From contig NZ_OY759719.1 of NCBI RefSeq assembly GCF_963662555.1, positions 1,818,985 to 1,882,984 on the forward strand: a DNA stretch of 64,000 nucleotides. Direction: 5' to 3'. The position numbers and the translations under genes are program-made. This document shows, one piece after another, positions 1 through 64,000 of this stretch. The first letter of the stretch is position 1, and each line of letters opens with the position of its first letter. Origin of the DNA: Thiomicrorhabdus sp. GTDB taxonomy: Bacteria > Pseudomonadota > Gammaproteobacteria > Thiomicrospirales > Thiomicrospiraceae. Under the pieces are notes generated by a model that was given only the letters and a program-made list of their open reading frames with translations, ran no database searches and was not told where the DNA came from.

Positions 1-312
1 GGCTATCATTGCTAATGCCGCTGAAGAGAGTAAAAGAGTACCAGTTTTGCCTGGGTGTTCAACGCGAATCATTTGGGCTAAGTTTTTGCCAGTAGCTATG
101 CCAAGTTTGGCACTGAGTACTTGCATTAAAATAGCGATTATTGAAGCCAGAGTAATGACCCACAATAAATCATAGCCATACCTGGAACCCGCTTCGATTG
201 AGGTTGCCCAATTACCAGGATCCATATATCCCACCGACACTAAAAATGCTGGACCTATAAAAAACCAAAATGATTTTTCTGAGGATAAAGTTTGAGAAAC
301 TGCTGAACTCAT
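1..312 (-). CDS. mntH: NRAMP-family divalent metal transporter, N-terminal part (partial)
   Basis: This is the first 104 codons of a gene running off the left edge. The translation begins [18 protein letters not shown] and continues into [19 protein letters not shown]. The DPGN motif in the first membrane helix supplies metal ligands in NRAMP (Mn2+/Fe2+ proton symporter) proteins. A second hydrophobic segment ([19 protein letters not shown]) followed by [12 protein letters not shown] also fits the family. Inner-membrane manganese or iron uptake is inferred from the family. The start is the first ATG after an AT-rich spacer. The mntH symbol is by family only; the C-terminal three quarters are not visible. 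Confidence 0.8.
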
Positions 313-363
313 ATTAAATAATGTCTTTATTGTTATCTAAACGAAGGGGTTAAAGAGTAAGTT

Positions 364-390
364 AGTCTAAAATAATTAATAGTTTAGACT
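364..390. promoter_or_regulatory. inverted repeat upstream of the NRAMP gene
   Basis: AGTCTAAA (364-371) is mirrored by TTTAGACT (383-390) across 11 AT-rich bases, about 50-80 bp upstream of the transporter start. It could be a metal-regulator operator (Fur/MntR type) or an RNA hairpin; I cannot tell which. The remainder of the 277-bp spacer is AT-rich with no other clear signal. Confidence 0.3.
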
Positions 391-589
391 CTATTAATAA
401 ATAAATTAGCCTTAACTAACTTTTGAATAATATACTAGATTAACTCAAAAAGTCTATAGAAAGAGAGTGATTAAATTATGTATAGATTGTATTTAATCTA
501 ATAGAATGAACGTAGCCTATAAGCGACTTCAGTTTTTTAGGAAAGGAATATAAGTTAAGTATTTACAACCAAAAACGATATTTACTTGT

Positions 590-1759
590 TTAAGTTGTAA
601 TCAATTCAACGAGTCTTTCTCGAACCATTTCATTACCTGAGCTACAACCACAAAGTTTTTGTAAAAGCAGTTTAGGTTCATCACAACTTTCCAACATTTT
701 CCCCATTACCGCTTCAATACTATTCCGCCATTCCTCAAGTTCAGGCGATTCAGATTGCATCAATAACGGCCCTTGATAAAGAGCAAAGGCTTCCTTAATA
801 TTTTGTTGATGTAATGCTTGCCAGATTTGAATAAAGTCGGTCCAGACTGTTACAAGAAGACGATAAGGTCGTGAACCAATTGCTCCATCAATTAAGTGAC
901 GCAAATGCGAAAGTTCAGCTTTTAATGTGTTTATAGAAATAGGTTCATCACCATACAGGGCTGCATGAAAGCTTTCTAAGTTTAAACCTTGAGGGTTAAG
1001 AGCGAGTATGCATAAGATTTCAACTTGGCGTTTACTGATACGCAAGGCTTTACCACGGAAAATAACTCGCATTTGACCTAAAGCATAAATTTCTAACTCC
1101 GCTTTTGGAATAACGGCAGGCAAACACTGTGCTATATTGCGAGCTAATTCTGTGACTCCAGCCTGCCCCAAAGAGGTATGACGATTCCATGTCGTTGACA
1201 TATCTAAAATCCCAAAACACTCACCAGACTGTGGGTGAATGATTGGGGCGGCATAACACACCCAATCATGTAAAAAAGATTGGTAATGCTCTGAAGAGAA
1301 AACGGTAACTGGGCGACGTAATGTTTTAGATAAGCCAATAGCATTCGTGCCAATAGAATTTTCGTCCCAATTTCCACCTACATGAAAATTTACCGACTCT
1401 GCACGACTACGCATGTGTTGACTTGCAAAACTCCAGAGTAAAAAACCACTTGGATCAGCAATAGCGGCAACTAGTTCACCTTCACGAGCTAATTGCATCA
1501 TATTGCCTTGCTCTTTTTGTGCTGCAAATGAAAGCGGAGAATCACTCCAAGCTTGGCGTGCCTTCTCTTCACCGCTATACGGTGCATGTGATTCACGATA
1601 ATCTACGTTAGCCGCACTGCGTTGCCAAGACAAAGAGATGTCTTCTGATACAAGAGTATTCTCAGGTGTTTCTGCATGATGTGTAAAGTGATGCCAGTTA
1701 TTCTCTAGAATACTGCGTCGTTTTGACAGGCTGTAATCAGTCAGCAACGTTGAACTCAT
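590..1759 (-). CDS. GAF-domain transcriptional regulator, probable activator of aldB
   Basis: A 389-residue protein with an AcoR-like N-terminal sensor. It has the SWQRS segment near residue 45 and a GAF core with GNWDENSIGTNAIG around residues 128-141. There is no sigma-54 AAA+ domain. The C-terminal half has a winged-helix look (LGQMRVIFRGKALRISKRQVEIL, then INTLKAELSHLRHLI), resembling the DNA-binding domains of OmpR/SARP-type regulators. Proteins of this build often sit beside aldehyde or alcohol dehydrogenase genes. Here it is divergent from aldB across a 525-bp spacer, so control of aldB is inferred from position. The inducing ligand is unknown. Confidence 0.75.
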   Translation of the reverse strand: MSSTLLTDYSLSKRRSILENNWHHFTHHAETPENTLVSEDISLSWQRSAANVDYRESHAPYSGEEKARQAWSDSPLSFAAQKEQGNMMQLAREGELVAAIADPSGFLLWSFASQHMRSRAESVNFHVGGNWDENSIGTNAIGLSKTLRRPVTVFSSEHYQSFLHDWVCYAAPIIHPQSGECFGILDMSTTWNRHTSLGQAGVTELARNIAQCLPAVIPKAELEIYALGQMRVIFRGKALRISKRQVEILCILALNPQGLNLESFHAALYGDEPISINTLKAELSHLRHLIDGAIGSRPYRLLVTVWTDFIQIWQALHQQNIKEAFALYQGPLLMQSESPELEEWRNSIEAVMGKMLESCDEPKLLLQKLCGCSSGNEMVRERLVELITT

Positions 1760-2284
1760 AACAGTGCACCCTCCATCCCTTGTTTTATAATTATCAAAAT
1801 TATAATGGTGTTCTTATTGATTTTATTATTGTATTTTTTATGCCATTAATATTTTTACTTATCGTTCTGCTCTAATTACTTGCTATGCAATCATAATCTT
1901 TTCTCATTCAAATAACTACACTACATCATTACTCAAACCTTAACCCTTTTTTAATTAATCCTTATTTTCTAAAAGGCGGCTAAGCCTCCCTCACTAACCG
2001 AGTAATCACTATTTCTTTTGCTATCTCTGCGATTGGCTAAGTTCTGTGTATCACACTGATTACACTCTCAAAAAATATTAAATTAAATATTATTTTTAGT
2101 TGTTTTTTAGCTAACCAACGTTTTTCCAACCTAGCCTAAATTAGAGTGTTCATTCGAACAAATGCCTTACTTTGAACAATAATGATAATTAAGGCTATGT
2201 TCTATACAACTCAAATACATGTATCAAGCTAGCACTAAAAATTACTGCGAGCTTTATGAATTAATATCAAAGAGGATCTAGTTC
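1760..2284. other. divergent control region between the GAF regulator and aldB
   Basis: 525 bp of AT-rich non-coding DNA with no supported ORF. It must hold both promoters. The clearest element is TGTTC-ATTC-GAACA at 2147-2160. AldB has a purine-rich stretch (AAGAGGATC) about 6 bp before its ATG. No convincing -24/-12 sigma-54 pair was seen. Confidence 0.6.
2147..2160. promoter_or_regulatory. candidate operator (TGTTC-N4-GAACA)
   Basis: A 5+5 bp inverted repeat about 125 bp upstream of aldB, in the spacer shared with the GAF regulator. It is a plausible regulator site but is unproven; five-base arms can occur by chance. Confidence 0.25.
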
Positions 2285-3805
2285 ATGCAATATGCAAATC
2301 CCAATACCGCAGGTGCGGTAATCAGCTTCAAAGAACGTTATGAAAACTTTATTGGTGGCGAATGGGTGGCACCCGTAGATGGCGAATATTTTGATAATAT
2401 TTCTCCCGTTACAGGCAAAGCTTTTTGCCAAGTACCACGTTCTAATGAAAAAGATATTGAGCTGGCCTTAGATGCCGCTCATGCCGCAAAAGATGCTTGG
2501 GGATCAACCTCAGTAGCAGACAGATCAAATATCTTATTAAAAATCGCAGACCGCATTGATGCTAACCTAGAAAAATTAGCGGTTGCCGAGACTTGGGACA
2601 ATGGTAAAGCCGTTCGTGAAACACTCAACGCCGATGTACCATTAACGGCTGATCACTTTCGTTACTTTGCTGGCTGTATTCGTGCCCAAGAAGGCGGCTT
2701 AGGCGAAATAGATAAAAACACCGTAGCCTATCATTTCCATGAACCACTAGGTGTAGTTGGGCAGATTATTCCATGGAATTTTCCATTACTCATGGCCGCT
2801 TGGAAATTAGCACCGGCAATAGTAGCGGGTAACTGTGTTGTTTTAAAACCAGCTGAACAAACGCCTGCTTCTATTTTGGTTTTGGCTGAATTAATTAGTG
2901 ATTTATTACCAGCGGGTGTGCTGAATATAGTGAACGGTTATGGTGTTGAAGCAGGTAAAGCCTTAGCAACAAGTACTCGTATTGCTAAAATTGCTTTTAC
3001 CGGCTCTACTCCTGTTGGTTCATTAATTATGAAATACGCAGCCGATAATATTATTCCTTCAACGGTGGAATTAGGCGGTAAATCACCTAATGTCTTTTTC
3101 TCAGACATTATGAATCATGAAGATGAGTTTTTAAGTAAATGTGTTGAAGGTGCCGTATTAGCATTCTTTAACCAGGGTGAAGTCTGTACTTGCCCTTCTC
3201 GCTTATTAATCCAAGAAGACATTTATGACAAGTTCATCGGTATGGTGGTTGAACGTGCTGCACAAATTAAACGTGGTAACCCACTAGATACAGAAGTAAT
3301 GGTGGGTGCCCAGGCTTCTGAAGAGCAATATGAAAAAATTCTGAGTTATATGCAAATTGGTCGCGATGAAGGTGCTGAAGTTATTACAGGTGGTGAAGCG
3401 GAATCATTAGAAGGTGATTATGAAAATGGTTACTACATTCAACCTACCTTATTAAAAGGTACTAATGAAATGCGTGTTTTCCAAGAAGAAATTTTTGGTC
3501 CTGTTGTCGCAGTTACCACTTTTAAAGATGAAGCTGAAGCTCTTGCAATTGCCAACGACACTGAATTTGGCTTGGGTGCTGGTGTATGGACTCGAGATAT
3601 GAACACTTCTTACCGTATGGGACGTGGTATTCAAGCGGGTCGTGTTTGGACTAACTGTTACCACCTCTACCCTGCACATGCCGCATTTGGTGGTTACAAA
3701 AAATCAGGTGTTGGACGTGAAACCCACAAAATGATGTTAGAGCATTATCAACAAACTAAAAACTTGTTAGTGAGCTATGACGTTAATCCATTAGGCTTCT
3801 TTTAA
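2285..3805 (+). CDS. aldB: NAD(P)-dependent aldehyde dehydrogenase
   Basis: A 506-residue ALDH-superfamily enzyme oxidising aldehydes (acetaldehyde and similar) to acids in the cytoplasm. Visible signatures are [10 protein letters not shown] (cofactor domain), [17 protein letters not shown] with general base Glu262, and [12 protein letters not shown] with nucleophile Cys301. The protein matches the E. coli AldB / Pseudomonas ExaC type over its whole length, including the ALDNxGxGAG-like C-terminal region and the ending [12 protein letters not shown]. With the acs/actP cluster elsewhere in the window it could feed acetate to acetyl-CoA; that link is inference. Confidence 0.93.
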
Positions 3806-3875
3806 TACGTGATTTAATCAAAAGACATAATTACTTGAATCTGTATTATACAAAAATTTGGTAATTATCTTTTTA

Positions 3876-3952
3876 AACACGAAATCACGAAGACACGAAG
3901 ATTAAAAAATATGATAGAACTCTTCGTGCTTTCGTGTCTTCGTGGTTATTTT
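3876..3952. terminator. long CACGAAG-repeat hairpin downstream of aldB
   Basis: The left arm (3876-3900) holds CACGAAGACACGAAG and the right arm (3921-3946) its imperfect complement CTTCGTG...CGTGTCTTCGTGG. A run of T follows. It can fold in more than one register because the arms are repeats of CACGAAG. It lies between aldB and the convergent COG2509 gene and probably terminates transcription. Confidence 0.55.
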
Positions 3953-4011
3953 TTTGTTTTTACCAATCTTAATTTATCAACCACAGAATGTACTTACCCG
4001 TATTTACTTAA

Positions 4012-5622
4012 TTAAGTATTGGCCTCATTGATCGCCAATGCCATCGCTTCGGCAACCTTAATACCATCAATTGCCGCTGACATAATACCCCCAGCGTAAC
4101 CCGCACCTTCTCCGGCTGGGTATAATCCTTTGGTATTTACACTTTGATAATCATCACCACGTTTAATGCAAACTGGTGACGAGGTTCGGGTTTCAACTCC
4201 TGTTAATAAAGCATCTTCTCTTGCAAAGCCTTTAATCTTTTTATTAAACGCCGGAATCGCTTCCTGTAATGCCTCACGACAGTATTCAGGTAATATCTGA
4301 GTTAAATCTGTTAGTTTTACACCAGGTTTATAAGAAGGTTCGACATTGCCAATATGGTCAGATGGTTTACCAGCCAAATAGTCACCGACTAACTGTGCGG
4401 GGGCGTCGTAATTTTCGCCACCCAATTTATACGCTGCACTTTCTAACTGACGTTGTAATTCAATCCCTGCTAATGGACTGTCACTAGGGTAATCTTTTGG
4501 GTCAATTCCTACCACAATCGCACTATTTGCATTACGTTCATTACGTGAGTACTGGCTCATTCCATTGGTAACAACACGGTTCTCTTCGGATGTCGCTGCC
4601 ACCACAGTTCCGCCTGGACACATACAAAAACTGTAAACTGAACGACCATTTTTGCAGTGATGGACTAATTTATAATCCGCCGCACCCAAAATAGGGTTAC
4701 CAGCATTTTTACCAAATAACACTTCATCGATTGAGGATTGATTATGCTCAACCCTAAAGCCAATTGAAAATGGCTTAGATTCAATATACACGCCTTTGTT
4801 ATAAAGCATTTTAAAGGTATCGCGTGCACTATGACCCGTGGCCAAAGCAATATATTTGGATTTTATCTGCTGGCCATCAGCCAAGGTCAAACCTGTCACT
4901 TGCCCATCTTCAATGTGCAAATCATCCACACGAGAGTTAAAACGAATCTCACCACCTAATTCAATCAGTTTGGCACGCATCTTTTCAACCATAGCCACCA
5001 ATTTAAAAGTACCAATATGCGGCTTACTGACGTATAAAATCTCTTCTGGAGCCCCCGCGTCAACAAAGTCATGCATCACTTTGCGACCATAATGTTTTTT
5101 ATCTTTAATTTGAGTCCAAAGCTTACCGTCTGAAAATGTGCCTGCCCCACCTTCACCAAACTGTACATTCGATTCTGTATTTAAGGTTTTAGATCGCCAA
5201 AAACCAAAAGTATCTTTGGTGCGTTCACGGACTTGTTTACCACGGTCAAGAACAATCGGTTTATACCCCATCTCAGCCAATACCAGGCCTGCAAAAATTC
5301 CGCAAGGACCAAAACCAACTACGACTGGTCGTTCGGTTAGGTTTTCCGGTGCTTTAGCAACATATTTATAGGTCATATCAGGTGTTACTCTGATATTTTG
5401 ATTGTTTTGATTAGTCTTGAGTACCGCTGCATCATTATCGGTAGTGGCATCAATGGTATATAACAAACTAATTTGATTTTTATTTCTGGCATCAAAGCCT
5501 CGTCTAAAAACCGTAAAATCGATTAGTTGATTGGCTTTGATACCCAGTGCTTTTATGATTTCTTTTTTAAGTTCTGGTTCTTTGTGGTCAAGCGGGAGTT
5601 TGATATTGGTGATACGAATCAT
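4012..5622 (-). CDS. FAD-dependent dehydrogenase, COG2509 family
   Basis: A 536-residue flavoprotein of unknown substrate. After an N-terminal domain of about 100 residues comes VVVGFGPCGIFAGLVLAEMGY, a Rossmann dinucleotide-binding loop. Other visible parts are GEGGAGTFSDGKL, TGHSARDTF and the C-terminal FAD-contact segment YPAGEGAGYAGGIMSAAIDG. These match the uncharacterised FAD-dependent dehydrogenase family COG2509. The gene stands alone, convergent with aldB. The start ATG is close to the promoter-side spacer that holds the MITE-like element. Confidence 0.85.
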   Translation of the reverse strand: MIRITNIKLPLDHKEPELKKEIIKALGIKANQLIDFTVFRRGFDARNKNQISLLYTIDATTDNDAAVLKTNQNNQNIRVTPDMTYKYVAKAPENLTERPVVVGFGPCGIFAGLVLAEMGYKPIVLDRGKQVRERTKDTFGFWRSKTLNTESNVQFGEGGAGTFSDGKLWTQIKDKKHYGRKVMHDFVDAGAPEEILYVSKPHIGTFKLVAMVEKMRAKLIELGGEIRFNSRVDDLHIEDGQVTGLTLADGQQIKSKYIALATGHSARDTFKMLYNKGVYIESKPFSIGFRVEHNQSSIDEVLFGKNAGNPILGAADYKLVHHCKNGRSVYSFCMCPGGTVVAATSEENRVVTNGMSQYSRNERNANSAIVVGIDPKDYPSDSPLAGIELQRQLESAAYKLGGENYDAPAQLVGDYLAGKPSDHIGNVEPSYKPGVKLTDLTQILPEYCREALQEAIPAFNKKIKGFAREDALLTGVETRTSSPVCIKRGDDYQSVNTKGLYPAGEGAGYAGGIMSAAIDGIKVAEAMALAINEANT

Positions 5623-5816
5623 GAGTTATCCAAAATTTATGTTACTTAGCTATAGTAAAAATAAATAAAAAACTAACATTTAAGCCAGAATAGGCCTAGG
5701 TAAAGCGGGCTGTTAATCTTGCAATTTTGTGTTAAATCAGTAGTATACTGATTCTTCAAAAAACAGCTGTTAGTATAATTTTAATAGCGGAATTTTAACA
5801 GAATTTAATACAATAT

Positions 5817-5975
5817 GAGACCTTTGCACGAGTGAGGTGCGAGGAAAAAATGTGATAAAATTTGCCTGATTGCGGCGAATAAAGTAGCTGATAGCTAGCT
5901 ATCAGCAAATTATTCAACAAAAATCAGGTTAATTTTAGCCATTTTTAACCGTGGCTTGACTTGTGCAAAGGTCTC
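5817..5975. mobile_element. MITE-like element with 13-bp perfect terminal inverted repeats
   Basis: GAGACCTTTGCAC (5817-5829) is mirrored perfectly by GTGCAAAGGTCTC (5963-5975), with weaker complementarity continuing inward. TAT flanks both ends (5814-5816 and 5976-5978), which fits a 3-bp target duplication. The interior carries nested symmetry: a 20-bp palindrome centred on GCTAGC (5887-5906), and CCTGATT (5865-5871) with AATCAGG (5922-5928). No transposase ORF fits in 159 bp. The ends resemble those of IS4/IS5-superfamily elements, so a non-autonomous derivative is likely. It sits immediately upstream of the ferredoxin start. Confidence 0.75.
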
Positions 5976-5994
5976 TATATAGCGAAGAAAGAAG

Positions 5995-6321
5995 ATGGCA
6001 TTTGTCGTTACTGAAAATTGCATAAAATGTAAATACACGGATTGTGTAGCGGTTTGTCCGGTTGATGCATTTCACGAAGGACCAAACTTTTTAGCCATTA
6101 ATCCAGCAATTTGTATAGATTGTGATTTGTGTTCACCAGAGTGCCCTGCTGAAGCGATTTTTCAAGAAGATGCTCTACCTGAAAACATGCAACATTACCG
6201 TGAATTAAACAAAAACTTATCTGAAATCTGGCCTGTCATTACTGAAGTCATTCCAGCTCCATCTGATGCAGATGAATGGGATGGCGTTGCGGATAAAGAA
6301 CAGTATTTGATTATCGAATAA
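5995..6321 (+). CDS. fdxA: 7Fe ferredoxin (3Fe-4S / 4Fe-4S)
   Basis: A 108-residue electron carrier. Cluster ligands are visible as Cys9, Cys12, Cys17 and Cys21-Pro, then Cys40, Cys43, Cys46 and Cys50-Pro. The CxxC-x4-CxxxCP first motif followed by CxxCxxCxxxCP is the FdxA pattern with one 3Fe-4S and one 4Fe-4S cluster. The acidic C-terminus is also typical. The ATG follows the purine-rich GAAGAAAGAAG. The MITE-like element ends only 19 bp upstream, so the gene's promoter must lie in or beyond that element. Confidence 0.93.
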
Positions 6322-6399
6322 CACTCATCAATTTCAATTCATTCTATCTTTTTAGTTTAAAAACATCCGTTCTGATTTTTATTTGAAATAACCGTTTTT

Positions 6400-7302
6400 T
6401 TAAGTTTTTGCTGGCTTTTGCATGATTAAAAAACTCCCCAATAAGATTGGACCAATTCCAATTAACTGATGTAAAGTTGGGGTTTGGGCGAGCAACCAGT
6501 AAGCCAATGCCATCGTCATTAACGGAGCAAAAGCAAACAAGGCATTTACCTTTGTAATAGGTAATAAATGAATTGCTTCTACCCACAGTAATTTAGAGAC
6601 AAAAAACACCAAAACTCCCGTTAGCACTAACCAATACCACTGTTCTTGAATAGCGTTTAAAGTCGGCTGTTGTTCAAAAATAATCGCCAAAACATAAATA
6701 AAAGGTAACGCAAGAACAGAGCGTACAACGAGTATGGTTTCGCTCGAAACCTGTGCTCTCGCCTTTTTTTGATACAAATTAGCAATGGGAGCAATCATCG
6801 CAGCAAATAAAACCAGCAAATCCCCCATATTTACTTGAAAAGAGCCGGGAAACAAAACCAATAACCCACCTATGGTCATAAACAACGCACCCAGTGCATG
6901 CTTTGGGCTTAAGCTCTCTTCTTTTCTTCTGCCTAAAAATAGATAACTGAATAGGATTTGCAAAAACAGAATAATCACAACATTAGTGGCGCTGGTATAT
7001 TGCAATGCAATAAATGTCAGGGCAAACAATGAAGTAATAAAAAACGTGGTTAAAGCAATGTTTTTATAAGCCGCTCTATACTTTATTTCATGTGTTTTGC
7101 CTCTTAAAACCCACCAAACACTTAAACACACAATCGCGACTAATAAACTATAAAAATAAGCATGCAAAGCACCTAATGCATGTACCGTAAAAAACGCAAA
7201 GATAGGAAACCACGACTCAATAATGGTTAAACCAAAGGTATAAAACTCGCCTTTAGTTTGTGAACTCATTGCCATTACTTTAGATTTTGCACTTTCATTC
7301 AT
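6400..7302 (-). CDS. EamA/DMT-family transporter
   Basis: A 300-residue polytopic membrane protein with about ten hydrophobic segments in two repeated halves, as in the drug/metabolite transporter superfamily. Examples are YFYSLLVAIVCLSVWWVL, ALGALFMTIGGLLVLFPG and LIGIGPILLGSFLIM. The substrate cannot be read from sequence; relatives export amino acids or other metabolites. An internal Met at residue 12 is an alternative start. The gene lies 33 bp downstream of the glycosyltransferase gene on the same strand and may be co-transcribed with it. Confidence 0.8.
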   Translation of the reverse strand: MNESAKSKVMAMSSQTKGEFYTFGLTIIESWFPIFAFFTVHALGALHAYFYSLLVAIVCLSVWWVLRGKTHEIKYRAAYKNIALTTFFITSLFALTFIALQYTSATNVVIILFLQILFSYLFLGRRKEESLSPKHALGALFMTIGGLLVLFPGSFQVNMGDLLVLFAAMIAPIANLYQKKARAQVSSETILVVRSVLALPFIYVLAIIFEQQPTLNAIQEQWYWLVLTGVLVFFVSKLLWVEAIHLLPITKVNALFAFAPLMTMALAYWLLAQTPTLHQLIGIGPILLGSFLIMQKPAKT

Positions 7303-7335
7303 TCTATTTAATTACTCAGCAAGTGGTTATTCTGT

Positions 7336-8505
7336 TTAAACGGAATCACTAGTCGTTTTATAGACTAGCTTATGGACCTCAATAAAATGCTCAAAAGAAT
7401 CCGCTATATTGTATTGTTCAATATGTGCTCTACTTTGTTGAGACCAGGCCTGTAAAATCGCTTCATTTTGTAAAGTATTACATAAAGCGTTTATCCAATC
7501 TTGTTTTTTATTGGCTTCAATAATCAGTCCAGTTTCATTCTCTAAAACCAATGATTGTGGCCCACCAATATCAGAAACCAAACAGCCCATTCCGCTAGCT
7601 TGAGCTTCCATAATGACCTGCCCTAAAGTATCGGTAATAGATGGAAACACAAACAAATCTGCGGAAGCATAAATCTGAGAAAGTCGCTCTCCGGTAACAG
7701 GCCCTAAAAAATAAGCATGGGTATTACGCAACTTGTCTGCCCATTTTCGATAACGACCTTCACCAATCATCACCAAATCGGCTTTTAAATCTGGATTTTC
7801 TTCACAGAATTTTGTCCAAACATCGACTAAAAACGGAATGTTTTTTTCAATATTGATTCGCCCAACATACAGGACCTTTTTACGACCATTCAATAAACCA
7901 TAGTGTTGCCAAACTTCATTTAACTGATGCTGGGGATGAAACTTATCTAAATTGGTTCCAGGCGATAACGCTGATGCACGAGTGTAATCAATCTCAATAT
8001 CACTCGCCATCACTTCTAAATAACTCTCTGATCTAGAAAAAACGTGAATAAACGGCTTATAAAATCGAGCCATTAACTTATCCGTTTGATGCTTTACCCA
8101 TTTAAGGCCGCTTAAATCATACGCATAGGCCGGAAAATCCGTATGGTAAGTTCCCACCAATGGATAACCTAATTTTTCAGCCACATTCTTAGCCTGCCAA
8201 CCAAAAGGCCCAGGTGTTGAGATATGCACAATATCTGGCTTTAACTCATCCAACTTGGCTTTAATGGCTTTTTTATTAGGCAACACCAAATCAAGCTCTT
8301 GGTAAAACGGCATTGGCACTCTAAAACGGTAAGGTAAATTATGAATGTATGGTTGCTCAGCCAACTCTTTAGGGGTTGAGGTGACAATGTGTAATTCAAC
8401 GCCTGTCGTTGCCAATGTTTTATGAGCAAGCTCACCCATATCTTGAATAAAACGCGACACACCATTTAAATCGCCAAGGGTATCGGTAAAAAGCACAATC
8501 CTCAT
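7336..8505 (-). CDS. glycosyltransferase family 4 (GT4) protein
   Basis: A 389-residue retaining glycosyltransferase of GT-B fold. The N-terminal domain starts MRIVLFTDTLGDLNGVSRF and contains IVHISTPGPFGW and LVGTYHTDFPAYA. The C-terminal nucleotide-sugar domain has VLYVGRINIEKN, MIGEGRYRKW and the E-x7-E-like segment FVFPSITDTLGQVIMEAQASG. It resembles the mannosyltransferases that act on lipid acceptors (MgtA type), but donor and acceptor are not determinable here. Confidence 0.85.
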   Translation of the reverse strand: MRIVLFTDTLGDLNGVSRFIQDMGELAHKTLATTGVELHIVTSTPKELAEQPYIHNLPYRFRVPMPFYQELDLVLPNKKAIKAKLDELKPDIVHISTPGPFGWQAKNVAEKLGYPLVGTYHTDFPAYAYDLSGLKWVKHQTDKLMARFYKPFIHVFSRSESYLEVMASDIEIDYTRASALSPGTNLDKFHPQHQLNEVWQHYGLLNGRKKVLYVGRINIEKNIPFLVDVWTKFCEENPDLKADLVMIGEGRYRKWADKLRNTHAYFLGPVTGERLSQIYASADLFVFPSITDTLGQVIMEAQASGMGCLVSDIGGPQSLVLENETGLIIEANKKQDWINALCNTLQNEAILQAWSQQSRAHIEQYNIADSFEHFIEVHKLVYKTTSDSV

Positions 8506-8546
8506 TTATAAAGCCTCATATCTGATTGATACAACATTCTGCTAAA

Positions 8547-8585
8547 ACTATTTGATATAACTATTTGATATATCTACTTGATACG
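8547..8585. repeat. 13-bp tandem repeat, three copies
   Basis: ACTATTTGATATA occurs twice in direct succession (8547-8559, 8560-8572), followed by the diverged TCTACTTGATACG. It lies upstream of the glycosyltransferase start. Confidence 0.7.
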
Positions 8586-8688
8586 AAAAACATCTAGCAA
8601 ATGAATATCAAATAAATAGTAGCAATAATAGGCTTCACAAAAGCAAAACGTATGACGACTAAATGACAGGTTTATGAACAAAATAAAT

Positions 8689-8706
8689 TTTACCAGGCCT
8701 GGTAAA
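8689..8706. repeat. iterated palindrome TTTACCAGGCCTGGTAAA, intergenic copy
   Basis: A perfect 18-bp palindrome between the GT4 and marC genes. It is one of four 18-bp copies in the window (also 27429, 45892 and 62782). Confidence 0.9.
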
Positions 8707-8741
8707 TTGACAATAAATCAAAGTGTATTTTTAAAAGCTTA

Positions 8742-8777
8742 TTCAAATAAAACTTCAAACAAAGCTTCAAATAAAAC
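8742..8777. repeat. 12-bp tandem repeat ending at the marC stop codon
   Basis: TTCAAATAAAAC, TTCAAACAAAGC, TTCAAATAAAAC in direct succession. The third unit ends exactly where the marC stop codon begins (8778). Confidence 0.7.
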
Positions 8778-9401
8778 TTAGCTTAATATAGGAATATTAA
8801 AACCCGTAGAGATGCCTAATAGCATCAACTGCACACCAATAACAGTAAGAATCAACCCCATTAAACGTGTGATGATACTCATACCACCTTCTCCAATAAC
8901 GGTCAAAATTTTAGAACTAAAAATAAAACAGGCAAAAGTAATGAGGCAAAGCACAAAAAATACCGATACCGTAACAATAATTCCCGTAAAACCGCCTGTG
9001 GCAGAATAATTCATCGCCGTCGCAATCGTACCTGGACCAGCCAATAATGGCATTGCCAATGGAGATACCGCAATATCGCCTTCATCACTGTTTTCAGCTG
9101 AATGTAATTTTGAGCCAGAACCATTCAACATATGATAACCAACAATAAAAACCAAAATACCACCCGCTATTCTTAGAGCTGGAAGGCTGATACCAAATGC
9201 TTGAAATATGAATTTACCGAGTAAAGAAAAGGCTAAAATCACCACAAAAGTTATCACAATAGCTTTTGCGGCAACGCGAAACTGCTCCGATGACTCTTTT
9301 TCTCCTACCAGGCCTACAAATGCGGCTGTATTAGCGATTGGGTTCATAATGGCAAAAAAACCCAAAAACACAGTAATTATCTGCGTATATAAATCACTCA
9401 T
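8778..9401 (-). CDS. MarC-family integral membrane protein
   Basis: A 207-residue membrane protein with six hydrophobic segments. The family hallmarks are FLGFFAIMNPIANTAAFVGL near the N-terminus, the mid-protein AMPLLAGPGTIATAMN, and RLMGLILTVIGVQLMLLGI at the end. MarC/UPF0056 proteins are inner-membrane proteins of unsettled function; the old link to multiple antibiotic resistance has not held. The gene stands alone. Confidence 0.85.
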   Translation of the reverse strand: MSDLYTQIITVFLGFFAIMNPIANTAAFVGLVGEKESSEQFRVAAKAIVITFVVILAFSLLGKFIFQAFGISLPALRIAGGILVFIVGYHMLNGSGSKLHSAENSDEGDIAVSPLAMPLLAGPGTIATAMNYSATGGFTGIIVTVSVFFVLCLITFACFIFSSKILTVIGEGGMSIITRLMGLILTVIGVQLMLLGISTGFNIPILS

Positions 9402-9649
9402 CTCATATCTCTTAGTTATTCTTTAATTATCAATATTGGTTATTGATTGTACTTAGCCAGCAAATAAAAACGTAGCTTTTTAACGAATATTTATTTAGAA
9501 GAGCTTTATAAGTTTTGTACTGAAATACAAAATTAAAATAATTGCATAGGAAAATGCAATGAAGAAGTTCATCAAGGTTAAAGTAAATATATGTTTATGT
9601 TAAGCTTTTAATTGTATGATTGATTTTAACTCAAAGAAGAGGTATCAGT

Positions 9650-10087
9650 ATGAATACAACCATCGGCTATGCAATCCTTGCAGATCTCGGAAACATTAAA
9701 GTCTTTTCGATTGATCAAACAGAGCAAAAAACAGTTTCGTTACACGCTTATCAGTCTATTGAAAATGCCGAAAGCCACGCTAAACTCTCTGAAATCTATA
9801 GCGATAAAGCTGGAAACTTTTCCAACTCAGTCTCAAGCAGACAAAGTTCCTATGAAAGTAAAGAAGGAATGAAGCAAACTCAACAGCTAATCGAAAATTT
9901 GAGTGCGTTTATCAATGAATTTGCAGAGCAGCATAATCACAAACTCTACCTGTCCGTATCGAATCCTATTCACACACAAATCAAAGAAAAACTAAGTGAT
10001 TCAACTCTTGCCAAAATCAAAGCCTTTTTAGCTAAAGATCTTACCCAACAAAAAATTGAAAATATAATGAAAGCCTTTGAGCTCTAA
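9650..10087 (+). CDS. host-attachment-like (PF10116-type) small protein
   Basis: A 145-residue soluble protein. The start used is ATG 9650, preceded by AGAAGAGG; an in-frame ATG 30 bp upstream lacks such a site. The N-terminus reads TIGYAILADLGNIKVFSI and the C-terminus IKAFLAKDLTQQKIENIM. This matches the layout of the Host_attach/baeRF-like family: an opening strand with a short hydrophobic ADxxxxKVF segment and a closing KDLTxxxxxxI helix. Residues 60-90 are polar and Ser-rich. The function is unknown and the family assignment is by pattern only. Confidence 0.55.
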   Translation: MNTTIGYAILADLGNIKVFSIDQTEQKTVSLHAYQSIENAESHAKLSEIYSDKAGNFSNSVSSRQSSYESKEGMKQTQQLIENLSAFINEFAEQHNHKLYLSVSNPIHTQIKEKLSDSTLAKIKAFLAKDLTQQKIENIMKAFEL

Positions 10088-10293
10088 AAACTGCAACAAT
10101 CAAAAGCTAAAGTTAACTAGTCATGTTAAATCGGGGTTCTGTGCTAGGCTTCGCTATAAGCTAAGCCGCTAAGCCATAACCCTAAGTACAACTTCAACCC
10201 TGACAGCTCAGCGGTTGAAAACCTTAATTTATCCGCCACGTAAATTATCCGCCACATAAACATAAGTCATAAATCACAAATAAAGATGGCAAG

Positions 10294-10956
10294 TTAAATA
10301 TCGCTCATTAATTTATGTAATTCAAATTCAGTAAAATCTGATAACTGTCTTAATTTTATATGAGATATATCAAATTTTTCATCTCCAAACTCCATTGGAG
10401 ATGGAACAGCTACCGTTTTCATATTTGCTTTTTTAGCGGCCATTAGTCCTGAAAATGAATCTTCAATAGCAATACATTTTGACGGTTCAACGTTTAACTT
10501 TTTTGCAGTAGATAAATAGACAGCCGGATGGGGTTTACCTTTTTCTACTTCATCAGAAGAGGATATCGCTTGGAAATAACTGGAAATTTCGAGTTTGCTT
10601 AACACTACCGAAATCAACTGGGAAGGCGAGTTTGTTGATAAACCTATTTTAAAGTTTCTTTTCTGAAAGAAATCTAGAGCCTCTTTCACTCCACCTATTG
10701 CTTGACCTCTCTCGTAAATAAGAGCTTCAACACGGTCAATAACTTCATTTTCAACTTGTTCTAAACTTTTGCCCGACCAAGGAAAATAGCTATACCAAAA
10801 AGCGGTAACTTCTTTAGTTGTCATTGCCGCACTTTTAGCTGACAACTCCTCACTTACCTTTACGCCAACAGAAGAAAACACCTGCTTTTCTGCCTCTTTC
10901 CACATAGGTTCAGAGTCAATTAAAACACCATCCATATCAAAAATTACTGCTTTCAT
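10294..10956 (-). CDS. hxpB: HAD-superfamily sugar phosphatase, HxpB type
   Basis: About 220 residues. The nucleophile motif is FDMDGVLIDSE (Asp7, Asp9 from the start used). Motif II is GLSTNSPS, the Lys motif KGKPHPAVY, and motif III AIEDSFSGLMAAKKANM. The cap includes AFWYSYFPWSG, close to WYARQPWNG of E. coli YniC/HxpB, a 2-deoxyglucose-6-phosphatase-like hexitol phosphatase. The chosen ATG (10956) follows GGAAATC; an upstream in-frame start would add 12 residues. The physiological substrate is a guess. Confidence 0.8.
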   Translation of the reverse strand: MKAVIFDMDGVLIDSEPMWKEAEKQVFSSVGVKVSEELSAKSAAMTTKEVTAFWYSYFPWSGKSLEQVENEVIDRVEALIYERGQAIGGVKEALDFFQKRNFKIGLSTNSPSQLISVVLSKLEISSYFQAISSSDEVEKGKPHPAVYLSTAKKLNVEPSKCIAIEDSFSGLMAAKKANMKTVAVPSPMEFGDEKFDISHIKLRQLSDFTEFELHKLMSDI

Positions 10957-11106
10957 TTGATGATTTCCATATAACGCCAAGTTAACCACCACACAAACTC
11001 ATTTTTGAAGCTTATACAACAATGCTTGAAGCTGGCACAAGAACCAGACATTAGGAAGTTTGAGTCTGTGTGTTTTTACGAAAGAGGTTAAAGTTTAGAT
11101 AAGCAC

Positions 11107-11144
11107 GTGCCCTATTTTTTAGTATGAAATACTAAGCTAGGCAC
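11107..11144. other. nested hairpin downstream of the cold-shock gene
   Basis: TTAGTAT-GAA-ATACTAA (11119-11135) is enclosed by GTGCC (11107-11111) and GGCAC (11140-11144). It lies about 60 bp past the end of the cold-shock-domain gene. No clear T-run follows on the minus strand, so it may be a 3' RNA structure rather than a simple terminator. Confidence 0.4.
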
Positions 11145-11204
11145 TTTTAGATAACAAAACAACTACTACTTGTAATTACCACCTTTTATATCGGCGGTAA
11201 GAAC

Positions 11205-11549
11205 TTATAGAGCAATCCCAAGAGCAATAACACCAACAAGTGCTAATAAGGTCAAAATTTTCCAAGTACGTACAGAACTTTCTAGAGATGCGACACGATC
11301 TTCTAAAGAAGCAGGTTTTACTTCAGCTTTTTTATTACGTTTGCTACCACCATCTAAAGGAGTAACAGAATCAGCCTGTGGGCCTTTTTCTGACTCTTTG
11401 CTCACAAATTCAACGGCCACACCCTGGCGAATAGGACCATTCCCCTGCCATGCACTTTTGTGAAAAAAGAAGTCTTCTCCACTTTTATCGTCAACAATAA
11501 ATCCAAAACCTTTTCGGAAGTCAAAACGTTTAATAATGCCTTTGGCCAT
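11205..11549 (-). CDS. cold-shock domain protein with C-terminal coiled coil and membrane anchor
   Basis: A 114-residue protein. Residues 1-70 form a CspA-type fold with RNP1 KGFGFI (13-18) and RNP2 FFFHKS. A charged linker GGSKRNKKAEVKP follows, then a short predicted coiled coil SLEDRVASLESSVR. The final 20 residues (ILTLLALVGVIALGIAL) are a hydrophobic segment. Ordinary CspA proteins are about 70 residues and soluble. This one is therefore probably a single-stranded nucleic-acid binder tethered to the inner membrane; the tethering is inferred from hydrophobicity. Confidence 0.8.
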   Translation of the reverse strand: MAKGIIKRFDFRKGFGFIVDDKSGEDFFFHKSAWQGNGPIRQGVAVEFVSKESEKGPQADSVTPLDGGSKRNKKAEVKPASLEDRVASLESSVRTWKILTLLALVGVIALGIAL

Positions 11550-11710
11550 ATATATACTCTTTTAATGTGTAATGAGACAATCTAGATAATGGTGAATTCT
11601 AGTTCAATATTGAACTAATTACCAATAATGCTACTATTTTGCAATTAAATTACTCGATAACTGATGAATTAATACCATTAACAGATTATTCAACGACCTG
11701 AACCAGGATA

Positions 11711-11787
11711 AATTGAATCAGAGTAAAGTATTTCTAATTTATATTTATTTCAATAGACTAAAAATTTAATTTTGCTCTGCCCCAATT
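11711..11787. repeat. short inverted-repeat element at the edge of the cassette-like region
   Basis: AATTGAATCAGAGTAAA (11711-11727) is mirrored by TTTGCTCTGCCCCAATT (11771-11787), 13 of 17 positions complementary, around AT-rich DNA. The right arm resembles the AATTTTGCTCTGACCCCAATT-like sequences often seen beside REP-associated tyrosine transposases (recalled similarity, unchecked). It lies 10 bp past the end of the GFA gene. Confidence 0.4.
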
Positions 11788-11796
11788 TTGATGGTT

Positions 11797-12207
11797 TTAT
11801 TCTTTTCGCGGCGAAGTATCCATCATAGGAAGTTTATGGAGATCTTTATCCCAATTTGCTTTGCTCGAAATAAAAATGTGGGCGGTAGGCATGATATTGA
11901 TATCACAATCAAGGCTTCCAGCAGGAACCACCAAAAGCTCACCTCCCAATTGAATATTTGGAAGTGCCGACCCGCAAATTGAGCAAAATGCTTTACTGTG
12001 TTGAGTTGAAGGCAATGTAAAATTTGTGACCTTATCGACTCCTGACAACCATTTCAACTTCGCAGTAGAAGAAAAAAGATTGGCTCCATGAGCTGAGCCT
12101 GTATCTTTTCGACACCGACTACAATGGCAAAGGTAAAAATTATCAAAATCCCCTTCTATTTCAAAAGTAACCTCACCACAAAGGCATGATCCTGATTGTA
12201 TACTCAT
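11797..12207 (-). CDS. GFA / CENP-V-family zinc-binding protein
   Basis: A 136-residue protein of the family named after glutathione-dependent formaldehyde-activating enzyme. Zinc-site motifs are visible: SCLCGEVTFEI at the start, YLCHCSRCRKDTGSAHGAN around residues 27-45 and AFCSICGSALP around residues 75-85. Most small members have unknown substrates, so an enzymatic role in formaldehyde metabolism should not be assumed. The start has a good site (GGAGAG, 7 bp upstream). It is the last gene of a five-gene minus-strand patch separated by hairpins. Confidence 0.8.
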   Translation of the reverse strand: MSIQSGSCLCGEVTFEIEGDFDNFYLCHCSRCRKDTGSAHGANLFSSTAKLKWLSGVDKVTNFTLPSTQHSKAFCSICGSALPNIQLGGELLVVPAGSLDCDINIMPTAHIFISSKANWDKDLHKLPMMDTSPRKE

Positions 12208-12356
12208 AGATTAACTCTCCATGATTGTGACTGATGCCGCTGGATGTACATTATGCTTTGAGTAAACGACCATTTTAGTAGCAAGAGGCTTGCCCGATTT
12301 AAGCACAAACGAACACCACAACAAAATAGGTCGGATTGACCCTTTTGTTATGCCAT
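12208..12356 (-). other. spacer with possible degenerate attC site
   Basis: Reading the minus strand after the DUF5677 stop, the spacer begins GGCATAACAAAAGGG, which resembles the left end of integron attC/VCR sites. A plausible right end is less clear, so this is only a candidate. Confidence 0.2.
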
Positions 12357-13157
12357 TTATGCACCGACGCCTTCATTTTCAGTGAAGCGATGAAGAAAGC
12401 CTTGTGAAATTTGGCACAACGGGTTCATAGACTCATCATATTGATACAATAATACAAATGATAACCATCTTATATATAGCGATGCGAATGTTGACATTTC
12501 TATGATTTCCAACATTGCATCTGGCCCATTCCTATAAGCCTCAACTGAATCGGGGCCACCATGCACACAAGACGATAATTCAGAATATCGAGGAAATATT
12601 GAACTTAATATTGGAGCAACCCCCGATTCTTTCATCTTGGTACTTTCAGCTATATAGTGCGTCATGTTTTTATAAGCGAATTGCTCCGTTCTTTTTCTAA
12701 TTTGGGACGCTGACTTTTCATTCGATATAACCCCAAGCTCTTTCAAGGTTTCCAATGGCGATTTGGTTGGAGTAATTCCCAGTAACGTGTAGCTTTGATG
12801 TAGAGCTTTTGTGTAATCGATATTTTCTTGATCTTTACCAAATAACCAATAATCGATTCCAATTTCATCATTATCTAACTCAATACTCTTTAACCAAATG
12901 TATTGTGCCTTTATGAAATGCTCAATGATTGATCGGTATAAGATGTTCATAGAATAGTGTTCTTCAATTTTCGCAACTTCGAATATCCCTATTCTTATTG
13001 ACTCTATTTTTGCCAAGAATGATGTCATAGAAAATACTGACAAAGGTTTTTCAAACGTTTTTACCTTAGCGAGAATTGCAGGTAATAATTCGAGATGTGG
13101 CTCTAGCATTTCAGCCATATCCTCCAACAACTCTTCTATTTCTAATAATCTATCCAT
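12357..13157 (-). CDS. DUF5677-like protein
   Basis: A 266-residue predicted soluble helical protein. The family-like core includes NILYRSIIEHFIKAQYIW around residues 70-90 and YSELSSCVHGGPDSVEAY around residues 190-207. These are conserved positions of DUF5677-type proteins, whose role is unknown and which occur often in accessory regions. The N-terminal 40 residues are acidic and helical. The ATG follows GAGGGGCT. Spacing from the next gene upstream is only 59 bp and holds a hairpin. Confidence 0.55.
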   Translation of the reverse strand: MDRLLEIEELLEDMAEMLEPHLELLPAILAKVKTFEKPLSVFSMTSFLAKIESIRIGIFEVAKIEEHYSMNILYRSIIEHFIKAQYIWLKSIELDNDEIGIDYWLFGKDQENIDYTKALHQSYTLLGITPTKSPLETLKELGVISNEKSASQIRKRTEQFAYKNMTHYIAESTKMKESGVAPILSSIFPRYSELSSCVHGGPDSVEAYRNGPDAMLEIIEMSTFASLYIRWLSFVLLYQYDESMNPLCQISQGFLHRFTENEGVGA

Positions 13158-13216
13158 AGCCCCTCAAAGCATAGCATAGCACCTCAATCAGCCGATGCGT
13201 CAGAGGCCGACTGAAT
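13158..13216 (-). other. weak attC-like spacer
   Basis: On the minus strand after the upstream gene's stop come CAGTCGGCCTCTGACGC, ATCGGCTGATTGAGG and the stuttered GCTATGCTATGC. CCTC/GAGG and CGG/CCG pairings are possible and GCTATGC is one base from the GTTATGC end of Vibrio attC repeats. It is weaker than the sites at 13787 and 14302. Confidence 0.25.
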
Positions 13217-13765
13217 TTAATTTTTATGTTCTGGCTCTATTAAGCGTTCTACCATCTGATCATATGCTCTTTGTCGCAATTGTAACGCCAACATTACTGA
13301 GGAAAACAAAAGGAAAACAAAACTTATAACTGATGTTGATCCATGCCCCAAGCCAAACAACGCAAGAGACAATACCCCCAAAAGACTAAAAAAGCCTATG
13401 CTCAATCTCATAAACCAACGATCAATAAACCTAAAAAACCTGTTTCTTGCTATTAGCGTATATTTGAATTCTCCGCCCTCGTAGGAAACTATGCCAGGAG
13501 TTTTCTTTAAAGCATAGATAATTTTAGAACATTGTTCATGACGGATGAGTTCAAGAATATCTCCGTAGCTCATTCTAAGGCCATGGATCAGGCGAAATAA
13601 TTCAGTTACAGAATGAATACTCTCTCTTTGGACAGCTTCTTCAAATTTTTCTAAAAGTTCAGCTTTTATTTTCCTAGCTTGCCCAATATTGAAAAGAATT
13701 AGTGCGATTGTTCCAAGCGATGAAACTAGTCCAAACGCTAGCTTTGATAAAACGTCAATATCCAT
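13217..13765 (-). CDS. membrane protein of unknown function (cassette-like)
   Basis: About 182 residues. One hydrophobic segment lies near the N-terminus (LAFGLVSSLGTIALILF) and two near the C-terminus (IGFFSLLGVLSLALFGLG and VISFVFLLFSSVMLALQL). A polar middle contains KFEEAVQRESIHSVTELFRLI. I recognise no family. ATG 13765 is chosen because AAGGA lies 5 bp upstream; longer versions start at ATG 13783 or GTG 13807 and would run into the attC-like hairpin. Confidence 0.6.
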   Translation of the reverse strand: MDIDVLSKLAFGLVSSLGTIALILFNIGQARKIKAELLEKFEEAVQRESIHSVTELFRLIHGLRMSYGDILELIRHEQCSKIIYALKKTPGIVSYEGGEFKYTLIARNRFFRFIDRWFMRLSIGFFSLLGVLSLALFGLGHGSTSVISFVFLLFSSVMLALQLRQRAYDQMVERLIEPEHKN

Positions 13766-13786
13766 ATCTGTCCTTGAGAGCATAAT

Positions 13787-13840
13787 GATTAAACTAAGCG
13801 GCTGCACTTCAGTGCAGTCAGCCTGAGTGCTCTGTTAGAA
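13787..13840 (-). repeat. attC-like recombination site (candidate)
   Basis: Minus strand, beginning right after the LRAT-like gene: a TTCTAACA box, then GAGCACTCAGGC, a CTGCACT-GA-AGTGCAG stem, GCCGCTTA, and GTTTAAT. The layout is R''-L''-stem-L'-R' as in integron attC sites, with the right box matching GTTRRRY except at one position. The outer arms pair imperfectly with extra bases on one side, as attC sites do. The length is about 54 bp. Confidence 0.5.
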
Positions 13841-13846
13841 AGTAAT

Positions 13847-14284
13847 CTATTTGTTGTTACGTATAACATATACCAAACCAGCAATAACTAAAACTCCTAT
13901 TGCAGTGTTAATTATTTGATTACTTTTGGATTGATTATGCATTGCACGATTAACAAAACTTTCACAGTTATTAGTTAAAAGGTTATAAACACCTTTATCA
14001 CCCTTTTTGATTTCCTCTATAGCTCGTGTTGCAACTGCAATATTTTCTAGCTCACCGTCATTTGGTTCGATTATGATTTCACCATTTTTGCTATATCTGT
14101 TTTGAAAATCAGTATATGTGGAAATTTGATAACCATAATGCATATTTTCCGCGATATAAATTTCTTGATCTATTGGCGAATGACCCAGTATCACACCATG
14201 ATGTTTTGGACCAAGGTGACCTAGAACATTATCAATTGCACCAATAATTCTACAGCCTGTCACATCTATTTGGTTTAAATCCAT
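13847..14284 (-). CDS. LRAT/NlpC-P60-like protein with C-terminal membrane anchor
   Basis: A 145-residue protein. HHGVILG (residues 28-34) supplies a candidate catalytic His and NNCESFVNRAMHN (about 104-116) the candidate nucleophile Cys, the arrangement of the permuted papain-like LRAT family (NCEHF motif). The C-terminus ends in a hydrophobic helix (AIGVLVIAGLVYVI) followed by RNNK, reminiscent of membrane-anchored phospholipid acyltransferases of that family. Acyltransferase or phospholipase activity is an inference. It is flanked on both sides by attC-like hairpins. Confidence 0.65.
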   Translation of the reverse strand: MDLNQIDVTGCRIIGAIDNVLGHLGPKHHGVILGHSPIDQEIYIAENMHYGYQISTYTDFQNRYSKNGEIIIEPNDGELENIAVATRAIEEIKKGDKGVYNLLTNNCESFVNRAMHNQSKSNQIINTAIGVLVIAGLVYVIRNNK

Positions 14285-14301
14285 ACTATTCTATATTTCC
14301 T

Positions 14302-14368
14302 TCTAACGCCTAGCTCACACGACGAAAACCGCGAAGCAGTTTTTGGTCGAGTGGAGCTCCGTGCTATA
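14302..14368 (-). repeat. attC-like recombination site (best candidate)
   Basis: On the minus strand the spacer reads TATAGCACGGAGCTCCAC, then CGACCAAAAAC, TGCTTCGCG, GTTTTCGTCG, TGTGAGCTAGGC and GTTAGAA. The right end GGCGTTAGAA fits the attC R' box GTTRRR. The two arms pair over about 60 bp (AGCTC, CAC, CGAC, AAAAC) with scattered mismatches and bulges. The left box TATAGCAC deviates from YAAC. It sits between the stop of the 106-residue gene and the start of the LRAT-like gene. Confidence 0.55.
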
Positions 14369-14370
14369 CA

Positions 14371-14691
14371 TTATTTTTGTTCCCAACCGACGACCAAGCC
14401 ATTTTCTAATGTAATTTTAAGGCTATACCGATTCTTTGCAGTTTGGTGATATTTCCAAACTTCTTTAGTTTTTGTTTTTAATACTTTTTGATCAATATCT
14501 AATGGTTTTCCAAGTGAATCAATTAACTGCTCTTCATTTTGGCCCTGCCAGAAGCTTTTGCTCATTATTAAGTCTACGATCTCCTTATTCTTGTATTTTT
14601 CCATAAGGTGCTCTCTGCGCCATTTTGTTGTGTAATGGATGTAAACCACACCAACAATAACGGCGAGCACTAACCAGTAATACCATTCCAT
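14371..14691 (-). CDS. small membrane-anchored protein of unknown function
   Basis: A 106-residue protein with one N-terminal membrane helix (YYWLVLAVIVGVVYIHY). A soluble domain follows, with FWQGQNEEQLIDSLGKPLDID and ITLENGLVVGWEQK. The pattern xxQLIDSLGKP plus a closing strand pair ending in VVGWEQ resembles SmpA/BamE-like or DUF2845-like domains of small envelope proteins, but no firm family is claimed. ATG 14691 has AAGGA at good spacing. It is the first gene of the hairpin-separated patch. Confidence 0.6.
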   Translation of the reverse strand: MEWYYWLVLAVIVGVVYIHYTTKWRREHLMEKYKNKEIVDLIMSKSFWQGQNEEQLIDSLGKPLDIDQKVLKTKTKEVWKYHQTAKNRYSLKITLENGLVVGWEQK

Positions 14692-16410
<1,719 letters not shown>

Positions 16411-16562
16411 TAGAATGCATATCAAGCCTAAAATGGGAATTTTCTTCGTTTAAGAACGGTCGTGTACATTTGTACACTCCCTTATCTTGGCCTCGAACTT
16501 TCCTCATTTTAGTCGCAATCTGCTTTTCTATTAATGCTATTAATGCATTATCAGTTTTAAAT

Positions 16563-16602
16563 AAAAACCCACTATGCTTTTACCAGGCCTGGTGGGTTTT
16601 TT
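16563..16602 (+). terminator. terminator downstream of purB, loop contains the iterated palindrome
   Basis: AAAAACCCAC (16563-16572) pairs with GTGGGTTTTT (16592-16601) and is followed by T. The loop contains most of the 12-bp palindrome ACCAGGCCTGGT (16582-16593), so two alternative folds compete. Confidence 0.75.
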
Positions 16603-16641
16603 GTTGGTTTACTTCATTCACATTCTTAGAGAATATTCATT

Positions 16642-17823
16642 ATGATTCAGTTTCAAGATATTGATTTACAAACTTTTCTTTCAGACTATTGGCAAAAGAA
16701 ACCTTTAGTTATCCGTGGTGCTTTGCCTGATTTTGAAACACCTGTTTCTGCTGAGGAACTTGCAGGTTTGTCTTTGGAAGACGAAGTGGAAAGCCGTATT
16801 GTGATTCAAAATAGTGAAAAGGATTACCAGCTTTTAAAAGGCCCTTTTGATGAATCGACCTATGAAAACCTACCTGAAGAGAACTGGACTTTATTGATTC
16901 AAGGTATGGATCGTTTAGTACCTGAAGTAACCGATGTGTTAAACGATTTTGATTTTTTGCCTCGTTGGCGTATTGATGACATTATGATTAGTTACGCCAC
17001 CAAAGGCGGAAATGTTGGCCCACACTTTGATCATTATGATGTGTTTTTATTACAAGCGGCAGGTAAACGTAATTGGAAACTGACTGCTCAAGACTGCTCT
17101 GAGGACAATTACATACAAGGCGTGGATTTACGCCTTATGGAAACCTTTACCGTTGAAGAAGATTATGTGTTTGAAAAAGGCGATATTCTGTATATCCCAC
17201 CAAAATGGGGTCATCACGGTGTGGCTTTGGACGACGAGTGCATGACCTACTCTATTGGCTACCGTACTTATCGCGGGCAAGAACTTTGGGATAGCTTTGG
17301 TGATCATCTGTCTGAAATGGCATGCTTTAAGGATTTGTATATGGATCCACAATGGCAAGCTAACCTTAATCCTGGCGAAATCACCAATGCGGCCGCTGAC
17401 CAAGCACAACAATTATTAACCAGTGTTTTAGAAGATAAAACGTTAATAAAAACCTGGTTTGGTCGTTTTGCCACTCAGTTAGACCAAGTGGCGGCACAGC
17501 AATTACCAGAACCTTTAACCGAAGAAGAAACCCCTGATATTGAAGATTTTATGGGGGCGTTACAAGTTGAAGTTGGATTAATTAAAGACCCAGTTTGTCG
17601 TTTTGCGTATGCTGACATTGAGGGTGAAGTAAAAAATGAAACTAAACTTTATATTAATGGTGCTATTTGGAATACCTTTAATGCCAGCGATAAATTTATT
17701 GCCAAACTTGCTAACCAGTCATTTTTAACTCAAGAAGAGATTATGTTGGCTGGCGAGAATGAAGGTAATATTAAATTGCTATTTGATTTATGGAAACTTC
17801 AGTACTTGGTATTTATAGAGTAA
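16642..17823 (+). CDS. roxA: cupin-domain ribosomal oxygenase (50S L16 arginine hydroxylase type)
   Basis: A 393-residue Fe(II)/2-oxoglutarate-dependent oxygenase of the JmjC/cupin class. The iron-binding facial triad appears as HFDHYDVF near residue 127 and the distal His in WGHHGVAL near residue 188. The N-terminus (FLSDYWQKKPLVIRGALPDF) is the standard opening of E. coli YcfD/RoxA, which hydroxylates an arginine of ribosomal protein L16. The C-terminal 150 residues match the dimerisation and winged-helix part. The ATG follows AGAGAAT. Confidence 0.9.
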   Translation: MIQFQDIDLQTFLSDYWQKKPLVIRGALPDFETPVSAEELAGLSLEDEVESRIVIQNSEKDYQLLKGPFDESTYENLPEENWTLLIQGMDRLVPEVTDVLNDFDFLPRWRIDDIMISYATKGGNVGPHFDHYDVFLLQAAGKRNWKLTAQDCSEDNYIQGVDLRLMETFTVEEDYVFEKGDILYIPPKWGHHGVALDDECMTYSIGYRTYRGQELWDSFGDHLSEMACFKDLYMDPQWQANLNPGEITNAAADQAQQLLTSVLEDKTLIKTWFGRFATQLDQVAAQQLPEPLTEEETPDIEDFMGALQVEVGLIKDPVCRFAYADIEGEVKNETKLYINGAIWNTFNASDKFIAKLANQSFLTQEEIMLAGENEGNIKLLFDLWKLQYLVFIE

Positions 17824-17873
17824 CTTAAAAGCATAACTCAAAAGAACAACTTAAAAAAACAACTGAATGACAT

Positions 17874-17902
17874 AAAAAAAGGGAATTGAATTCCCTTTTT
17901 TT
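17874..17902. terminator. bidirectional terminator between roxA and the CHMI-like gene
   Basis: A-run, GGGAATT-G-AATTCCC (17881-17895), T-run. It is symmetric and can serve both convergent genes. Confidence 0.85.
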
Positions 17903-17935
17903 ATTTTAAATCAGAATGTTACAAAACTTATCACT

Positions 17936-18346
17936 CTACTTTTCTATCATACACTTTGAATAACTTGAGCTATCCATCTCAACCACTTCAACCGTTATTA
18001 CCATTGAATGTTTAACTAATGATTGATTACTTTGGCCAATATATTGATTTAGAGAAGTTAATATCGCTTGAGATAACGTCTGTTTTTCAATATCCGTTTT
18101 ACCTACATGCGTTTTACAAACCGCATGTATAAAACCCGTATTAATTAATCCAAGTTTATAAAACTCAGTAGCATAAGTTCTGACTTTTATATTCTCTGTA
18201 TTAACAATATTGGTATTTGCCACTGCTTCAAATACACAATTTACCAGGCCTGGTATGCCTTGCGGCAGACCACACTCTGTGTGATCAGAGGGTAAATCTT
18301 TAGATTCAAAAGAATCTTGACTGTATTCAATAACAATATGCGGCAT
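17936..18346 (-). CDS. 5-carboxymethyl-2-hydroxymuconate isomerase-like (tautomerase) protein
   Basis: A 136-residue protein beginning M-P-H-I-V-I-E-Y-S, with Pro2 as the expected catalytic N-terminal proline of the CHMI/tautomerase fold. Other matches are VFEAVANTNIVNTENIKVRTYATEFYKLG and a C-terminal strand HSMVITVEVVEMD. The homolog in homoprotocatechuate degradation is HpcD, but no other genes of that pathway are nearby, so the true substrate is open. The gene contains one iterated palindrome read as P-G-L-V. It lies 42 bp from the protease gene upstream. Confidence 0.75.
   Translation of the reverse strand: MPHIVIEYSQDSFESKDLPSDHTECGLPQGIPGLVNCVFEAVANTNIVNTENIKVRTYATEFYKLGLINTGFIHAVCKTHVGKTDIEKQTLSQAILTSLNQYIGQSNQSLVKHSMVITVEVVEMDSSSYSKCMIEK
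18243..18254. repeat. iterated palindrome ACCAGGCCTGGT inside the CHMI-like gene
   Basis: Exact 12-mer, read on the coding strand as P-G-L-V. Confidence 0.9.
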
Positions 18347-18388
18347 AAATAGTTATCTCAAGTGCTGCAACAAGCTAAATAAAGTTTG

Positions 18389-21334
18389 CTAAAGCGTAAT
18401 AATCTCAAATTCAGAATCCGCCAATAACTCAGCACCACCAGTATTGGTTAATACGGCTGAAGAAGTATTCTCAGTGGTTAAATACTTGTCTGCCATTTCG
18501 CGTAATTCTTGAATGGTAGTTGAGATTACACCTAAACGGTAAGCCATACGAATGTCATGCGTACGGCCATATAAATCTTGGAAAAACGCCTTTTTCATTT
18601 CACCTGCTGGTGAACCTGGCTTATCCATAGAGCTGATCACATTTAAGATCGCTTCATCCACTTTGGCTTGTGTGGCCTCCGAACTCATTAGCCACTCTTT
18701 GGCACGTTTAAAGTCCGCATAGGTTTCTAATAAACGAGGATCACGATATGAGTAGAAAACAAAGGCCGATGCTTCAGCATTGTACGTTGCACCACCACCA
18801 TAAGCACCGCCCTTTTCACGAATTGATGAATGTAAAAAACCATTACGTAAACAAGCACCTAAAACCGATAATTTAGCCGCATCTTCATGATCTGACGGCA
18901 CTGCTGGATAGGCTAATGCACAGAAATTAACTTGAGTACTGGTTACCCAGGCCTGGTTAATTGGTTGTTGATTAGCAGTAAATTCAAATCCTGGCATAGC
19001 CGTATTGGCATTTTGAGCGTTTTCCATAGCTGATTGCATGGTTTCAAGTGCCGAATCCATGCCCGTTTCATCACTTACAACTAAACCTTGTTTAGTCGAT
19101 TGTTTAATCTTATTTTGAATTGAACCGAGCCCATCACTCAAGCTATGCATCGCATCGGTTGAATCCTGAATCTCTTTATGCAATTTTTTAATATATTGAA
19201 TGCCTTTGAAACCAGAACGATCAAACTTCCAACGAGCCGCTGGCGTAAAGTTTTGTACTGCAGCCATCATTGCCTGACCATGACCATTACCGGTTACACC
19301 GTGATCTATTGAAGAGCGAATTTGCGAAACTAAATCTTTTAGGCGATTGGTTTCATCAAAACGAGCCTCATTTAAGGTTTCATTTAATAGTTCAGCCATA
19401 GGCAATTGGTTTCGATTCAATGCCTTAGAAGATAATATAAAGTGGCTATGATAACCTTGTGGCTCACCTATTTTAGAGTGAACACTTGAGCGTGCGGAGA
19501 TACCACCTGAGATTTCTGCTTGATAAGATTGCATTTGAATGTAATCTCTTTTGCTGGTGCCCACTTCCGTTAAACAGCTATTAAACAATGGCATTAAAGC
19601 TTGCTCTTGCTCTGTTAAGGCAGGTAAATCCACAATCAACTGTTCGTAAGTTAAACCATTCGTTCCACACTGATAACTCTTAACAGACATATCTGCAATT
19701 TGAGATATATGGGCTGAATACTGTTTAATATCAGCAGGAATATCGTCTTTAGTTACTTCAGGTAAAATGCTAGGATCGTCTTCTTGCGATTGGCGTTCTT
19801 CTAACGCCAAAGCTTGCTCGATAATGGCCTGCTTTTCTGATTCCGATAGGTTGGCTTTAATCTCTTCTAACTTAGCCTTTTCAGCCTTTTCTTTTTTGGC
19901 AGAAAGCTCCGTATCTGGCTTCATGGTTAAACGAACACGGTGCGTATTATCTAATAATAAGGTTTTTACCAGGCCTGGTATAAAGTCTGGAGACTTCACT
20001 TCGTCCTCTAGCTTTTTAAGGGCTGAATCAGCATCTAATAACGCAATTGGGTCTCCATCATGCAAAGCACCAGCCAGAGAGTGTAATATTAATTGTAATC
20101 CGTAAGGGTAACTATCACCGCCTACTTCACGTTGAGACAACTCTAATTGATGAAGCATCGCTTCGACTTGTGACTGATCAACACCTTCTTTAGCAATACG
20201 TTGAAGTTCGTTTAAAATCAACTCCTCAATCGCTTGAGCATGCTCTGGTTCAGAACCTTGCACACCCACAACAAATGCCATCTCTTTATTTGATTCTTCA
20301 AATCCACAAAGTGGCGATGGAGCATTAGCCAACTCAGTTTCTTCAAGTACTTTACGCAGAGGTGAAGCACTGTTATCTAATAAAACAGCAGACAATAAAT
20401 GCCCTCGTAAAACCTGCAAAGGATCTTGGTTTTGACCTAACAACCACCCCAAAACAATATGAGTTTTATTAGAGACATCTTCTTCATCCAATGCATAGCT
20501 CGACTCAACCACTTTAGGTTCTGAATAACGAGGTTCTAAACCAACATGTACTTGAGGCACGGTATCTTTAAAACGTTCTAATGCCAAACTTTCAAACTGT
20601 GTTTGATGCTCAATCGCTGAAATTTCACCATACGTCATAAACACGGCGTTAGACGGGTGATAATGAAGTTTGTGAAAATCTAAAAGTTGTTGATGAGTTA
20701 GGTTTGGAATATCCTCTGGCTCCCCACCACTGTTGTAATGGTAGGTACTGGTTGGATAAAGTTGTGCTGAAAACTCTTGCCACAAAGTTGAAACAGGCGA
20801 ACTCATGGCCCCTTTCATCTCATTAAACACCACGCCTTTGTAGGTTAGAGGTGAATCTGGATTTGTCATCTCTTCAAATTCAAAACGATGGCCTTCTTGG
20901 GCAAAATCTAGAGCATCTAAATTAGGGAAGAACACCGCATCCATATAAACCTGTAATAGGTTTTGAAAATCTTTACGGTTTTCAGTCGCAAATGGATACG
21001 CTGTCCAATCGCTTGAAGTAAACGCATTCATAAAGGTGTTTAACGAGCGACGGATCATCATAAAGAATGGATCACGTACTGGATATTTCTCACTTCCGCA
21101 TAAGGTTGTGTGCTCTAAAATATGTGCTACACCAGTAGAATCCATCGGTACCGTTCGTAACCCCACCAAAAATACATTTTGCGGATCATCAGCCGCTAAG
21201 TGATAGTGTGCCGCTCCAGTTACTTTATGTTCAAAATGCTGAATAGTGACATTTAGCGAGTCAATAAAGTGCTCACCTTTAAACTCAAATGCAGGGTGGG
21301 AATTTTGTGCCGATTGGATTTTATTTTCGCTCAT
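18389..21334 (-). CDS. M16C metallopeptidase, PreP-like
   Basis: A 981-residue zinc protease. The inverted zinc motif His71-Ile-Leu-Glu74-His75 is followed by TTLCGSEKYPVRDPFF and the family-typical MIRRSLNTFMNAFTSSDWTAYPF. A second M16 half contains REKGGAYGGGATYNA, the substrate-binding segment. Length and order fit the presequence-protease group, which degrades peptides inside a closed chamber. There is no signal peptide, so it is probably cytoplasmic. Two palindrome copies lie in the coding region (18947 and 19968). Confidence 0.88.
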   Translation of the reverse strand: MSENKIQSAQNSHPAFEFKGEHFIDSLNVTIQHFEHKVTGAAHYHLAADDPQNVFLVGLRTVPMDSTGVAHILEHTTLCGSEKYPVRDPFFMMIRRSLNTFMNAFTSSDWTAYPFATENRKDFQNLLQVYMDAVFFPNLDALDFAQEGHRFEFEEMTNPDSPLTYKGVVFNEMKGAMSSPVSTLWQEFSAQLYPTSTYHYNSGGEPEDIPNLTHQQLLDFHKLHYHPSNAVFMTYGEISAIEHQTQFESLALERFKDTVPQVHVGLEPRYSEPKVVESSYALDEEDVSNKTHIVLGWLLGQNQDPLQVLRGHLLSAVLLDNSASPLRKVLEETELANAPSPLCGFEESNKEMAFVVGVQGSEPEHAQAIEELILNELQRIAKEGVDQSQVEAMLHQLELSQREVGGDSYPYGLQLILHSLAGALHDGDPIALLDADSALKKLEDEVKSPDFIPGLVKTLLLDNTHRVRLTMKPDTELSAKKEKAEKAKLEEIKANLSESEKQAIIEQALALEERQSQEDDPSILPEVTKDDIPADIKQYSAHISQIADMSVKSYQCGTNGLTYEQLIVDLPALTEQEQALMPLFNSCLTEVGTSKRDYIQMQSYQAEISGGISARSSVHSKIGEPQGYHSHFILSSKALNRNQLPMAELLNETLNEARFDETNRLKDLVSQIRSSIDHGVTGNGHGQAMMAAVQNFTPAARWKFDRSGFKGIQYIKKLHKEIQDSTDAMHSLSDGLGSIQNKIKQSTKQGLVVSDETGMDSALETMQSAMENAQNANTAMPGFEFTANQQPINQAWVTSTQVNFCALAYPAVPSDHEDAAKLSVLGACLRNGFLHSSIREKGGAYGGGATYNAEASAFVFYSYRDPRLLETYADFKRAKEWLMSSEATQAKVDEAILNVISSMDKPGSPAGEMKKAFFQDLYGRTHDIRMAYRLGVISTTIQELREMADKYLTTENTSSAVLTNTGGAELLADSEFEIITL
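18947..18956. repeat. iterated palindrome core CCAGGCCTGG in the M16C gene
   Basis: Ten-base core; the context is A-CCCAGGCCTGGTT. Read as N-Q-A-W-V in the protease. Confidence 0.85.
19968..19979. repeat. iterated palindrome ACCAGGCCTGGT in the M16C gene
   Basis: Exact 12-mer, read as I-P-G-L-V in the protease. Confidence 0.9.
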
Positions 21335-21380
21335 ACAGTTTCCGTTTATTTTTATAAAATTTCAGTGATTATAAACAAAA

Positions 21381-21448
21381 AAAGCCGCCCTAAGGCGACC
21401 TTTCATGAGAATAGTATTAAGAAGAATCTTAAGTATCTAATACTATTC
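21381..21448 (-). terminator. pnp terminator, double hairpin
   Basis: On the minus strand AGAATAGTATT/AATACTATTCT (21408-21418 with 21438-21448, overlapping the stop codon) is followed by a GC-rich stem AAAGGTCGCC-TTAG-GGCGGCTTT and a T-run at 21374-21386. Confidence 0.8.
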
Positions 21449-23536
21449 TTTATCGGCATCTTTCATAGAAAGTTTTACGCGACCTTGCTTGTCAACATCC
21501 GTTAATTTAACACGAATTTCTTGACCTTCTTTTAGGTATTCATTCACATCTTCTACACGCTCTTCAGCGATTTGAGATACGTGAACAAGACCTTCACGTC
21601 CTGGCATGTAAGCTACGAATGCACCGAAATCAACGATTTTCTTAACGACTGCATCATAAGTTTTACCAATTTCTGGCTCAGCAGTAATTTCAGCAATACG
21701 TGCCTTAGCTGCATTAGCTGATTCATCATCAGTTGCTGCAATTTTAACATTACCGTCATCATCAATCTCAATAGTACAACCTGTCTCTTCAGTTAGAGCA
21801 CGAATTGTTGCACCACCTTTACCAATGATCTCACGAACTTTTTCTGGCTTCACTTTAACCATAAAGAAACGTGGAGCCGTAGAACCAACTGATTCATTTG
21901 AGGTACTAATCGCTTTAGACATTTCACCTAAAATATGTAAACGCCCAGCTTTTGCTTGATCTAAGGCAATTTGCATAATTTCTTCAGTGATACCTGTAAT
22001 CTTGATGTCCATTTGCAGTGCCGTAATACCTTGGTCTGTACCGGCTACTTTAAAGTCCATATCACCTAGGTGATCTTCATCACCTAAAATATCAGAAAGA
22101 ACCGCAAAACCGCTCTCTTCTTTAATAAGACCCATTGCAATACCAGCGATTGGTGCCGCAATCGGCACACCAGCATGCATTAATGACATTGAAGTACCGC
22201 AAACTGATGCCATTGAACTTGAACCGTTTGATTCAGTAATTTCAGATACTACACGGATGGTATATGGGAACTCTTCAGCAGTTGGTAATAAAGCCGCTAC
22301 ACCACGACGAGCTAACATTCCGTGACCAATTTCACGACGACCAGGGCTACCAGTACGACCACACTCACCTACTGAGAATGGAGGGAAGTTATAGTGCAAC
22401 ATAAAACGATCATGATAAGACCCTGTTAAATCATCAACAATCTTAGCGTCACGCTCTGTTCCTAATGTTGTTACCACTAATGCCTGGGTTTCTCCGCGAG
22501 TAAATAATGCAGAACCGTGAACCTGAGGTAAGACACCCACTTGGCAATTAATGCTACGAACCGTTTGAGTATCACGACCATCAATACGAGGCTCACCAGC
22601 AATAACACGTCCACGAACGATATCTTTCTGTAATTTACCAAACATGCCTTCGATTTCTTTTTCATCAAAGCCAGCTTCATTCGTTTCAGATACTGCAAGC
22701 TCAGCCATTGCTTTTGCTTTTGCCGCATCTAATGCAGCGTAACGATCCATCTTATCGGCGATAGAGTAAGCGGCTTCAACATCAGAACGAATCAATCCAA
22801 ATACGGCCTCTTTAAGCTCAGTGTTTACAGCAGCAGCTTCCCACTCCCAACGAGGTTTACCTGCTTCAGCAGCGAATTCAGAAATCGCATCAATTGCTAC
22901 TTGCATTTGCTGGTGACCAAACATAACCGCACCTAACATCACGTCTTCCGGTAATTCAGCTGCTTCCGATTCAACCATTAATACTGCATCTTTAGTACCA
23001 GCAACACTTAACTCTAAGTCAGAAGTTACTAATTCATCCATGCTTGGATTTAATAGATATTGATCATCACTGTAGCCAACAATTGCCGCACCAATTGGTC
23101 CGTCAAATGGGATTCCAGAAATCGCTAAAGCCGCAGATGTACCTAACATGGCTGGAACTTCTGTTCCTACTTCCGGATCTAACGCAACGACCGTAGCAAT
23201 GATTTGAACTTCATTTAAGAAGCCTTTAGGAAATAAAGGACGAATAGGACGGTCAATCAAACGAGATGTTAATGTCTCTTTTTCAGATGGACGGCCTTCA
23301 CGCTTGAGGAATCCACCAGGAATCTTACCTGCTGCATAGGCTTTTTCTTGATAATTTACCGTTAATGGAAAGAAGTCTTGCCCCGCTTTAGCAGACTTAG
23401 CCGCAACAGCTGTCACTAAAACGCGAGTGTCCCCCATTCCAATCATAACTGCACCATCAGCCTGACGAGCAATTTCACCCGTTTCTAAGGTAACTTTATG
23501 ATTTCCATACTGAAAAGTTTTTGTAATTTTGGCCAT
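21443..23536 (-). CDS. pnp: polyribonucleotide nucleotidyltransferase (PNPase)
   Basis: About 697 residues; 3'-5' phosphorolytic RNA decay, a degradosome component in many bacteria. Two RNase PH-like domains are visible (N-terminal [18 protein letters not shown]; second copy with [15 protein letters not shown] and [12 protein letters not shown]). A KH domain ([20 protein letters not shown]-like region) and a C-terminal S1 domain ([18 protein letters not shown]) follow. The start is set at ATG 23536 because AGGA stands just upstream; an in-frame ATG 24 bp further up gives an unusual extension. A large leader hairpin lies upstream. Confidence 0.97.
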
Positions 23537-23618
23537 TTCCTGTCCTTTTAAATCGTTCATTAGGTTTCAAACTTATTTTTGCAATCCATTATTTTTTGAA
23601 TAATTACGTTGTCTGAAA

Positions 23619-23664
23619 CCTGAATCCCTAATGGTTATATTAAATACTCCATTAGGGATTCAGG
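23619..23664 (-). promoter_or_regulatory. pnp leader stem-loop (possible RNase III site)
   Basis: CCTGAATCCCTAATGG (23619-23634) is perfectly complementary to 23649-23664, leaving a 14-nt loop. The 16-bp stem lies about 85 nt upstream of the pnp start in the 330-bp rpsO-pnp spacer. In E. coli the pnp leader has a long stem cut by RNase III as the first step of PNPase autocontrol; the equivalent here is inferred from position. The remaining spacer is AT-rich without ORF. Confidence 0.6.
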
Positions 23665-23810
23665 CTATCGGGTTACAGCCAATCTATTTTGCAAAAATTA
23701 AAGTTCATCCATTCTACTCTTAAATGTACAGAATTTAAAACTAAACAATGCCTTTTTGGGTAACTTTCAGTGCAAATAAAGAGCTTAACTAAGTAAGAAA
23801 TTTTAGACAT

Positions 23811-23839
23811 AAAAAAACCCCGCATAGCGGGGTCTTTTT
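23811..23839. terminator. rpsO terminator
   Basis: AAAACCCCGC-ATA-GCGGGGTCTTTTT. Minus-strand reading ends in a seven-T run directly after rpsO. Confidence 0.85.
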
Positions 23840-23866
23840 GAGCTTTTGAACTGCGTGAGTAATAAA

Positions 23867-24133
23867 TTACTTACGTAGACCAAGACGCTTGATAAGAGCT
23901 AGGTATCTTTCACCATCTTTCTTATGTACGTAGTCTAAAAGCTTACGACGACGGCTAACTAAACGAAGAAGACCAGTACGAGAATGGTTATCTTGTTTGT
24001 GAGCTTTAAAGTGTTCAGTAAGGTATTTGATACGTGCAGTTAAAAGTGCAACTTGAACTTCCGGTGAACCAGTATCACCTTCTTTTGTTGCATATTCAGC
24101 AACGATTTTAGCTTTAACTTCTGCGTTAAACAT
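23867..24133 (-). CDS. rpsO: 30S ribosomal protein S15
   Basis: An 88-residue protein that binds 16S rRNA in the central domain. Typical segments are [49 protein letters not shown] and the C-terminal [12 protein letters not shown]. It precedes pnp as in E. coli, but a terminator and a separate leader intervene. Confidence 0.98.
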
Positions 24134-24259
24134 AATGTTTACTCCATTGGATCGGTCTTAATAAAGATTCGCCTCCACAACCGATGATAGGGACGAACTC
24201 GCGTATTTTACTGAATTTTTATGAGATTACAACTATTTAACACGCTTTATAGCTAATTT

Positions 24260-24640
24260 CTTAAAGAAAGAAGAACCTACTAACGGTAAACAAGTAACAA
24301 CCAAAAAAGAAATGGAATTGTTGAGTTTATCCGCTTCTAAATCTATTCAGTTCAAGGCGGGAAGAAGGAGCTTACGAGTAGTAAGTGACGACTGACCAAT
24401 ATCAGCAGTGTAGTGATAACTTTCGGGTTAGTTCGACTTTAAATTAGATCAGATCAAGGCGTGAGTAAGAAGCCTACATATCAGTAGGTGACGAACGAAC
24501 AACAAAGAAATAATCCGAATTTTCGAGTTCATCCGCTTCTAAATCTATTCAGTTTAAGGCGGGAAGAAGGAGCTTACGAGTAGTAAGTGACGACTGACCA
24601 ACGCAGAAATGGATGGAGTTAGGAGCGAATGAACCGATAA
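24260..24640. repeat. degenerate ~100-bp tandem repeat cluster
   Basis: The 509-bp spacer upstream of rpsO has no gene. Copies at 24322-24399 and 24523-24601 are nearly identical over about 75 bp (core GGCGGGAAGAAGGAGCTTA, then CGAGTAGTAAGTGACGAC). A diverged copy lies between at about 24425-24502 (AAGGCGTGAGTAAGAAGCC, GGTGACGAACGAAC). A partial copy precedes at about 24282-24318. The period is about 100 bp. The function is unknown; it reaches the stop codon of the cNMP-domain gene. Confidence 0.75.
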
Positions 24641-24642
24641 TT

Positions 24643-25134
24643 TTAGTGTTTGCCGAAACCGTGCATATAATGCCCTAAAGCTGAAATATCACTACTCATG
24701 TGACGCACTAACGTATCTAAACTGACAATTGCATTTTCTAAAATATTTACTGCAATAAAAGGTTCTTCTACTTTGATTCGATCGTACATTGGACGAGTTA
24801 ACTCCAGTACTTTAACCCCTTTCTTACAAGCTTCCATACGTAAATCACGTGGTTTTCTATCAAAGAAAGACATTTCTCCAATTAATGTACCTGTACCTTG
24901 TTTACCCACAACAGCAGTGTCTTGACCATCAAAGCTTAAAAATTGCACTTTACCGCTAATGATAAATCCAAGAGTATCCCCCACTTCGCCGCTGTCTGAA
25001 ATTATCTCGCCACTGGCATACTCTTTCTCTTGTAGGTAATGTGTTAACTTTTCTACTTCTTGTTTTGTAAGAGATTCACAAATTGCGTTCTCTTGAAAAA
25101 ATACGAAAAGTTCTTTGACTGACATTGAAATCAT
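24643..25134 (-). CDS. cyclic-nucleotide-binding domain protein without DNA-binding domain
   Basis: 163 residues. One cNMP-binding beta-roll spans about residues 20-135, with GEIISDSGEVGDTLGFIISGKVQFL and the phosphate-binding-cassette-like LIGEMSFFDRKPRDLRMEA. There is no helix-turn-helix after it, unlike CRP/FNR. It may be a stand-alone sensor acting through protein contacts. The start ATG follows GGAGAAT at 8-9 bp. It lies 34 bp after the rhodanese-methyltransferase gene and may belong to the truB operon. Confidence 0.75.
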   Translation of the reverse strand: MISMSVKELFVFFQENAICESLTKQEVEKLTHYLQEKEYASGEIISDSGEVGDTLGFIISGKVQFLSFDGQDTAVVGKQGTGTLIGEMSFFDRKPRDLRMEACKKGVKVLELTRPMYDRIKVEEPFIAVNILENAIVSLDTLVRHMSSDISALGHYMHGFGKH

Positions 25135-25168
25135 GAAATTATTCTCCTAAATAATCTGATTATTTTTT

Positions 25169-26026
25169 TTATTTTATTATTGGTTTTTGTGCTAAAAAAG
25201 ATGCAACAGGTCGCCCATCATTTAATGTGTCTATTCTATCAATAATTATATTATAGCCCGCAAAAACTTGAGCTAACTCACCTGCCTTTAAAATAAAGTT
25301 AGGGTTTTTAGGTGAGTCAAACTTTTCGACGCCTTCTGTAAAGGTTTGAAATAATACAAATCCTCCAGGCCTGATTGCTTGCTGAATATAATCAAAACTT
25401 TCACGACTTAAAAAACGTACTGTGGTGATTAAATCAAATTGCTGCTCTGGCAAACAACCGTCTTTTTTGATGTCACAGCATTTAAACTTAACGTTAGCAC
25501 CAGATAAATTTGCTAATGTTTTGGAACGCTTTAATACTTTAGGTTCATGGTCAATAGCGATGACATTCATTCTATTTTTGGCTAAAAAGATGGCATCTCT
25601 TCCTCCGCCGCAACCTATATCTAAAACAGCTGGTCGCTTTGAGTCTTGTAAATGAAATGCGATTTTTGATTGGTTTAATAAGTCAACAAACTCATTAACC
25701 AACCCACATGGTGACCATAAAATTTTAGAGGCTGAACCTGATTCTACCAGGCCTGGTAATTGTGCAGACCAATCTTGCATCGCTTGATTAGAACGAATGA
25801 CTAATGAACCTGAAACTTCATAACCCTTACTATCTAGTAAGATACTGGCGGCTTCAATTTCATCTTTATTTCCGACTAAATAGAGTTTAGCTGGTGAGGC
25901 TGGTAACGCATTAAGGCTTTCTGGAAGAATCTCCCAACTTAGCCAAGTTGCATTTTTAATATGGCCTTGTTTAAAGTCTTCTAAAGAACGTAAATCAATA
26001 ATACCATCGGCTTTTTGAAAGACCAT
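25169..26026 (-). CDS. rhodanese-like/SAM-methyltransferase fusion protein
   Basis: 285 residues. Residues 1-95 resemble a rhodanese domain (IIDLRSLEDFKQGHIKNATWLSWE), but the active-site position reads VGNKDE with no Cys, so sulfur transfer is unlikely. Residues about 125-280 are a class I methyltransferase: motif I VLDIGCGGGRDAIFLA, VIAIDHEPKVLKRS, CCDIKKDG, and RPGGFVLFQTF, similar to TehB-type enzymes. It overlaps the truB stop by one base (TAATG), so the two are translationally coupled. The substrate is unknown. A palindrome copy encodes L-P-G-L-V. Confidence 0.75.
   Translation of the reverse strand: MVFQKADGIIDLRSLEDFKQGHIKNATWLSWEILPESLNALPASPAKLYLVGNKDEIEAASILLDSKGYEVSGSLVIRSNQAMQDWSAQLPGLVESGSASKILWSPCGLVNEFVDLLNQSKIAFHLQDSKRPAVLDIGCGGGRDAIFLAKNRMNVIAIDHEPKVLKRSKTLANLSGANVKFKCCDIKKDGCLPEQQFDLITTVRFLSRESFDYIQQAIRPGGFVLFQTFTEGVEKFDSPKNPNFILKAGELAQVFAGYNIIIDRIDTLNDGRPVASFLAQKPIIK
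25746..25757. repeat. iterated palindrome ACCAGGCCTGGT in the rhodanese-methyltransferase gene
   Basis: Exact 12-mer with flanking T and AA, read as P-G-L-V at the domain junction. Confidence 0.9.
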
Positions 26027-26940
26027 TATCCCGCTACACTCTCAGGAAGATTAAAGACACGCTTTGGCTTAAGAAGTTGTTTTTCAGCTTGCCATTCACC
26101 TACCGCAATACAAATATCGTTTTCATAAAAACGCACAAAATCTGTTTCGGGTTTATCAAACTCTAACTTACCACCATGTCTAATTAAATCAGCTTGCTCG
26201 GTAGTTAGATCAATACGTTGGAGATGTTGAATGGCAATATCAAGCGGCTGAACACAAGCATCAAGCTGCTGTTCAATCTCTTCAAGGGTAAGCATATCTT
26301 CACCCATCAAACTACCCGTTTGCGTACGATGCAAAGCCGTTAGATGACCGACTGTGCCTAACGCTTTTGCGATATCTTCACCTAATGTTCTAACATAAGT
26401 ACCTTTTGAGCAATGCACATCAAAAATAATTTGATTGTCTGTAAAGGACACTAAGGATAAGTTAAGAATTTTGATTGGACGTGCCGGACGCTCTATTTCA
26501 ATGCCTTGACGGGCATAAAAATACAGCGGTTTACCTTGATGTTTTAATGCAGAATACATCGGTGGAATTTGTTGAATATCACCCATAAACTTTGCTAAGA
26601 CTGACTCAATCAAATTTTGAGAAAGTTCTGGCACAGGCAAGGTTTTAATAATTTCCCCTTCTGTATCACCAGTATCAGACTGTTCACCCAACTTGAGGGT
26701 AGCTGTGTAGCGTTTATCCGATTCTAAAAGCAGCCCTGAAACTTTGGTAGCCTCACCCAAACAAATAGGTAAAAGCCCAGTAGCAAAAGGGTCTAAAGCA
26801 CCTGTATGACCACCTTTTTTAGCATTAAAAGCACGAATGACTTTTTGTAAAATACCATTTGATGAATCACCGACTGGTTTATTTAACAAAACAATACCGT
26901 TAACCACACGTTTAGGTGGTCGTTTAAACTGCTGAACCAT
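26026..26940 (-). CDS. truB: tRNA pseudouridine-55 synthase
   Basis: 304 residues; forms pseudouridine 55 in the T loop of tRNAs. It carries NGIVLLNKPVGDSSNGILQKV and GGHTGALDPFATGLLPICLGEATK with catalytic Asp50. The PUA-like C-terminus follows. It abuts rbfA directly (26940/26941), the usual order. Confidence 0.96.
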   Translation of the reverse strand: MVQQFKRPPKRVVNGIVLLNKPVGDSSNGILQKVIRAFNAKKGGHTGALDPFATGLLPICLGEATKVSGLLLESDKRYTATLKLGEQSDTGDTEGEIIKTLPVPELSQNLIESVLAKFMGDIQQIPPMYSALKHQGKPLYFYARQGIEIERPARPIKILNLSLVSFTDNQIIFDVHCSKGTYVRTLGEDIAKALGTVGHLTALHRTQTGSLMGEDMLTLEEIEQQLDACVQPLDIAIQHLQRIDLTTEQADLIRHGGKLEFDKPETDFVRFYENDICIAVGEWQAEKQLLKPKRVFNLPESVAG

Positions 26941-27303
26941 TTATGAATTTAACGCCTTATTAATCAACGCTTCCATATGCTGAGCATGCTCTGGAATACT
27001 GTCGTAGTAAAAACGGATCTGCGGCACGATACGTAAACGTAAACGCTTACCAATTTCTGAACGAAAGAACCCTTGAGCTTTTTCTAGTGCAGCTAAAGCT
27101 TCGCCCACTTCTGGATCTTTTTCATTAAAACCCATTAAAGCAAAATGTATTTTAGCAATACTTAAATCTTTACTGATTTTACAATCAGTAATACTCATGT
27201 TTTGAAAACGAGGGTCTTTGACCTCTTGCACAATTAACTGTGCAATGGTTCTTCTAATTTCTTGAGCGACACGTGTTGGTCTGCTCACTGTTTGATTACT
27301 CAT
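26941..27303 (-). CDS. rbfA: ribosome-binding factor A
   Basis: 120 residues; 30S maturation and cold adaptation, KH-like fold. Matches are RVAQEIRRTIAQLIVQEVKDPR, VTDCKISKDLSIAKIHF-like (ITDCKISKDLSIAKIHF) and LRLRIVPQIRFYYDSIPEHAQHM. Adjacent to truB. It is separated from infB by a terminator-like hairpin and a perfect 26-bp palindrome. Confidence 0.95.
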   Translation of the reverse strand: MSNQTVSRPTRVAQEIRRTIAQLIVQEVKDPRFQNMSITDCKISKDLSIAKIHFALMGFNEKDPEVGEALAALEKAQGFFRSEIGKRLRLRIVPQIRFYYDSIPEHAQHMEALINKALNS

Positions 27304-27355
27304 AATCTTTATCCTTAGAAACTTTTAAACGAATAAGTCTCTCTTAAATCAAAAA

Positions 27356-27395
27356 GCCCCAATGGTCGTTAATCAAAAGATTATCCCATTGAGGC
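27356..27395 (-). terminator. infB terminator or attenuator
   Basis: On the minus strand GCCTCAATGG (27395-27386) pairs with CCATTGGGGC (27365-27356), one mismatch, and TTTTTGATTT follows. It lies between infB and rbfA, so expression of rbfA-truB would depend on read-through or a local promoter. Confidence 0.65.
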
Positions 27396-27424
27396 AACGT
27401 GAATATTCAAAAAGCTAATCAATT

Positions 27425-27450
27425 GCAATTTACCAGGCCTGGTAAATTGC
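27425..27450. repeat. iterated palindrome, longest copy (26-bp perfect palindrome)
   Basis: The 18-mer TTTACCAGGCCTGGTAAA (27429-27446) is extended perfectly by GCAA on the left and TTGC on the right. It sits between infB and its terminator-like hairpin. Confidence 0.92.
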
Positions 27451-27500
27451 GGTAAAACACCTAAGTGAAAAGCATTTTTTAATAATTCAAACCTAAGTGT

Positions 27501-30011
27501 TTAGTCTAAGGTACGTTTAACTTCTACTCGCTGATAACACTCAATTTGGTCACCGGCTTTAACGTCATTGTAATCTTTAACACCAATACCACATTCAATA
27601 CCTTTTTGAACTTCAGGTACGTCATCTTTGAAGCGACGTAAAGATTCAAGAACACCTTCGTAGATAACCACGTTATCACGTAAAACACGGATTGGGTTAT
27701 TACGTTTAACTGACCCTTCAGTAACCATACAACCAGCGATAAGACCAATTTTAGGTGCTTTAAAGACTTCACGAACATCAGCCACACCAACAATTTCTTC
27801 ACGGAAATCAGGTGCCATTTTACCTTCAATTGCACGCTTAACATCGTCAACAATCTCATAGATAACGCTGTAGTATTTAAGTCCAATACCTTCATTATCA
27901 ATAATGCGTTTAGCTGAAGCATCTGCACGCACGTTAAAACCAAAGATTAACGCGTCTGAAGCCATTGCTAAGTTAGCATCTGTTTCAGAAATACCACCTA
28001 CACCAGTAGAAACAATCACTACTTTGATTTCATCAGTAGAAAGTTTAGTCAAGGCATCAGAGATAGCCTGAATAGAACCTTGTACGTCAGCCTTTAGAAT
28101 AATATTTACAGTTTGAACATCACCTTCGGCCATTTTGTTAAACATGTTGTCTAACTTAGACTTCTGCTGACGTGCAATCTTAAGTTCTTTGAACTTACCT
28201 TGACGGAAGGTTGCCGCTTCACGAGCTTTACGCTCATTCTCAACAGTAATCATCTCATCACCAGCAACCGGCACACTTGATAAACCTAAAATTTCAACAG
28301 GAATAGAAGGACCAGCTTCAGTAATAGATTCACCAGAATCACTGATTAAAGCACGAACACGACCATATTCCATACCACAAAGAGCAATATCACCCTTCTT
28401 AAGTGTTCCTGACTGAACAAGAACCGTTGCAACTGGTCCACGTCCTTTATCAAGACGAGATTCAATAACCACACCCTTAGCATGACCTTCAGTTGGTGCT
28501 TCAAGTTCTAACATTTCAGATTGTAAAGAAATTGCATCTAGAAGCTCATCAATACCCATACCTGTTTTAGCCGAAACTGGAACAAACTGAATATCACCAC
28601 CCCAAGACTCAGGAATAACTTCTAATGCAGCTAACTCTTGCATAACACGGTCCATATTGGCCGCTTCTTTATCCATTTTGTTTACTGCAACAACAATACC
28701 CACTCCAGATGCTTTTGCATGCTGAATTGCTTCTTTTGTTTGTGGCATAACACCATCATCTGCAGCAACAACGATAACAACAACATCCGTTACTTCTGCA
28801 CCACGAGCACGCATAGCAGTAAAGGCCGCGTGACCAGGAGTATCGATAAAGGTAACACCACCTTTGTCAGTATCAACATGGTAAGCACCAATGTGCTGAG
28901 TGATCCCACCCGCTTCACCATGGGCTACTTTTGCTTTACGAATATAATCAAGTAAAGATGTTTTACCGTGGTCAACGTGACCCATGATAGTAACAACTGG
29001 AGAACGGTGAACCGTTTCACCATGGTACTCTTGGTTTACAACTTCGTCTTCAATCGTCACTTCATTGAAAGCAACGGCTTTATGTCCCATTTCTTCAACA
29101 ATCAACATAGCTGTTTCTTGGTCAAGGATTTGGTTTATTGTTGCCATTGTGCCAAGCTCCATCATCATAAATTTGATGACTTCACCCGTTTTAACAGACA
29201 TTTGTTCTGCAAGTGCTGCAAGAGTAATACTTTCAGGAACTTTAACTTCACGAATTACTGGCTCAGTTGGTTTTACAAAACCATGCTCATTATCAGCTTG
29301 GGCTACATTGCGTTTATCAACTTGACCTCTGCGACCTTTACCACGACCATTACCAAAGGCATTTTGACGAACATTAGTCTTTTTACCTTTACCTTTAGGC
29401 CCATCTGCCCCGTCATTTGCTTTACGGCTTTCATGATGTTTCTGATCTTTGGCTTTTTTAGCCGCTTTAGAGTGATCTTCTTTAGGTGGAACTGGAGCAA
29501 TCTTAGCGATTGTCTCTTCATCTAAAGTCGCTTTTTTATCTGAAACTTTTTTAATAGGTTCTTCTTGTACAGCCTGAGATTTTTCTTCAACCGCAACTTC
29601 TTCAGCTACCGTTTCTGCTACCGGTGTCTCAACTGTTACTGGTTGTTCAACTACTTCTTCTACAACTTCTTCAACAATTGGTTCTTCAACCACAGGCTCT
29701 TCAACTTGCTCAGGTTTTTTAACATAGGTACGTTTCTTACGTACCTCAACATTAACGGTACGTTTACCGCTACCCGAACCAGCAGACAAATTTAATGTTT
29801 GTTTACGACGAAGCGTCACTTTTTTAGGAGCGTCTTCTGACGTTTCACCATGCAAACTTTTTAGATAAGTTAGCAAGGTACGTTTTTCTTCTTCTGATAA
29901 TGAATCGGACTCTTTTTTACCTTTAACACCAGACTCGTTTAATTGAGAAATCAGTTTTTCAACAGAAAGGTTAAGTGTCTCTGAAAATTGTTTTATTGAT
30001 ACTTCGGCCAT
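27501..30011 (-). CDS. infB: translation initiation factor IF-2
   Basis: 836 residues. An N-terminal IF2 domain ([20 protein letters not shown]) leads to a long Glu/Val- and Lys-rich linker (residues about 90-230). The GTPase domain has G1 [11 protein letters not shown]3 DTPGHAAF and G4 NKMDK, then the beta-barrel domains and the C-terminal fMet-tRNA-binding domain ([19 protein letters not shown]). The GTPase delivers fMet-tRNA to the 30S subunit. It follows nusA by 17 bp. The linker's low complexity creates spurious antisense ORFs. Confidence 0.97.
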
Positions 30012-30028
30012 CGAAACTCTTCCTTTTA

Positions 30029-31516
30029 TTATTCAAACCATGGTGCACGTGCTTTAAGAATTAATTCTCCAGCAGCCGTCTCATCCATTTCTACATATTC
30101 AAGTAGCTCATCGGTACCAAGCTCTGCTAGATCTTCTTGAGTAATTACACCATTACTAGCTAATTGCTTAGCCATTTCTTCTGTCATACCCTCAAGGGCT
30201 AACAGATCTTCAGCAGGTTCGGCCATCGCCGTTTTTTCTTCTGCTACAAGTGCTTGAGTTAATAATGCATCTTTTGCACGCTGTTTTAATTCACCAACTA
30301 ACTCTTCATCAAAACCATCAATCTCAAGCATTTCAGCGGCTGGTACATAAGCCACTTCTTCCACACTAGTGAAGCCCTCAGAAACTAATACTTCTGCAAA
30401 ATCTTCATCAATATCTAGTGCATTTACAAATACATCAACCTGATCTTTAGATTCAGTTTCATGTTTCTCAGCCATTGCTGTCTGAGTCATAACATTCAGT
30501 TCCCAACCAGTAAGCTCACTAGCCAAACGGATGTTTTGCCCGTTCTTACCAATCGCCTGAGATAACTGCTCATCTTCAACAGCCAAGTCCATAGTATGTC
30601 TATCTTCATCAACCATGATTGAGGTAACTTCTGCAGGTGCCATTGCATTAATAACAAACTGAGCATCATTTGGATCCCAAAGAATGATATCGATTCTTTC
30701 ACCTGCTAATTCATTTGTTACTGCTTGAACACGACCACCACGCATACCAACACAAGCACCAATCGGATCTAAACGTGGGTCATTAGCACGTACCGCAATT
30801 TTTGCACGGAAACCAACATCACGAGCAGCACTCATAATATCAATTAAATCATCACTGATTTCTGGCACTTCAATCTTAAACAGTTCAATTAACATCTCTT
30901 TACAAGCACGAGACATAAATAACTGAGGTCCACGTGGACGGAAAGAAACTTCTTGTAAATAACCACGAACACGATCACCAATACGGAATGTTTCACGACC
31001 AATTAATTGGTTACGCATAATCACCGCATCAACATTGTCACCCATATCAAGAATGACATCACCGCGATCGATACGTTTAACCTGGCCTGTTAAAATTTCA
31101 CCAACACGTTTTTCATAAATCTCTACAACTTTTTTACGCTCAGCTTCACGCACTTTCTGGATGATAACTTGTTTAGCGGTTTGTGCACCGATACGACCAA
31201 AATCAATTGATTCCATTGGCTCTTCAATGTATTCACCAATTTCAGCATTAGGATCTTCATCAACTGCATCCATTTCACGGATATACCAACCAACGTTATC
31301 TTCAATTGCTGTGGCGTCGTCAATGACTTCCCAACGGCGAAATGTTTCATAATCACCTGTATGACGGTCAATAGAAACACGTACGTCAATTTCATCATCA
31401 TGACTTCTTCGGGTTGCAGTGGCTAAAGCAGTTTCAATAGCATCAAAGATGATTTCTTTATCAACACCTTTCTCATTGGCCATAATTTCAACAACGGCTA
31501 ATACTTCTTTACTCAT
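30029..31516 (-). CDS. nusA: transcription termination/antitermination factor NusA
   Basis: 495 residues with NTD ([21 protein letters not shown]), S1 ([22 protein letters not shown]), two KH domains ([43 protein letters not shown]) and two C-terminal helix-hairpin-helix acidic repeats. It binds RNA polymerase and modulates pausing and termination. It is the middle gene of the rimP-nusA-infB operon. Confidence 0.97.
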
Positions 31517-31555
31517 TTCTGTCTCACTCTAATTCTGTTTAGTACTTCAAAATTT

Positions 31556-31598
31556 GGGATTAAAACTGGGTTTAATAATCGGGTTTAAAATCGGTTTA
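31556..31598. repeat. 12-13-bp degenerate tandem repeat running into the rimP stop codon
   Basis: GGGATTAAAACT, GGGTTTAATAATC, GGGTTTAAAATC and GGTTTAAAAAACT follow each other. The last unit contains the rimP stop (31596-31598). Confidence 0.6.
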
Positions 31599-32051
31599 AA
31601 AAACTGGCACCAGGTTGGCTTTATCAATTAAATCAAATGGTATCTCATATAATTCACCATCAATCTCTAATTCAATACCAGAGTCTGTTACTTTTGACAT
31701 AGGCCCTTTAAAACGTTTTCTACCTAAAACCGACACACTGCTACGAACTTGCACCTCTTGGCCTTCATAGCGTTTAAATTGTTCAGGTGTAAATAACAAA
31801 CGATCCATTCCTGGTGAAGAAACCTCTAAGCGAAATTCGCTACTAATCACATCTTCAACATCTAAAATCGCACTAATTTGCTTACATACCGCATAGGTTT
31901 CATCAGAATTAACTGTACCGTCTGCTTTTTCTATAAATATGCGTAATAACGTATGTCTACCAGCAGGCATGTATTCCATACCCCACCAATCAAACCCCAT
32001 TGATTCAACGGTTGGTTTTAACGCATTTTCTATTTTTTCTTCAATCGTCAC
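31596..32051 (-). CDS. rimP: ribosome maturation factor RimP
   Basis: About 151 residues from the GTG at 32051 (V-T-I-E-E-K-I-E-N...), preceded by GGAATTGG. This matches normal RimP length. An ORF open further upstream to 32153 would add 34 residues encoded partly by a terminator hairpin, so that start is rejected. Family segments are MGFDWWGMEYMPAGRHTLLRIFIE and LEVSSPGMDRLLFTPEQFKRYEG. It acts in 30S subunit assembly and is first in the nusA operon. Confidence 0.93.
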   Translation of the reverse strand: MTIEEKIENALKPTVESMGFDWWGMEYMPAGRHTLLRIFIEKADGTVNSDETYAVCKQISAILDVEDVISSEFRLEVSSPGMDRLLFTPEQFKRYEGQEVQVRSSVSVLGRKRFKGPMSKVTDSGIELEIDGELYEIPFDLIDKANLVPVF

Positions 32052-32090
32052 TAATTTACCAATTCCAAGTATTCTGAAGTTTAAATAACA

Positions 32091-32117
32091 AAAAACCCCG
32101 TAAAAACGGGGTTTTTT
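32091..32117. terminator. symmetric terminator upstream of rimP
   Basis: AAAAACCCCG-TAAAAA-CGGGGTTTTT. It closes the upstream exonuclease transcription unit on the minus strand, and lies inside the falsely extended rimP ORF. Confidence 0.85.
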
Positions 32118-32277
32118 AAAAATCGAACCGCTGCTTAAACAAAGATTAAGCAACCCTCGATAAAACTTTTTTTAAAAAATCTGAGCATAATTATACTGTT
32201 TTTTGTTTATTTGTCAAGAACTTAACCATGAACTTTTATTTATTGTTTTGTGACGAAAGAGGGTAATTTTTCTTTCT

Positions 32278-32931
32278 TTAAACCTTGTTAAGCTCTTGTA
32301 ATTTAACAAAAATTAATGACGTCATCAACGCATCACTAAAGGCATCATGCTGCCCCATATTAGGAATATCTAGGCTTTTAAGAATAACATCAAATGAAAG
32401 ATCAATATTAGGCTCAATACATGAACGTTTATATTTTTGTATTGCATGTTCATAATACATACCCGAAACTTCAATTTGAGGGTTTGGAAGCCCAATACCT
32501 AAATGTGATTTTATCACTCTATTTACCATTGCAACATCAAACTCAAGATAATATCCAACCAATGTCGCACCGCGAATAAACTCTAAAAACACCTTTATAG
32601 CTTCAAATTCATCATCGTAGAGTACATCACTATTGTCTACATCTATATTTCGAATCTGGTGAATTGCTATACTTTCTGCTGAAATATCATTCTTTTGCTT
32701 AATAAAAAGATTTAAACTCTGGCTGGTCTGAACTTCATTTTCAACAATCTTTATTGCACTAAGGGTAATGATCCGATCTTTTTTTCTATCCAAACCTGTT
32801 GTTTCACAGTCAAAACAGACAAAAACACCTGGCTCTACATCAAAAAGATACTGGTAACTAGGGTCTTTTAGTTGCCGTTTAAGTTTACTTATTTGGGAAC
32901 CTTTCAACCAGGCCTTAATATCTGCAAGCAT
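32278..32931 (-). CDS. DnaQ-like DEDDh 3'-5' exonuclease
   Basis: 217 residues. Exo I reads CFDCETTGLDRKKDRI, Exo II LVGYYLEFDVAMVNR, and Exo III QHDAFSDALMT with the His of the DEDDh type. It resembles the epsilon-like exonucleases but is a separate small protein. It overlaps the DUF294 gene by one base (TAATG). This exonuclease/DUF294 pair often neighbours acetate-uptake genes in gammaproteobacteria (from general knowledge). Substrate and partner are unknown. Confidence 0.85.
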   Translation of the reverse strand: MLADIKAWLKGSQISKLKRQLKDPSYQYLFDVEPGVFVCFDCETTGLDRKKDRIITLSAIKIVENEVQTSQSLNLFIKQKNDISAESIAIHQIRNIDVDNSDVLYDDEFEAIKVFLEFIRGATLVGYYLEFDVAMVNRVIKSHLGIGLPNPQIEVSGMYYEHAIQKYKRSCIEPNIDLSFDVILKSLDIPNMGQHDAFSDALMTSLIFVKLQELNKV

Positions 32932-34796
32932 TACAACAATCCATCAAGTGCAAAGTGGTGATTAATTCGCTTTTTAAAATCATCTACCACACCAAAACTT
33001 TGCTTAAGCAAGCCTTGTTGCATATGACTCAGTTCAGAAAGACGAATCTTATTATCAGGTATTTCACAACCATCCGCGAGCTGATGGAGCATAGATTCAA
33101 GCCTTAATGTATTTAAAAAGTTCAGGGTTTCACCGAGCTCAATACCAAACTCTTTTTCAAAAACGCCTGCATCCATAAGTGCTTTTATACGCCAATGAGT
33201 ATTGGTTTTTGAAATACCTGCCTCCAATGCATAACAACGCACACCATGTACAATACTAAAAATGCCGCCTTTTTTAATATCAATCACTTCATGGCCCGCT
33301 TCAGAATCAACAACCAGGCCTCCTAAAAAACCTATTGGTGTTTTAAATCTTAAAACTGAGACTGCAAAAAGTCGCAAAAAGTTTGAATATCGCTCTTTTT
33401 CATTTTGCAAAGTTTCTTTAAGCTCAGAAAGCCACTCTTTTTGACCAAATACCGCTTCGGCATCAAACAAAATAGCTGCATGCATAAAGTTTTCTTCAGA
33501 AGGATTTGCAAACCACTGGGCTACTTTAAGCATAAAATCAGATTGACTCATACGCCAATCTGTATTGGAAAGCATTATATTTCCTGGACATGGAGGGAAC
33601 CCCATCTGTTGCAAAGTTTCTATAAAACTTGAGGAAAACTGTTCTAATTCAATGAGCTCGTTATCCGTCAATTCATCAGAGTAAATAAGTGCATTATCTT
33701 GGTCTGTACGAATCACTTGTTCGGATCGACCTTCACTACCCATAACAAAAATACAAACCTTATTTGCTAAATGTGTTGGTAATAAAAACTCAACAAGCTT
33801 ATAAATCATCTTACGGTGTAATTCGTTAACAAGCTTAGCAATATAATGAGTTTTAATTCCTTTACGATTAAGGTTACCAATTAACCCATCAATCTGCTCT
33901 CCAAGCACAACTAAATCCGTTACAGACTGTGCTTGCTCAACTTTCAACAAGACCAAACCTGACTGATTTGCAAACAAACTCATTAAATCTTTTTGATGCA
34001 AAAATCCCCTATATCCTTGATCTCCTCTTACAACTAGACGGTCAATTTGAAAGCGAGTCATCTTCAGCAATGCATTAAAAAGATAGTCAAATTCATGAAC
34101 GGTTTGAACTGGTTTATTTGCTAATTTACCGAGTGTTAAAGAAGCTAGATTCGGCTCATTCTTTGCCAGAAGTTTTAATATATCTGTAGAAGTAACTATA
34201 CCGATTTCAGAATCATCAAACTCAACTATACAAGCATCCGTTCGCTTCTCTACCATTAGTTTTGCGGCGTGATGCAAGGTAGATTCTTTACTTAAAGAAA
34301 CATAAGACTGTAAAGGTGCTGAACAGACGGTATCCATCATCACCTCAGTTGAGGTAGCTGACTGAACAGCTTGATGAATACGGTTTAATTTTTCAACAAT
34401 TGAAGAATTAAAGAAATGGGCAAAATCATGATTGGTTTCAAAGGCCTTTATAAAGAGCTTTGCAGGTAGCTTATAAGCAATAGCCTCCTCTTGCACTTCA
34501 TAATGGGAAGTACGCTCGGCCTCAGACAAAATATCGGTATCACCAAAAAAACCACGCACACTATAGCGAGATGTAACCTCACCATCATCAATCTCTGCCA
34601 CTTTTCCTTTAATTAAAATATAGAGAAAGCTCTTATCTAAAGCGTCTTTAAATTCAATCACCTTCTTGTGAGGTAAATAAACTACATTCATACTATCAGC
34701 AAGTTCATTTAATAATGCTTCTTCAAGATGATCAAACGGAGGGATTTGTGCAAGAAAATCTCGCTGCTGAGTAATTGCCATACTATTAATAACCAT
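32931..34796 (-). CDS. cNMP-CBS-DUF294 putative nucleotidyltransferase/signal protein
   Basis: 621 residues. A cyclic-nucleotide-binding domain (residues about 15-130) is followed by a CBS pair (about 165-290, with KLMVEKRTDACIVEF and GFLHQKDLMSLF). A DUF294 nucleotidyltransferase-like domain carries MGSEGRSEQVIRTDQDNALIY around residue 350, and a helical substrate-binding C-terminus follows. The GS..R.E..-D.D signature is that of GlnD-like nucleotidyltransferases. A target protein near the acetate permease is an inference. Met6 is an alternative start. A terminator separates it from actP. Confidence 0.85.
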   Translation of the reverse strand: MVINSMAITQQRDFLAQIPPFDHLEEALLNELADSMNVVYLPHKKVIEFKDALDKSFLYILIKGKVAEIDDGEVTSRYSVRGFFGDTDILSEAERTSHYEVQEEAIAYKLPAKLFIKAFETNHDFAHFFNSSIVEKLNRIHQAVQSATSTEVMMDTVCSAPLQSYVSLSKESTLHHAAKLMVEKRTDACIVEFDDSEIGIVTSTDILKLLAKNEPNLASLTLGKLANKPVQTVHEFDYLFNALLKMTRFQIDRLVVRGDQGYRGFLHQKDLMSLFANQSGLVLLKVEQAQSVTDLVVLGEQIDGLIGNLNRKGIKTHYIAKLVNELHRKMIYKLVEFLLPTHLANKVCIFVMGSEGRSEQVIRTDQDNALIYSDELTDNELIELEQFSSSFIETLQQMGFPPCPGNIMLSNTDWRMSQSDFMLKVAQWFANPSEENFMHAAILFDAEAVFGQKEWLSELKETLQNEKERYSNFLRLFAVSVLRFKTPIGFLGGLVVDSEAGHEVIDIKKGGIFSIVHGVRCYALEAGISKTNTHWRIKALMDAGVFEKEFGIELGETLNFLNTLRLESMLHQLADGCEIPDNKIRLSELSHMQQGLLKQSFGVVDDFKKRINHHFALDGLL

Positions 34797-34888
34797 TCAT
34801 TTTCATTACTACAATAATACTCTGAAAAAACGAGTATGTATAAGAAAACAGACCGTGAATATTTTGATAAACAATTATTCAAGGCAAT

Positions 34889-34915
34889 AAAAAAGGGGCT
34901 AAAAGCCCCTTTTTT
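34889..34915. terminator. actP terminator
   Basis: AAAAAAGGGGCT-AAA-AGCCCCTTTTTT, about 20 bp past the actP stop, between actP and the DUF294 gene. Confidence 0.88.
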
Positions 34916-34935
34916 ACAACACAAAATTAATTCTA

Positions 34936-36546
34936 TTAATTTCCGTGTGCTTTCGCCATAAACTCTTCTGTATTACCACGGTCGCTAGTCATCATACTAA
35001 CAACAACAGTCACAAGAATCGCTACCGGAACTGAGTAAAGCGCTGGGTTAACTAATACATCTAAACCTAACATCGTTTTTAGTCCAAAGAACTTAGAGAA
35101 CGTGAATAGTAAAGAGAATACTAGACCTGCTGCCATACCCCATACAACTGCTTGGCTTGTTAAACCTTTCCACCAAACAGCTAATACTAGAACTGGAGCA
35201 AAAGTTGAAGCCGCAATACCAAAACACATACCTACAAGCATTGCTACGTTTTCTTCTTTCAGCCATACAGACATTGCAATTGCAACAACCGCTAGGAAGA
35301 ATGCACCAATTTTAGCGAATCTAAGTTCTTGCTCATCAGTTGAGTTAGGATTAATAACACCTTTATAAAGATCGTGTGACAAAGAAGACGTTGCAGAGAT
35401 TAATAGACCTGCTGAAGTACTTAACATAGCCGCCATCGCACCTGCCGCAATCACACCCATTAGGATCTGACCACCAAGCATGTCACCCAGCATAGGCATT
35501 GTCATGTTCTTCGCTTTACCAACTTCACCATTTGCAATCATTTTAATCAGCTCTGGATATAGAGCATACATTGCAATCAAACCAACAAAAAAGATAGCTG
35601 CGTAAAATACCGCTAGACCCCAGATAGTAATCTCTGCAGACTTACGAGCATCAGAAGCGTTTGATACTGTATAGAACTTGATTAAGATATGAGGTAAACC
35701 TAATACACCAAGGAACAAAGCAATAACAAGTGATGCTTGGTTAGCAAAGTCACGAAGACCAACACCTGGAGTTACTGCAGATGGAGCATCAGTCATAATT
35801 GCACGAACTGCATCAACTGCTGCACCTGGACTAGATGCTGCTGCCGCTGCCGCAACTGCTTCTGCATTAGTTGCTGCTAATTTCACAGGAACCATAGTTT
35901 CAGCCGCTGTAATTACACCACCTGGATTACCGCCGAATAAATGAATTACTCCGAAAACAAGTAGGAATAGCATCGCACCAAAAAGGATTGAACCCTGGAT
36001 AGCTTGGTTATAAGACGTTCCTTTCATACCACCAATAATTACAAATAGTGCCATCAAAGAACCTGTAACCAATACTGTTGGAAGATAGTCCCAACCAAGA
36101 AGTAGCCCAAATAAGTAACCCGCTCCCACAATCTGCGGAACCAAATACATAACGCAAAGCACTAATGTTGAAACCATTGCAACTGTACGAATCTTTTTTG
36201 AATGTTCAGAGAAACGTGCATTTAGTACATCAGCCGCAGTAAATTTACCGACATTTTTTAGAGGGCTTGCAATAGTCAATAAAACAACAACCCATGCAGC
36301 AAAGAAACCAATGGCAAGCCACCAACCGTCAACACCCTGAAGTGCAACCGCACCAGCTACACCTAAGAAACTCGCAGCTGAAGCATAATCACCTAGCATA
36401 GCTAGACCATTTACACGAGGTGAAATACCTCCACCAGCAACGTAGAAGTTTGCTGTACTTCCAGTTGAAGCACGGTGGTAAAAACTAATCCAAATCGATA
36501 GACCTATACCAAGTCCAACGATAACTAGAGCAACAAGGTTTTCCAT
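34936..36546 (-). CDS. actP: sodium:solute symporter, cation/acetate permease type
   Basis: 536 residues, about 13 membrane segments, SSS family. The N-terminal half reads GSTANFYVAGGGISPRVNGLAMLGDYASAASFLGVAG, and the sodium-site helix later reads AAMLSTSAGLLISATSSLSHDLYKG. It is coupled to the DUF485 gene by a one-base TAATG overlap and lies below acs, the E. coli acs-yjcH-actP order. Acetate or related short-chain acid uptake is thus likely. An Ala-rich loop (EAVAAAAAASSPGAA) is unusual. Confidence 0.88.
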   Translation of the reverse strand: MENLVALVIVGLGIGLSIWISFYHRASTGSTANFYVAGGGISPRVNGLAMLGDYASAASFLGVAGAVALQGVDGWWLAIGFFAAWVVVLLTIASPLKNVGKFTAADVLNARFSEHSKKIRTVAMVSTLVLCVMYLVPQIVGAGYLFGLLLGWDYLPTVLVTGSLMALFVIIGGMKGTSYNQAIQGSILFGAMLFLLVFGVIHLFGGNPGGVITAAETMVPVKLAATNAEAVAAAAAASSPGAAVDAVRAIMTDAPSAVTPGVGLRDFANQASLVIALFLGVLGLPHILIKFYTVSNASDARKSAEITIWGLAVFYAAIFFVGLIAMYALYPELIKMIANGEVGKAKNMTMPMLGDMLGGQILMGVIAAGAMAAMLSTSAGLLISATSSLSHDLYKGVINPNSTDEQELRFAKIGAFFLAVVAIAMSVWLKEENVAMLVGMCFGIAASTFAPVLVLAVWWKGLTSQAVVWGMAAGLVFSLLFTFSKFFGLKTMLGLDVLVNPALYSVPVAILVTVVVSMMTSDRGNTEEFMAKAHGN

Positions 36547-36779
36547 TATTCGTTCTCCTCAGCGTCCATCTTCTTTAAATACAAGCGAGTAATGACTACA
36601 CCACTAATGATGACCAATAACCCACCCCAAATTGCTATTGGCATACCAGCCACAACTGTCGCAGCAAGATCTTTGAAAGAAGCACTCACCATGAGTGCAA
36701 CACCAAAGTACAGTACTGTGAAAATGACCAACAATATGGCCGAATATTTAACTTTATTATTCACAAAGTTCCTCCTCAT
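36546..36779 (-). CDS. yjcH: DUF485-type small membrane protein (YjcH-like)
   Basis: 77 residues with two membrane helices (AILLVIFTVLYFGVALMV and IAIWGGLLVIISGVVITRLYL), separated by a short loop with AGMP. E. coli YjcH has the same helix order between acs and actP. It probably assists the symporter. A DUF4212 assignment is the alternative. Confidence 0.78.
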   Translation of the reverse strand: MRRNFVNNKVKYSAILLVIFTVLYFGVALMVSASFKDLAATVVAGMPIAIWGGLLVIISGVVITRLYLKKMDAEENE

Positions 36780-37123
36780 TTATAAAACTGAATTGTCTAA
36801 TGACTATTCTTATTTTTATTTTTATTTAGTTAAAAACTAAATAGAGTCCTTTGTATGGGTCATAAAACATTGAAAAAATTGAGAAAATTTTACTGCTTGA
36901 GGTCAAAAAAACCGTTAACAGCCAGAGCTATTGACAAGTTTTAAAACGAAAAACAATAAAGTTTTAGCCTTTTTAAATTGTTTATGATCTCGTACAGAGT
37001 TCTCATACAGGCATTAAAAAAACAACCCACCTTGTTTAACACCCAAAACAAGGCAGACAATTCGGGTCACCCCAAAACTGGTTAATATTTACATATATTT
37101 AGAATTGATTAGATATGCTCAGA
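36780..37123. other. acs to DUF485 spacer
   Basis: 344 bp, no ORF. It contains the acs terminator candidate and, presumably, the promoter for the DUF485-actP unit. AT-rich. Confidence 0.6.
37022..37053 (-). terminator. candidate acs terminator
   Basis: Minus strand: CCTTGTTT (37053-37046), loop, AAACAAGG (37037-37030), then TGGGTTGTTTTTTT. Confidence 0.6.
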
Positions 37124-39076
37124 TTATTTTTTCTTTTGAAACTGATCTAAGATACTAGGATCTTCTAGAGTAGAGGTGTCTTGAGTAATCTCCTCACCTT
37201 TAGCGATAGTTCTCAAAAGACGACGCATGATTTTACCTGAGCGTGTTTTTGGTAAGTTGGTACCAAAACGAATATCGTCAGGTTTAGCAATTGGACCAAT
37301 TTCTTTAGCAACATGATCACGTAGCTCTGCAATTAAAGCATTGCGAGCGTCGCCTTTTGGAATATCAACATTTAGCACAACAAATGCCGCTACCGCTTCA
37401 CCTTTAATATCATGAGGACGCCCAACTATTGCGGCTTCTGAGACTAATGGGTGAGAAACCAATGCAGACTCAATTTCCATAGTTCCTAAACGGTGGCCAG
37501 AAACGTTTAATACATCATCAACACGACCAAGGATCCAGAAGTAACCATCTTCATCATGATAAGCACTATCGCCAACAACATAATAAGGGACATCTTGAAG
37601 TGGGAAATAAGTACTCTTATAACGCTCTTCATCCCCCCAAACATTGCGAATCATTGAAGGCCATGGCTTTTTAATAACTAAAAGACCACCTTGGCCTTTA
37701 CCAAGTTCATTACCTTCTTCATCAAGAATAGCTGCATCAATACCTGGTAATGGTTGAGTACATGAACCTGGTTTAAGAGGGGTAATTGGGAATGGAGCAA
37801 TCATATGAGCACCGGTTTCAGTTTGCCACCAGGTATCAATAATTGGGCACTCACCACGACCAATAACATCGTGATACCACATCCACGCTTCAGGATTAAT
37901 AGGTTCACCAACTGTTCCAAGTAAACGTAATTTACTTAAGTCATATTGGCTTGGTAAATCCGCACCGAACTTCATTAATGCACGAATAGCTGTAGGAGCG
38001 GTATAGAAAACGGTTACACCATGATCTTGGCAAACTTGCCAGAAACGTCCGGCATCAGGATATGTTGGAACACCTTCGAACATTACAATAGTGGCACCAA
38101 CAGAAAGTGGCCCGTAAGCTACATAGGAGTGGCCTGTAATCCAGCCTACATCTGCGGTACACCAAAAGACATCGTTATCATTTAAGTCAAACATCCACTC
38201 ATTGGTAAGATGTGCATTTAATAAGTAACCACCAGAACTATGTTGTACCCCTTTTGGCGTACCTGTTGAACCTGATGTATATAACAAAAACAGTGGGTGT
38301 TCAGCATTAACAGGAACAGGATCATGGTAATTGCTCATACCAGCTTCAGCTTCCATCCAGTCAATATCACGACCTTCTTTCATTGAAACTTCATCGTCAG
38401 TGCGACGATATACAATTACTTTCTTAACATGATCGCAGCCTTTTGCTAAAGCATCATCCACCGCACCTTTAAGAGGAATCGTTTTACCACCACGACGGCT
38501 ACCATTAGTTGTAATAACAAGCTTTGCTTGTGCATTTTCAATACGATCACGTAAAGCTTCTGCTGAAAAGCCACCAAAAACCACAGAGTGAATAGCACCA
38601 ATACGAGCACATGCCTGCATAGCGATAACCGCTTGAGGAATCATTGGCATATAGATAATGACACGATCACCCTTCTCAACACCTTGAGCGGTTAAAGTGT
38701 TAGCAAAACGACAAACTTGATCATGAAGTTCTTTATAGGAATAGCGTTCTACATCGCCTTGATCGCCTTCAAAAATAATCGCAGTTTTATCGCTTTTAGT
38801 GTCAAGGTGTCGATCAATGCAGTTGTATGAAACATTTAGTTCACCATCAGTGAACCACTTGTAATGAGGGGCATTAGATTCATCTAAGCCGATAGTAAAA
38901 GGTTTTGTCCAAGACAGCTTTTCTTTAGCTAAATCAGACCAAAAGCCAACATGATCTTCACTTGCCTTAGCACGCATTTCTGCCAATGTTTGTTCATTGA
39001 TTGCAACGCTGTTTTTAATGGCGTCAGAAGGTTGAAATAAACGTGTTTCAGTTAGTATCGATTCAATATTAGACAT
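37124..39076 (-). CDS. acs: acetyl-CoA synthetase
   Basis: About 650 residues from ATG 39076, which follows TAGGAGACGCC; an ATG 42 bp upstream gives a non-conserved extension. Motifs are [23 protein letters not shown] (adenylate-forming loop), [43 protein letters not shown] and the acetylatable lysine in [14 protein letters not shown]. It activates acetate through acetyl-AMP. With actP and aldB it forms an acetate-handling set. Confidence 0.97.
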
Positions 39077-39509
39077 GGCGTCTCCTACAATAATTATTCT
39101 CAAATGAGACAATTGCATGAAACGTTAGAAACAAAGGAAAGTTAAATTCTCAACCTTAGCGTATAGAGTCGAGACCTTTGTATTCATCAACGTCTTCGTG
39201 CTAAAGTCTCCTAATAATATATTAGGATACTCGGACCAGCTACTTAGGACTTGGAGAATCACTTCAATTTTTGTGCACTTTTTTGGGCGTGCGGAAGTTA
39301 ATGTGCAAAGTGTACCACCGTAATTTTAAAATTAAAGGGGTTGCGCCACTTTTATAGATAGAAATAAAGCAATGCTGTACAAATTTTTCTTATAGCCAAC
39401 TGGCTGTTATCGCTTATGCCTAAAACCAAAACCATAAGGAAATATTCTTTACAGCATCTAGAACAACTTAAACAATTCTTTTATTGCACCCAGAGATTAA
39501 AAAATAAAC
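39077..39509. other. acs to thpR divergent spacer
   Basis: 433 bp without ORF, holding both promoters. It includes a 7+7 inverted repeat TCCTAAT (39209-39215) / ATTAGGA (39221-39227), and GAGACCTTTG at 39171-39180 with GTGCAAAG at 39303-39310. The latter two are parts of the same end sequence as the 5.8-kb MITE-like element. Confidence 0.55.
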
Positions 39510-40076
39510 ATGAGATGTTTCATTGCCTTAGCAATCGATACTGATGCAACAACACAGCTCGCTGCTAAAATACAACAACTAAAACTTCATCCCTGGTCAG
39601 AGGGGATTCGCTGGTTTTTACCACAAAACTTTCACATCACCTTACAATTTCTTGGCGGCCATTTAGAAAATAATAAAGTTCAAGAAATACAATCCTCAAT
39701 GAACGATTGGGTAAATAAAGAAATTTCAGCATTCCAACTTCAACTAAATAAAATTGAACTTTTTCCTAATTCAGATTCAGCACACACCTTGATTGCGAGC
39801 GTTAAAAAAAATCAAGAACTACAAATTTTGGTAAATAATTTATGGATTGATACCCAAAAAATTGGTCTCAGAAAAGCAAATCAAGAATTCATACCTCACA
39901 TTAGTCTAGGAAGAATCTACAAACAAACTGACTTAAGCAAAATAATTATCCCTCGAACGCTTGCAAGCTGTGAAAACATTTGGCTAAATGTCAACGCAGT
40001 TACCCTTTACCAAAGTGAACTAACTGCAACAGCACCAGTTTATACTAAAATTAAAAGCATTCAGCTACCACAATAA
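39510..40076 (+). CDS. thpR: RNA 2',3'-cyclic phosphodiesterase (2H family)
   Basis: 188 residues. The two HxT/S motifs are HITLQFLG (about residue 46) and HISLGR (about residue 130), the catalytic pair of the 2H phosphoesterase/LigT family. It opens MRCFIALAID, typical of ThpR. The enzyme opens 2',3'-cyclic phosphates on RNA ends in vitro; its physiological role is unsettled. It is followed 12 bp later by the nitroreductase gene. Confidence 0.9.
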   Translation: MRCFIALAIDTDATTQLAAKIQQLKLHPWSEGIRWFLPQNFHITLQFLGGHLENNKVQEIQSSMNDWVNKEISAFQLQLNKIELFPNSDSAHTLIASVKKNQELQILVNNLWIDTQKIGLRKANQEFIPHISLGRIYKQTDLSKIIIPRTLASCENIWLNVNAVTLYQSELTATAPVYTKIKSIQLPQ

Positions 40077-40088
40077 AGAAGTAGAGTC

Positions 40089-40754
40089 ATGAACGTAAGC
40101 CAAGCCATTACCCAGAGACAATCAACCCGAGCTTTTACACCTCAACACGTTGATATTCAAACCATTAAATCCATCTTGGAGATTGCTAAACATGCTCCAT
40201 CTGGCGTAAATATGCAGCCCTGGCAAGTGGTCGTTGTTCAGGGGCAACGTAAAGAAGAAATCTCGCAAAAAATGATTAAAGCGTTTAGAGCAAAAGAAAC
40301 AGAAACGATGGACTATCATTATTACCCCACTACATGGATACAGCCTTATAAAAGCCGACGAGTTGAAACGGGTACAAAGCTTTATCAAGCCTTAAATATT
40401 CAGCGAGAAGATAAAGAAAAACGTCTTGCACAATGGGAAGCCAACTATCGTTCTTTTGATGCTCCAGTTATGTTGCTGTTCTTTATAGATGAAAGCTTAG
40501 AAACCGGTTCCTATTTAGATTACGGAATGTTTTTACAAAATATTATGCTATTAGCAGAAGAATATGGTCTTGCAACTTGCCCTCAAGGTGCATTAGCTGA
40601 ATTCCCGAGTATTATTAAACAAGCGTTTAATATCGAAAAAACTAAAAAACTAATTGGTGGGATGGCTTTAGGCTATAAAGATGTAAACCACCCTGTAAAC
40701 CAATACCGAACAGATAGAATTGAACTTGACGAATTTTGTACGTTTTATGAATAA
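40089..40754 (+). CDS. nitroreductase-family flavoprotein
   Basis: 221 residues. FMN-binding features are ITQRQSTRAFTPQHV at the start, AKHAPSGVNMQPWQVVVVQG, and the C-terminal CPQGALAEFPSIIKQ and GMALGYKD. The NAD(P)H-dependent reduction of nitro compounds or quinones is family-level only. It is in an operon with thpR. Confidence 0.88.
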   Translation: MNVSQAITQRQSTRAFTPQHVDIQTIKSILEIAKHAPSGVNMQPWQVVVVQGQRKEEISQKMIKAFRAKETETMDYHYYPTTWIQPYKSRRVETGTKLYQALNIQREDKEKRLAQWEANYRSFDAPVMLLFFIDESLETGSYLDYGMFLQNIMLLAEEYGLATCPQGALAEFPSIIKQAFNIEKTKKLIGGMALGYKDVNHPVNQYRTDRIELDEFCTFYE

Positions 40755-40794
40755 AAACATTGAGTAAACAGATTAAATCAAGTTTAGTTAAGAA

Positions 40795-40910
40795 AGTCAT
40801 ATAGAGAGAGTTATATAGAGAGAGTTATATAGGGAATTAATAACACCTAGATTAAAGAAAAAATTTAGGTTTATAACTCTTTTTTAAACGCTATCTTTTT
40901 TAAACGCTAT
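40795..40910. repeat. two short tandem repeats between convergent genes
   Basis: A 14-bp unit (AGTTATATAGAGAG) in three near copies at 40795-40836, then a 16-bp unit CTTTTTTAAACGCTAT in two exact copies at 40879-40894 and 40895-40910. The second 16-bp copy contains the stop codon of the downstream minus-strand gene. Confidence 0.75.
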
Positions 40911-41329
40911 TTAGAACACCTAAGTAAATTGGCATACCAAGAAGCAAAATTTTTTGCATTCTCTTGCAAATAAGATTCAATTTCACTATCGCTAGAATCT
41001 TGCATTCCAAGTGCAAGTTTAACCAAAAATCTAAGCTGAATAATACTCTCTTTCGAAAGGTGAGATCCCAAAGTAATCTGAGATAATTTGGTTAAAATTA
41101 ACGCATTTAACAAAATTTCCCATTGGTCTTCGGTTAATGAAAATGCATGACTATATTTGTCAGCCAATTTCTTTAGACGGAACTCAACTATAGAGTCAAG
41201 ATTCTCTTTAACGTACAAATCTTGTGCTGCCGTTCTTAAAGACAACGGCAGCGAATTCATAAAATAGGTTTCAACTATTGCCGCCACTAAATTAATCCAT
41301 TCGATATTTGAAATTGATAAAGCGTGCAA
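40907..41329 (-). CDS. uncharacterised helical protein
   Basis: Up to 140 residues, soluble and helical, no family recognised. Segments include IVEFRLKKLADKYSHAFSLTEDQWEILLNA and SYLQENAKNFASWYANLL. The longest version starts with TTG and overlaps the PilZ-like gene by 43 bp; an internal ATG at 41260 gives a shorter, non-overlapping 117-residue protein. Neither start has a strong ribosome-binding site. Probably co-transcribed with the PilZ-like gene. Confidence 0.5.
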   Translation of the reverse strand: MHALSISNIEWINLVAAIVETYFMNSLPLSLRTAAQDLYVKENLDSIVEFRLKKLADKYSHAFSLTEDQWEILLNALILTKLSQITLGSHLSKESIIQLRFLVKLALGMQDSSDSEIESYLQENAKNFASWYANLLRCSK

Positions 41330-42261
41330 AGCCCAGTTACTTTTTCAAGCTGACGTCGTTCAATTTCTAGCTCTAAATATTTTTGATCTTGAGGGTCTGG
41401 AAACTCAAAATAGAACGCATTATGTTCACCCTTTTTTTGAACATTGGTTGCACAGCGTGCTAAGGTTGATTTTACGGTCATAATACGTCCAGAATCGCTT
41501 AAACAGATATAAGATTTTAAAGGTCTACCTGGTAAAAAACGTTTTTGATACAGAGCTGAAAAACCACCCGCACTAATTCTGACATCTTGCACTTTCCACG
41601 CCTGAGGGTTTTCTCGCAAATAATAATCCAGGTTCATTTCTTGAAAAACAGCACAAAAATTATCCACTAATTTATGCATGTAATTTATAGATTGGACCAA
41701 AGGGATTTTATGAAATGATGGTTGACTAAATTTTTGGGTCATTTCATCAATTTTAAAAGACTCAGTGATAGGTTCAAAGCAATGATAGCTTTTGGATGTT
41801 GACCTATGCAGTGTAACTAATAGTAACCGATAAAAATGAGTAAGTTTTTTTTCGACTTCTAAAAAATATTGGAAGGTTTTAGGAGCTGGCTCTTCTAGGG
41901 TTTTTATACGTCCAATCGATTTTAGATTGTTCATGATTTGCTGAGAAAAGCTTTCATCAAGCAATGGATTTTTACCCAATGATATTTGTTTTACAGCCTC
42001 CCCCAAGATTTCGGCTGAATCTATCACTTGCAAAAAAACAGGCTGCAAAATCTCTTTTTGCTCTTGAATATGATTTACCCAATGCAAAAGTTGCTGGTGA
42101 TTTTGTCGAATTTTTTTATTAACACTATTTGGAAAATAGTCGATTCCTAAAGCAAAAATTTCTTTATCAACAATAGGTGCTGCCGATGTAATAAATATTT
42201 TTACAGGCATATCTATTCGACTAAATCGCCTTAATTCATTTTTATCAAACCAAAATGCCAC
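41287..42261 (-). CDS. PilZ-like domain protein
   Basis: 324 residues. The N-terminus has RRFSRIDMPVKIFI, and the C-terminal third reads VQDVRISAGGFSALYQKRFLPGRPLKSYICL, ending YLELEIERRQLEK, which is PilZ-like in order. The central 180 residues are helical and unassigned. If PilZ, cyclic-di-GMP may be the ligand; the canonical RxxxR motif is only partly visible, so binding is uncertain. A GGDEF protein (56452) is in the window but not linked. Confidence 0.5.
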   Translation of the reverse strand: MAFWFDKNELRRFSRIDMPVKIFITSAAPIVDKEIFALGIDYFPNSVNKKIRQNHQQLLHWVNHIQEQKEILQPVFLQVIDSAEILGEAVKQISLGKNPLLDESFSQQIMNNLKSIGRIKTLEEPAPKTFQYFLEVEKKLTHFYRLLLVTLHRSTSKSYHCFEPITESFKIDEMTQKFSQPSFHKIPLVQSINYMHKLVDNFCAVFQEMNLDYYLRENPQAWKVQDVRISAGGFSALYQKRFLPGRPLKSYICLSDSGRIMTVKSTLARCATNVQKKGEHNAFYFEFPDPQDQKYLELEIERRQLEKVTGLCTLYQFQISNGLI

Positions 42262-42366
42262 TCATCAGCCTACTTATAAGTTATTCATTAATATTATTTT
42301 AGCAACACTAAGCAACTATTAAGAAATTATTAAGCAATAATTATGACAAAGTGCTTAATAAAATAA

Positions 42367-45300
42367 TTAAACAACCACTTCTGGCTTCCAACCCTGTGCA
42401 TTTAATGTCTCAATCAACTCATCATCAGGAAAATACTGATTTTCACCCATCGTTTTCATCTGAGCCGTTGCTAAGTCATTTGTATAATCAACCACCAATG
42501 GCAAGCCATTCTCAGTTTGATAAGCACTTAACAAACTTTTTAACTCAAAAATCTTATTGTTGTTAAGTGTAGTCTCTGTCGTATTTACATTAAGTTTTAT
42601 AGCACGACACTTTTCTACTCGTGCTTCAGCCAAGCTCACTACTTGTTCAGCATCTAACTTAATGCCTCCATTAAAGGTGTCTTCACTTACTTCCCCCTGA
42701 ACAATCACTACCATATCAGCTTTAATGGTGTCTTTAATGGCTTCGTAAACTGCTGGACGCATAACCACTTCTAACCTGGCCGTTTTATCATCTAAAGCCA
42801 TAAAGCCCATTCTTGAACCATTTTTAGTAGTTTTATTTCTTAACTCTACAACTAAACCAGCTGCCGAGACTTTCTTCCATTTTTCTGGGCGTAAACTCGC
42901 TAATTTAGTTGGAATTAGGGTTGATAATTCTTTCTGATATAAATCAATTGGATGACCAGTAATATATAAACCTAACGTCTCTTTTTCACCGGCTAAACGG
43001 AGTTTTTGTGGCATTTCAGGTACATCTAATAATTTAGATTCGCCCGATTCAGCAACAGAAAGCATATCCCCAAATAAATCGTTTTGACCTACTTCATCAT
43101 TTTTATGCTGTTGTTCCGCTTGCTTTAACGCCATTGGAATACTTTGTAACATAGCGTTGCGGTTATCGTGTAACTCATCAAACGCCCCCGAGCGTACCAA
43201 GGCTTCTAACACTCGTTTATTGGCTTTTTTACCAGCACGCAAACAAAAATCAAACAGATCAGTATAAGCACCATTGGCTTCACGCTCTTCAATTGCACCT
43301 TCAAGAGCCGCCCCACCTACGCCTTTTATACCACCTAAACCATAATTGACCGTGCGTTCACCATAGGGTTTAAAATGAATTTGCCCAGTATTAATATTTG
43401 GCTGCAATACGCTTAAGCCCATTGCATAGCACTCATTTACCATATGTACCACTTTTTCAGTGTTATCCATATCAGATGAAATCTGAGCAGCCATAAATTC
43501 TGCTGGGAAATGCGTTTTTAGCCAAGCGGATTGATATGAAACCAAAGCATAAGCAGCAGAGTGAGATTTGTTAAAACCGTAACCGGCAAATTTTTCAACC
43601 AAGTCAAAGATTTTCATGGCTAGTTCGCCATCCACACCAATACTAATGGCTCCATCTTTGAAAACCGAACGTTGCTTAGCCATCTCTTCAGGTTTTTTCT
43701 TACCCATGGCACGACGTAACATGTCGGCACCACCAAGTGTATAACCAGCAAGAATCTGAGCTATTTGCATAACCTGTTCTTGGTACAAAATAACACCGTA
43801 GGTTGGAGACAACGTCTCTTTTAATGACTCATGTTGCCATTGTGCATCTGGGTATGAAACTTTTTCTCGGCCATGTTTACGGGCAATAAAGTTATCAACC
43901 ATTCCCGATTCAAGTGGCCCCGGTCTAAACAGAGCTACCAAGGCGATAATATCTTCAAAACAGTCAGGTCTTAGCTTAACAATTAAGCTTTGCATTCCAC
44001 TTGATTCAAGCTGAAACACCCCGGTTGTTTTACCCGTTTGAATCAAATCAAAGGTTGGCTTATCGTCTAATGGAATACGAGCAATATCCACAAACCCTTC
44101 ATCGCCAGGTTTTTTATTACCATTTATAGACTGCAATGCCCAATCAATAATGGTTAAGGTACGTAAGCCCAAGAAGTCAAACTTTACCAGGCCGGCATAT
44201 TCAACATCATTTTTATCTAACTGGGTAACCACACTTGAACCATCTGGTTCGCATAATATTGGGCAAAAGTGGTCAAGAGGCTTAGGACCAATAACAACAC
44301 CACCCGCATGTTTACCCGTGTTACGAACAGTACCTTCTAGCTTTAATGCAAGTTCGAGTAGTTGACGTGCGTCTTCATCGTTATCGTACTTATTTTGTAG
44401 CTCTTCTTCTTTCTCAAGAGCCTCTGCCAACTTAATACCTAACTCATTTGGAATCAGCTTTGCAATCCCATCAACAACGCCGTAACCAAGTCCTAATACA
44501 CGCCCAACATCTCGCACTACCGCTTTAGCGGCCATGGTTCCATAAGTCACGATTTGCGACACATGGTCACGACCATAGTGACGAGATACGTAGTCGATTA
44601 CCTCATCGCGGCGATCCATACAGAAATCAACGTCAAAATCGGGCATGGAGACACGTTCAGGGTTTAAGAAACGTTCAAAAAGTAAATCATATTGAATAGG
44701 ATCTAAATCGGTAATTTTTAGAGCATAAGCCACTAATGAACCTGCACCAGAACCACGTCCAGGACCAACGGGTATTTGATGATTTTTACCCCATTGAATG
44801 AAGTCGGCAACAATCAAAAAGTACCCAGGGAATCCCATTTGTAAAATAATATCTAGCTCAAACTTAATTCGGGCATAGTACTCTTCATGTTTTCTGGCAA
44901 ACTCTTCTTTTGATAAGTGACCAAACAAAAATTCCAAACGTTCATCCAAACCTTTATGACTCTCTTCAATAAAGAATTCGTCGATTGTCATACCCTCTGG
45001 AACTGGGAAGTCTGGTAAAAAATAGGTTCCAAGAGTTAGGTCTAAATTACATCGTTTTGCAACTTCTACCGTATTCTCAATGGCTTCAGGAATATCAGAA
45101 AACAGCTCAACCATCTCTTCAGTGGTTTTAAAATATTGTTCTTCTGAATAACGTTTTGGTCGATTTTGATCTTCTAAGATATAGCCATCATGAATACAGG
45201 TTCTTACTTCATGTGCTTCAAAGTCTTCTGGCTTGGCAAAACGCACATCGTTTGTGGCTACAACAGGAACTTCATATCTAATTGCCACATCAATTGCTTT

Positions 45301-45849
45301 GGCAATATAGTTTTCTTCGTTTTCTCTTTTGGTTCTCACCAATTCAATATAAAAACGATCTGCAAAATGGGTTAACCACCACTTCATTCTATTGGCGACG
45401 AGATTTGGCTTCTCCGCCAATAAAGCAACACCAATATCGCCCTCTCTTGCTCCAGAAAGTACAATTAAACCATCATTAAATTCTGCCAACCACTCACGTT
45501 TAATCAAGGCTTCCATGTGGTTGTTATAAAGCTTTTGGTTGTGTAAATAACTTTGAGAAATTAAATGAGAAAGATTTAAGTAACCCTGTGGATTTTGACA
45601 AAGCAGCACCGCTTTAAATACTTCACCATTGTCATCTTCAATAAAGATATCCGCACCAATAATAGGCTTAATCCCCGCCCCCATTGCGGCACCATAATAT
45701 TTAACCAGTGCAAATAAATTACTCTTATCGGTTAATGCCATGGCTGGCTGTTCGCAACCTTTAATAAGAGAAATCAGGGGTTTTATTCCAAGCGTACTAT
45801 CTACAACAGAGTACTCAGAGTGAACATGTAGGTGAACAAATTGGTTCAT
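42367..45849 (-). CDS. dnaE: DNA polymerase III alpha subunit
   Basis: 1160 residues, E. coli length. PHP domain at the start (FVHLHVHSEYSVVDSTLGIK), catalytic palm with VGPGRGSGAGSLVAYALKITDLDP and SMPDFDVDFCMDRRDEVIDYV, fingers with GKHAGGVVIGP and GYGFNKSHSAAYALVSYQSAWLK. A C-terminal OB fold follows (AAGLVVELRNKTTKNGSRMGFMALDD). It is the replicative polymerase. Confidence 0.98.
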   Translation of the reverse strand: MNQFVHLHVHSEYSVVDSTLGIKPLISLIKGCEQPAMALTDKSNLFALVKYYGAAMGAGIKPIIGADIFIEDDNGEVFKAVLLCQNPQGYLNLSHLISQSYLHNQKLYNNHMEALIKREWLAEFNDGLIVLSGAREGDIGVALLAEKPNLVANRMKWWLTHFADRFYIELVRTKRENEENYIAKAIDVAIRYEVPVVATNDVRFAKPEDFEAHEVRTCIHDGYILEDQNRPKRYSEEQYFKTTEEMVELFSDIPEAIENTVEVAKRCNLDLTLGTYFLPDFPVPEGMTIDEFFIEESHKGLDERLEFLFGHLSKEEFARKHEEYYARIKFELDIILQMGFPGYFLIVADFIQWGKNHQIPVGPGRGSGAGSLVAYALKITDLDPIQYDLLFERFLNPERVSMPDFDVDFCMDRRDEVIDYVSRHYGRDHVSQIVTYGTMAAKAVVRDVGRVLGLGYGVVDGIAKLIPNELGIKLAEALEKEEELQNKYDNDEDARQLLELALKLEGTVRNTGKHAGGVVIGPKPLDHFCPILCEPDGSSVVTQLDKNDVEYAGLVKFDFLGLRTLTIIDWALQSINGNKKPGDEGFVDIARIPLDDKPTFDLIQTGKTTGVFQLESSGMQSLIVKLRPDCFEDIIALVALFRPGPLESGMVDNFIARKHGREKVSYPDAQWQHESLKETLSPTYGVILYQEQVMQIAQILAGYTLGGADMLRRAMGKKKPEEMAKQRSVFKDGAISIGVDGELAMKIFDLVEKFAGYGFNKSHSAAYALVSYQSAWLKTHFPAEFMAAQISSDMDNTEKVVHMVNECYAMGLSVLQPNINTGQIHFKPYGERTVNYGLGGIKGVGGAALEGAIEEREANGAYTDLFDFCLRAGKKANKRVLEALVRSGAFDELHDNRNAMLQSIPMALKQAEQQHKNDEVGQNDLFGDMLSVAESGESKLLDVPEMPQKLRLAGEKETLGLYITGHPIDLYQKELSTLIPTKLASLRPEKWKKVSAAGLVVELRNKTTKNGSRMGFMALDDKTARLEVVMRPAVYEAIKDTIKADMVVIVQGEVSEDTFNGGIKLDAEQVVSLAEARVEKCRAIKLNVNTTETTLNNNKIFELKSLLSAYQTENGLPLVVDYTNDLATAQMKTMGENQYFPDDELIETLNAQGWKPEVVV

Positions 45850-45891
45850 AAAAGAGGGTCAACTTTGCTTTTTATTTTTATTTTTGAACGA

Positions 45892-45909
45892 TTTACCAGG
45901 CCTGGTAAA
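45892..45909. repeat. iterated palindrome TTTACCAGGCCTGGTAAA in the dnaE-aat spacer
   Basis: Perfect 18-mer 43 bp upstream of dnaE in a 281-bp divergent spacer, otherwise AT-rich with no ORF. Confidence 0.9.
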
Positions 45910-46130
45910 AACTTAAAGAAGTACATTTAGCATATCTAAATACTTTGTAACAACAATACAAATGCTAGGCAAGCATGATATGTAACCATGCAAAGTAGCT
46001 ACCTAAAATTTTTTCTAATTTAAGCAGTTCAAAATAGGTTGTGTTTTTAATTGTGATATTCTATCGCATATTACAAATATATCGGCGATTAGTTGCCGCA
46101 AATAATCACTATTAAGTTAAAAACATTCAT

Positions 46131-46883
46131 ATGACAACCCCGCAAAACGCTGTACCCTTTTGGCTTGATACTCAACCGGTATTTTTTCCACCAAGCCACT
46201 TAGCCATGACCGAGCCTGACGGTTTGTTAGCAGTGGGTGGAGACTTAACCCCAGAATGGTTATTGATGGCTTACAGCAAAGGGATATTTCCGTGGTTTAA
46301 TCCAGGCGAACCTATTCTTTGGTGGTCACCCAATCCAAGAAGCGTGCTGTTTATTGATGAATTTAAAATCAGTAAAAGTTTACGAAAAACCATAAAAAAA
46401 CATCTAAAGTCTAACCTCTTAAAGGTCACCTTTGACCAAAACTTTAGTGATGTAATGCAAGCGTGTTCAGAGGTTCCTAGAGAAGGTCAAAATGGCACCT
46501 GGATTACAGATGACATGCTTAAGGCTTACACCTCTTTACATAATGCAGGTCATGCTCATTCAGTTGAGGTTTGGTTTGATAATGAATTGGTTGGGGGTCT
46601 TTATGGCGTAAGCATTGGCAAGATGTTTTATGGCGAATCCATGTTTAGCAAAATGACAGACTCTTCAAAAATTGCTTTAACAGCTCTGGCAATGCAACTT
46701 AAACAATGGGGTTTTAAGGTGATTGACACTCAAGTTGAAACCCCTCACCTAAATAGTTTGGGGGCTCAATTAATATCTAGAGAGAGCTTTGAAGCTCTAA
46801 TAAACGAACTCACTCAACAAGCTTTTGCACCTGGAAAATGGACCTTATCTGAAAACTGGCCCGATTTAATTGTTAACTCTTAA
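46131..46883 (+). CDS. aat: leucyl/phenylalanyl-tRNA-protein transferase
   Basis: 250 residues; adds Leu/Phe to N-terminal Arg/Lys of proteins, marking them for ClpS-ClpAP (both genes are at 51.5-54.1 kb). Signatures are GLLAVGGDLTPEWLLMAYSKGIFPWFNPGEPILWWSPNPR and GGLYGVSIGKMFYGESMFSKMTDSSKIAL. It diverges from dnaE. Confidence 0.96.
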   Translation: MTTPQNAVPFWLDTQPVFFPPSHLAMTEPDGLLAVGGDLTPEWLLMAYSKGIFPWFNPGEPILWWSPNPRSVLFIDEFKISKSLRKTIKKHLKSNLLKVTFDQNFSDVMQACSEVPREGQNGTWITDDMLKAYTSLHNAGHAHSVEVWFDNELVGGLYGVSIGKMFYGESMFSKMTDSSKIALTALAMQLKQWGFKVIDTQVETPHLNSLGAQLISRESFEALINELTQQAFAPGKWTLSENWPDLIVNS

Positions 46884-46912
46884 TGTAAACATCACTCTCA
46901 TATTAATTATTC

Positions 46913-46956
46913 TTAATAAATCATCATTTCATAAATAATCATTAAATAAATCATCA
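46913..46956. repeat. 14-15-bp degenerate tandem repeat
   Basis: TTAATAAATCATCA, TTTCATAAATAATCA, TTAAATAAATCATCA between aat and sdhC. Confidence 0.5.
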
Positions 46957-47042
46957 AGCCTATTAGGATTTCTTCTTTTCTTGTTTCTGTCGCACAATGT
47001 AGAATGAATCTATAGCCTTACTAAGTACGTCTCATTTCACAA

Positions 47043-47090
47043 ACTTTTAGAAACATACGTTTTTAGTAACATGCACTTTTAAGTAATAAG
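47043..47090. repeat. 16-bp degenerate tandem repeat before sdhC
   Basis: ACTTTTAGAAACATAC, GTTTTTAGTAACATGC, ACTTTTAAGTAATAAG. The last unit runs into the AAGAGG ribosome-binding site of sdhC. Confidence 0.45.
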
Positions 47091-47098
47091 AGGTCTTG

Positions 47099-47500
47099 AT
47101 GTATAACCACCCAAGTAATCGACCCCGCTTTTTAAGTTTAACTGCGTTTAAGTTTCCGTTAAATGCCAAACTCTCAGCTTTGCACCGCATAACGGGGCTT
47201 ATGTTGATTGTCAGCTTACTTGGCTATTTGGCCTTATTTCATTTAATCCTATTTCATCCAAACGTCACAATGACAAGTGTCTTTAGCCACTGTATACATA
47301 AAATACTGTTTGTATTTTTCTGGTCATCGATAACTTTTCACTGGTTAACCGGTTTACGCCACATATTGGCACAACATTTCACCCACCCCAGTTCCTACAA
47401 AAGAATTAATGGTTTTGTTGTTAGCTATATCATCATAGCTGTATGGTTGCTAATTACTTTATGGATTTTTTACCAGGCCTGGTCAAGAAGTTATCTATGA
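47099..47500 (+). CDS. sdhC: succinate dehydrogenase cytochrome b556 subunit
   Basis: 133 residues, three membrane helices. It has RPRFLSLTAFKFPLNAKLSALHRITGLML, with the typical SxxHRxTG signature, and FHWLTGLRHILAQHF with the likely haem-ligand His. It anchors the complex and binds quinone. ATG 47099 follows AAGAGG; an in-frame TTG one codon earlier is unlikely. The stop overlaps sdhD by ATGA. Confidence 0.9.
   Translation: MYNHPSNRPRFLSLTAFKFPLNAKLSALHRITGLMLIVSLLGYLALFHLILFHPNVTMTSVFSHCIHKILFVFFWSSITFHWLTGLRHILAQHFTHPSSYKRINGFVVSYIIIAVWLLITLWIFYQAWSRSYL
47472..47483. repeat. iterated palindrome at the sdhC/sdhD junction
   Basis: Exact 12-mer, read as Y-Q-A-W near the end of SdhC, 14 bp before the sdhD start. 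Confidence 0.9.
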
Positions 47501-47856
47501 AAACACTAACTGTATTTGGATTAAAACTCACTGGTGTCACAGCTCATAAATGGCAAACCTACAGTGCACTATATCTACTGTTTTTTTTCCCTTACTTTGC
47601 ATTGAAAATCTCGAATATAACCATTGTTCACTCCACCCAAATAAGTGATGTACTAAATACACTTTTTACTCCAATCTTTACCTTTAGCAGTTTGATTGCA
47701 TGCATGTTTATCTTAATACACGCCTGGGTTGGTTTAAGAGACATCATGATTGATTATTTACCACAAAATACAGTACAAATTTGGCTACAACTTTATGCCC
47801 TGTTTTTACTACTGATTGCGGCGGATTTACTGTTTTTAATAATCCATTTTTTATAA
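47497..47856 (+). CDS. sdhD: succinate dehydrogenase membrane anchor subunit
   Basis: About 119 residues, three membrane helices. The start is ATG 47497, overlapping the sdhC stop (ATGA); a longer in-frame ORF from 47443 would lie inside sdhC. LIHAWVGLRDIMIDYLP is the conserved haem-ligand and quinone-site helix of SdhD. Confidence 0.88.
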   Translation: MKTLTVFGLKLTGVTAHKWQTYSALYLLFFFPYFALKISNITIVHSTQISDVLNTLFTPIFTFSSLIACMFILIHAWVGLRDIMIDYLPQNTVQIWLQLYALFLLLIAADLLFLIIHFL

Positions 47857-47981
47857 ATCATTCTTTATAGATCACTTTTAAAGACTTCTAAAAACTGATA
47901 CCACAACTAGTTAACAAGTAAGTAAATAACTAAATTAACAACTAGGTTATAGCAACCAATAGTTAAAAGAGCACTAAGATA

Positions 47982-49820
47982 ATGACCAAATGTAAAGATA
48001 ACGGTAAAGATAACGACCAACTTAATCAGCTACCAAGCCAAACATTTGATGCGGTAATTATCGGTGCTGGCGGAGCTGGTTTACGTGCCGCTTTACAACT
48101 GACAAATGAGATGAAATCCACAATTAAAATAGCCGTGGTCTCTAAGGTGTTTCCTACTCGCTCACATACAGTAGCTGCCCAAGGTGGAATTAATGCCGCC
48201 TTAGGTAACGTAACACCTGACAACTGGCAATGGCACATGTATGACACGATTAAAGGCAGCGACTATTTAGGTGATCAAGACGCTATTGAATTTATGTGTA
48301 AAGAAGCGGCAGAAATTGTTAGAGAGCTTGAACATTATGGAGTGCCCTTCTCTAGGCTAGAAAACGGCAAAATTTATCAACGTGCTTTTGGTGGGCAAAG
48401 TCAAAACTTTGGAGAAGACCAGGCCTATAGAACATGTGCTGCCGCTGACCGCACAGGTCATGCTATTTTGCATTCACTTTATCAACAAAATATTCGCCAA
48501 GGTACCATCATATTTGAAGAGCATTATGCGATTGACTTGATTAAAGACATCCAAGGCGATATTTGTGGCGTTGTGATTATGAATATTCACAATGGTGAAT
48601 ATCAAATACTTAACAGTCAACACATCATCCTTGCAACCGGAGGTGCTGGGCAAATCTTTAGAACCAATACCAATGCGAGCATTAATACCGGCGATGGCTT
48701 AGGCATGGTTTTACGTGCTGGTTATCCTTTGCAGGACATGGAGTTTTGGCAGTTTCATCCAACTGGTGTTGCCGGTAAAGGCATGTTAATTTCAGAAGCG
48801 GCTCGTGGTGAAGGTGGCGTGCTAAGAAACGCGAATGGTGAAGCCTTTATGGGTAAATACGCACCACATGTTAAAGACCTCGCCTCTCGCGATGTGGTTT
48901 CTAGAGCCATTGCTATTGAAGTCAATGAAGGCCGTGGCTGTGGTCCAAATAAAGATTATGTATTACTTGACCTAACACATCTAGATGAACAAACAATCAA
49001 AGAGCGTTTACCTGGAATTAGGGATATTAGCCTAACCTTTATGGGCATTGATCCGATTGAAAAAGCCGTGCCCATTTTTCCCACCTGCCATTATATGATG
49101 GGAGGCATTCCAACCAACCTAAAGGGTCAAGTTATTAGCCAAGATAAAGAAGGTAACGCTGTAATTATTAATGGCTTATACGCCATTGGTGAATGTGCTT
49201 GTGTATCAGTTCACGGAGCTAACCGTTTAGGTGGTAATTCTTTGCTAGACATTATTGTATTTGGTCGTAAAGCAGCACGAACCGTTTTAGAACAAATACA
49301 GCAAACGAACTCAACTAAAGAGATGGATATTCACTCTTTAGAAAGCATACTAAAACGCATTAATAGATGGACAACACCGAGCAATCCAATACCTACCTCA
49401 AAAACCAACCATGACAGCGTAAGTTTAATAAAACAAGATTTGCAAAAAATCATGGAGCAAGGATGCAGTGTTTTTAGAGATGAGAGCACAATGCAACAAG
49501 CATTAGACAAACTCCCTGCTATTGAAGCCCGTTTAAAAACAGTGAACTTAACAGATGCCAGTGATATTTTTAATCTAGAAAGACTTTCTGCTTTTGAACT
49601 TGAGAACTTGATTGATATCGCTTATGCAACCGTAGTATCAGCATTAGCTCGTAAAGAGAGTCGAGGTGCACATTCTCGTATTGATTATCAACAACGAGAT
49701 GACCAGGCCTGGTTAAAACACAGCTTGTATTTTAAACAAGCTCATAGATTAAGTTATAAACCAGTCAATTTTTCACCCAAAACTCACGCCCCTTTTGAAC
49801 CAAAAGAACGTGTGTATTGA
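47982..49820 (+). CDS. sdhA: succinate dehydrogenase flavoprotein subunit
   Basis: 612 residues. FAD loop AVIIGAGGAGLRAALQL, covalent-flavin His in RSHTVAAQGGINAALG, substrate region QFHPTGVAGKGMLISEAARGEGG, and HGANRLGGNSLLDIIVFGRKAA. The C-terminal RKESRGAHSR is typical. It oxidises succinate to fumarate. It is 125 bp downstream of sdhD, so the CDAB order is kept. Confidence 0.97.
   Translation: MTKCKDNGKDNDQLNQLPSQTFDAVIIGAGGAGLRAALQLTNEMKSTIKIAVVSKVFPTRSHTVAAQGGINAALGNVTPDNWQWHMYDTIKGSDYLGDQDAIEFMCKEAAEIVRELEHYGVPFSRLENGKIYQRAFGGQSQNFGEDQAYRTCAAADRTGHAILHSLYQQNIRQGTIIFEEHYAIDLIKDIQGDICGVVIMNIHNGEYQILNSQHIILATGGAGQIFRTNTNASINTGDGLGMVLRAGYPLQDMEFWQFHPTGVAGKGMLISEAARGEGGVLRNANGEAFMGKYAPHVKDLASRDVVSRAIAIEVNEGRGCGPNKDYVLLDLTHLDEQTIKERLPGIRDISLTFMGIDPIEKAVPIFPTCHYMMGGIPTNLKGQVISQDKEGNAVIINGLYAIGECACVSVHGANRLGGNSLLDIIVFGRKAARTVLEQIQQTNSTKEMDIHSLESILKRINRWTTPSNPIPTSKTNHDSVSLIKQDLQKIMEQGCSVFRDESTMQQALDKLPAIEARLKTVNLTDASDIFNLERLSAFELENLIDIAYATVVSALARKESRGAHSRIDYQQRDDQAWLKHSLYFKQAHRLSYKPVNFSPKTHAPFEPKERVY
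49702..49713. repeat. iterated palindrome in sdhA
   Basis: Exact 12-mer, read as D-Q-A-W-L near the SdhA C-terminus. Confidence 0.9.
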
Positions 49821-49841
49821 ATATTGATAAAAAGGATGGTT

Positions 49842-50540
49842 ATGCAACTGATTATTAGCCGCTTTAATCCAGAAAACGACACTACCCCTTACGATCAAAC
49901 CTATCACATTGACGATGAGTTAATTGCCGACGATATGATGTTACTAGGTTTATTGCAGTTGGTTCGCGAACAAGACCCAACGTTGGGTTTTCGCTCCTCA
50001 TGCCAAGAAGGCGTTTGTGGTTCCGATGGGATGAACGTAAATGGAAAAAACCATTTAAGCTGCATAACACGTGTATCAGAGTTATCACAACCGATTGTCA
50101 TTAAACCTTTACCAGGCCTGCCAATTATTAAAGATTTAATCATTGATATGGCGTTATTTTATAGCCAATACAAAATAGTAGAACCCTATTTACAAACCAG
50201 TGATTTAGACCCAAATCATGAACATTTACAATCTCCAGAACAAAGAGCACAGCTTGATGGCAGTTATGAGTGCATTTTATGCGGTTGCTGCTCAACCGCT
50301 TGCCCCTCTTTTTGGTGGAACCCAAATCAATTTGCAGGCCCAGCGGCCCTATTAGCCGCCCAACGTTTTGTGGTCGATTCTAGAGACATTAAACATATTG
50401 ATCGCATTACACAACTAGATAACCCAAACACGGTGTTTCGCTGTAGGCATATTCAAAACTGTACTGACGCCTGTCCAAAAGGTCTTAACCCAAGTAGAGC
50501 GATTCAAGAATTAAAATCCATTATGGTTAAAGAGTTATAA
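49842..50540 (+). CDS. sdhB: succinate dehydrogenase iron-sulfur subunit
   Basis: 232 residues. 2Fe-2S ligands lie in SSCQEGVCGSDGMNVNGKNHLSC-type region; 4Fe-4S and 3Fe-4S ligands in CILCGCCSTACPSFWW and CRHIQNCTDACPKGLNP. ATG 49842 is preceded by AAAAAGGA at good spacing; an in-frame TTG 18 bp earlier is rejected. Confidence 0.95.
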   Translation: MQLIISRFNPENDTTPYDQTYHIDDELIADDMMLLGLLQLVREQDPTLGFRSSCQEGVCGSDGMNVNGKNHLSCITRVSELSQPIVIKPLPGLPIIKDLIIDMALFYSQYKIVEPYLQTSDLDPNHEHLQSPEQRAQLDGSYECILCGCCSTACPSFWWNPNQFAGPAALLAAQRFVVDSRDIKHIDRITQLDNPNTVFRCRHIQNCTDACPKGLNPSRAIQELKSIMVKEL

Positions 50541-50541
50541 C

Positions 50542-50985
50542 TTGATTACAAGCCAAATGGTTTGCAAAAGATTACAAAAAATTTTTAAAAAGTTTTTAAA
50601 AAACTCTAAAAAAGAAAATAGGCTAAAAAAAGTGAATAATAAGAATCAAGCAAAAACTGGCCACATTGTTAGAGATTCAAGCCATGAATGGTCTTTTGAG
50701 GTATGGAAAAAACAAGCATTATTCCTTTGTAAAAGAGGAAATTTAGAAACAGAATTACTCTTAAAAAACTATATTAATTCTATAAAAATCTCATTACCTA
50801 TTGATAATAATAACAAAAATATAAAACAAAAAACTCAACTCATTGATCAACTGTTTTTAGAATCAGAACAAAACCTATTCCATTGGCTACTCAATAGCCA
50901 ACCTAGTTCAACCAACCCGGTTTTAGACGTACCAGAGCACTATCTTCAATTAATTACCGAAATAAGAGATAATTATTTGAAATAA
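50542..50985 (+). CDS. sdhE: SdhE-like FAD assembly factor with N-terminal extension
   Basis: Up to 147 residues, directly after sdhB. The C-terminal 85 residues match SdhE (YgfY): the RGNLE segment gives the RGxxE motif needed for flavinylation of SdhA, then LIDQLFLESEQNLFHWLL, similar to the E. coli LFNWLM segment. The first 55 or so residues are Lys-rich (KRLQKIFKKFLKNSKKENRLKK) and not part of normal SdhE. The track start is TTG; ATG 50557 is likelier. The tail overlaps the infA -35 box. Confidence 0.72.
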   Translation: MITSQMVCKRLQKIFKKFLKNSKKENRLKKVNNKNQAKTGHIVRDSSHEWSFEVWKKQALFLCKRGNLETELLLKNYINSIKISLPIDNNNKNIKQKTQLIDQLFLESEQNLFHWLLNSQPSSTNPVLDVPEHYLQLITEIRDNYLK

Positions 50986-51006
50986 AACAAATAAATTTGT
51001 TATAAT
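50977..51006 (+). promoter_or_regulatory. infA promoter
   Basis: TTGAAA (50977-50982) and TATAAT (51001-51006) with 18-bp spacing, 40 bp before infA. The -35 overlaps the end of sdhE. Confidence 0.75.
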
Positions 51007-51045
51007 CCGCGCACAATTTTTTATAGAAAGGGTTTAAACAAGCAT

Positions 51046-51264
51046 ATGGCAAAACAAGACGTAATTGAATTCGACGGTGTCGTTCTAGAAACTTTACCGA
51101 ACACAATGTTTAAGGTAGAACTAGAAAATGGTCACCAAATTTTGGCACACATCTCTGGACGTATGCGTAAAAACTATATCCGAATTCTTGCTGGTGACGC
51201 TGTAAAAGTTGAGCTGACTCCTTACGACCTAACCAAAGGACGTATCACTTACCGTGGTAAATAA
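51046..51264 (+). CDS. infA: translation initiation factor IF-1
   Basis: 72 residues, OB fold. [30 protein letters not shown] and the closing [10 protein letters not shown] are diagnostic. It is monocistronic with its own promoter and terminator. Confidence 0.98.
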
Positions 51265-51300
51265 ACCCGGTAAGTTGAGAAATTAAAAACCTTTCTAAAT

Positions 51301-51338
51301 AAAAAACCCTTAGTAACATCTGCTACTAAGGGTTTTTT
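51301..51338 (+). terminator. infA terminator
   Basis: AAAAAACCCTTAGTA pairs perfectly over 15 bp with 51324-51338, and ends in a T-run. Confidence 0.92.
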
Positions 51339-51390
51339 ATTATCTATACTTTATGTTCTGAACTTTTATTAACTAGATTTTATTATTATT

Positions 51391-51431
51391 GCTTTTACCA
51401 GGCGCGCCTGCCTGCGGGGATGCAGTAAAAG
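51391..51431. other. GC-rich hairpin that starts like the iterated palindrome
   Basis: CTTTTAC (51392-51398) and GTAAAAG (51425-51431) flank a GC-rich core containing the palindrome CAGGCGCGCCTG (51399-51410) followed by CCTGCGGGGATGCA. The left part TTTTACCAGGC matches the iterated palindrome's left arm, after which the sequence departs. Base composition contrasts sharply with its surroundings. Confidence 0.5.
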
Positions 51432-51507
51432 TAAAAAACATAATCAACTTAATAAGTTACTTGATCAACACTTAAACTTATCTAACTTAATCTCATACTT
51501 TCTTAAA

Positions 51508-53748
51508 TTATATTTTTTCAAAAGTAAGCACGTCATCTTTGCAGTCAATAAACACTTCACCACCATGCTGTAAATCACCAAACAGTAATTTTTCAGCCAA
51601 TGGTTGTTTGACCTTTTCTTGAATCAAACGCTCCATTGGGCGAGCTCCCATCAATGGATCATAACCATTTTTGGCTAACCAATGACGAGCTGCATCGCTT
51701 AACTTAACCGTCACTTTTTTATCGGCTAAAGCGTTTTCTAAACCATAGATAAACTTATTCACTACCGATTCCATAGATTCTTCAGATAAACGATTAAACT
51801 GAATAACGGCATCTAAACGGTTACGGAATTCTGGAGTAAAGACTTTTTTAAGTTCTGCATCAAAGTCCATAGTATGGTCTTGCACAGTAAAGCCCATGCT
51901 GGCACGAGCCATCTGCTCCGCACCCACATTAGAGGTCATAATCAAAGTAACGTTTCTAAAGTCAGCTTTACGGCCGTTATTGTCGGTTAAAGTTCCGTGG
52001 TCCATCACTTGCAGTAACAAGTTAAAGACATCTGGATGTGCCTTTTCTATTTCATCTAATAAAACGACGGCATGAGGGTTTTTAGCGACCGCTTCCGTTA
52101 ATAAACCACCTTGGTCATAACCAACATAACCAGGAGGAGCCCCAATTAAACGAGACACCGTGTGGCGTTCCATATACTCAGACATATCAAAACGTAACAT
52201 CTCAACACCCATGTGGTTAGCTAACTGTTGACTCAGCTCTGTTTTACCCACACCAGTTGGCCCTGCAAATAAAAATGAGGCGGTTGGTTTATTAGGGTTA
52301 TTTAATCCAGAACGAGCTAAATGAATAGCCGCAGTCACTTTCTCTACCGCATGGTTTTGACCAAATACGACACGCTTTAAATCAGCCTCTAAATCAAACA
52401 GTTTGTCTTTCTCTTTTTGAGTAATCTGCGACACAGGAATACGTGCAATACTGGCAACAACCTGTTGAATTTCATGAACACCAATCTGTTTTTTACGCTT
52501 ACTTACCACGCTTAAAACTTGTTTTGCACCCGCTTCATCAATAACATCAATCGCTTTGTCTGGTAACTGTCTATCAGTGATATATCGTGCCGATAATGCC
52601 ACCGCTTCTTTTAAGGCTGGTAATGTGTATTTGATATTGTGATGTTCTTCGTATTTTGACTTTAAGCCTTTTAAAATCTCAAAAGCTTCTTGCTGACTAG
52701 GCTCTTTTACATCCACTTTTTGGAAGCGACGAGCTAAGGCACGATCTTTTTCAAAGACACCACGATACTCTTCATAGGTCGTTGCACCCAAGCAACGTAA
52801 CCTACCTGATGATAATGATGGTTTCATTAGATTAGAAGCATCCATTGCCCCACCTTGCACAGCACCAGCCCCAATTACCGTATGAATTTCATCAATAAAT
52901 AAAATAGCGTGCGGTAGCTCTTCTAACGCTTTAAGTAACGCTTTAAAGCGTTTTTCAAAATCACCACGGTAACGCGTACCTGCTAATAAAGCCCCCATAT
53001 CTAAGCTGTAAACCACTGCATCAGCTAAACTCTCAGGCACTTTGTTATGAACAATTTGATACGCTAAACCTTCTGCTACGGCGGTTTTTCCAACCCCTGG
53101 CTCACCCACTAATAGCGGATTATTTTTACGGCGACGACTTAATACCTCAAGCGTACGATTAAGCTCCCATTCTCGGCCAATAATCGGGTCGATCTTACCT
53201 AGATTTACTTCTTCATTTAAATTGGTAGCGTAGCTTTCTAAAGGTGATTTTTTAGCTTCACCACCAGATTGCATTTGTTCTTCATCACCATCATTATTGG
53301 TAGCAGGCAAATAATCTTCACTCTCTGCGGCCGTCACCCCATGCGATAAAAAGCTTAAAACATCAACACGCTCTACACCGTTACTTTCAAGTAAAAACAC
53401 CGCTTGCGAATCTTGTTCTGCGTAAAGTGATGCTAAAACATGCACCGCGGTGACTTCTGGGTAGCCATTAGATTGCACCAAGTAAATAGCACGCTCAATC
53501 ACTCGCTGGAAACTCATAGTAGGCTGCAATTCATCAGGTTTGCGGCTTACCATTTCAGATTCTAGAAAACGCTCTAAGCCCTCTTCAATAGCAACCACAT
53601 CGGCACCACAGGCGTTTACCACCTCTTGCACCGCTGGTACACCTAATAATTCAAGCAATAGGTGCTCAAGCGTTACAAATTCATGTTCATACTCATGTGC
53701 CACGCTAAATGCGTTGCTAAGGGTCATTTGCAATTCTTTACTTAACAT
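51508..53748 (-). CDS. clpA: ATP-dependent Clp protease ATPase subunit ClpA
   Basis: About 746 residues from ATG 53748, which lies 2 bp after the clpS stop and follows GAGGTTGCC. An N-domain with two Clp repeats, AAA1 with LLVGEPGVGKTAVAEGLAY (Walker A) and LFIDEIHTVIGAGA (Walker B), and AAA2 with LFAGPTGVGKTELSQQLA and VLLDEIEKAHPDVF. The C-terminus includes the conserved GARPMERLIQ sensor region. It unfolds substrates for ClpP; clpP is not in the window. An Asp/Glu-rich linker (NNDGDEEQ) sits after the N-domain. Confidence 0.95.
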   Translation of the reverse strand: MLSKELQMTLSNAFSVAHEYEHEFVTLEHLLLELLGVPAVQEVVNACGADVVAIEEGLERFLESEMVSRKPDELQPTMSFQRVIERAIYLVQSNGYPEVTAVHVLASLYAEQDSQAVFLLESNGVERVDVLSFLSHGVTAAESEDYLPATNNDGDEEQMQSGGEAKKSPLESYATNLNEEVNLGKIDPIIGREWELNRTLEVLSRRRKNNPLLVGEPGVGKTAVAEGLAYQIVHNKVPESLADAVVYSLDMGALLAGTRYRGDFEKRFKALLKALEELPHAILFIDEIHTVIGAGAVQGGAMDASNLMKPSLSSGRLRCLGATTYEEYRGVFEKDRALARRFQKVDVKEPSQQEAFEILKGLKSKYEEHHNIKYTLPALKEAVALSARYITDRQLPDKAIDVIDEAGAKQVLSVVSKRKKQIGVHEIQQVVASIARIPVSQITQKEKDKLFDLEADLKRVVFGQNHAVEKVTAAIHLARSGLNNPNKPTASFLFAGPTGVGKTELSQQLANHMGVEMLRFDMSEYMERHTVSRLIGAPPGYVGYDQGGLLTEAVAKNPHAVVLLDEIEKAHPDVFNLLLQVMDHGTLTDNNGRKADFRNVTLIMTSNVGAEQMARASMGFTVQDHTMDFDAELKKVFTPEFRNRLDAVIQFNRLSEESMESVVNKFIYGLENALADKKVTVKLSDAARHWLAKNGYDPLMGARPMERLIQEKVKQPLAEKLLFGDLQHGGEVFIDCKDDVLTFEKI

Positions 53749-53750
53749 TC

Positions 53751-54068
53751 TTAGGCAACCTCTAATTGACACATTAATGGGTGTTTATTTTGACGAGAAT
53801 AACTATTTACCTGCTGCACTTTCATTTCAGCAATTTCACGGCTAAAAACGCCGCATACACCTTTACCATCATGATGAACTGCCAACATCACTGCATTGGC
53901 TTTAAGCTCATCCATACCAAAAAAGCGTTGTAAAACCTCTACCACAAACTCCATTGGCGTGTAATCATCATTTAACAACACCACCTGGTATTTTTTTGGC
54001 GGTTTCACTTTAGGTTTAGCGGTTTCTAGTAATAAATTACCATCATCATATTCAGGTGAATAAGGCAT
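53751..54068 (-). CDS. clpS: ClpS adaptor protein
   Basis: 105 residues. YQVVLLNDDYTPMEFVVEVLQRFF is the hydrophobic-pocket region that recognises N-degron residues, and AVHHDGKGVCGVFSREIAEMKVQQV the C-terminal half. It hands substrates to ClpA. Transcribed immediately before clpA. Aat (46131) makes the matching degrons. Confidence 0.96.
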   Translation of the reverse strand: MPYSPEYDDGNLLLETAKPKVKPPKKYQVVLLNDDYTPMEFVVEVLQRFFGMDELKANAVMLAVHHDGKGVCGVFSREIAEMKVQQVNSYSRQNKHPLMCQLEVA

Positions 54069-54531
54069 CTGTTCTCATTAATTCCGTACTATCTATGGTT
54101 AAGTACCACCATAGATTTGATTAAATTGTTTGTTTATAACTATTCTACATCAAAGCAAAAACAGTTCCGTAAAAGCTTATTATTAGTTTCCACTTTTACT
54201 CAATCTTTTATAAATGCTTCCTAAGAGTGAAAATGAATTAATAATCTTTTATAAAAAATGCAATGACAAAACTTAACATAGCTTATTGTCAATGGATGTT
54301 TATATTCAATATGGGATAAGCCCTATTTTTCAAGTAAGTCATAAAATAAAAAACTAACAAATAACCTGAAACCAACAGATATTAATAACTTCTAGCAACA
54401 TTAGATAAATCCATTGATTATTTCTAGCAAAAATTTAAACCACTCATCTTAAAGGGTTTTAATGACTTTTACGCCCATTTAATGCATAATACGCCCCTTA
54501 AATTTAACACACCTTACAAAGGATGATTCTT
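54069..54531. other. divergent spacer upstream of clpS and yjdM
   Basis: 463 bp, AT-rich, no ORF. It contains ATCTATGG (54091-54098) / CCATAGAT (54109-54116), 25-50 bp upstream of clpS, a hairpin or operator candidate. Two near copies of ATCTTTTATAAA occur around 54209 and 54243. Confidence 0.55.
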
Positions 54532-55101
54532 ATGAGCGTAGAGCAAGCTTTAATGAGCCGTAGCGGCAACAAATGTGAACTATGTGGTTCAGAACACGAT
54601 TTATCTGTTTTTGAAGTAGCTCCAAGTGACGGCTCAGAAGAACAATCTGTATTGGTTTGTGGCACATGCAAATCACAAATAGAAAACCCAGAAACAATGG
54701 ATGCAAATCACTGGCGTTGTTTAAATGACAGCATGTGGTCACCAACACCTGCAGTGCAAGTACTTTCTTATAGAATGTTACACGCTTTACGTGCAGAAGG
54801 TTGGCCGCAAGATCTTTTAGACATGATGTACCTAGACGATGATATGAAAGCCTGGGCTGATGCTGGTCTAGCAGATGAAGATGACGACACAACACCTACT
54901 AAAGACAGCAACGGCACAATTTTAAATGAAGGTGATGACGTTACGCTGATTAAAGACTTAGATGTTAAAGGTGCTAACTTTACTGCTAAGCGCGGAACGC
55001 TTGTTAAAAACATTCATTTAACAGATAACCCTTTACACATTGAAGGCAAAGTAAACGGTACACAAATTGTATTGGTTTCTGCCTTCTTGAAAAAAGCATA
55101 A
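54532..55101 (+). CDS. yjdM: PhnA/YjdM-family zinc-ribbon protein
   Basis: 189 residues. Zinc-ribbon Cys pairs are CELCGSEHDL and CGTCKSQIENPE. The body has MDANHWRCLNDSMWSPTPAVQVLSYRMLHAL, and the C-terminal PhnA domain DSNGTILNEGDDVTLIKDLDVKGANFTAKRGTLVKNI. Named PhnA historically; it is not a proven phosphonate enzyme. ATG 54532 follows AAGGA at 8 bp. Confidence 0.92.
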   Translation: MSVEQALMSRSGNKCELCGSEHDLSVFEVAPSDGSEEQSVLVCGTCKSQIENPETMDANHWRCLNDSMWSPTPAVQVLSYRMLHALRAEGWPQDLLDMMYLDDDMKAWADAGLADEDDDTTPTKDSNGTILNEGDDVTLIKDLDVKGANFTAKRGTLVKNIHLTDNPLHIEGKVNGTQIVLVSAFLKKA

Positions 55102-55150
55102 TTCACTTTTAACGATAAAACTCATTCAATTGGGTCTTGTTAAAATATAA

Positions 55151-55195
55151 AAGCCGTATTAATTCAGATTTTCTAAATTAATACGGCTTTTTTGT
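55151..55195. terminator. bidirectional terminator
   Basis: AAGCCGTATTAATT (55151-55164) pairs perfectly with 55176-55189, with A and T runs on the two sides. It serves yjdM and the convergent DUF2986 gene. Confidence 0.9.
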
Positions 55196-55203
55196 TTGGG
55201 AAT

Positions 55204-55398
55204 TCAATCTTCTTTGCTACTCGAAGAAGCTTGAGCACTTTGAGAATTTGGAGAATTATCAGATTCAATATTTGACTCATTCACTGCCTCGCGATCCGCT
55301 TTTGCAATATATGGTTCTTTATTTTTTGGGAATCTTTTTGCTTTAGCTTGTTTTAACTTCTTCTCAAATTTTTGCCTGATTTTCTTCTGTCGATTCAT
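55204..55398 (-). CDS. DUF2986-like small basic protein
   Basis: 64 residues. MNRQKKIRQKFEKKLKQAKAKR then IAKADREAVNE matches the DUF2986 pattern of Vibrio/Shewanella proteins. The C-terminal 20 residues are Ser/Asn-rich. Function unknown; the highly basic start suggests nucleic-acid or ribosome contact. Confidence 0.65.
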   Translation of the reverse strand: MNRQKKIRQKFEKKLKQAKAKRFPKNKEPYIAKADREAVNESNIESDNSPNSQSAQASSSSKED

Positions 55399-55541
55399 AA
55401 TTTTGTCCTAATTCATCACTTATTTCATGTTTTTCAATACAATTAAGAGCGATTTTAGAGCAAAACCTCCTCAATAATGGTGGAATTGTGTAAAATTTAC
55501 CGCACAAATTTTTAAATGCATTTTTTAATGGAGCAAAAGTA

Positions 55542-56258
55542 ATGGGAAGAGCCTTTCAAAACCGCAAAGAATCCATGGCAAAAACCTCGGATCAAAAAGC
55601 CAAGGTATATAGTAAATACAGCCGTGAGATCTATGTTTGTGCCAAATCTGGTGGCGTTGAAACGGAAGGTAACCTTGCTTTACAAGGTTTGATTGATAGA
55701 GCAAAGAAAGACCAAGTTCCTGCACACGTTATTGAAAAAGCCATTGAAAAAGCCAAAGGTGGTGGCGGTGAAGATTTCTCACCTGCACGTTATGAAGGTT
55801 ACGGCCCTGGCAATACCATGGTAATTATAGAGTGTTTAACTGATAACCCTAACCGTACATTTGGTGATGTGCGTCACTGCTTTACAAAAACCAACTGCAA
55901 AATTGGTACTCAAGGCAGCGTGGCCCACATGTTTGACCACTCAGCCATTTTAGTTTTTGCAGGTGACGATGAAGAAGCGGCATTAGAAGCTCTAATGATG
56001 GCCGATGTTGATGTAACTGATATTGAAGCAGAAGACGGAAAGATTACCGTATTTGCCCCTCACACAGAATATGCAAAAGCTAAAAATGCCTTAAAAGATG
56101 CATTTGAAGGTATTGAGTTTGAGGTTGATGAAATTCAGTTTATTCCTCAAATGACCAAAACGATTGAGGGTGAAGATCTAGAGATGTTTGAAAAGTTTAT
56201 CAACTTGCTTGAAGATTTAGATGACGTCCAAAAAGTCTATTACGACGCCGAATTCTAA
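55542..56258 (+). CDS. yeeN: YebC/PmpR-family protein, YeeN type
   Basis: 238 residues. [35 protein letters not shown] is the YeeN-type start (YebC begins MAGHSKW). [38 protein letters not shown] and [23 protein letters not shown] are the family core. Members are described as transcriptional regulators or as translation factors relieving stalling; which applies here is unknown. Confidence 0.9.
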
Positions 56259-56280
56259 AAACAGTTTCTAAAGAATTAAA

Positions 56281-56323
56281 TTCTTAAATGATCGCATATC
56301 AAATAAAATCGATCATTTAAGAA
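56281..56323. terminator. hairpin downstream of yeeN
   Basis: TTCTTAAATGATCG (56281-56294) pairs perfectly with 56310-56323. There is no clear T-run, so it may be a 3'-end stabiliser rather than an intrinsic terminator. Confidence 0.55.
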
Positions 56324-56451
56324 AATGTATTCAAAAGAATCATGTCAAAACAATACTAAATCCATTATTATCTATACGTGTTTATCAAATTAACTCTAGT
56401 TAAATTACGTAATTAAGTTACAATTTATAAAAAAGTAAGTTAAAACAAAAC

Positions 56452-57408
56452 ATGTATAAATCAAGCCACAACATAGGTCAAAACTTAATTCGAGAACTCG
56501 AATCCATTCTTAATGACATTCATCGTTATTCTGACATGGTGAATCAACATGTAATCACTTCATCAACAGATATAAATGGCATTATTACAAATGCTAGTGA
56601 AGCATTTTGTAAAAGTCTAGGCTATTCAGATTTTGAGCTTATCGGTAAACACTTTTCCTATATTAAACACCCTAATACACCAGCTTCAATTTTTTCAGCC
56701 ATCTGGAAAACCATTGAATTAGGCAAATCTTGGAAAGGTGAGATTCAAATATCAAAGAAAAACAATGAAGCCTATTGGGTAGATATGAATATAGACCCAA
56801 TAAAAAATAGTACTGGGCAAATAACTGGCTATCTATTTATAAAACATGATATTACTGACCACAAAAGAATTGAAAGCCTAACCATTACCGATGAGTTAAC
56901 CGGGGCTTATAACCGACGTTTTTATAACCAATCATTGCCTAAAGAAATTGATCGTGCCAGACGTGAAAGTCATTTTTTATGTTTAATGATGATGGACGTA
57001 GATAACTTCAAAAAATACAACGATACCTATGGGCATCAAGCCGGTGATGAAGTACTAAAAGAGATTGTTACTTCCGCTCAAGCATGTTTTCAGCGTGCTG
57101 GTGACTTTGTATTTAGACTGGGAGGTGAAGAATTTGCGGTATTATTTAGCGTAGATGAATCCCAAAAAGCACGTTTAATTGCGGAACGTTGCCGTAGAGT
57201 AATACAAGAAAAAAGTATAGAACACTCTGGTAACGATCCATATTTTGCAATTACTGTGTCAGTTGGAATTATGATCTTAGACCCCAAAAACACCTACATT
57301 ACCGAAGAAATTTATAAATATGCTGACGAGGCTTTATACGCTGCCAAACGTAATGGACGAAATTGCGTGGTGGTTCACGAAACCGATAACGATATAGAGT
57401 TTTTTTAA
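56452..57408 (+). CDS. PAS-GGDEF diguanylate cyclase
   Basis: 318 residues. A PAS domain spans residues about 30-140 (ITNASEAFCKSLGYSDFELIGKHF; GYLFIKHDITDHKRIE). The GGDEF domain (about 145-310) has MDVDNFKKYNDTYGHQAGDEVL and the active-site loop RLGGEEFAVLF. An RAGD (RxxD) stands five residues before it, the inhibitory c-di-GMP site pattern. It should make cyclic-di-GMP. No membrane segment, so it is cytoplasmic; the PAS ligand is unknown. Confidence 0.93.
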   Translation: MYKSSHNIGQNLIRELESILNDIHRYSDMVNQHVITSSTDINGIITNASEAFCKSLGYSDFELIGKHFSYIKHPNTPASIFSAIWKTIELGKSWKGEIQISKKNNEAYWVDMNIDPIKNSTGQITGYLFIKHDITDHKRIESLTITDELTGAYNRRFYNQSLPKEIDRARRESHFLCLMMMDVDNFKKYNDTYGHQAGDEVLKEIVTSAQACFQRAGDFVFRLGGEEFAVLFSVDESQKARLIAERCRRVIQEKSIEHSGNDPYFAITVSVGIMILDPKNTYITEEIYKYADEALYAAKRNGRNCVVVHETDNDIEFF

Positions 57409-57474
57409 AGCTATATTTTTAATTTTATTTACACATCAAGTTCTCATATCTAAACATAGATAATCGCGAACTAT

Positions 57475-58011
57475 TTACTGCTCCAAAAACGTATTACAAA
57501 CCAATTCGCAATCACCCTTATCTGTTGTCACATAAGCTGATTCTCCAGAAATAGTTACCGACATTTCGGTAGTTCTATCTACCAGGCCTGCTAATTTTTG
57601 AATTTGTTTATTATCGAAATAATAAAAACTTGCTTTTAACTTACTAAATTTAGCCTCGCCCTGCTTCCACCAAACTTCGGCCTTACTATTAAAGCTATAC
57701 ACTTTAACCTCACGTGCTAACGTTGTGGCTTTTTTCACTCTATCAAATGCTGGCTCACCAATATCTATCCATAACATGAGTTGGTCATCTAATGTTCTTA
57801 CCCAAATATCTGGATCTTCAATTGAGCTTAGACCTTTGGTGAAATCTAAAAACTCTTGGTAATTCCAGCAATATGCCATCACTCTTGCCATCATCCGTTC
57901 CACATTTTCAGATGGATGCATAGCAACCGTTAAGGCCATAGAATCATATAGATCACGGTTCATATCAGAAAGTGAAATTCGGAATTTATAAATAGTTGGT
58001 TTTAATGCCAC
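57475..58011 (-). CDS. yaeQ: YaeQ-family protein
   Basis: 178 residues. KPTIYKFRISLSDMNRDLYDSMALTVAMHPSEN, DIWVRTLDDQLMLWIDIGEPAFDRVKKA and YFDNKQIQKLA match YaeQ over its full length. The fold is a PD-(D/E)XK nuclease-like core; activity is unproven. Confidence 0.92.
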   Translation of the reverse strand: MALKPTIYKFRISLSDMNRDLYDSMALTVAMHPSENVERMMARVMAYCWNYQEFLDFTKGLSSIEDPDIWVRTLDDQLMLWIDIGEPAFDRVKKATTLAREVKVYSFNSKAEVWWKQGEAKFSKLKASFYYFDNKQIQKLAGLVDRTTEMSVTISGESAYVTTDKGDCELVCNTFLEQ

Positions 58012-58246
58012 AGAAATTTGCCTTTTAATAAGCTTAATGAGTAAAGAATGAATAAAGATTGGCTGCGTAGTTTAGCAGAGAAATACCTTAATACTATTTT
58101 TAGGTTGCATAAGTCACTATGGATGTAGAGAATAGAGTAAACTCGAAACACGCGTATTTGTTTCTAACTCCTACCCCGTTCAACGACGAACGCACAACCA
58201 AAATTGCCTTATATTATTAAAATAAATATCACTAAGAGAAATCATT

Positions 58247-58720
58247 ATGTCATTAATTGATCAACTTGCTATTGTCCTACATACCGTCAGTGCTGTACTT
58301 TGGGTAGGAGGTATTTTTTTAGCTTATCGTGTTTTAAGACCCGCAGCGATGACCCTTGAACCACCTGTACGTTTAAACTTGTGGGTTAACGTATTCAGTC
58401 GTTTTTTCCCATGGGTTTGGCTATTTATTGTTTTATTAGTCGTAACAGGCTATTGGGACTGGTACGCACGTTTTGGTGATTTAGAAGTGACTCCACTTTA
58501 TATTCATGCCATGCACATAGTTGGTTGGGTCATGATTATTTTATTTGCCTGGCTCTATTTTGTACCTTTTGCCAAATTTAAAACGTTAGTTAGCCAACAA
58601 TCTTACCCCGATGCAGGTGCAATAATGAATAACCAAATGCGACCTGTTATTGCAATTAACTTAACATTAGGGGTTGTTGAAGCAATTATTGGTACATCGG
58701 GTCCTTTTTGGGGAGGGTAA
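58247..58720 (+). CDS. CopD-like membrane protein
   Basis: 157 residues, four membrane helices with HTVSAVLWVGGIFLAYRVLRPA at the start, YIHAMHIVGWVMIILFAWLYF and VIAINLTLGVVEAIIG. Conserved His residues in helices 1 and 3 resemble CopD/DUF2269-type putative copper or haem membrane proteins. No copper genes are nearby, so the role is open. Confidence 0.75.
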   Translation: MSLIDQLAIVLHTVSAVLWVGGIFLAYRVLRPAAMTLEPPVRLNLWVNVFSRFFPWVWLFIVLLVVTGYWDWYARFGDLEVTPLYIHAMHIVGWVMIILFAWLYFVPFAKFKTLVSQQSYPDAGAIMNNQMRPVIAINLTLGVVEAIIGTSGPFWGG

Positions 58721-58729
58721 ATTTCTATT

Positions 58730-58827
58730 AAAAAACCTTTGTTAAAAAGCCTTTATTAAGAAGCCTTTGTTAAAAACCCTCTGTTACGAACCCTATTTTA
58801 AAAATCTAATGTTGAGAACCTGGTTTT
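58730..58827. repeat. 14-bp degenerate tandem repeat, seven units
   Basis: AAAAAACCTTTGTT, AAAAAGCCTTTATT, AAGAAGCCTTTGTT, AAAAACCCTCTGTT, ACGAACCCTATTTT, AAAAATCTAATGTT and GAGAACCTGGTTTT in exact 14-bp steps. They fill the spacer between the CopD-like gene and the mnmH remnant. Confidence 0.8.
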
Positions 58828-58859
58828 GAAACTTTCTAAACACCCGTAAAAAGTTAATT

Positions 58860-59080
58860 TCAGGTACTCAACCATTTCAGAAATAGAACCTTTAAAAACA
58901 ACCGAATGGTTGTTTTTTTGCATTTGATAGTCGTACATTGGGTCTTCGTATTCAACCAAAAGAGATTTTATCCAGACCTGGTATTTTTCTGTTGAGTTTT
59001 GATTTAACTGAGCTTGTATAGCAAAATCAAATTGGCTCATTACTCTCTGATAACGCTCTCACCCCCAGCTGATTTTTAAA
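58860..59080 (-). pseudogene. decayed copy of the mnmH 3' end
   Basis: An 80-residue ORF at 58798-59040 matches the MnmH C-terminus; over 60 aligned residues about 49 are identical (for example MSQFDFA, QAQLNQNSTE, DPMYDYQMQKNNH). DNA similarity continues upstream through GAACGTTATCAGAGAGT-like sequence to about 59080, where a 2-bp insertion breaks the frame. The intact gene's 3' end is at 62112-62360, same orientation. The copy includes a decayed palindrome, TCCAGACCTGGTA. Confidence 0.85.
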
Positions 59081-59199
59081 CATTCATATAACTCTTCATA
59101 CAAATCTATTTTGAAATAAAACCATATTGTTAACTTTTTGTGAGGACTTTTAAGTCTCGTATTTTCATAATGAGCCTGAAACTCAAATAAGGAGCCATT

Positions 59200-59751
59200 A
59201 TGAACACTCAATTTTTTAAATATAAATATATAAACCTAATCAAAAGTACCATTTTAATTACAGCCTTTAGTTCTTTTTCTGCCTTTGCTGGCGATATGCC
59301 AAAACCTACCGCTAATGGAATTGAATTTCCTGCCGGTTATCAAGATTGGTCTATTGTTTCTGTGACACATCGAGAAGACAATAAATCAATTCGTACTGTA
59401 ATTGGCAATCCTGCGGCTATCCAAGCAATAAAAGAAGGTAAAACAAATCCTTGGCCTAATGGTGCTGTTTTAGGTAAATTGGTTTGGAAAGACGCGATAG
59501 ATGAACATTGGAAAACAGCAACTATCCCTGGTAAATTTATTCATGCTGAATTTATGTTTAAAGATACCGATAAGTGGGCACAAACTGGTGGCTGGGGCTG
59601 GGCACGATGGGTTGGATTAGAACAAACACCTTTTGGCAACACGGCAAAAGCAGCACAAGATTCGTGTATTGCCTGTCATACACCTGTTAAAAATCAAGAC
59701 TGGGTTTTTCATAAACCAGCGATAATGCCGGCTCGTGTAGAAATAAAATAA
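59200..59751 (+). CDS. cytochrome P460-family periplasmic c-type haem protein
   Basis: 183 residues. A signal peptide ends near SSFSAFA-GDM. The mature part has PAGYQDWSIVSVTHREDN, KEGKTNPWPNGAVLGKLVW, GWGWARWVGL and the haem motif CIACH (Cys156-Cys159-His160). This is the cytochrome P460/cytochrome c'-beta family, which handles hydroxylamine or NO. The start has AAGGAGCC. A 13-bp perfect hairpin follows. Confidence 0.88.
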   Translation: MNTQFFKYKYINLIKSTILITAFSSFSAFAGDMPKPTANGIEFPAGYQDWSIVSVTHREDNKSIRTVIGNPAAIQAIKEGKTNPWPNGAVLGKLVWKDAIDEHWKTATIPGKFIHAEFMFKDTDKWAQTGGWGWARWVGLEQTPFGNTAKAAQDSCIACHTPVKNQDWVFHKPAIMPARVEIK

Positions 59752-59790
59752 TTAATAGAAAAACGATCAAACTATCTAACTAATATAATG

Positions 59791-59823
59791 AATTCAATAT
59801 AACAACTGATGTTATATTGAATT
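59791..59823 (+). terminator. hairpin downstream of the P460 gene
   Basis: AATTCAATATAAC (59791-59803) pairs perfectly with 59811-59823 across a 7-nt loop. The following T-run is weak (TCTTT). Confidence 0.6.
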
Positions 59824-59863
59824 TCTTTAAAATCTATTCTTATTATTTAGGTCCATTTATATT

Positions 59864-60586
59864 ATGCAAGGGTGTTTTCATTCCATTATTCTTGAAGATG
59901 ATACAGACATTGCTCAACTTATCTCTCTGCAAGTAAAATCACTTGATGGCAGTGCCTACCTTGCTAACAACATAGAATCTGCTACAACCTATTCAAATTC
60001 ACATGCTAAGGACTTATTTATACTCGACTTATCGTTACCAGATGGTGATGGATTAACATTTTGTAAAACCATAAGAGAACATGACCAGACCACACCTATA
60101 TTAATTATTAGTGCTCGTTCTAATGAAGTGGATCGTGTAAAAGGTTTAGAACTGGGTGCAGATGACTATCTAAGTAAACCTTTTGGTCTAGCCGAGTTAA
60201 AAGCAAGAATTAAAGCGCTTTTAAGACGCTCAAAAAATTCTGACATAATCAAACCTATTCAAGAAAATATCACTCTTGGTAACTTAACTATCACGCCTAA
60301 AAAACACCGTGTATGCCTCAATGATAAGGTGATCACTTTAACGGTTAAAGAATTTGAGCTACTCACTTTATTTGCATTAAATCCAAACCAAATATTTAAC
60401 CGCAATGAGCTATTAAATACCATTTGGGGTGTGGATTATATTGGCTACGAACATACTGTTAACTCTCATTTAAATCGTTTAAGAAAAAAAATTGAAGTGG
60501 ACGCTAATACACCTAAAATTATTGAAACTATTTGGGGTATCGGTTACAGGTTAAACAGCCAATCGTTAGAAAATACATCCATATGA
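59864..60586 (+). CDS. OmpR-family response regulator
   Basis: 240 residues. Receiver domain with acidic pair in ILEDDTD, phospho-acceptor in FILDLSLPDGDGLT, and the KPF lysine in DDYLSKPFGLAELKARIKALLRR. C-terminal winged helix with LTVKEFELLTLFALNPNQIFNRNELLNTIWG and HLNRLRKKIE. It overlaps the sensor kinase by ATGA, so the two form one system. The P460 gene directly upstream is the likely target (inference). Confidence 0.93.
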   Translation: MQGCFHSIILEDDTDIAQLISLQVKSLDGSAYLANNIESATTYSNSHAKDLFILDLSLPDGDGLTFCKTIREHDQTTPILIISARSNEVDRVKGLELGADDYLSKPFGLAELKARIKALLRRSKNSDIIKPIQENITLGNLTITPKKHRVCLNDKVITLTVKEFELLTLFALNPNQIFNRNELLNTIWGVDYIGYEHTVNSHLNRLRKKIEVDANTPKIIETIWGIGYRLNSQSLENTSI

Positions 60587-62028
60587 TTCAACTCACTAAA
60601 TCTAAACTTATCAAACAATATACGCTTTATTTTGCTCTTATATTTACATTAATGGGAGTAATGTACTTTGCAATTAGTATGAGTATTTCAAAGTACTATT
60701 TAGAGCAAGTACAAACCAAATTACACATCAATATTGCTACAACGATTATTCAAGATTTCAAAATCATTGAAAAACAAAAACTTGATTCAAACGCAATAAA
60801 AGCAGCCTTTAATCGTTACATGTTGCTAAACCCACACTTAGAGCTCTATTTGCTTGATTCAAAAGGGAATATTATTGATTATTCAGCGGACCCTAAAAAA
60901 ATTAAACGACAAAAAGTCAGCTTGCAACCCATTAACTATTTTTTAAGCCATCAACCTTTAAAAAGCTTTCCAATGGGGGATGACCCTAGACAGGCGAATC
61001 ATACAGAACCCTTTTCTGTTGCTCCATTACCTAATGGCGGTTTTTTATACGTCATTATTCAAAGCCAAATTGAAAAAGAAGCTAACAGACAATTACAAGA
61101 AAGTATTTTGCTAAAAGTCAGTGCTGTAGCTTTTGTCGTTAGTGCAATTATTGGATTTATCTTAGGTGGACTGTTGTTTTTTCATTTGACCAAAAGAATT
61201 AACGATTTGTCATATAGCGTAACGACTTTTTCAAAAAATCGCCAAATCCCGATACCACCACCCAAAAAACTCCGTGATGAATTAGATCAATTACATTTGG
61301 ATATTATGACAATGTCTAACGAATTAACCGAGCAAATGGAGCACCTTAGTCGTATTGATCAAAACCGTCGTTTTATGATTTCAAGCCTATCTCATGACCT
61401 TAGAACTCCATTAACCAATTTATTAGGTTACATAGAGCAAACCATGCAAAACTATGATGATAACAACCTAAAAACAGCCTATCAAAACGGCATTAAACTT
61501 AAGCATTACTTAGATCAAATATTTGAATTTTCAAAACTAGAGCTTCCACAAAAAGCACTAAATAGACAAGAACTATCGGTTAATGAGTTTTGTAATGATA
61601 TTTATATAGAGTATAAAAATAATAATCCATCTAGGGATTTTAAATTACAGTTTGACGGATTATTTATCTATAAATTTGACGCTAACCAACTTGAACGGGC
61701 CGTATGCAACTTACTGGATAATGCCATAAAATACGGTACGGAAGATATTTGTTTAGCCTGTGCAATGACTGAACAATGGCTAGAGATATCCATTTGCAAT
61801 ACAGGGGTTCAAGCTTTTATATTGCCAGATCTACAAAAAGAATTTCTGTTACAACCAGATAATCTATTTAATCTTAAAACTCAAGCAGAGCAATCACATA
61901 ATCCCCTTCCTAATTACTCTGGATTAGGGTTAACTATTGTGCATTCCATTGTTGAAAAACATAACGGACAACTTGTCTATCGACGTAAAGAAAATAGTAA
62001 CTGTTTTGTGATTAGACTACCCATGTAG
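60583..62028 (+). CDS. membrane sensor histidine kinase
   Basis: About 481 residues from ATG 60583, overlapping the regulator stop. A membrane helix near the N-terminus (LYFALIFTLMGVMYFAISM), a periplasmic sensor of about 125 residues, a second helix (VVSAIIGFILGGLLFFHL), then a HAMP-like linker. H box SSLSHDLRTPLTNLLGY, N box LLDNAIKYG and G box YSGLGLTIVHSIVEKHNG. The G1-like segment is partly degenerate (LEISICNTGVQAFI lacks the usual DxGxGI), so ATP-binding details are atypical. Confidence 0.9.
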   Translation: MIQLTKSKLIKQYTLYFALIFTLMGVMYFAISMSISKYYLEQVQTKLHINIATTIIQDFKIIEKQKLDSNAIKAAFNRYMLLNPHLELYLLDSKGNIIDYSADPKKIKRQKVSLQPINYFLSHQPLKSFPMGDDPRQANHTEPFSVAPLPNGGFLYVIIQSQIEKEANRQLQESILLKVSAVAFVVSAIIGFILGGLLFFHLTKRINDLSYSVTTFSKNRQIPIPPPKKLRDELDQLHLDIMTMSNELTEQMEHLSRIDQNRRFMISSLSHDLRTPLTNLLGYIEQTMQNYDDNNLKTAYQNGIKLKHYLDQIFEFSKLELPQKALNRQELSVNEFCNDIYIEYKNNNPSRDFKLQFDGLFIYKFDANQLERAVCNLLDNAIKYGTEDICLACAMTEQWLEISICNTGVQAFILPDLQKEFLLQPDNLFNLKTQAEQSHNPLPNYSGLGLTIVHSIVEKHNGQLVYRRKENSNCFVIRLPM

Positions 62029-62029
62029 C

Positions 62030-62061
62030 CTAGTAACCTAGTTCTCTAGTTGTCTAGTAAC
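62030..62061. repeat. 8-bp tandem repeat after the kinase stop
   Basis: CTAGTAAC, CTAGTTCT, CTAGTTGT, CTAGTAAC, beginning 2 bp after the kinase stop codon. Confidence 0.6.
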
Positions 62062-62111
62062 TTTGTAGGTAGTTTTTTATAAATAACTGCCTACAGTCAA
62101 AACAACTAAAA

Positions 62112-63236
62112 CTAATTTTTAACATTTTCGTCGTTAAGATACTCAACAACCTCTTTAACACTTCCTTTAAAGACAACTGCATGGTTATTTTTTTGCATTT
62201 GATAGTCGTACATTGGGTCGTAGTATTCGGCTAAAAGAGTTTTTATCCAGGCCTGGTGTTCTTCTGTTGAGTTTTGATTTAACTGAGCTTGCATAGCAAA
62301 ATCAAATTGGCTCATGACTCTCTGATAACGCTCACCACCCAACCGTTTTTGAATACGTTGCATAGCGGCACGCATAAAGTCTTCCCATTCTGCAATATTG
62401 TTATACTCGGCTTGTGCCTCAATAACATACTCATCCAATGTAATCGCAACACGCTCATCCATGGGAGTATCTACCACCACTCTTGAACCGCTTTTAAAGC
62501 ATTCAAACAGTTCTTTAGAAAAGTTTACCGAGCCAATATTACGCCCTTCATCTTCAATCACTAACTGTTTAGGTTGTTTTTCCATAAAACGAATCAAGGC
62601 CATAGCTAGATTGTTTTCAAAATTAATTTGTGTAGGTTGTGGTGTGGCGTGACGCCCAAAGGCCGAACCTCGATGATGAGCCAGACCTTCTAAATCAATG
62701 GCATTGTTTAATTTATGAATTGCCAAGGTTTTACCTGAACCTGTTCTACCTGCTAACACAATCGGTTTTACATTTTGTTGATTTACCAGGCCTGGTAAAT
62801 TATCTAAGTAATCAATTAAATAACGTCTAAAGGCTTTATAACCACCTTTTAACCGCACTATTTCACGCCCAGCATCTTGCAACCATTGTTGCGAAATTTT
62901 TGAGCGCATACCACCTCTAAAACAGTAGAGTAATGCAGTTGGATTCGCATCCATAAACTCAATCCAAGACTGTACTCTTGGTTCACGGGTTTGCTCATTA
63001 ACCAACTTATGCCCCAACTCTACTGCTGCGGCATTGCCATTTTGTTTATAACAAAGCCCTACTTTTTGGCGTTCGTCATCATTCATTAATGGCAAATTAG
63101 TCGCAGAGTTAAATGCCCCCTGAATAAATTCTACTGGAGCACGCACGTCAATTAATGGCGTTTGATTTAGTACAATCGATTTAAAATCATCGGTCTGTGG
63201 CAGATCATTTGTAAACTCAGTAATCTGAACCGTCAT
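62112..63236 (-). CDS. mnmH: tRNA 2-selenouridine synthase
   Basis: 374 residues. The rhodanese domain has LIDVRAPVEFIQGAFNSA and the active Cys in YCFRGGMRSKISQQWL; a P-loop domain has VLAGRTGSGKTLAIHKLN. It converts 2-thiouridine to 2-selenouridine at the tRNA wobble base using selenophosphate. It overlaps selD by one base (TAATG), which supplies selenophosphate. Two palindrome copies lie inside. Its 3' end is duplicated at 58860-59080. Confidence 0.95.
   Translation of the reverse strand: MTVQITEFTNDLPQTDDFKSIVLNQTPLIDVRAPVEFIQGAFNSATNLPLMNDDERQKVGLCYKQNGNAAAVELGHKLVNEQTREPRVQSWIEFMDANPTALLYCFRGGMRSKISQQWLQDAGREIVRLKGGYKAFRRYLIDYLDNLPGLVNQQNVKPIVLAGRTGSGKTLAIHKLNNAIDLEGLAHHRGSAFGRHATPQPTQINFENNLAMALIRFMEKQPKQLVIEDEGRNIGSVNFSKELFECFKSGSRVVVDTPMDERVAITLDEYVIEAQAEYNNIAEWEDFMRAAMQRIQKRLGGERYQRVMSQFDFAMQAQLNQNSTEEHQAWIKTLLAEYYDPMYDYQMQKNNHAVVFKGSVKEVVEYLNDENVKN
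62247..62256. repeat. iterated palindrome core in mnmH (3' end)
   Basis: CCAGGCCTGG, read as H-Q-A-W-I. The decayed copy at 58971-58980 reads CCAGACCTGG. Confidence 0.85.
62781..62800. repeat. iterated palindrome, 20-bp copy in mnmH
   Basis: The 18-mer TTTACCAGGCCTGGTAAA (62782-62799) with one extra A-T pair, read as L-P-G-L-V-N. Confidence 0.92.
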
Positions 63237-64000
63237 TAAATGACCTCAACCACATGAGATTGCGAATCTGCGGCAACGGTCTTTCCAATAGGTTGCAAAT
63301 CTAAACCATGCTGAGCTGCAACCGCTTTAAATTCCGCTACCGCATCTTTACGAACTGCCGCTAATAAACCACCCGATGTTTGTGGATCACACAAAATCAT
63401 TTTTTTAGTTTCATTCAACACTCCTTCAGCAGGAGAGACTTTATGACCATAACTTGCATAGTTACGGCCTGTTCCACCAGGCGTACAACCTTGTTGTAAA
63501 TAGTTTAAAACGTGCGGCAAAATAGGCACTTTATCAAACTCAACTTGTGCGGCAATACCACTGCCCTCACAAATTTCTATTAAGTGACCTAAAATGCCAA
63601 AACCTGTTACATCGGTTAACGCAGTTACACCATCAATTTGGGCAAAATCTGCCCCTGGTTTATTCAAAGTTGTCATGGCTTCAATAGCCATTTCAAGATG
63701 TTCTGGTTGAATTTTTTTCTGTTTTTGAGCAGTGGTTAAAATACCAATACCAACCGGTTTGGTTAAAAACAACTCGCAATCCGCTTCTGCTGATGCATTC
63801 TTTTTAAGGTGTTTATTTTCAACAATCCCCGTGACGGCTAATCCAAAAATAGGTTCTGGTGCATCAATAGAGTGACCACCCGCCAATGGAATTCCCGCAG
63901 CTTCACAAGTTGCTCGCCCACCTTCAATCACTTGCTGACCCACTTCGGCAGGCAAAATATCAATAGGCCAGCCAAAAATTGCAATCGCCATAAGCGGCTT
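63236..64000 (-). CDS. selD: selenide, water dikinase (partial)
   Basis: The last 254 or so residues of SelD; the N-terminus with the active Cys/Sec lies beyond the window. The open frame reaches 64000 (K-P-L-M-A-I-A-I-F-G-W-P). Family signatures are GIPLAGGHSIDAPEPIFGLAVTG, LTDVTGFGILGHLIEICEGSG and LCDPQTSGGLLAAV. It makes selenophosphate for MnmH, to which it is coupled. Confidence 0.95.
   Translation of the reverse strand, partial: KPLMAIAIFGWPIDILPAEVGQQVIEGGRATCEAAGIPLAGGHSIDAPEPIFGLAVTGIVENKHLKKNASAEADCELFLTKPVGIGILTTAQKQKKIQPEHLEMAIEAMTTLNKPGADFAQIDGVTALTDVTGFGILGHLIEICEGSGIAAQVEFDKVPILPHVLNYLQQGCTPGGTGRNYASYGHKVSPAEGVLNETKKMILCDPQTSGGLLAAVRKDAVAEFKAVAAQHGLDLQPIGKTVAADSQSHVVEVI

Follow-up and report, generated by a model that had tools for sequence, protein, structure and literature searches.

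A high-copy palindromic word with lineage-specific dialects in Thiomicrorhabdus and its relatives: a putative uptake-type recognition tag

In the portions of the literature consulted, uptake sequences are described for two families, the Pasteurellaceae and the Neisseriaceae (PMC12616744, PMC3630211). The Pasteurellaceae carry extended USS such as eHin-USS AAAGTGCGGTCAATTTT and eApl-USS AACAAGCGGTCAAATTT (PMC12616744, as excerpted). For the DUS of the Neisseriaceae, the excerpts used give eight dialects with the core CTG, copy numbers of about 1900 and upward in Neisseria, and ComP as the receptor (PMC3630211). Inverted pairs of DUS and USS form terminator-type hairpins, according to the sections available (PMC12616744, PMC3630211, PMC1852404). 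HIP1 and the alternate HIPs of cyanobacteria are high-copy palindromes which are swapped for another palindrome or missing in relatives, and HIP genomes have cognate methyltransferases, as far as the cited parts of PMC4390886 go.

A 12-mer palindrome, ACCAGGCCTGGT, was found ten times in a 64-kb stretch of Thiomicrorhabdus DNA (the window), and the maximum in 100 dinucleotide shuffles was zero. The host family comprises sulfur-oxidising bacteria, and related species spell the palindrome differently. The complete 2.70-Mb genome (G000) contained 488 copies, i.e., 181 per Mb, and no copy of the reversed word used as control. In a 464-kb sample, 96 copies were observed versus 0.04 expected under an order-2 Markov model. 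Thus, the excess over background is real and the word is not confined to the window. Unbiased k-mer rankings of the same sample placed CAGGCCTG first among the 8-mers and CCAGGCCTGG first among the 10-mers. Over the first 563 kb of G000, spacing of the 12-mer was random (KS against exponential, p 0.65), counts in 20-kb bins were even (mean 4.3, variance 3.5), and the longest gaps, of up to 25 kb, fitted chance spacing. One long gap contains an island. The half-site GCCTGGTAA occurred 146 times in G000, only seven times without a preceding CAG. A reading of each half on its own was rejected; since the half-site alone was not enriched, both core halves matter, as they would for a symmetric protein.

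The ten 12-mer positions of the initial annotation were all exact; the sites are given here without strand. The copy at 8692..8703 is intergenic and lies within the 18-mer TTTACCAGGCCTGGTAAA, for which the count of four copies was verified. The copy at 16582..16593, also intergenic and followed by GGGTTTTTT, and that at 18243..18254 are kept in the relatives G016 and G009. An M16C/PreP-like peptidase gene (18389-21334, minus strand) harbors a 10-bp core CCAGGCCTGG at 18947..18956, kept in G030, G015, G016 and G009, and a 12-mer at 19968..19979, kept in G030, G016, G009 and G019; in G005 and G021, CCAGGCCGGG stands at the place orthologous to the latter. The copy at 25746..25757, in ORF 25169-26026 (minus strand), is kept in G030, G015, G016, G009 and G019. 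The intergenic copy at 27432..27443 forms the center of the 26-bp perfect palindrome that had been noticed before; its outer arms vary among species, yet they are symmetrical in G030, G016 and G009, and not in G015. Further copies lie at 45895..45906 (intergenic between divergent genes, adjoining dnaE), at 47472..47483 (between ORFs 46131-46883 and 47982-49820, though the crude ORF caller took it for a coding site) and at 49702..49713 (close to the sdhA 3' end; kept in G030, G015 and G009, while the DNA of G003 differs). ORF 62112-63236 (minus strand) contains the second additional CCAGGCCTGG core, at 62247..62256, verified like the first, and a 12-mer at 62785..62796 within TTTACCAGGCCTGGTAAA, not kept in G015. 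Nine CCAGGCCT sites had been placed correctly to within one base. The 8-bp core CAGGCCTG was located at 5284..5291, where the second outer arm is missing, and at 7445..7452, 25366..25373, 50113..50120 and 57583..57590; at the third of these five positions G030, G015 and G016 have the full CCAGGCCTGG. Contrary to the initial annotation, the AGGCCT at 5692 is not the only one without a preceding CC; a second was found at 34442.

The sites are kept in close relatives though their flanks diverge. In five motif-rich relatives, 28 of 31 aligned comparisons showed a conserved site, as against 6-17% for all aligned 10-mers. Among more distant genomes with the same spelling, positions were common in just 4 of 20 comparisons. 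On pTmrp1 of T. aquaedulcis (G019), the one plasmid in question, 7 cores were counted versus 44 expected (P 8e-12). The second contig of G016 (443 kb), which may be chromosomal, showed chromosomal motif density in 100 kb. In viral contigs, four stretches with TTACCAGGCCTGGTAA and six with CCCARCCTGGCAGATTT were seen, with a single site each.

The comparison set comprised 60 genomes of the family and 35 genomes of other families. The core CAGGCCTG exceeded 200 copies in 31 of the 60, and the 12-mer occurred at most once per genome in the 35. Thus, the motif is lineage-specific and present as hundreds of copies. Besides the spelling of the window (dialect D1), a second palindrome, D2 (ACCGGCCGGT), was present with 1025 copies in G023, and the non-palindromic spelling CCCARCCTGGCAGATTTT was likewise found among sister species. 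Dialect D3 (CCTGGCAGATTT) reached 210, 194 and 229 copies in G053, G055 and G057; no other genome had more than 9. A 40-kb sample of G021 revealed a AACAGGCCGGGT dialect. D1 and D2 are perfect palindromes, whereas D3 and D4 are non-palindromic and have a T-tract on one side only. Common to D1, D1', D2, D3 and D4 are a central CC and an enrichment of T at about +10 to +12 from the center, the latter weak in G009 and G019. In G003, G014, G020, G024 and G031 (G026 being doubtful), several of which are near-complete, no clear motif emerged; 17 of the 60 genomes, sampled over at most 40 kb or not at all, were left without a dialect call.

With regard to genes, 53 of the 96 D1 sites in the 464-kb sample were intergenic, in spacers that make up 12.6% of the bases, and 43 were inside genes, the split being based on a crude ORF call. 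Site density was highest between convergent genes (12 in 7.6 kb), intermediate between genes of the same direction (32 in 33.6 kb) and lowest between divergent genes (5 in 14.0 kb), i.e., biased to gene 3' ends. The sites did not fit a transcription-factor regulon, for which promoter-proximal sites would be expected, density being lowest between divergent genes. The 43 coding sites used all three reading frames (22, 16 and 5), not two as initially proposed, and D3 occurred inside genes in both orientations (5 same, 6 opposite). The three frames, the two orientations and a conservation in close relatives far above that of the flanks supported the proposal that selection acts on the DNA and not on the protein. 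As to a skew of the Chi/KOPS type, D3 strand counts were 115/95, 105/89 and 122/107, with replichore positions partly listed, and D1 is orientation-less.

Among 27 sampled D3 sites, four head-to-head pairs were found. Two hand-picked D3 hairpins gave folding z-scores of about -7 and were terminator-like, and one D4 copy also folded as a terminator-like hairpin. The inverted D3 pairs and the 3'-end bias match the arrangement of DUS and USS.

On the basis of the parts of PMC12616744 cited, the similarities to USS extend to a high copy number (31 to more than 900 per Mb there, 181 here), a GC-rich core with a T-tract, a core conserved across dialects, and terminator-like inverted pairs. Visual comparison suggested a likeness of the tails of D3 (GGCAGATTTT) and D1 (GGTAAATT) to GGTCAATTTT and GGTCAAATTT. 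Unlike those USS, the core here is CCTGG/CAGGCCTG rather than GCGG, D1 and D2 are palindromic, the family is another one and PilQ was not found. With DUS, as far as excerpted (PMC3630211), the motif shares family-wide dialects on a fixed short core that is missing in some relatives, inverted pairs in terminators and many copies in genes as well as spacers; DUS, a continuous motif, has no dyad symmetry and is bound by ComP, whereas the receptor here is only putative. In the open-licence literature searched, the 12-mer string had no match; nothing on the motif turned up among the listed papers on Thiomicrospira and palindromes, PMC6501319 included, nor, judged by title, among those that link Thiomicro- names with DNA uptake. 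The string CCAGGCCTGG is in print in papers which, to go by their titles, deal with such subjects as drugs and DNA dynamics.

The motif is probably, although by no means securely, an uptake-sequence-like self-recognition tag in a palindromic dialect, the third system of this kind. A putative surface DNA receptor would prefer a core around CAGGCCTG accompanied, at roughly one helical turn's distance from the center, by a T-tract. Free DNA of the same species would be preferentially taken up and recombined in, so that motif alleles would replace motif-less ones and the word would accumulate wherever it is tolerated. Drift of the receptor preference would be followed by hundreds of sites and yield a new dialect, palindromic or not; once recognition was lost, the sites would decay. 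The receptor, the biased uptake and the replacement by recombination are parts of this model that we infer from the genomes. An uptake signal, one of several causes initially suggested, gained support from the dialects with their T-tract register, the terminator-like inverted pairs, the 3'-end bias and the plasmid depletion; it is not proven, PilQ being missing. The high, lineage-specific copy number, the conservation of sites in close relatives and the presence of ComEC and ComEA-like genes also speak for it.

A PilQ secretin above the curated cut-off was found in none of the 60 family genomes, as compared with 27 of 35 from other families. Weak secretin matches only (best E 5e-17, 8e-26 and 2e-16) were obtained for the motif-rich G042, G043 and G054 (completeness 100), and the pilus loci seen in G000 were MSHA-like and Tad-like only. 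Of 37 family genomes, 33 had ComEC, and 51 of 60 had a ComEA-like gene (E <= 0.001), G000 included in both cases. As tracers of motif loss, these genes did not discriminate between motif-bearing and motif-less relatives: they do not track the motif because they are mostly kept where it lacks (ComEA in 6 of 6, ComEC in 5 of 6 of the five relatives without clear motif plus the doubtful G026). Counting against uptake are thus the lack of PilQ, the failure of ComEA and ComEC to track the motif, the palindromic D1 and D2, the half-site result and the few positions common to distant D1 genomes. A more specific version is tentative and falls a little short of an even chance: an independent, putative third uptake system in Thiomicrorhabdus and relatives that would work without PilQ via a Tad or MSHA pilus, with a palindromic tag that could be read on both strands and dialects switching between palindromic and non-palindromic in sister species.

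An unlikely yet serious alternative is a widely available site for a homodimeric chromosome-organising or DNA-repair protein (a nucleoid, nucleoid-occlusion or recombination factor), with dialects following changes in the protein. The perfect dyad symmetry of D1 and D2, the need for both core halves, the random spacing with even 20-kb counts and the strong conservation in close relatives would all suit such a protein, but the one-sided T-tract of the non-palindromic D3 and D4, the low density between divergent and high density between convergent genes, the D3 inverted-pair hairpins and the several near-complete relatives without detected motif would not.

An element like HIP1, kept by an orphan DNA methyltransferase together with methylation-directed mismatch repair, is improbable. 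Its palindromic high-copy core, with other palindromes or absence in relatives, resembles cyanobacterial HIPs, whose replacements, in the cited portions of PMC4390886, are palindromic (some degenerate) and described with no T-tract. The family profile search, which covered PF00145, PF01555 and PF02086, found no gene of these three in G000, and by our reading of the hit tables there is none either in 10 of the 31 genomes with D1, in G023 (D2) or in G053 (D3). Because these three major DNA-methylase families are absent, the methylation branch of the initial annotation was not supported. Moreover, among the 34 copies that differ from the 12-mer by one mismatch, C-to-T or G-to-A changes accounted for only 4.

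That the word is an RNA-level element, i.e., a hairpin for transcription termination or RNA processing whose copies spread as one sequence family, is very improbable: the 3'-end bias and the terminator-like folds of two D3 examples and the D4 copy fit, but 43 of 96 D1 sites lie within genes by the crude ORF call, D3 stands in genes both ways, and the D1 hairpin by itself folds weakly (-7.1 kcal/mol, z -2.4). A dispersed mobile element or homing repeat of the REP/REPIN type would explain the hundreds of copies but is hardly credible, since D1 copies have nothing beyond the 12-mer plus a graded AT flank in common, 43 of 96 lie in genes, orthologous positions in conserved genes of relatives contradict mobility, and the plasmid is depleted.

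If the motif is an uptake tag, a third family, in which dialects differ sharply, some relatives seem to have lost the motif and one form is palindromic, would offer a natural experiment on how receptor preference and hundreds of genomic sites change together. The receptor would be findable by association between genes and dialects, and these environmental bacteria might be made transformable by supplying the matching tag. Should the motif have no role in uptake, some unknown DNA-binding system has put a word of 12-20 bp on these genomes, a finding no less surprising.

The palindromic 12-mer (D1) was found 488 times in the single 2,696,250-base contig of G000, the genome holding the window, while its reversed, uncomplemented control was found 0 times. 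The ten copies that the initial annotation had placed in the window lie exactly at its positions and are part of this set. An evenly spread 464-kb sample (the window and 20 stretches of 20 kb) contained 96 copies versus 0.04 expected under an order-2 Markov model. Just 34 one-mismatch variants accompanied them, and in 28 the deviating base was one of the two outermost in its arm. CAGGCCTG and CCAGGCCTGG topped the unbiased 8- and 10-mer rankings of this sample, and the fuller symmetrised consensus of the motif was AATTT-ACCAGGCCTGGT-AAATT with graded flanks. Four copies (window 18243; L181:14323; L191:13086; L193:11141) share a longer stretch 3' of the palindrome, approximately TATGCCYWGYGGC. 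Two others, at L193:16183 and 18802, have an identical 36-bp context, i.e., a local duplication.

Gaps among the first 100 sites fitted the exponential distribution of a random spacing (KS p 0.65). By a crude ORF caller (≥70 aa), 53 of the 96 sampled sites fell in the 12.6% of the DNA that is intergenic. Spacers between convergent genes (7.6 kb) held 12 of them, those between same-direction genes (33.6 kb) 32 and those between divergent genes (14.0 kb) 5; the other 4 were at the edges of stretches. All three reading frames, and not the two claimed initially, were used by the 43 sites in coding sequence (22/16/5).

Counting in 95 genomes revealed 0 to 718 copies of the 12-mer per genome within Thiomicrorhabdus, further copies in three sister genera (g3, g5 and, in some of its genomes, g6, presumably Hydrogenovibrio), and at most one per genome in 35 genomes of other families. 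The reversed 12-mer was absent throughout the family, which we take to be Thiomicrospiraceae of GTDB, and occurred three times in G067; NCBI assigns Thiomicrorhabdus to the Piscirickettsiaceae. The 8-mer CAGGCCTG was bimodal: 31 of the 60 family genomes (15/32 of Thiomicrorhabdus, G033, 9/9 of g5 and 6/9 of g6) had 236–1173 copies each and the remaining 29 had 0–74; its reversed control numbered 0–36 within the family.

Alignable 10-bp cores of G000 were compared with relatives. In five motif-rich relatives, they were conserved in 28 of 31 comparisons, among which the same sites recur (G030 7/7, G015 4/7, G016 6/6, G009 8/8, G019 3/3), while just 6–17% of all aligned 10-mers were identical. 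Conservation was 4/20 in D1 genomes that have drifted or are less closely related (G002, G005, G008, G018, G025, G033, G059), 0/2 in G021 and 0/22 in genomes with another dialect or no clear motif (G003, G014, G020, G023, G024, G026, G031, G053, G055, G057). The outer arms of the palindrome at 27432 vary between species, yet G030, G016 and G009 each keep them symmetrical; the site is missing from G015.

Several relatives carried words of their own. G002, G005, G008, G018 and G025 kept CAGGCCTG with drifted outer bases (D1'). In G023, the palindrome ACCGGCCGGT (D2) had 1025 copies (control 1), with at most 15 in each other family genome. Three g6 genomes without the palindrome carried the non-palindromic D3, which reads CCCAGCCTGGCAGATTTT in G053 but CCCAACCTGGCAGATTTT in both G055 and G057; their CCTGGCAGATTT numbered 210, 194 and 229 copies, nearly equal on both strands, with at most 9 in every other genome. 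By eye, CCAG-CCTGGCAGATT of G053 is CCAGGCCTGGTAAATT of G000 minus one G and with two bases substituted, changes that break the symmetry. A 40-kb sample of G021 yielded AACAGGCCGGGT (D4), with an A-tract on one side. With the central CC as +1 and +2, T was over-represented around +10 to +12 in D1, D1', D2, D3 and D4 (10 sites for D4); for D1, this was seen in G000, G030, G015, G043 and G059 (38 to 54% GC) and weakly in G009 and G019.

No strong word was detected in 60–80 kb each of G003, G014, G020, G024 and G031 (best z <8; this screen gave the dialects z values of 10 to 27). In G026, CGATCTGGTCA occurred 7 times in 80 kb versus 0.1 expected (z 10.9, equal to D3 in G053), without a T-tract in the contexts inspected; it is a doubtful motif and may reflect coding usage. 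For a further 17 family genomes with no dialect assigned, sampling covered 40 kb at most, or nothing. Two words were masked as repetitive-looking, GCAGCTAAGA (97 copies; G020, L135–L138) and CCACAGCGGA (34 copies; G055, L143–L146). G037 of genus g7 had its own repeated word GGGGTCCCCGACTTTT, a GC-rich near-palindrome with a T-tract (5 copies in 60 kb, L150–L152), perhaps another dialect in a genus without a ComEA-like gene.

In a tree of one gene, PNPase (37 genomes), the D1 label required 6 changes (shuffled mean 12.6), and the two D3 rows formed one clade. The D2 genome was nested in a clade of otherwise 'none' rows (support 100/99); for 8 of the 15 'none' rows (G001, G004, G011, G012, G013, G017, G022, G044), the screen for other words covered at most 25 kb, and nothing of G004.

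The second contig of G019, 96,830 bases long, is identical over its first 20 kb to plasmid pTmrp1 (96,830 bases) of Thiomicrorhabdus aquaedulcis, which identifies the genus shared by G019 and G000 (g1) as Thiomicrorhabdus. This plasmid, counted from G019:C2 up to 60 kb and from the pTmrp1 record beyond, had 7 cores and 5 12-mers versus 44 (P 8e-12) and 28 predicted from genome density. The 16-kb second contig of G052, which may or may not be mobile DNA, had 2 cores. In G000, 54–74 kb, a stretch picked for being a gap, contained no 12-mer and one core; an island there (L273:2700–17100, G000:C1 about 56.7–71.1 kb) carries genes for a phage-type integrase, a SIR2-domain protein (SIR2_2) and HD-CE/HATPase. 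The ORFs at L273 2706 and 13381 have similar protein starts by eye, as if the island had split and duplicated a gene start. Against simple depletion, the 443-kb second contig of G016, which may be chromosomal, had 39 cores in 100 kb sampled, approximately the chromosomal density. Viral contig IMGVR_UViG_637000325_000001 (L301) contained one copy of the non-palindromic dialect; its number is presumably that of a genome in IMG, and the strain may be a Thiomicrospira/Hydrogenovibrio.

Profile searches for three methylase families (PF00145, PF01555, PF02086) gave no match in G000, in nine further D1 carriers (G010, G015, G018, G025, G027, G033, G039, G043, G054; 10/31 in all), or in G023 (D2) and G053 (D3). 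As far as these three families go, the G000 motif does not share the methylase trait of HIP elements.

The D3 word had 27 sites in 220 kb of the three D3 genomes. The 11 genic sites lay on the same strand as the gene in 5 cases and opposite in 6, and 8 of the 16 intergenic sites formed four head-to-head pairs about 40 bp or less apart, e.g., AAAATCTGCCAGGTTGGG...CCCAACCTGGCAGATTTT. Two hand-picked D3 hairpins had predicted folds of −39.9 and −29.4 kcal/mol (z −7.3 and −7.4) and a G021 hairpin −16.2 kcal/mol (z −6.2), while the bare D1 palindrome reached just −7.1 kcal/mol (z −2.4). Excerpts on DUS and USS likewise describe head-to-head pairs, as terminators (PMC12616744, PMC3630211, PMC1852404), and the D3 pairs are terminator-like in this sense.

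ComEC (PF03772) was looked for in 37 family genomes and found in 33. A ComEA-like gene (TIGR00426, E ≤ 0.001, some below cut-off) was present in 51 of 60, including 6/6 of G003, G014, G020, G024, G026 and G031, and was not found in 4/4 g7 genomes. Canonical PilQ (TIGR02515) exceeded its curated cut-off in 0/60 family genomes versus 27/35 from other families. Two of the weaker secretin matches of G000 sit in pilus-type loci (L305, L306): a Tad-like one (secretin with T2SS-T3SS_pil_N domain, T2SSE ATPase, T2SSF protein, TadE match below cut-off) and an MSHA-like one (AAA protein, secretin, TPR protein, T2SSE ATPase with MshEN domain, T2SSF protein). DNA uptake via Tad pili is reported for Liberibacter in an excerpt of PMC8513845. 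Since canonical PilQ was absent above cut-off and G000 offers only these loci with weaker matches, the uptake reading is weakest where it needs an apparatus.

Overall, we lean modestly towards a motif that works like an uptake-sequence system. Since its core differs from those of known DUS and USS and two dialects are palindromic, it was not assigned to these families, and the uptake role is putative. The motif family is of real interest, since these environmental bacteria provide several dialects as well as several apparent losses and make the search for a receptor testable.
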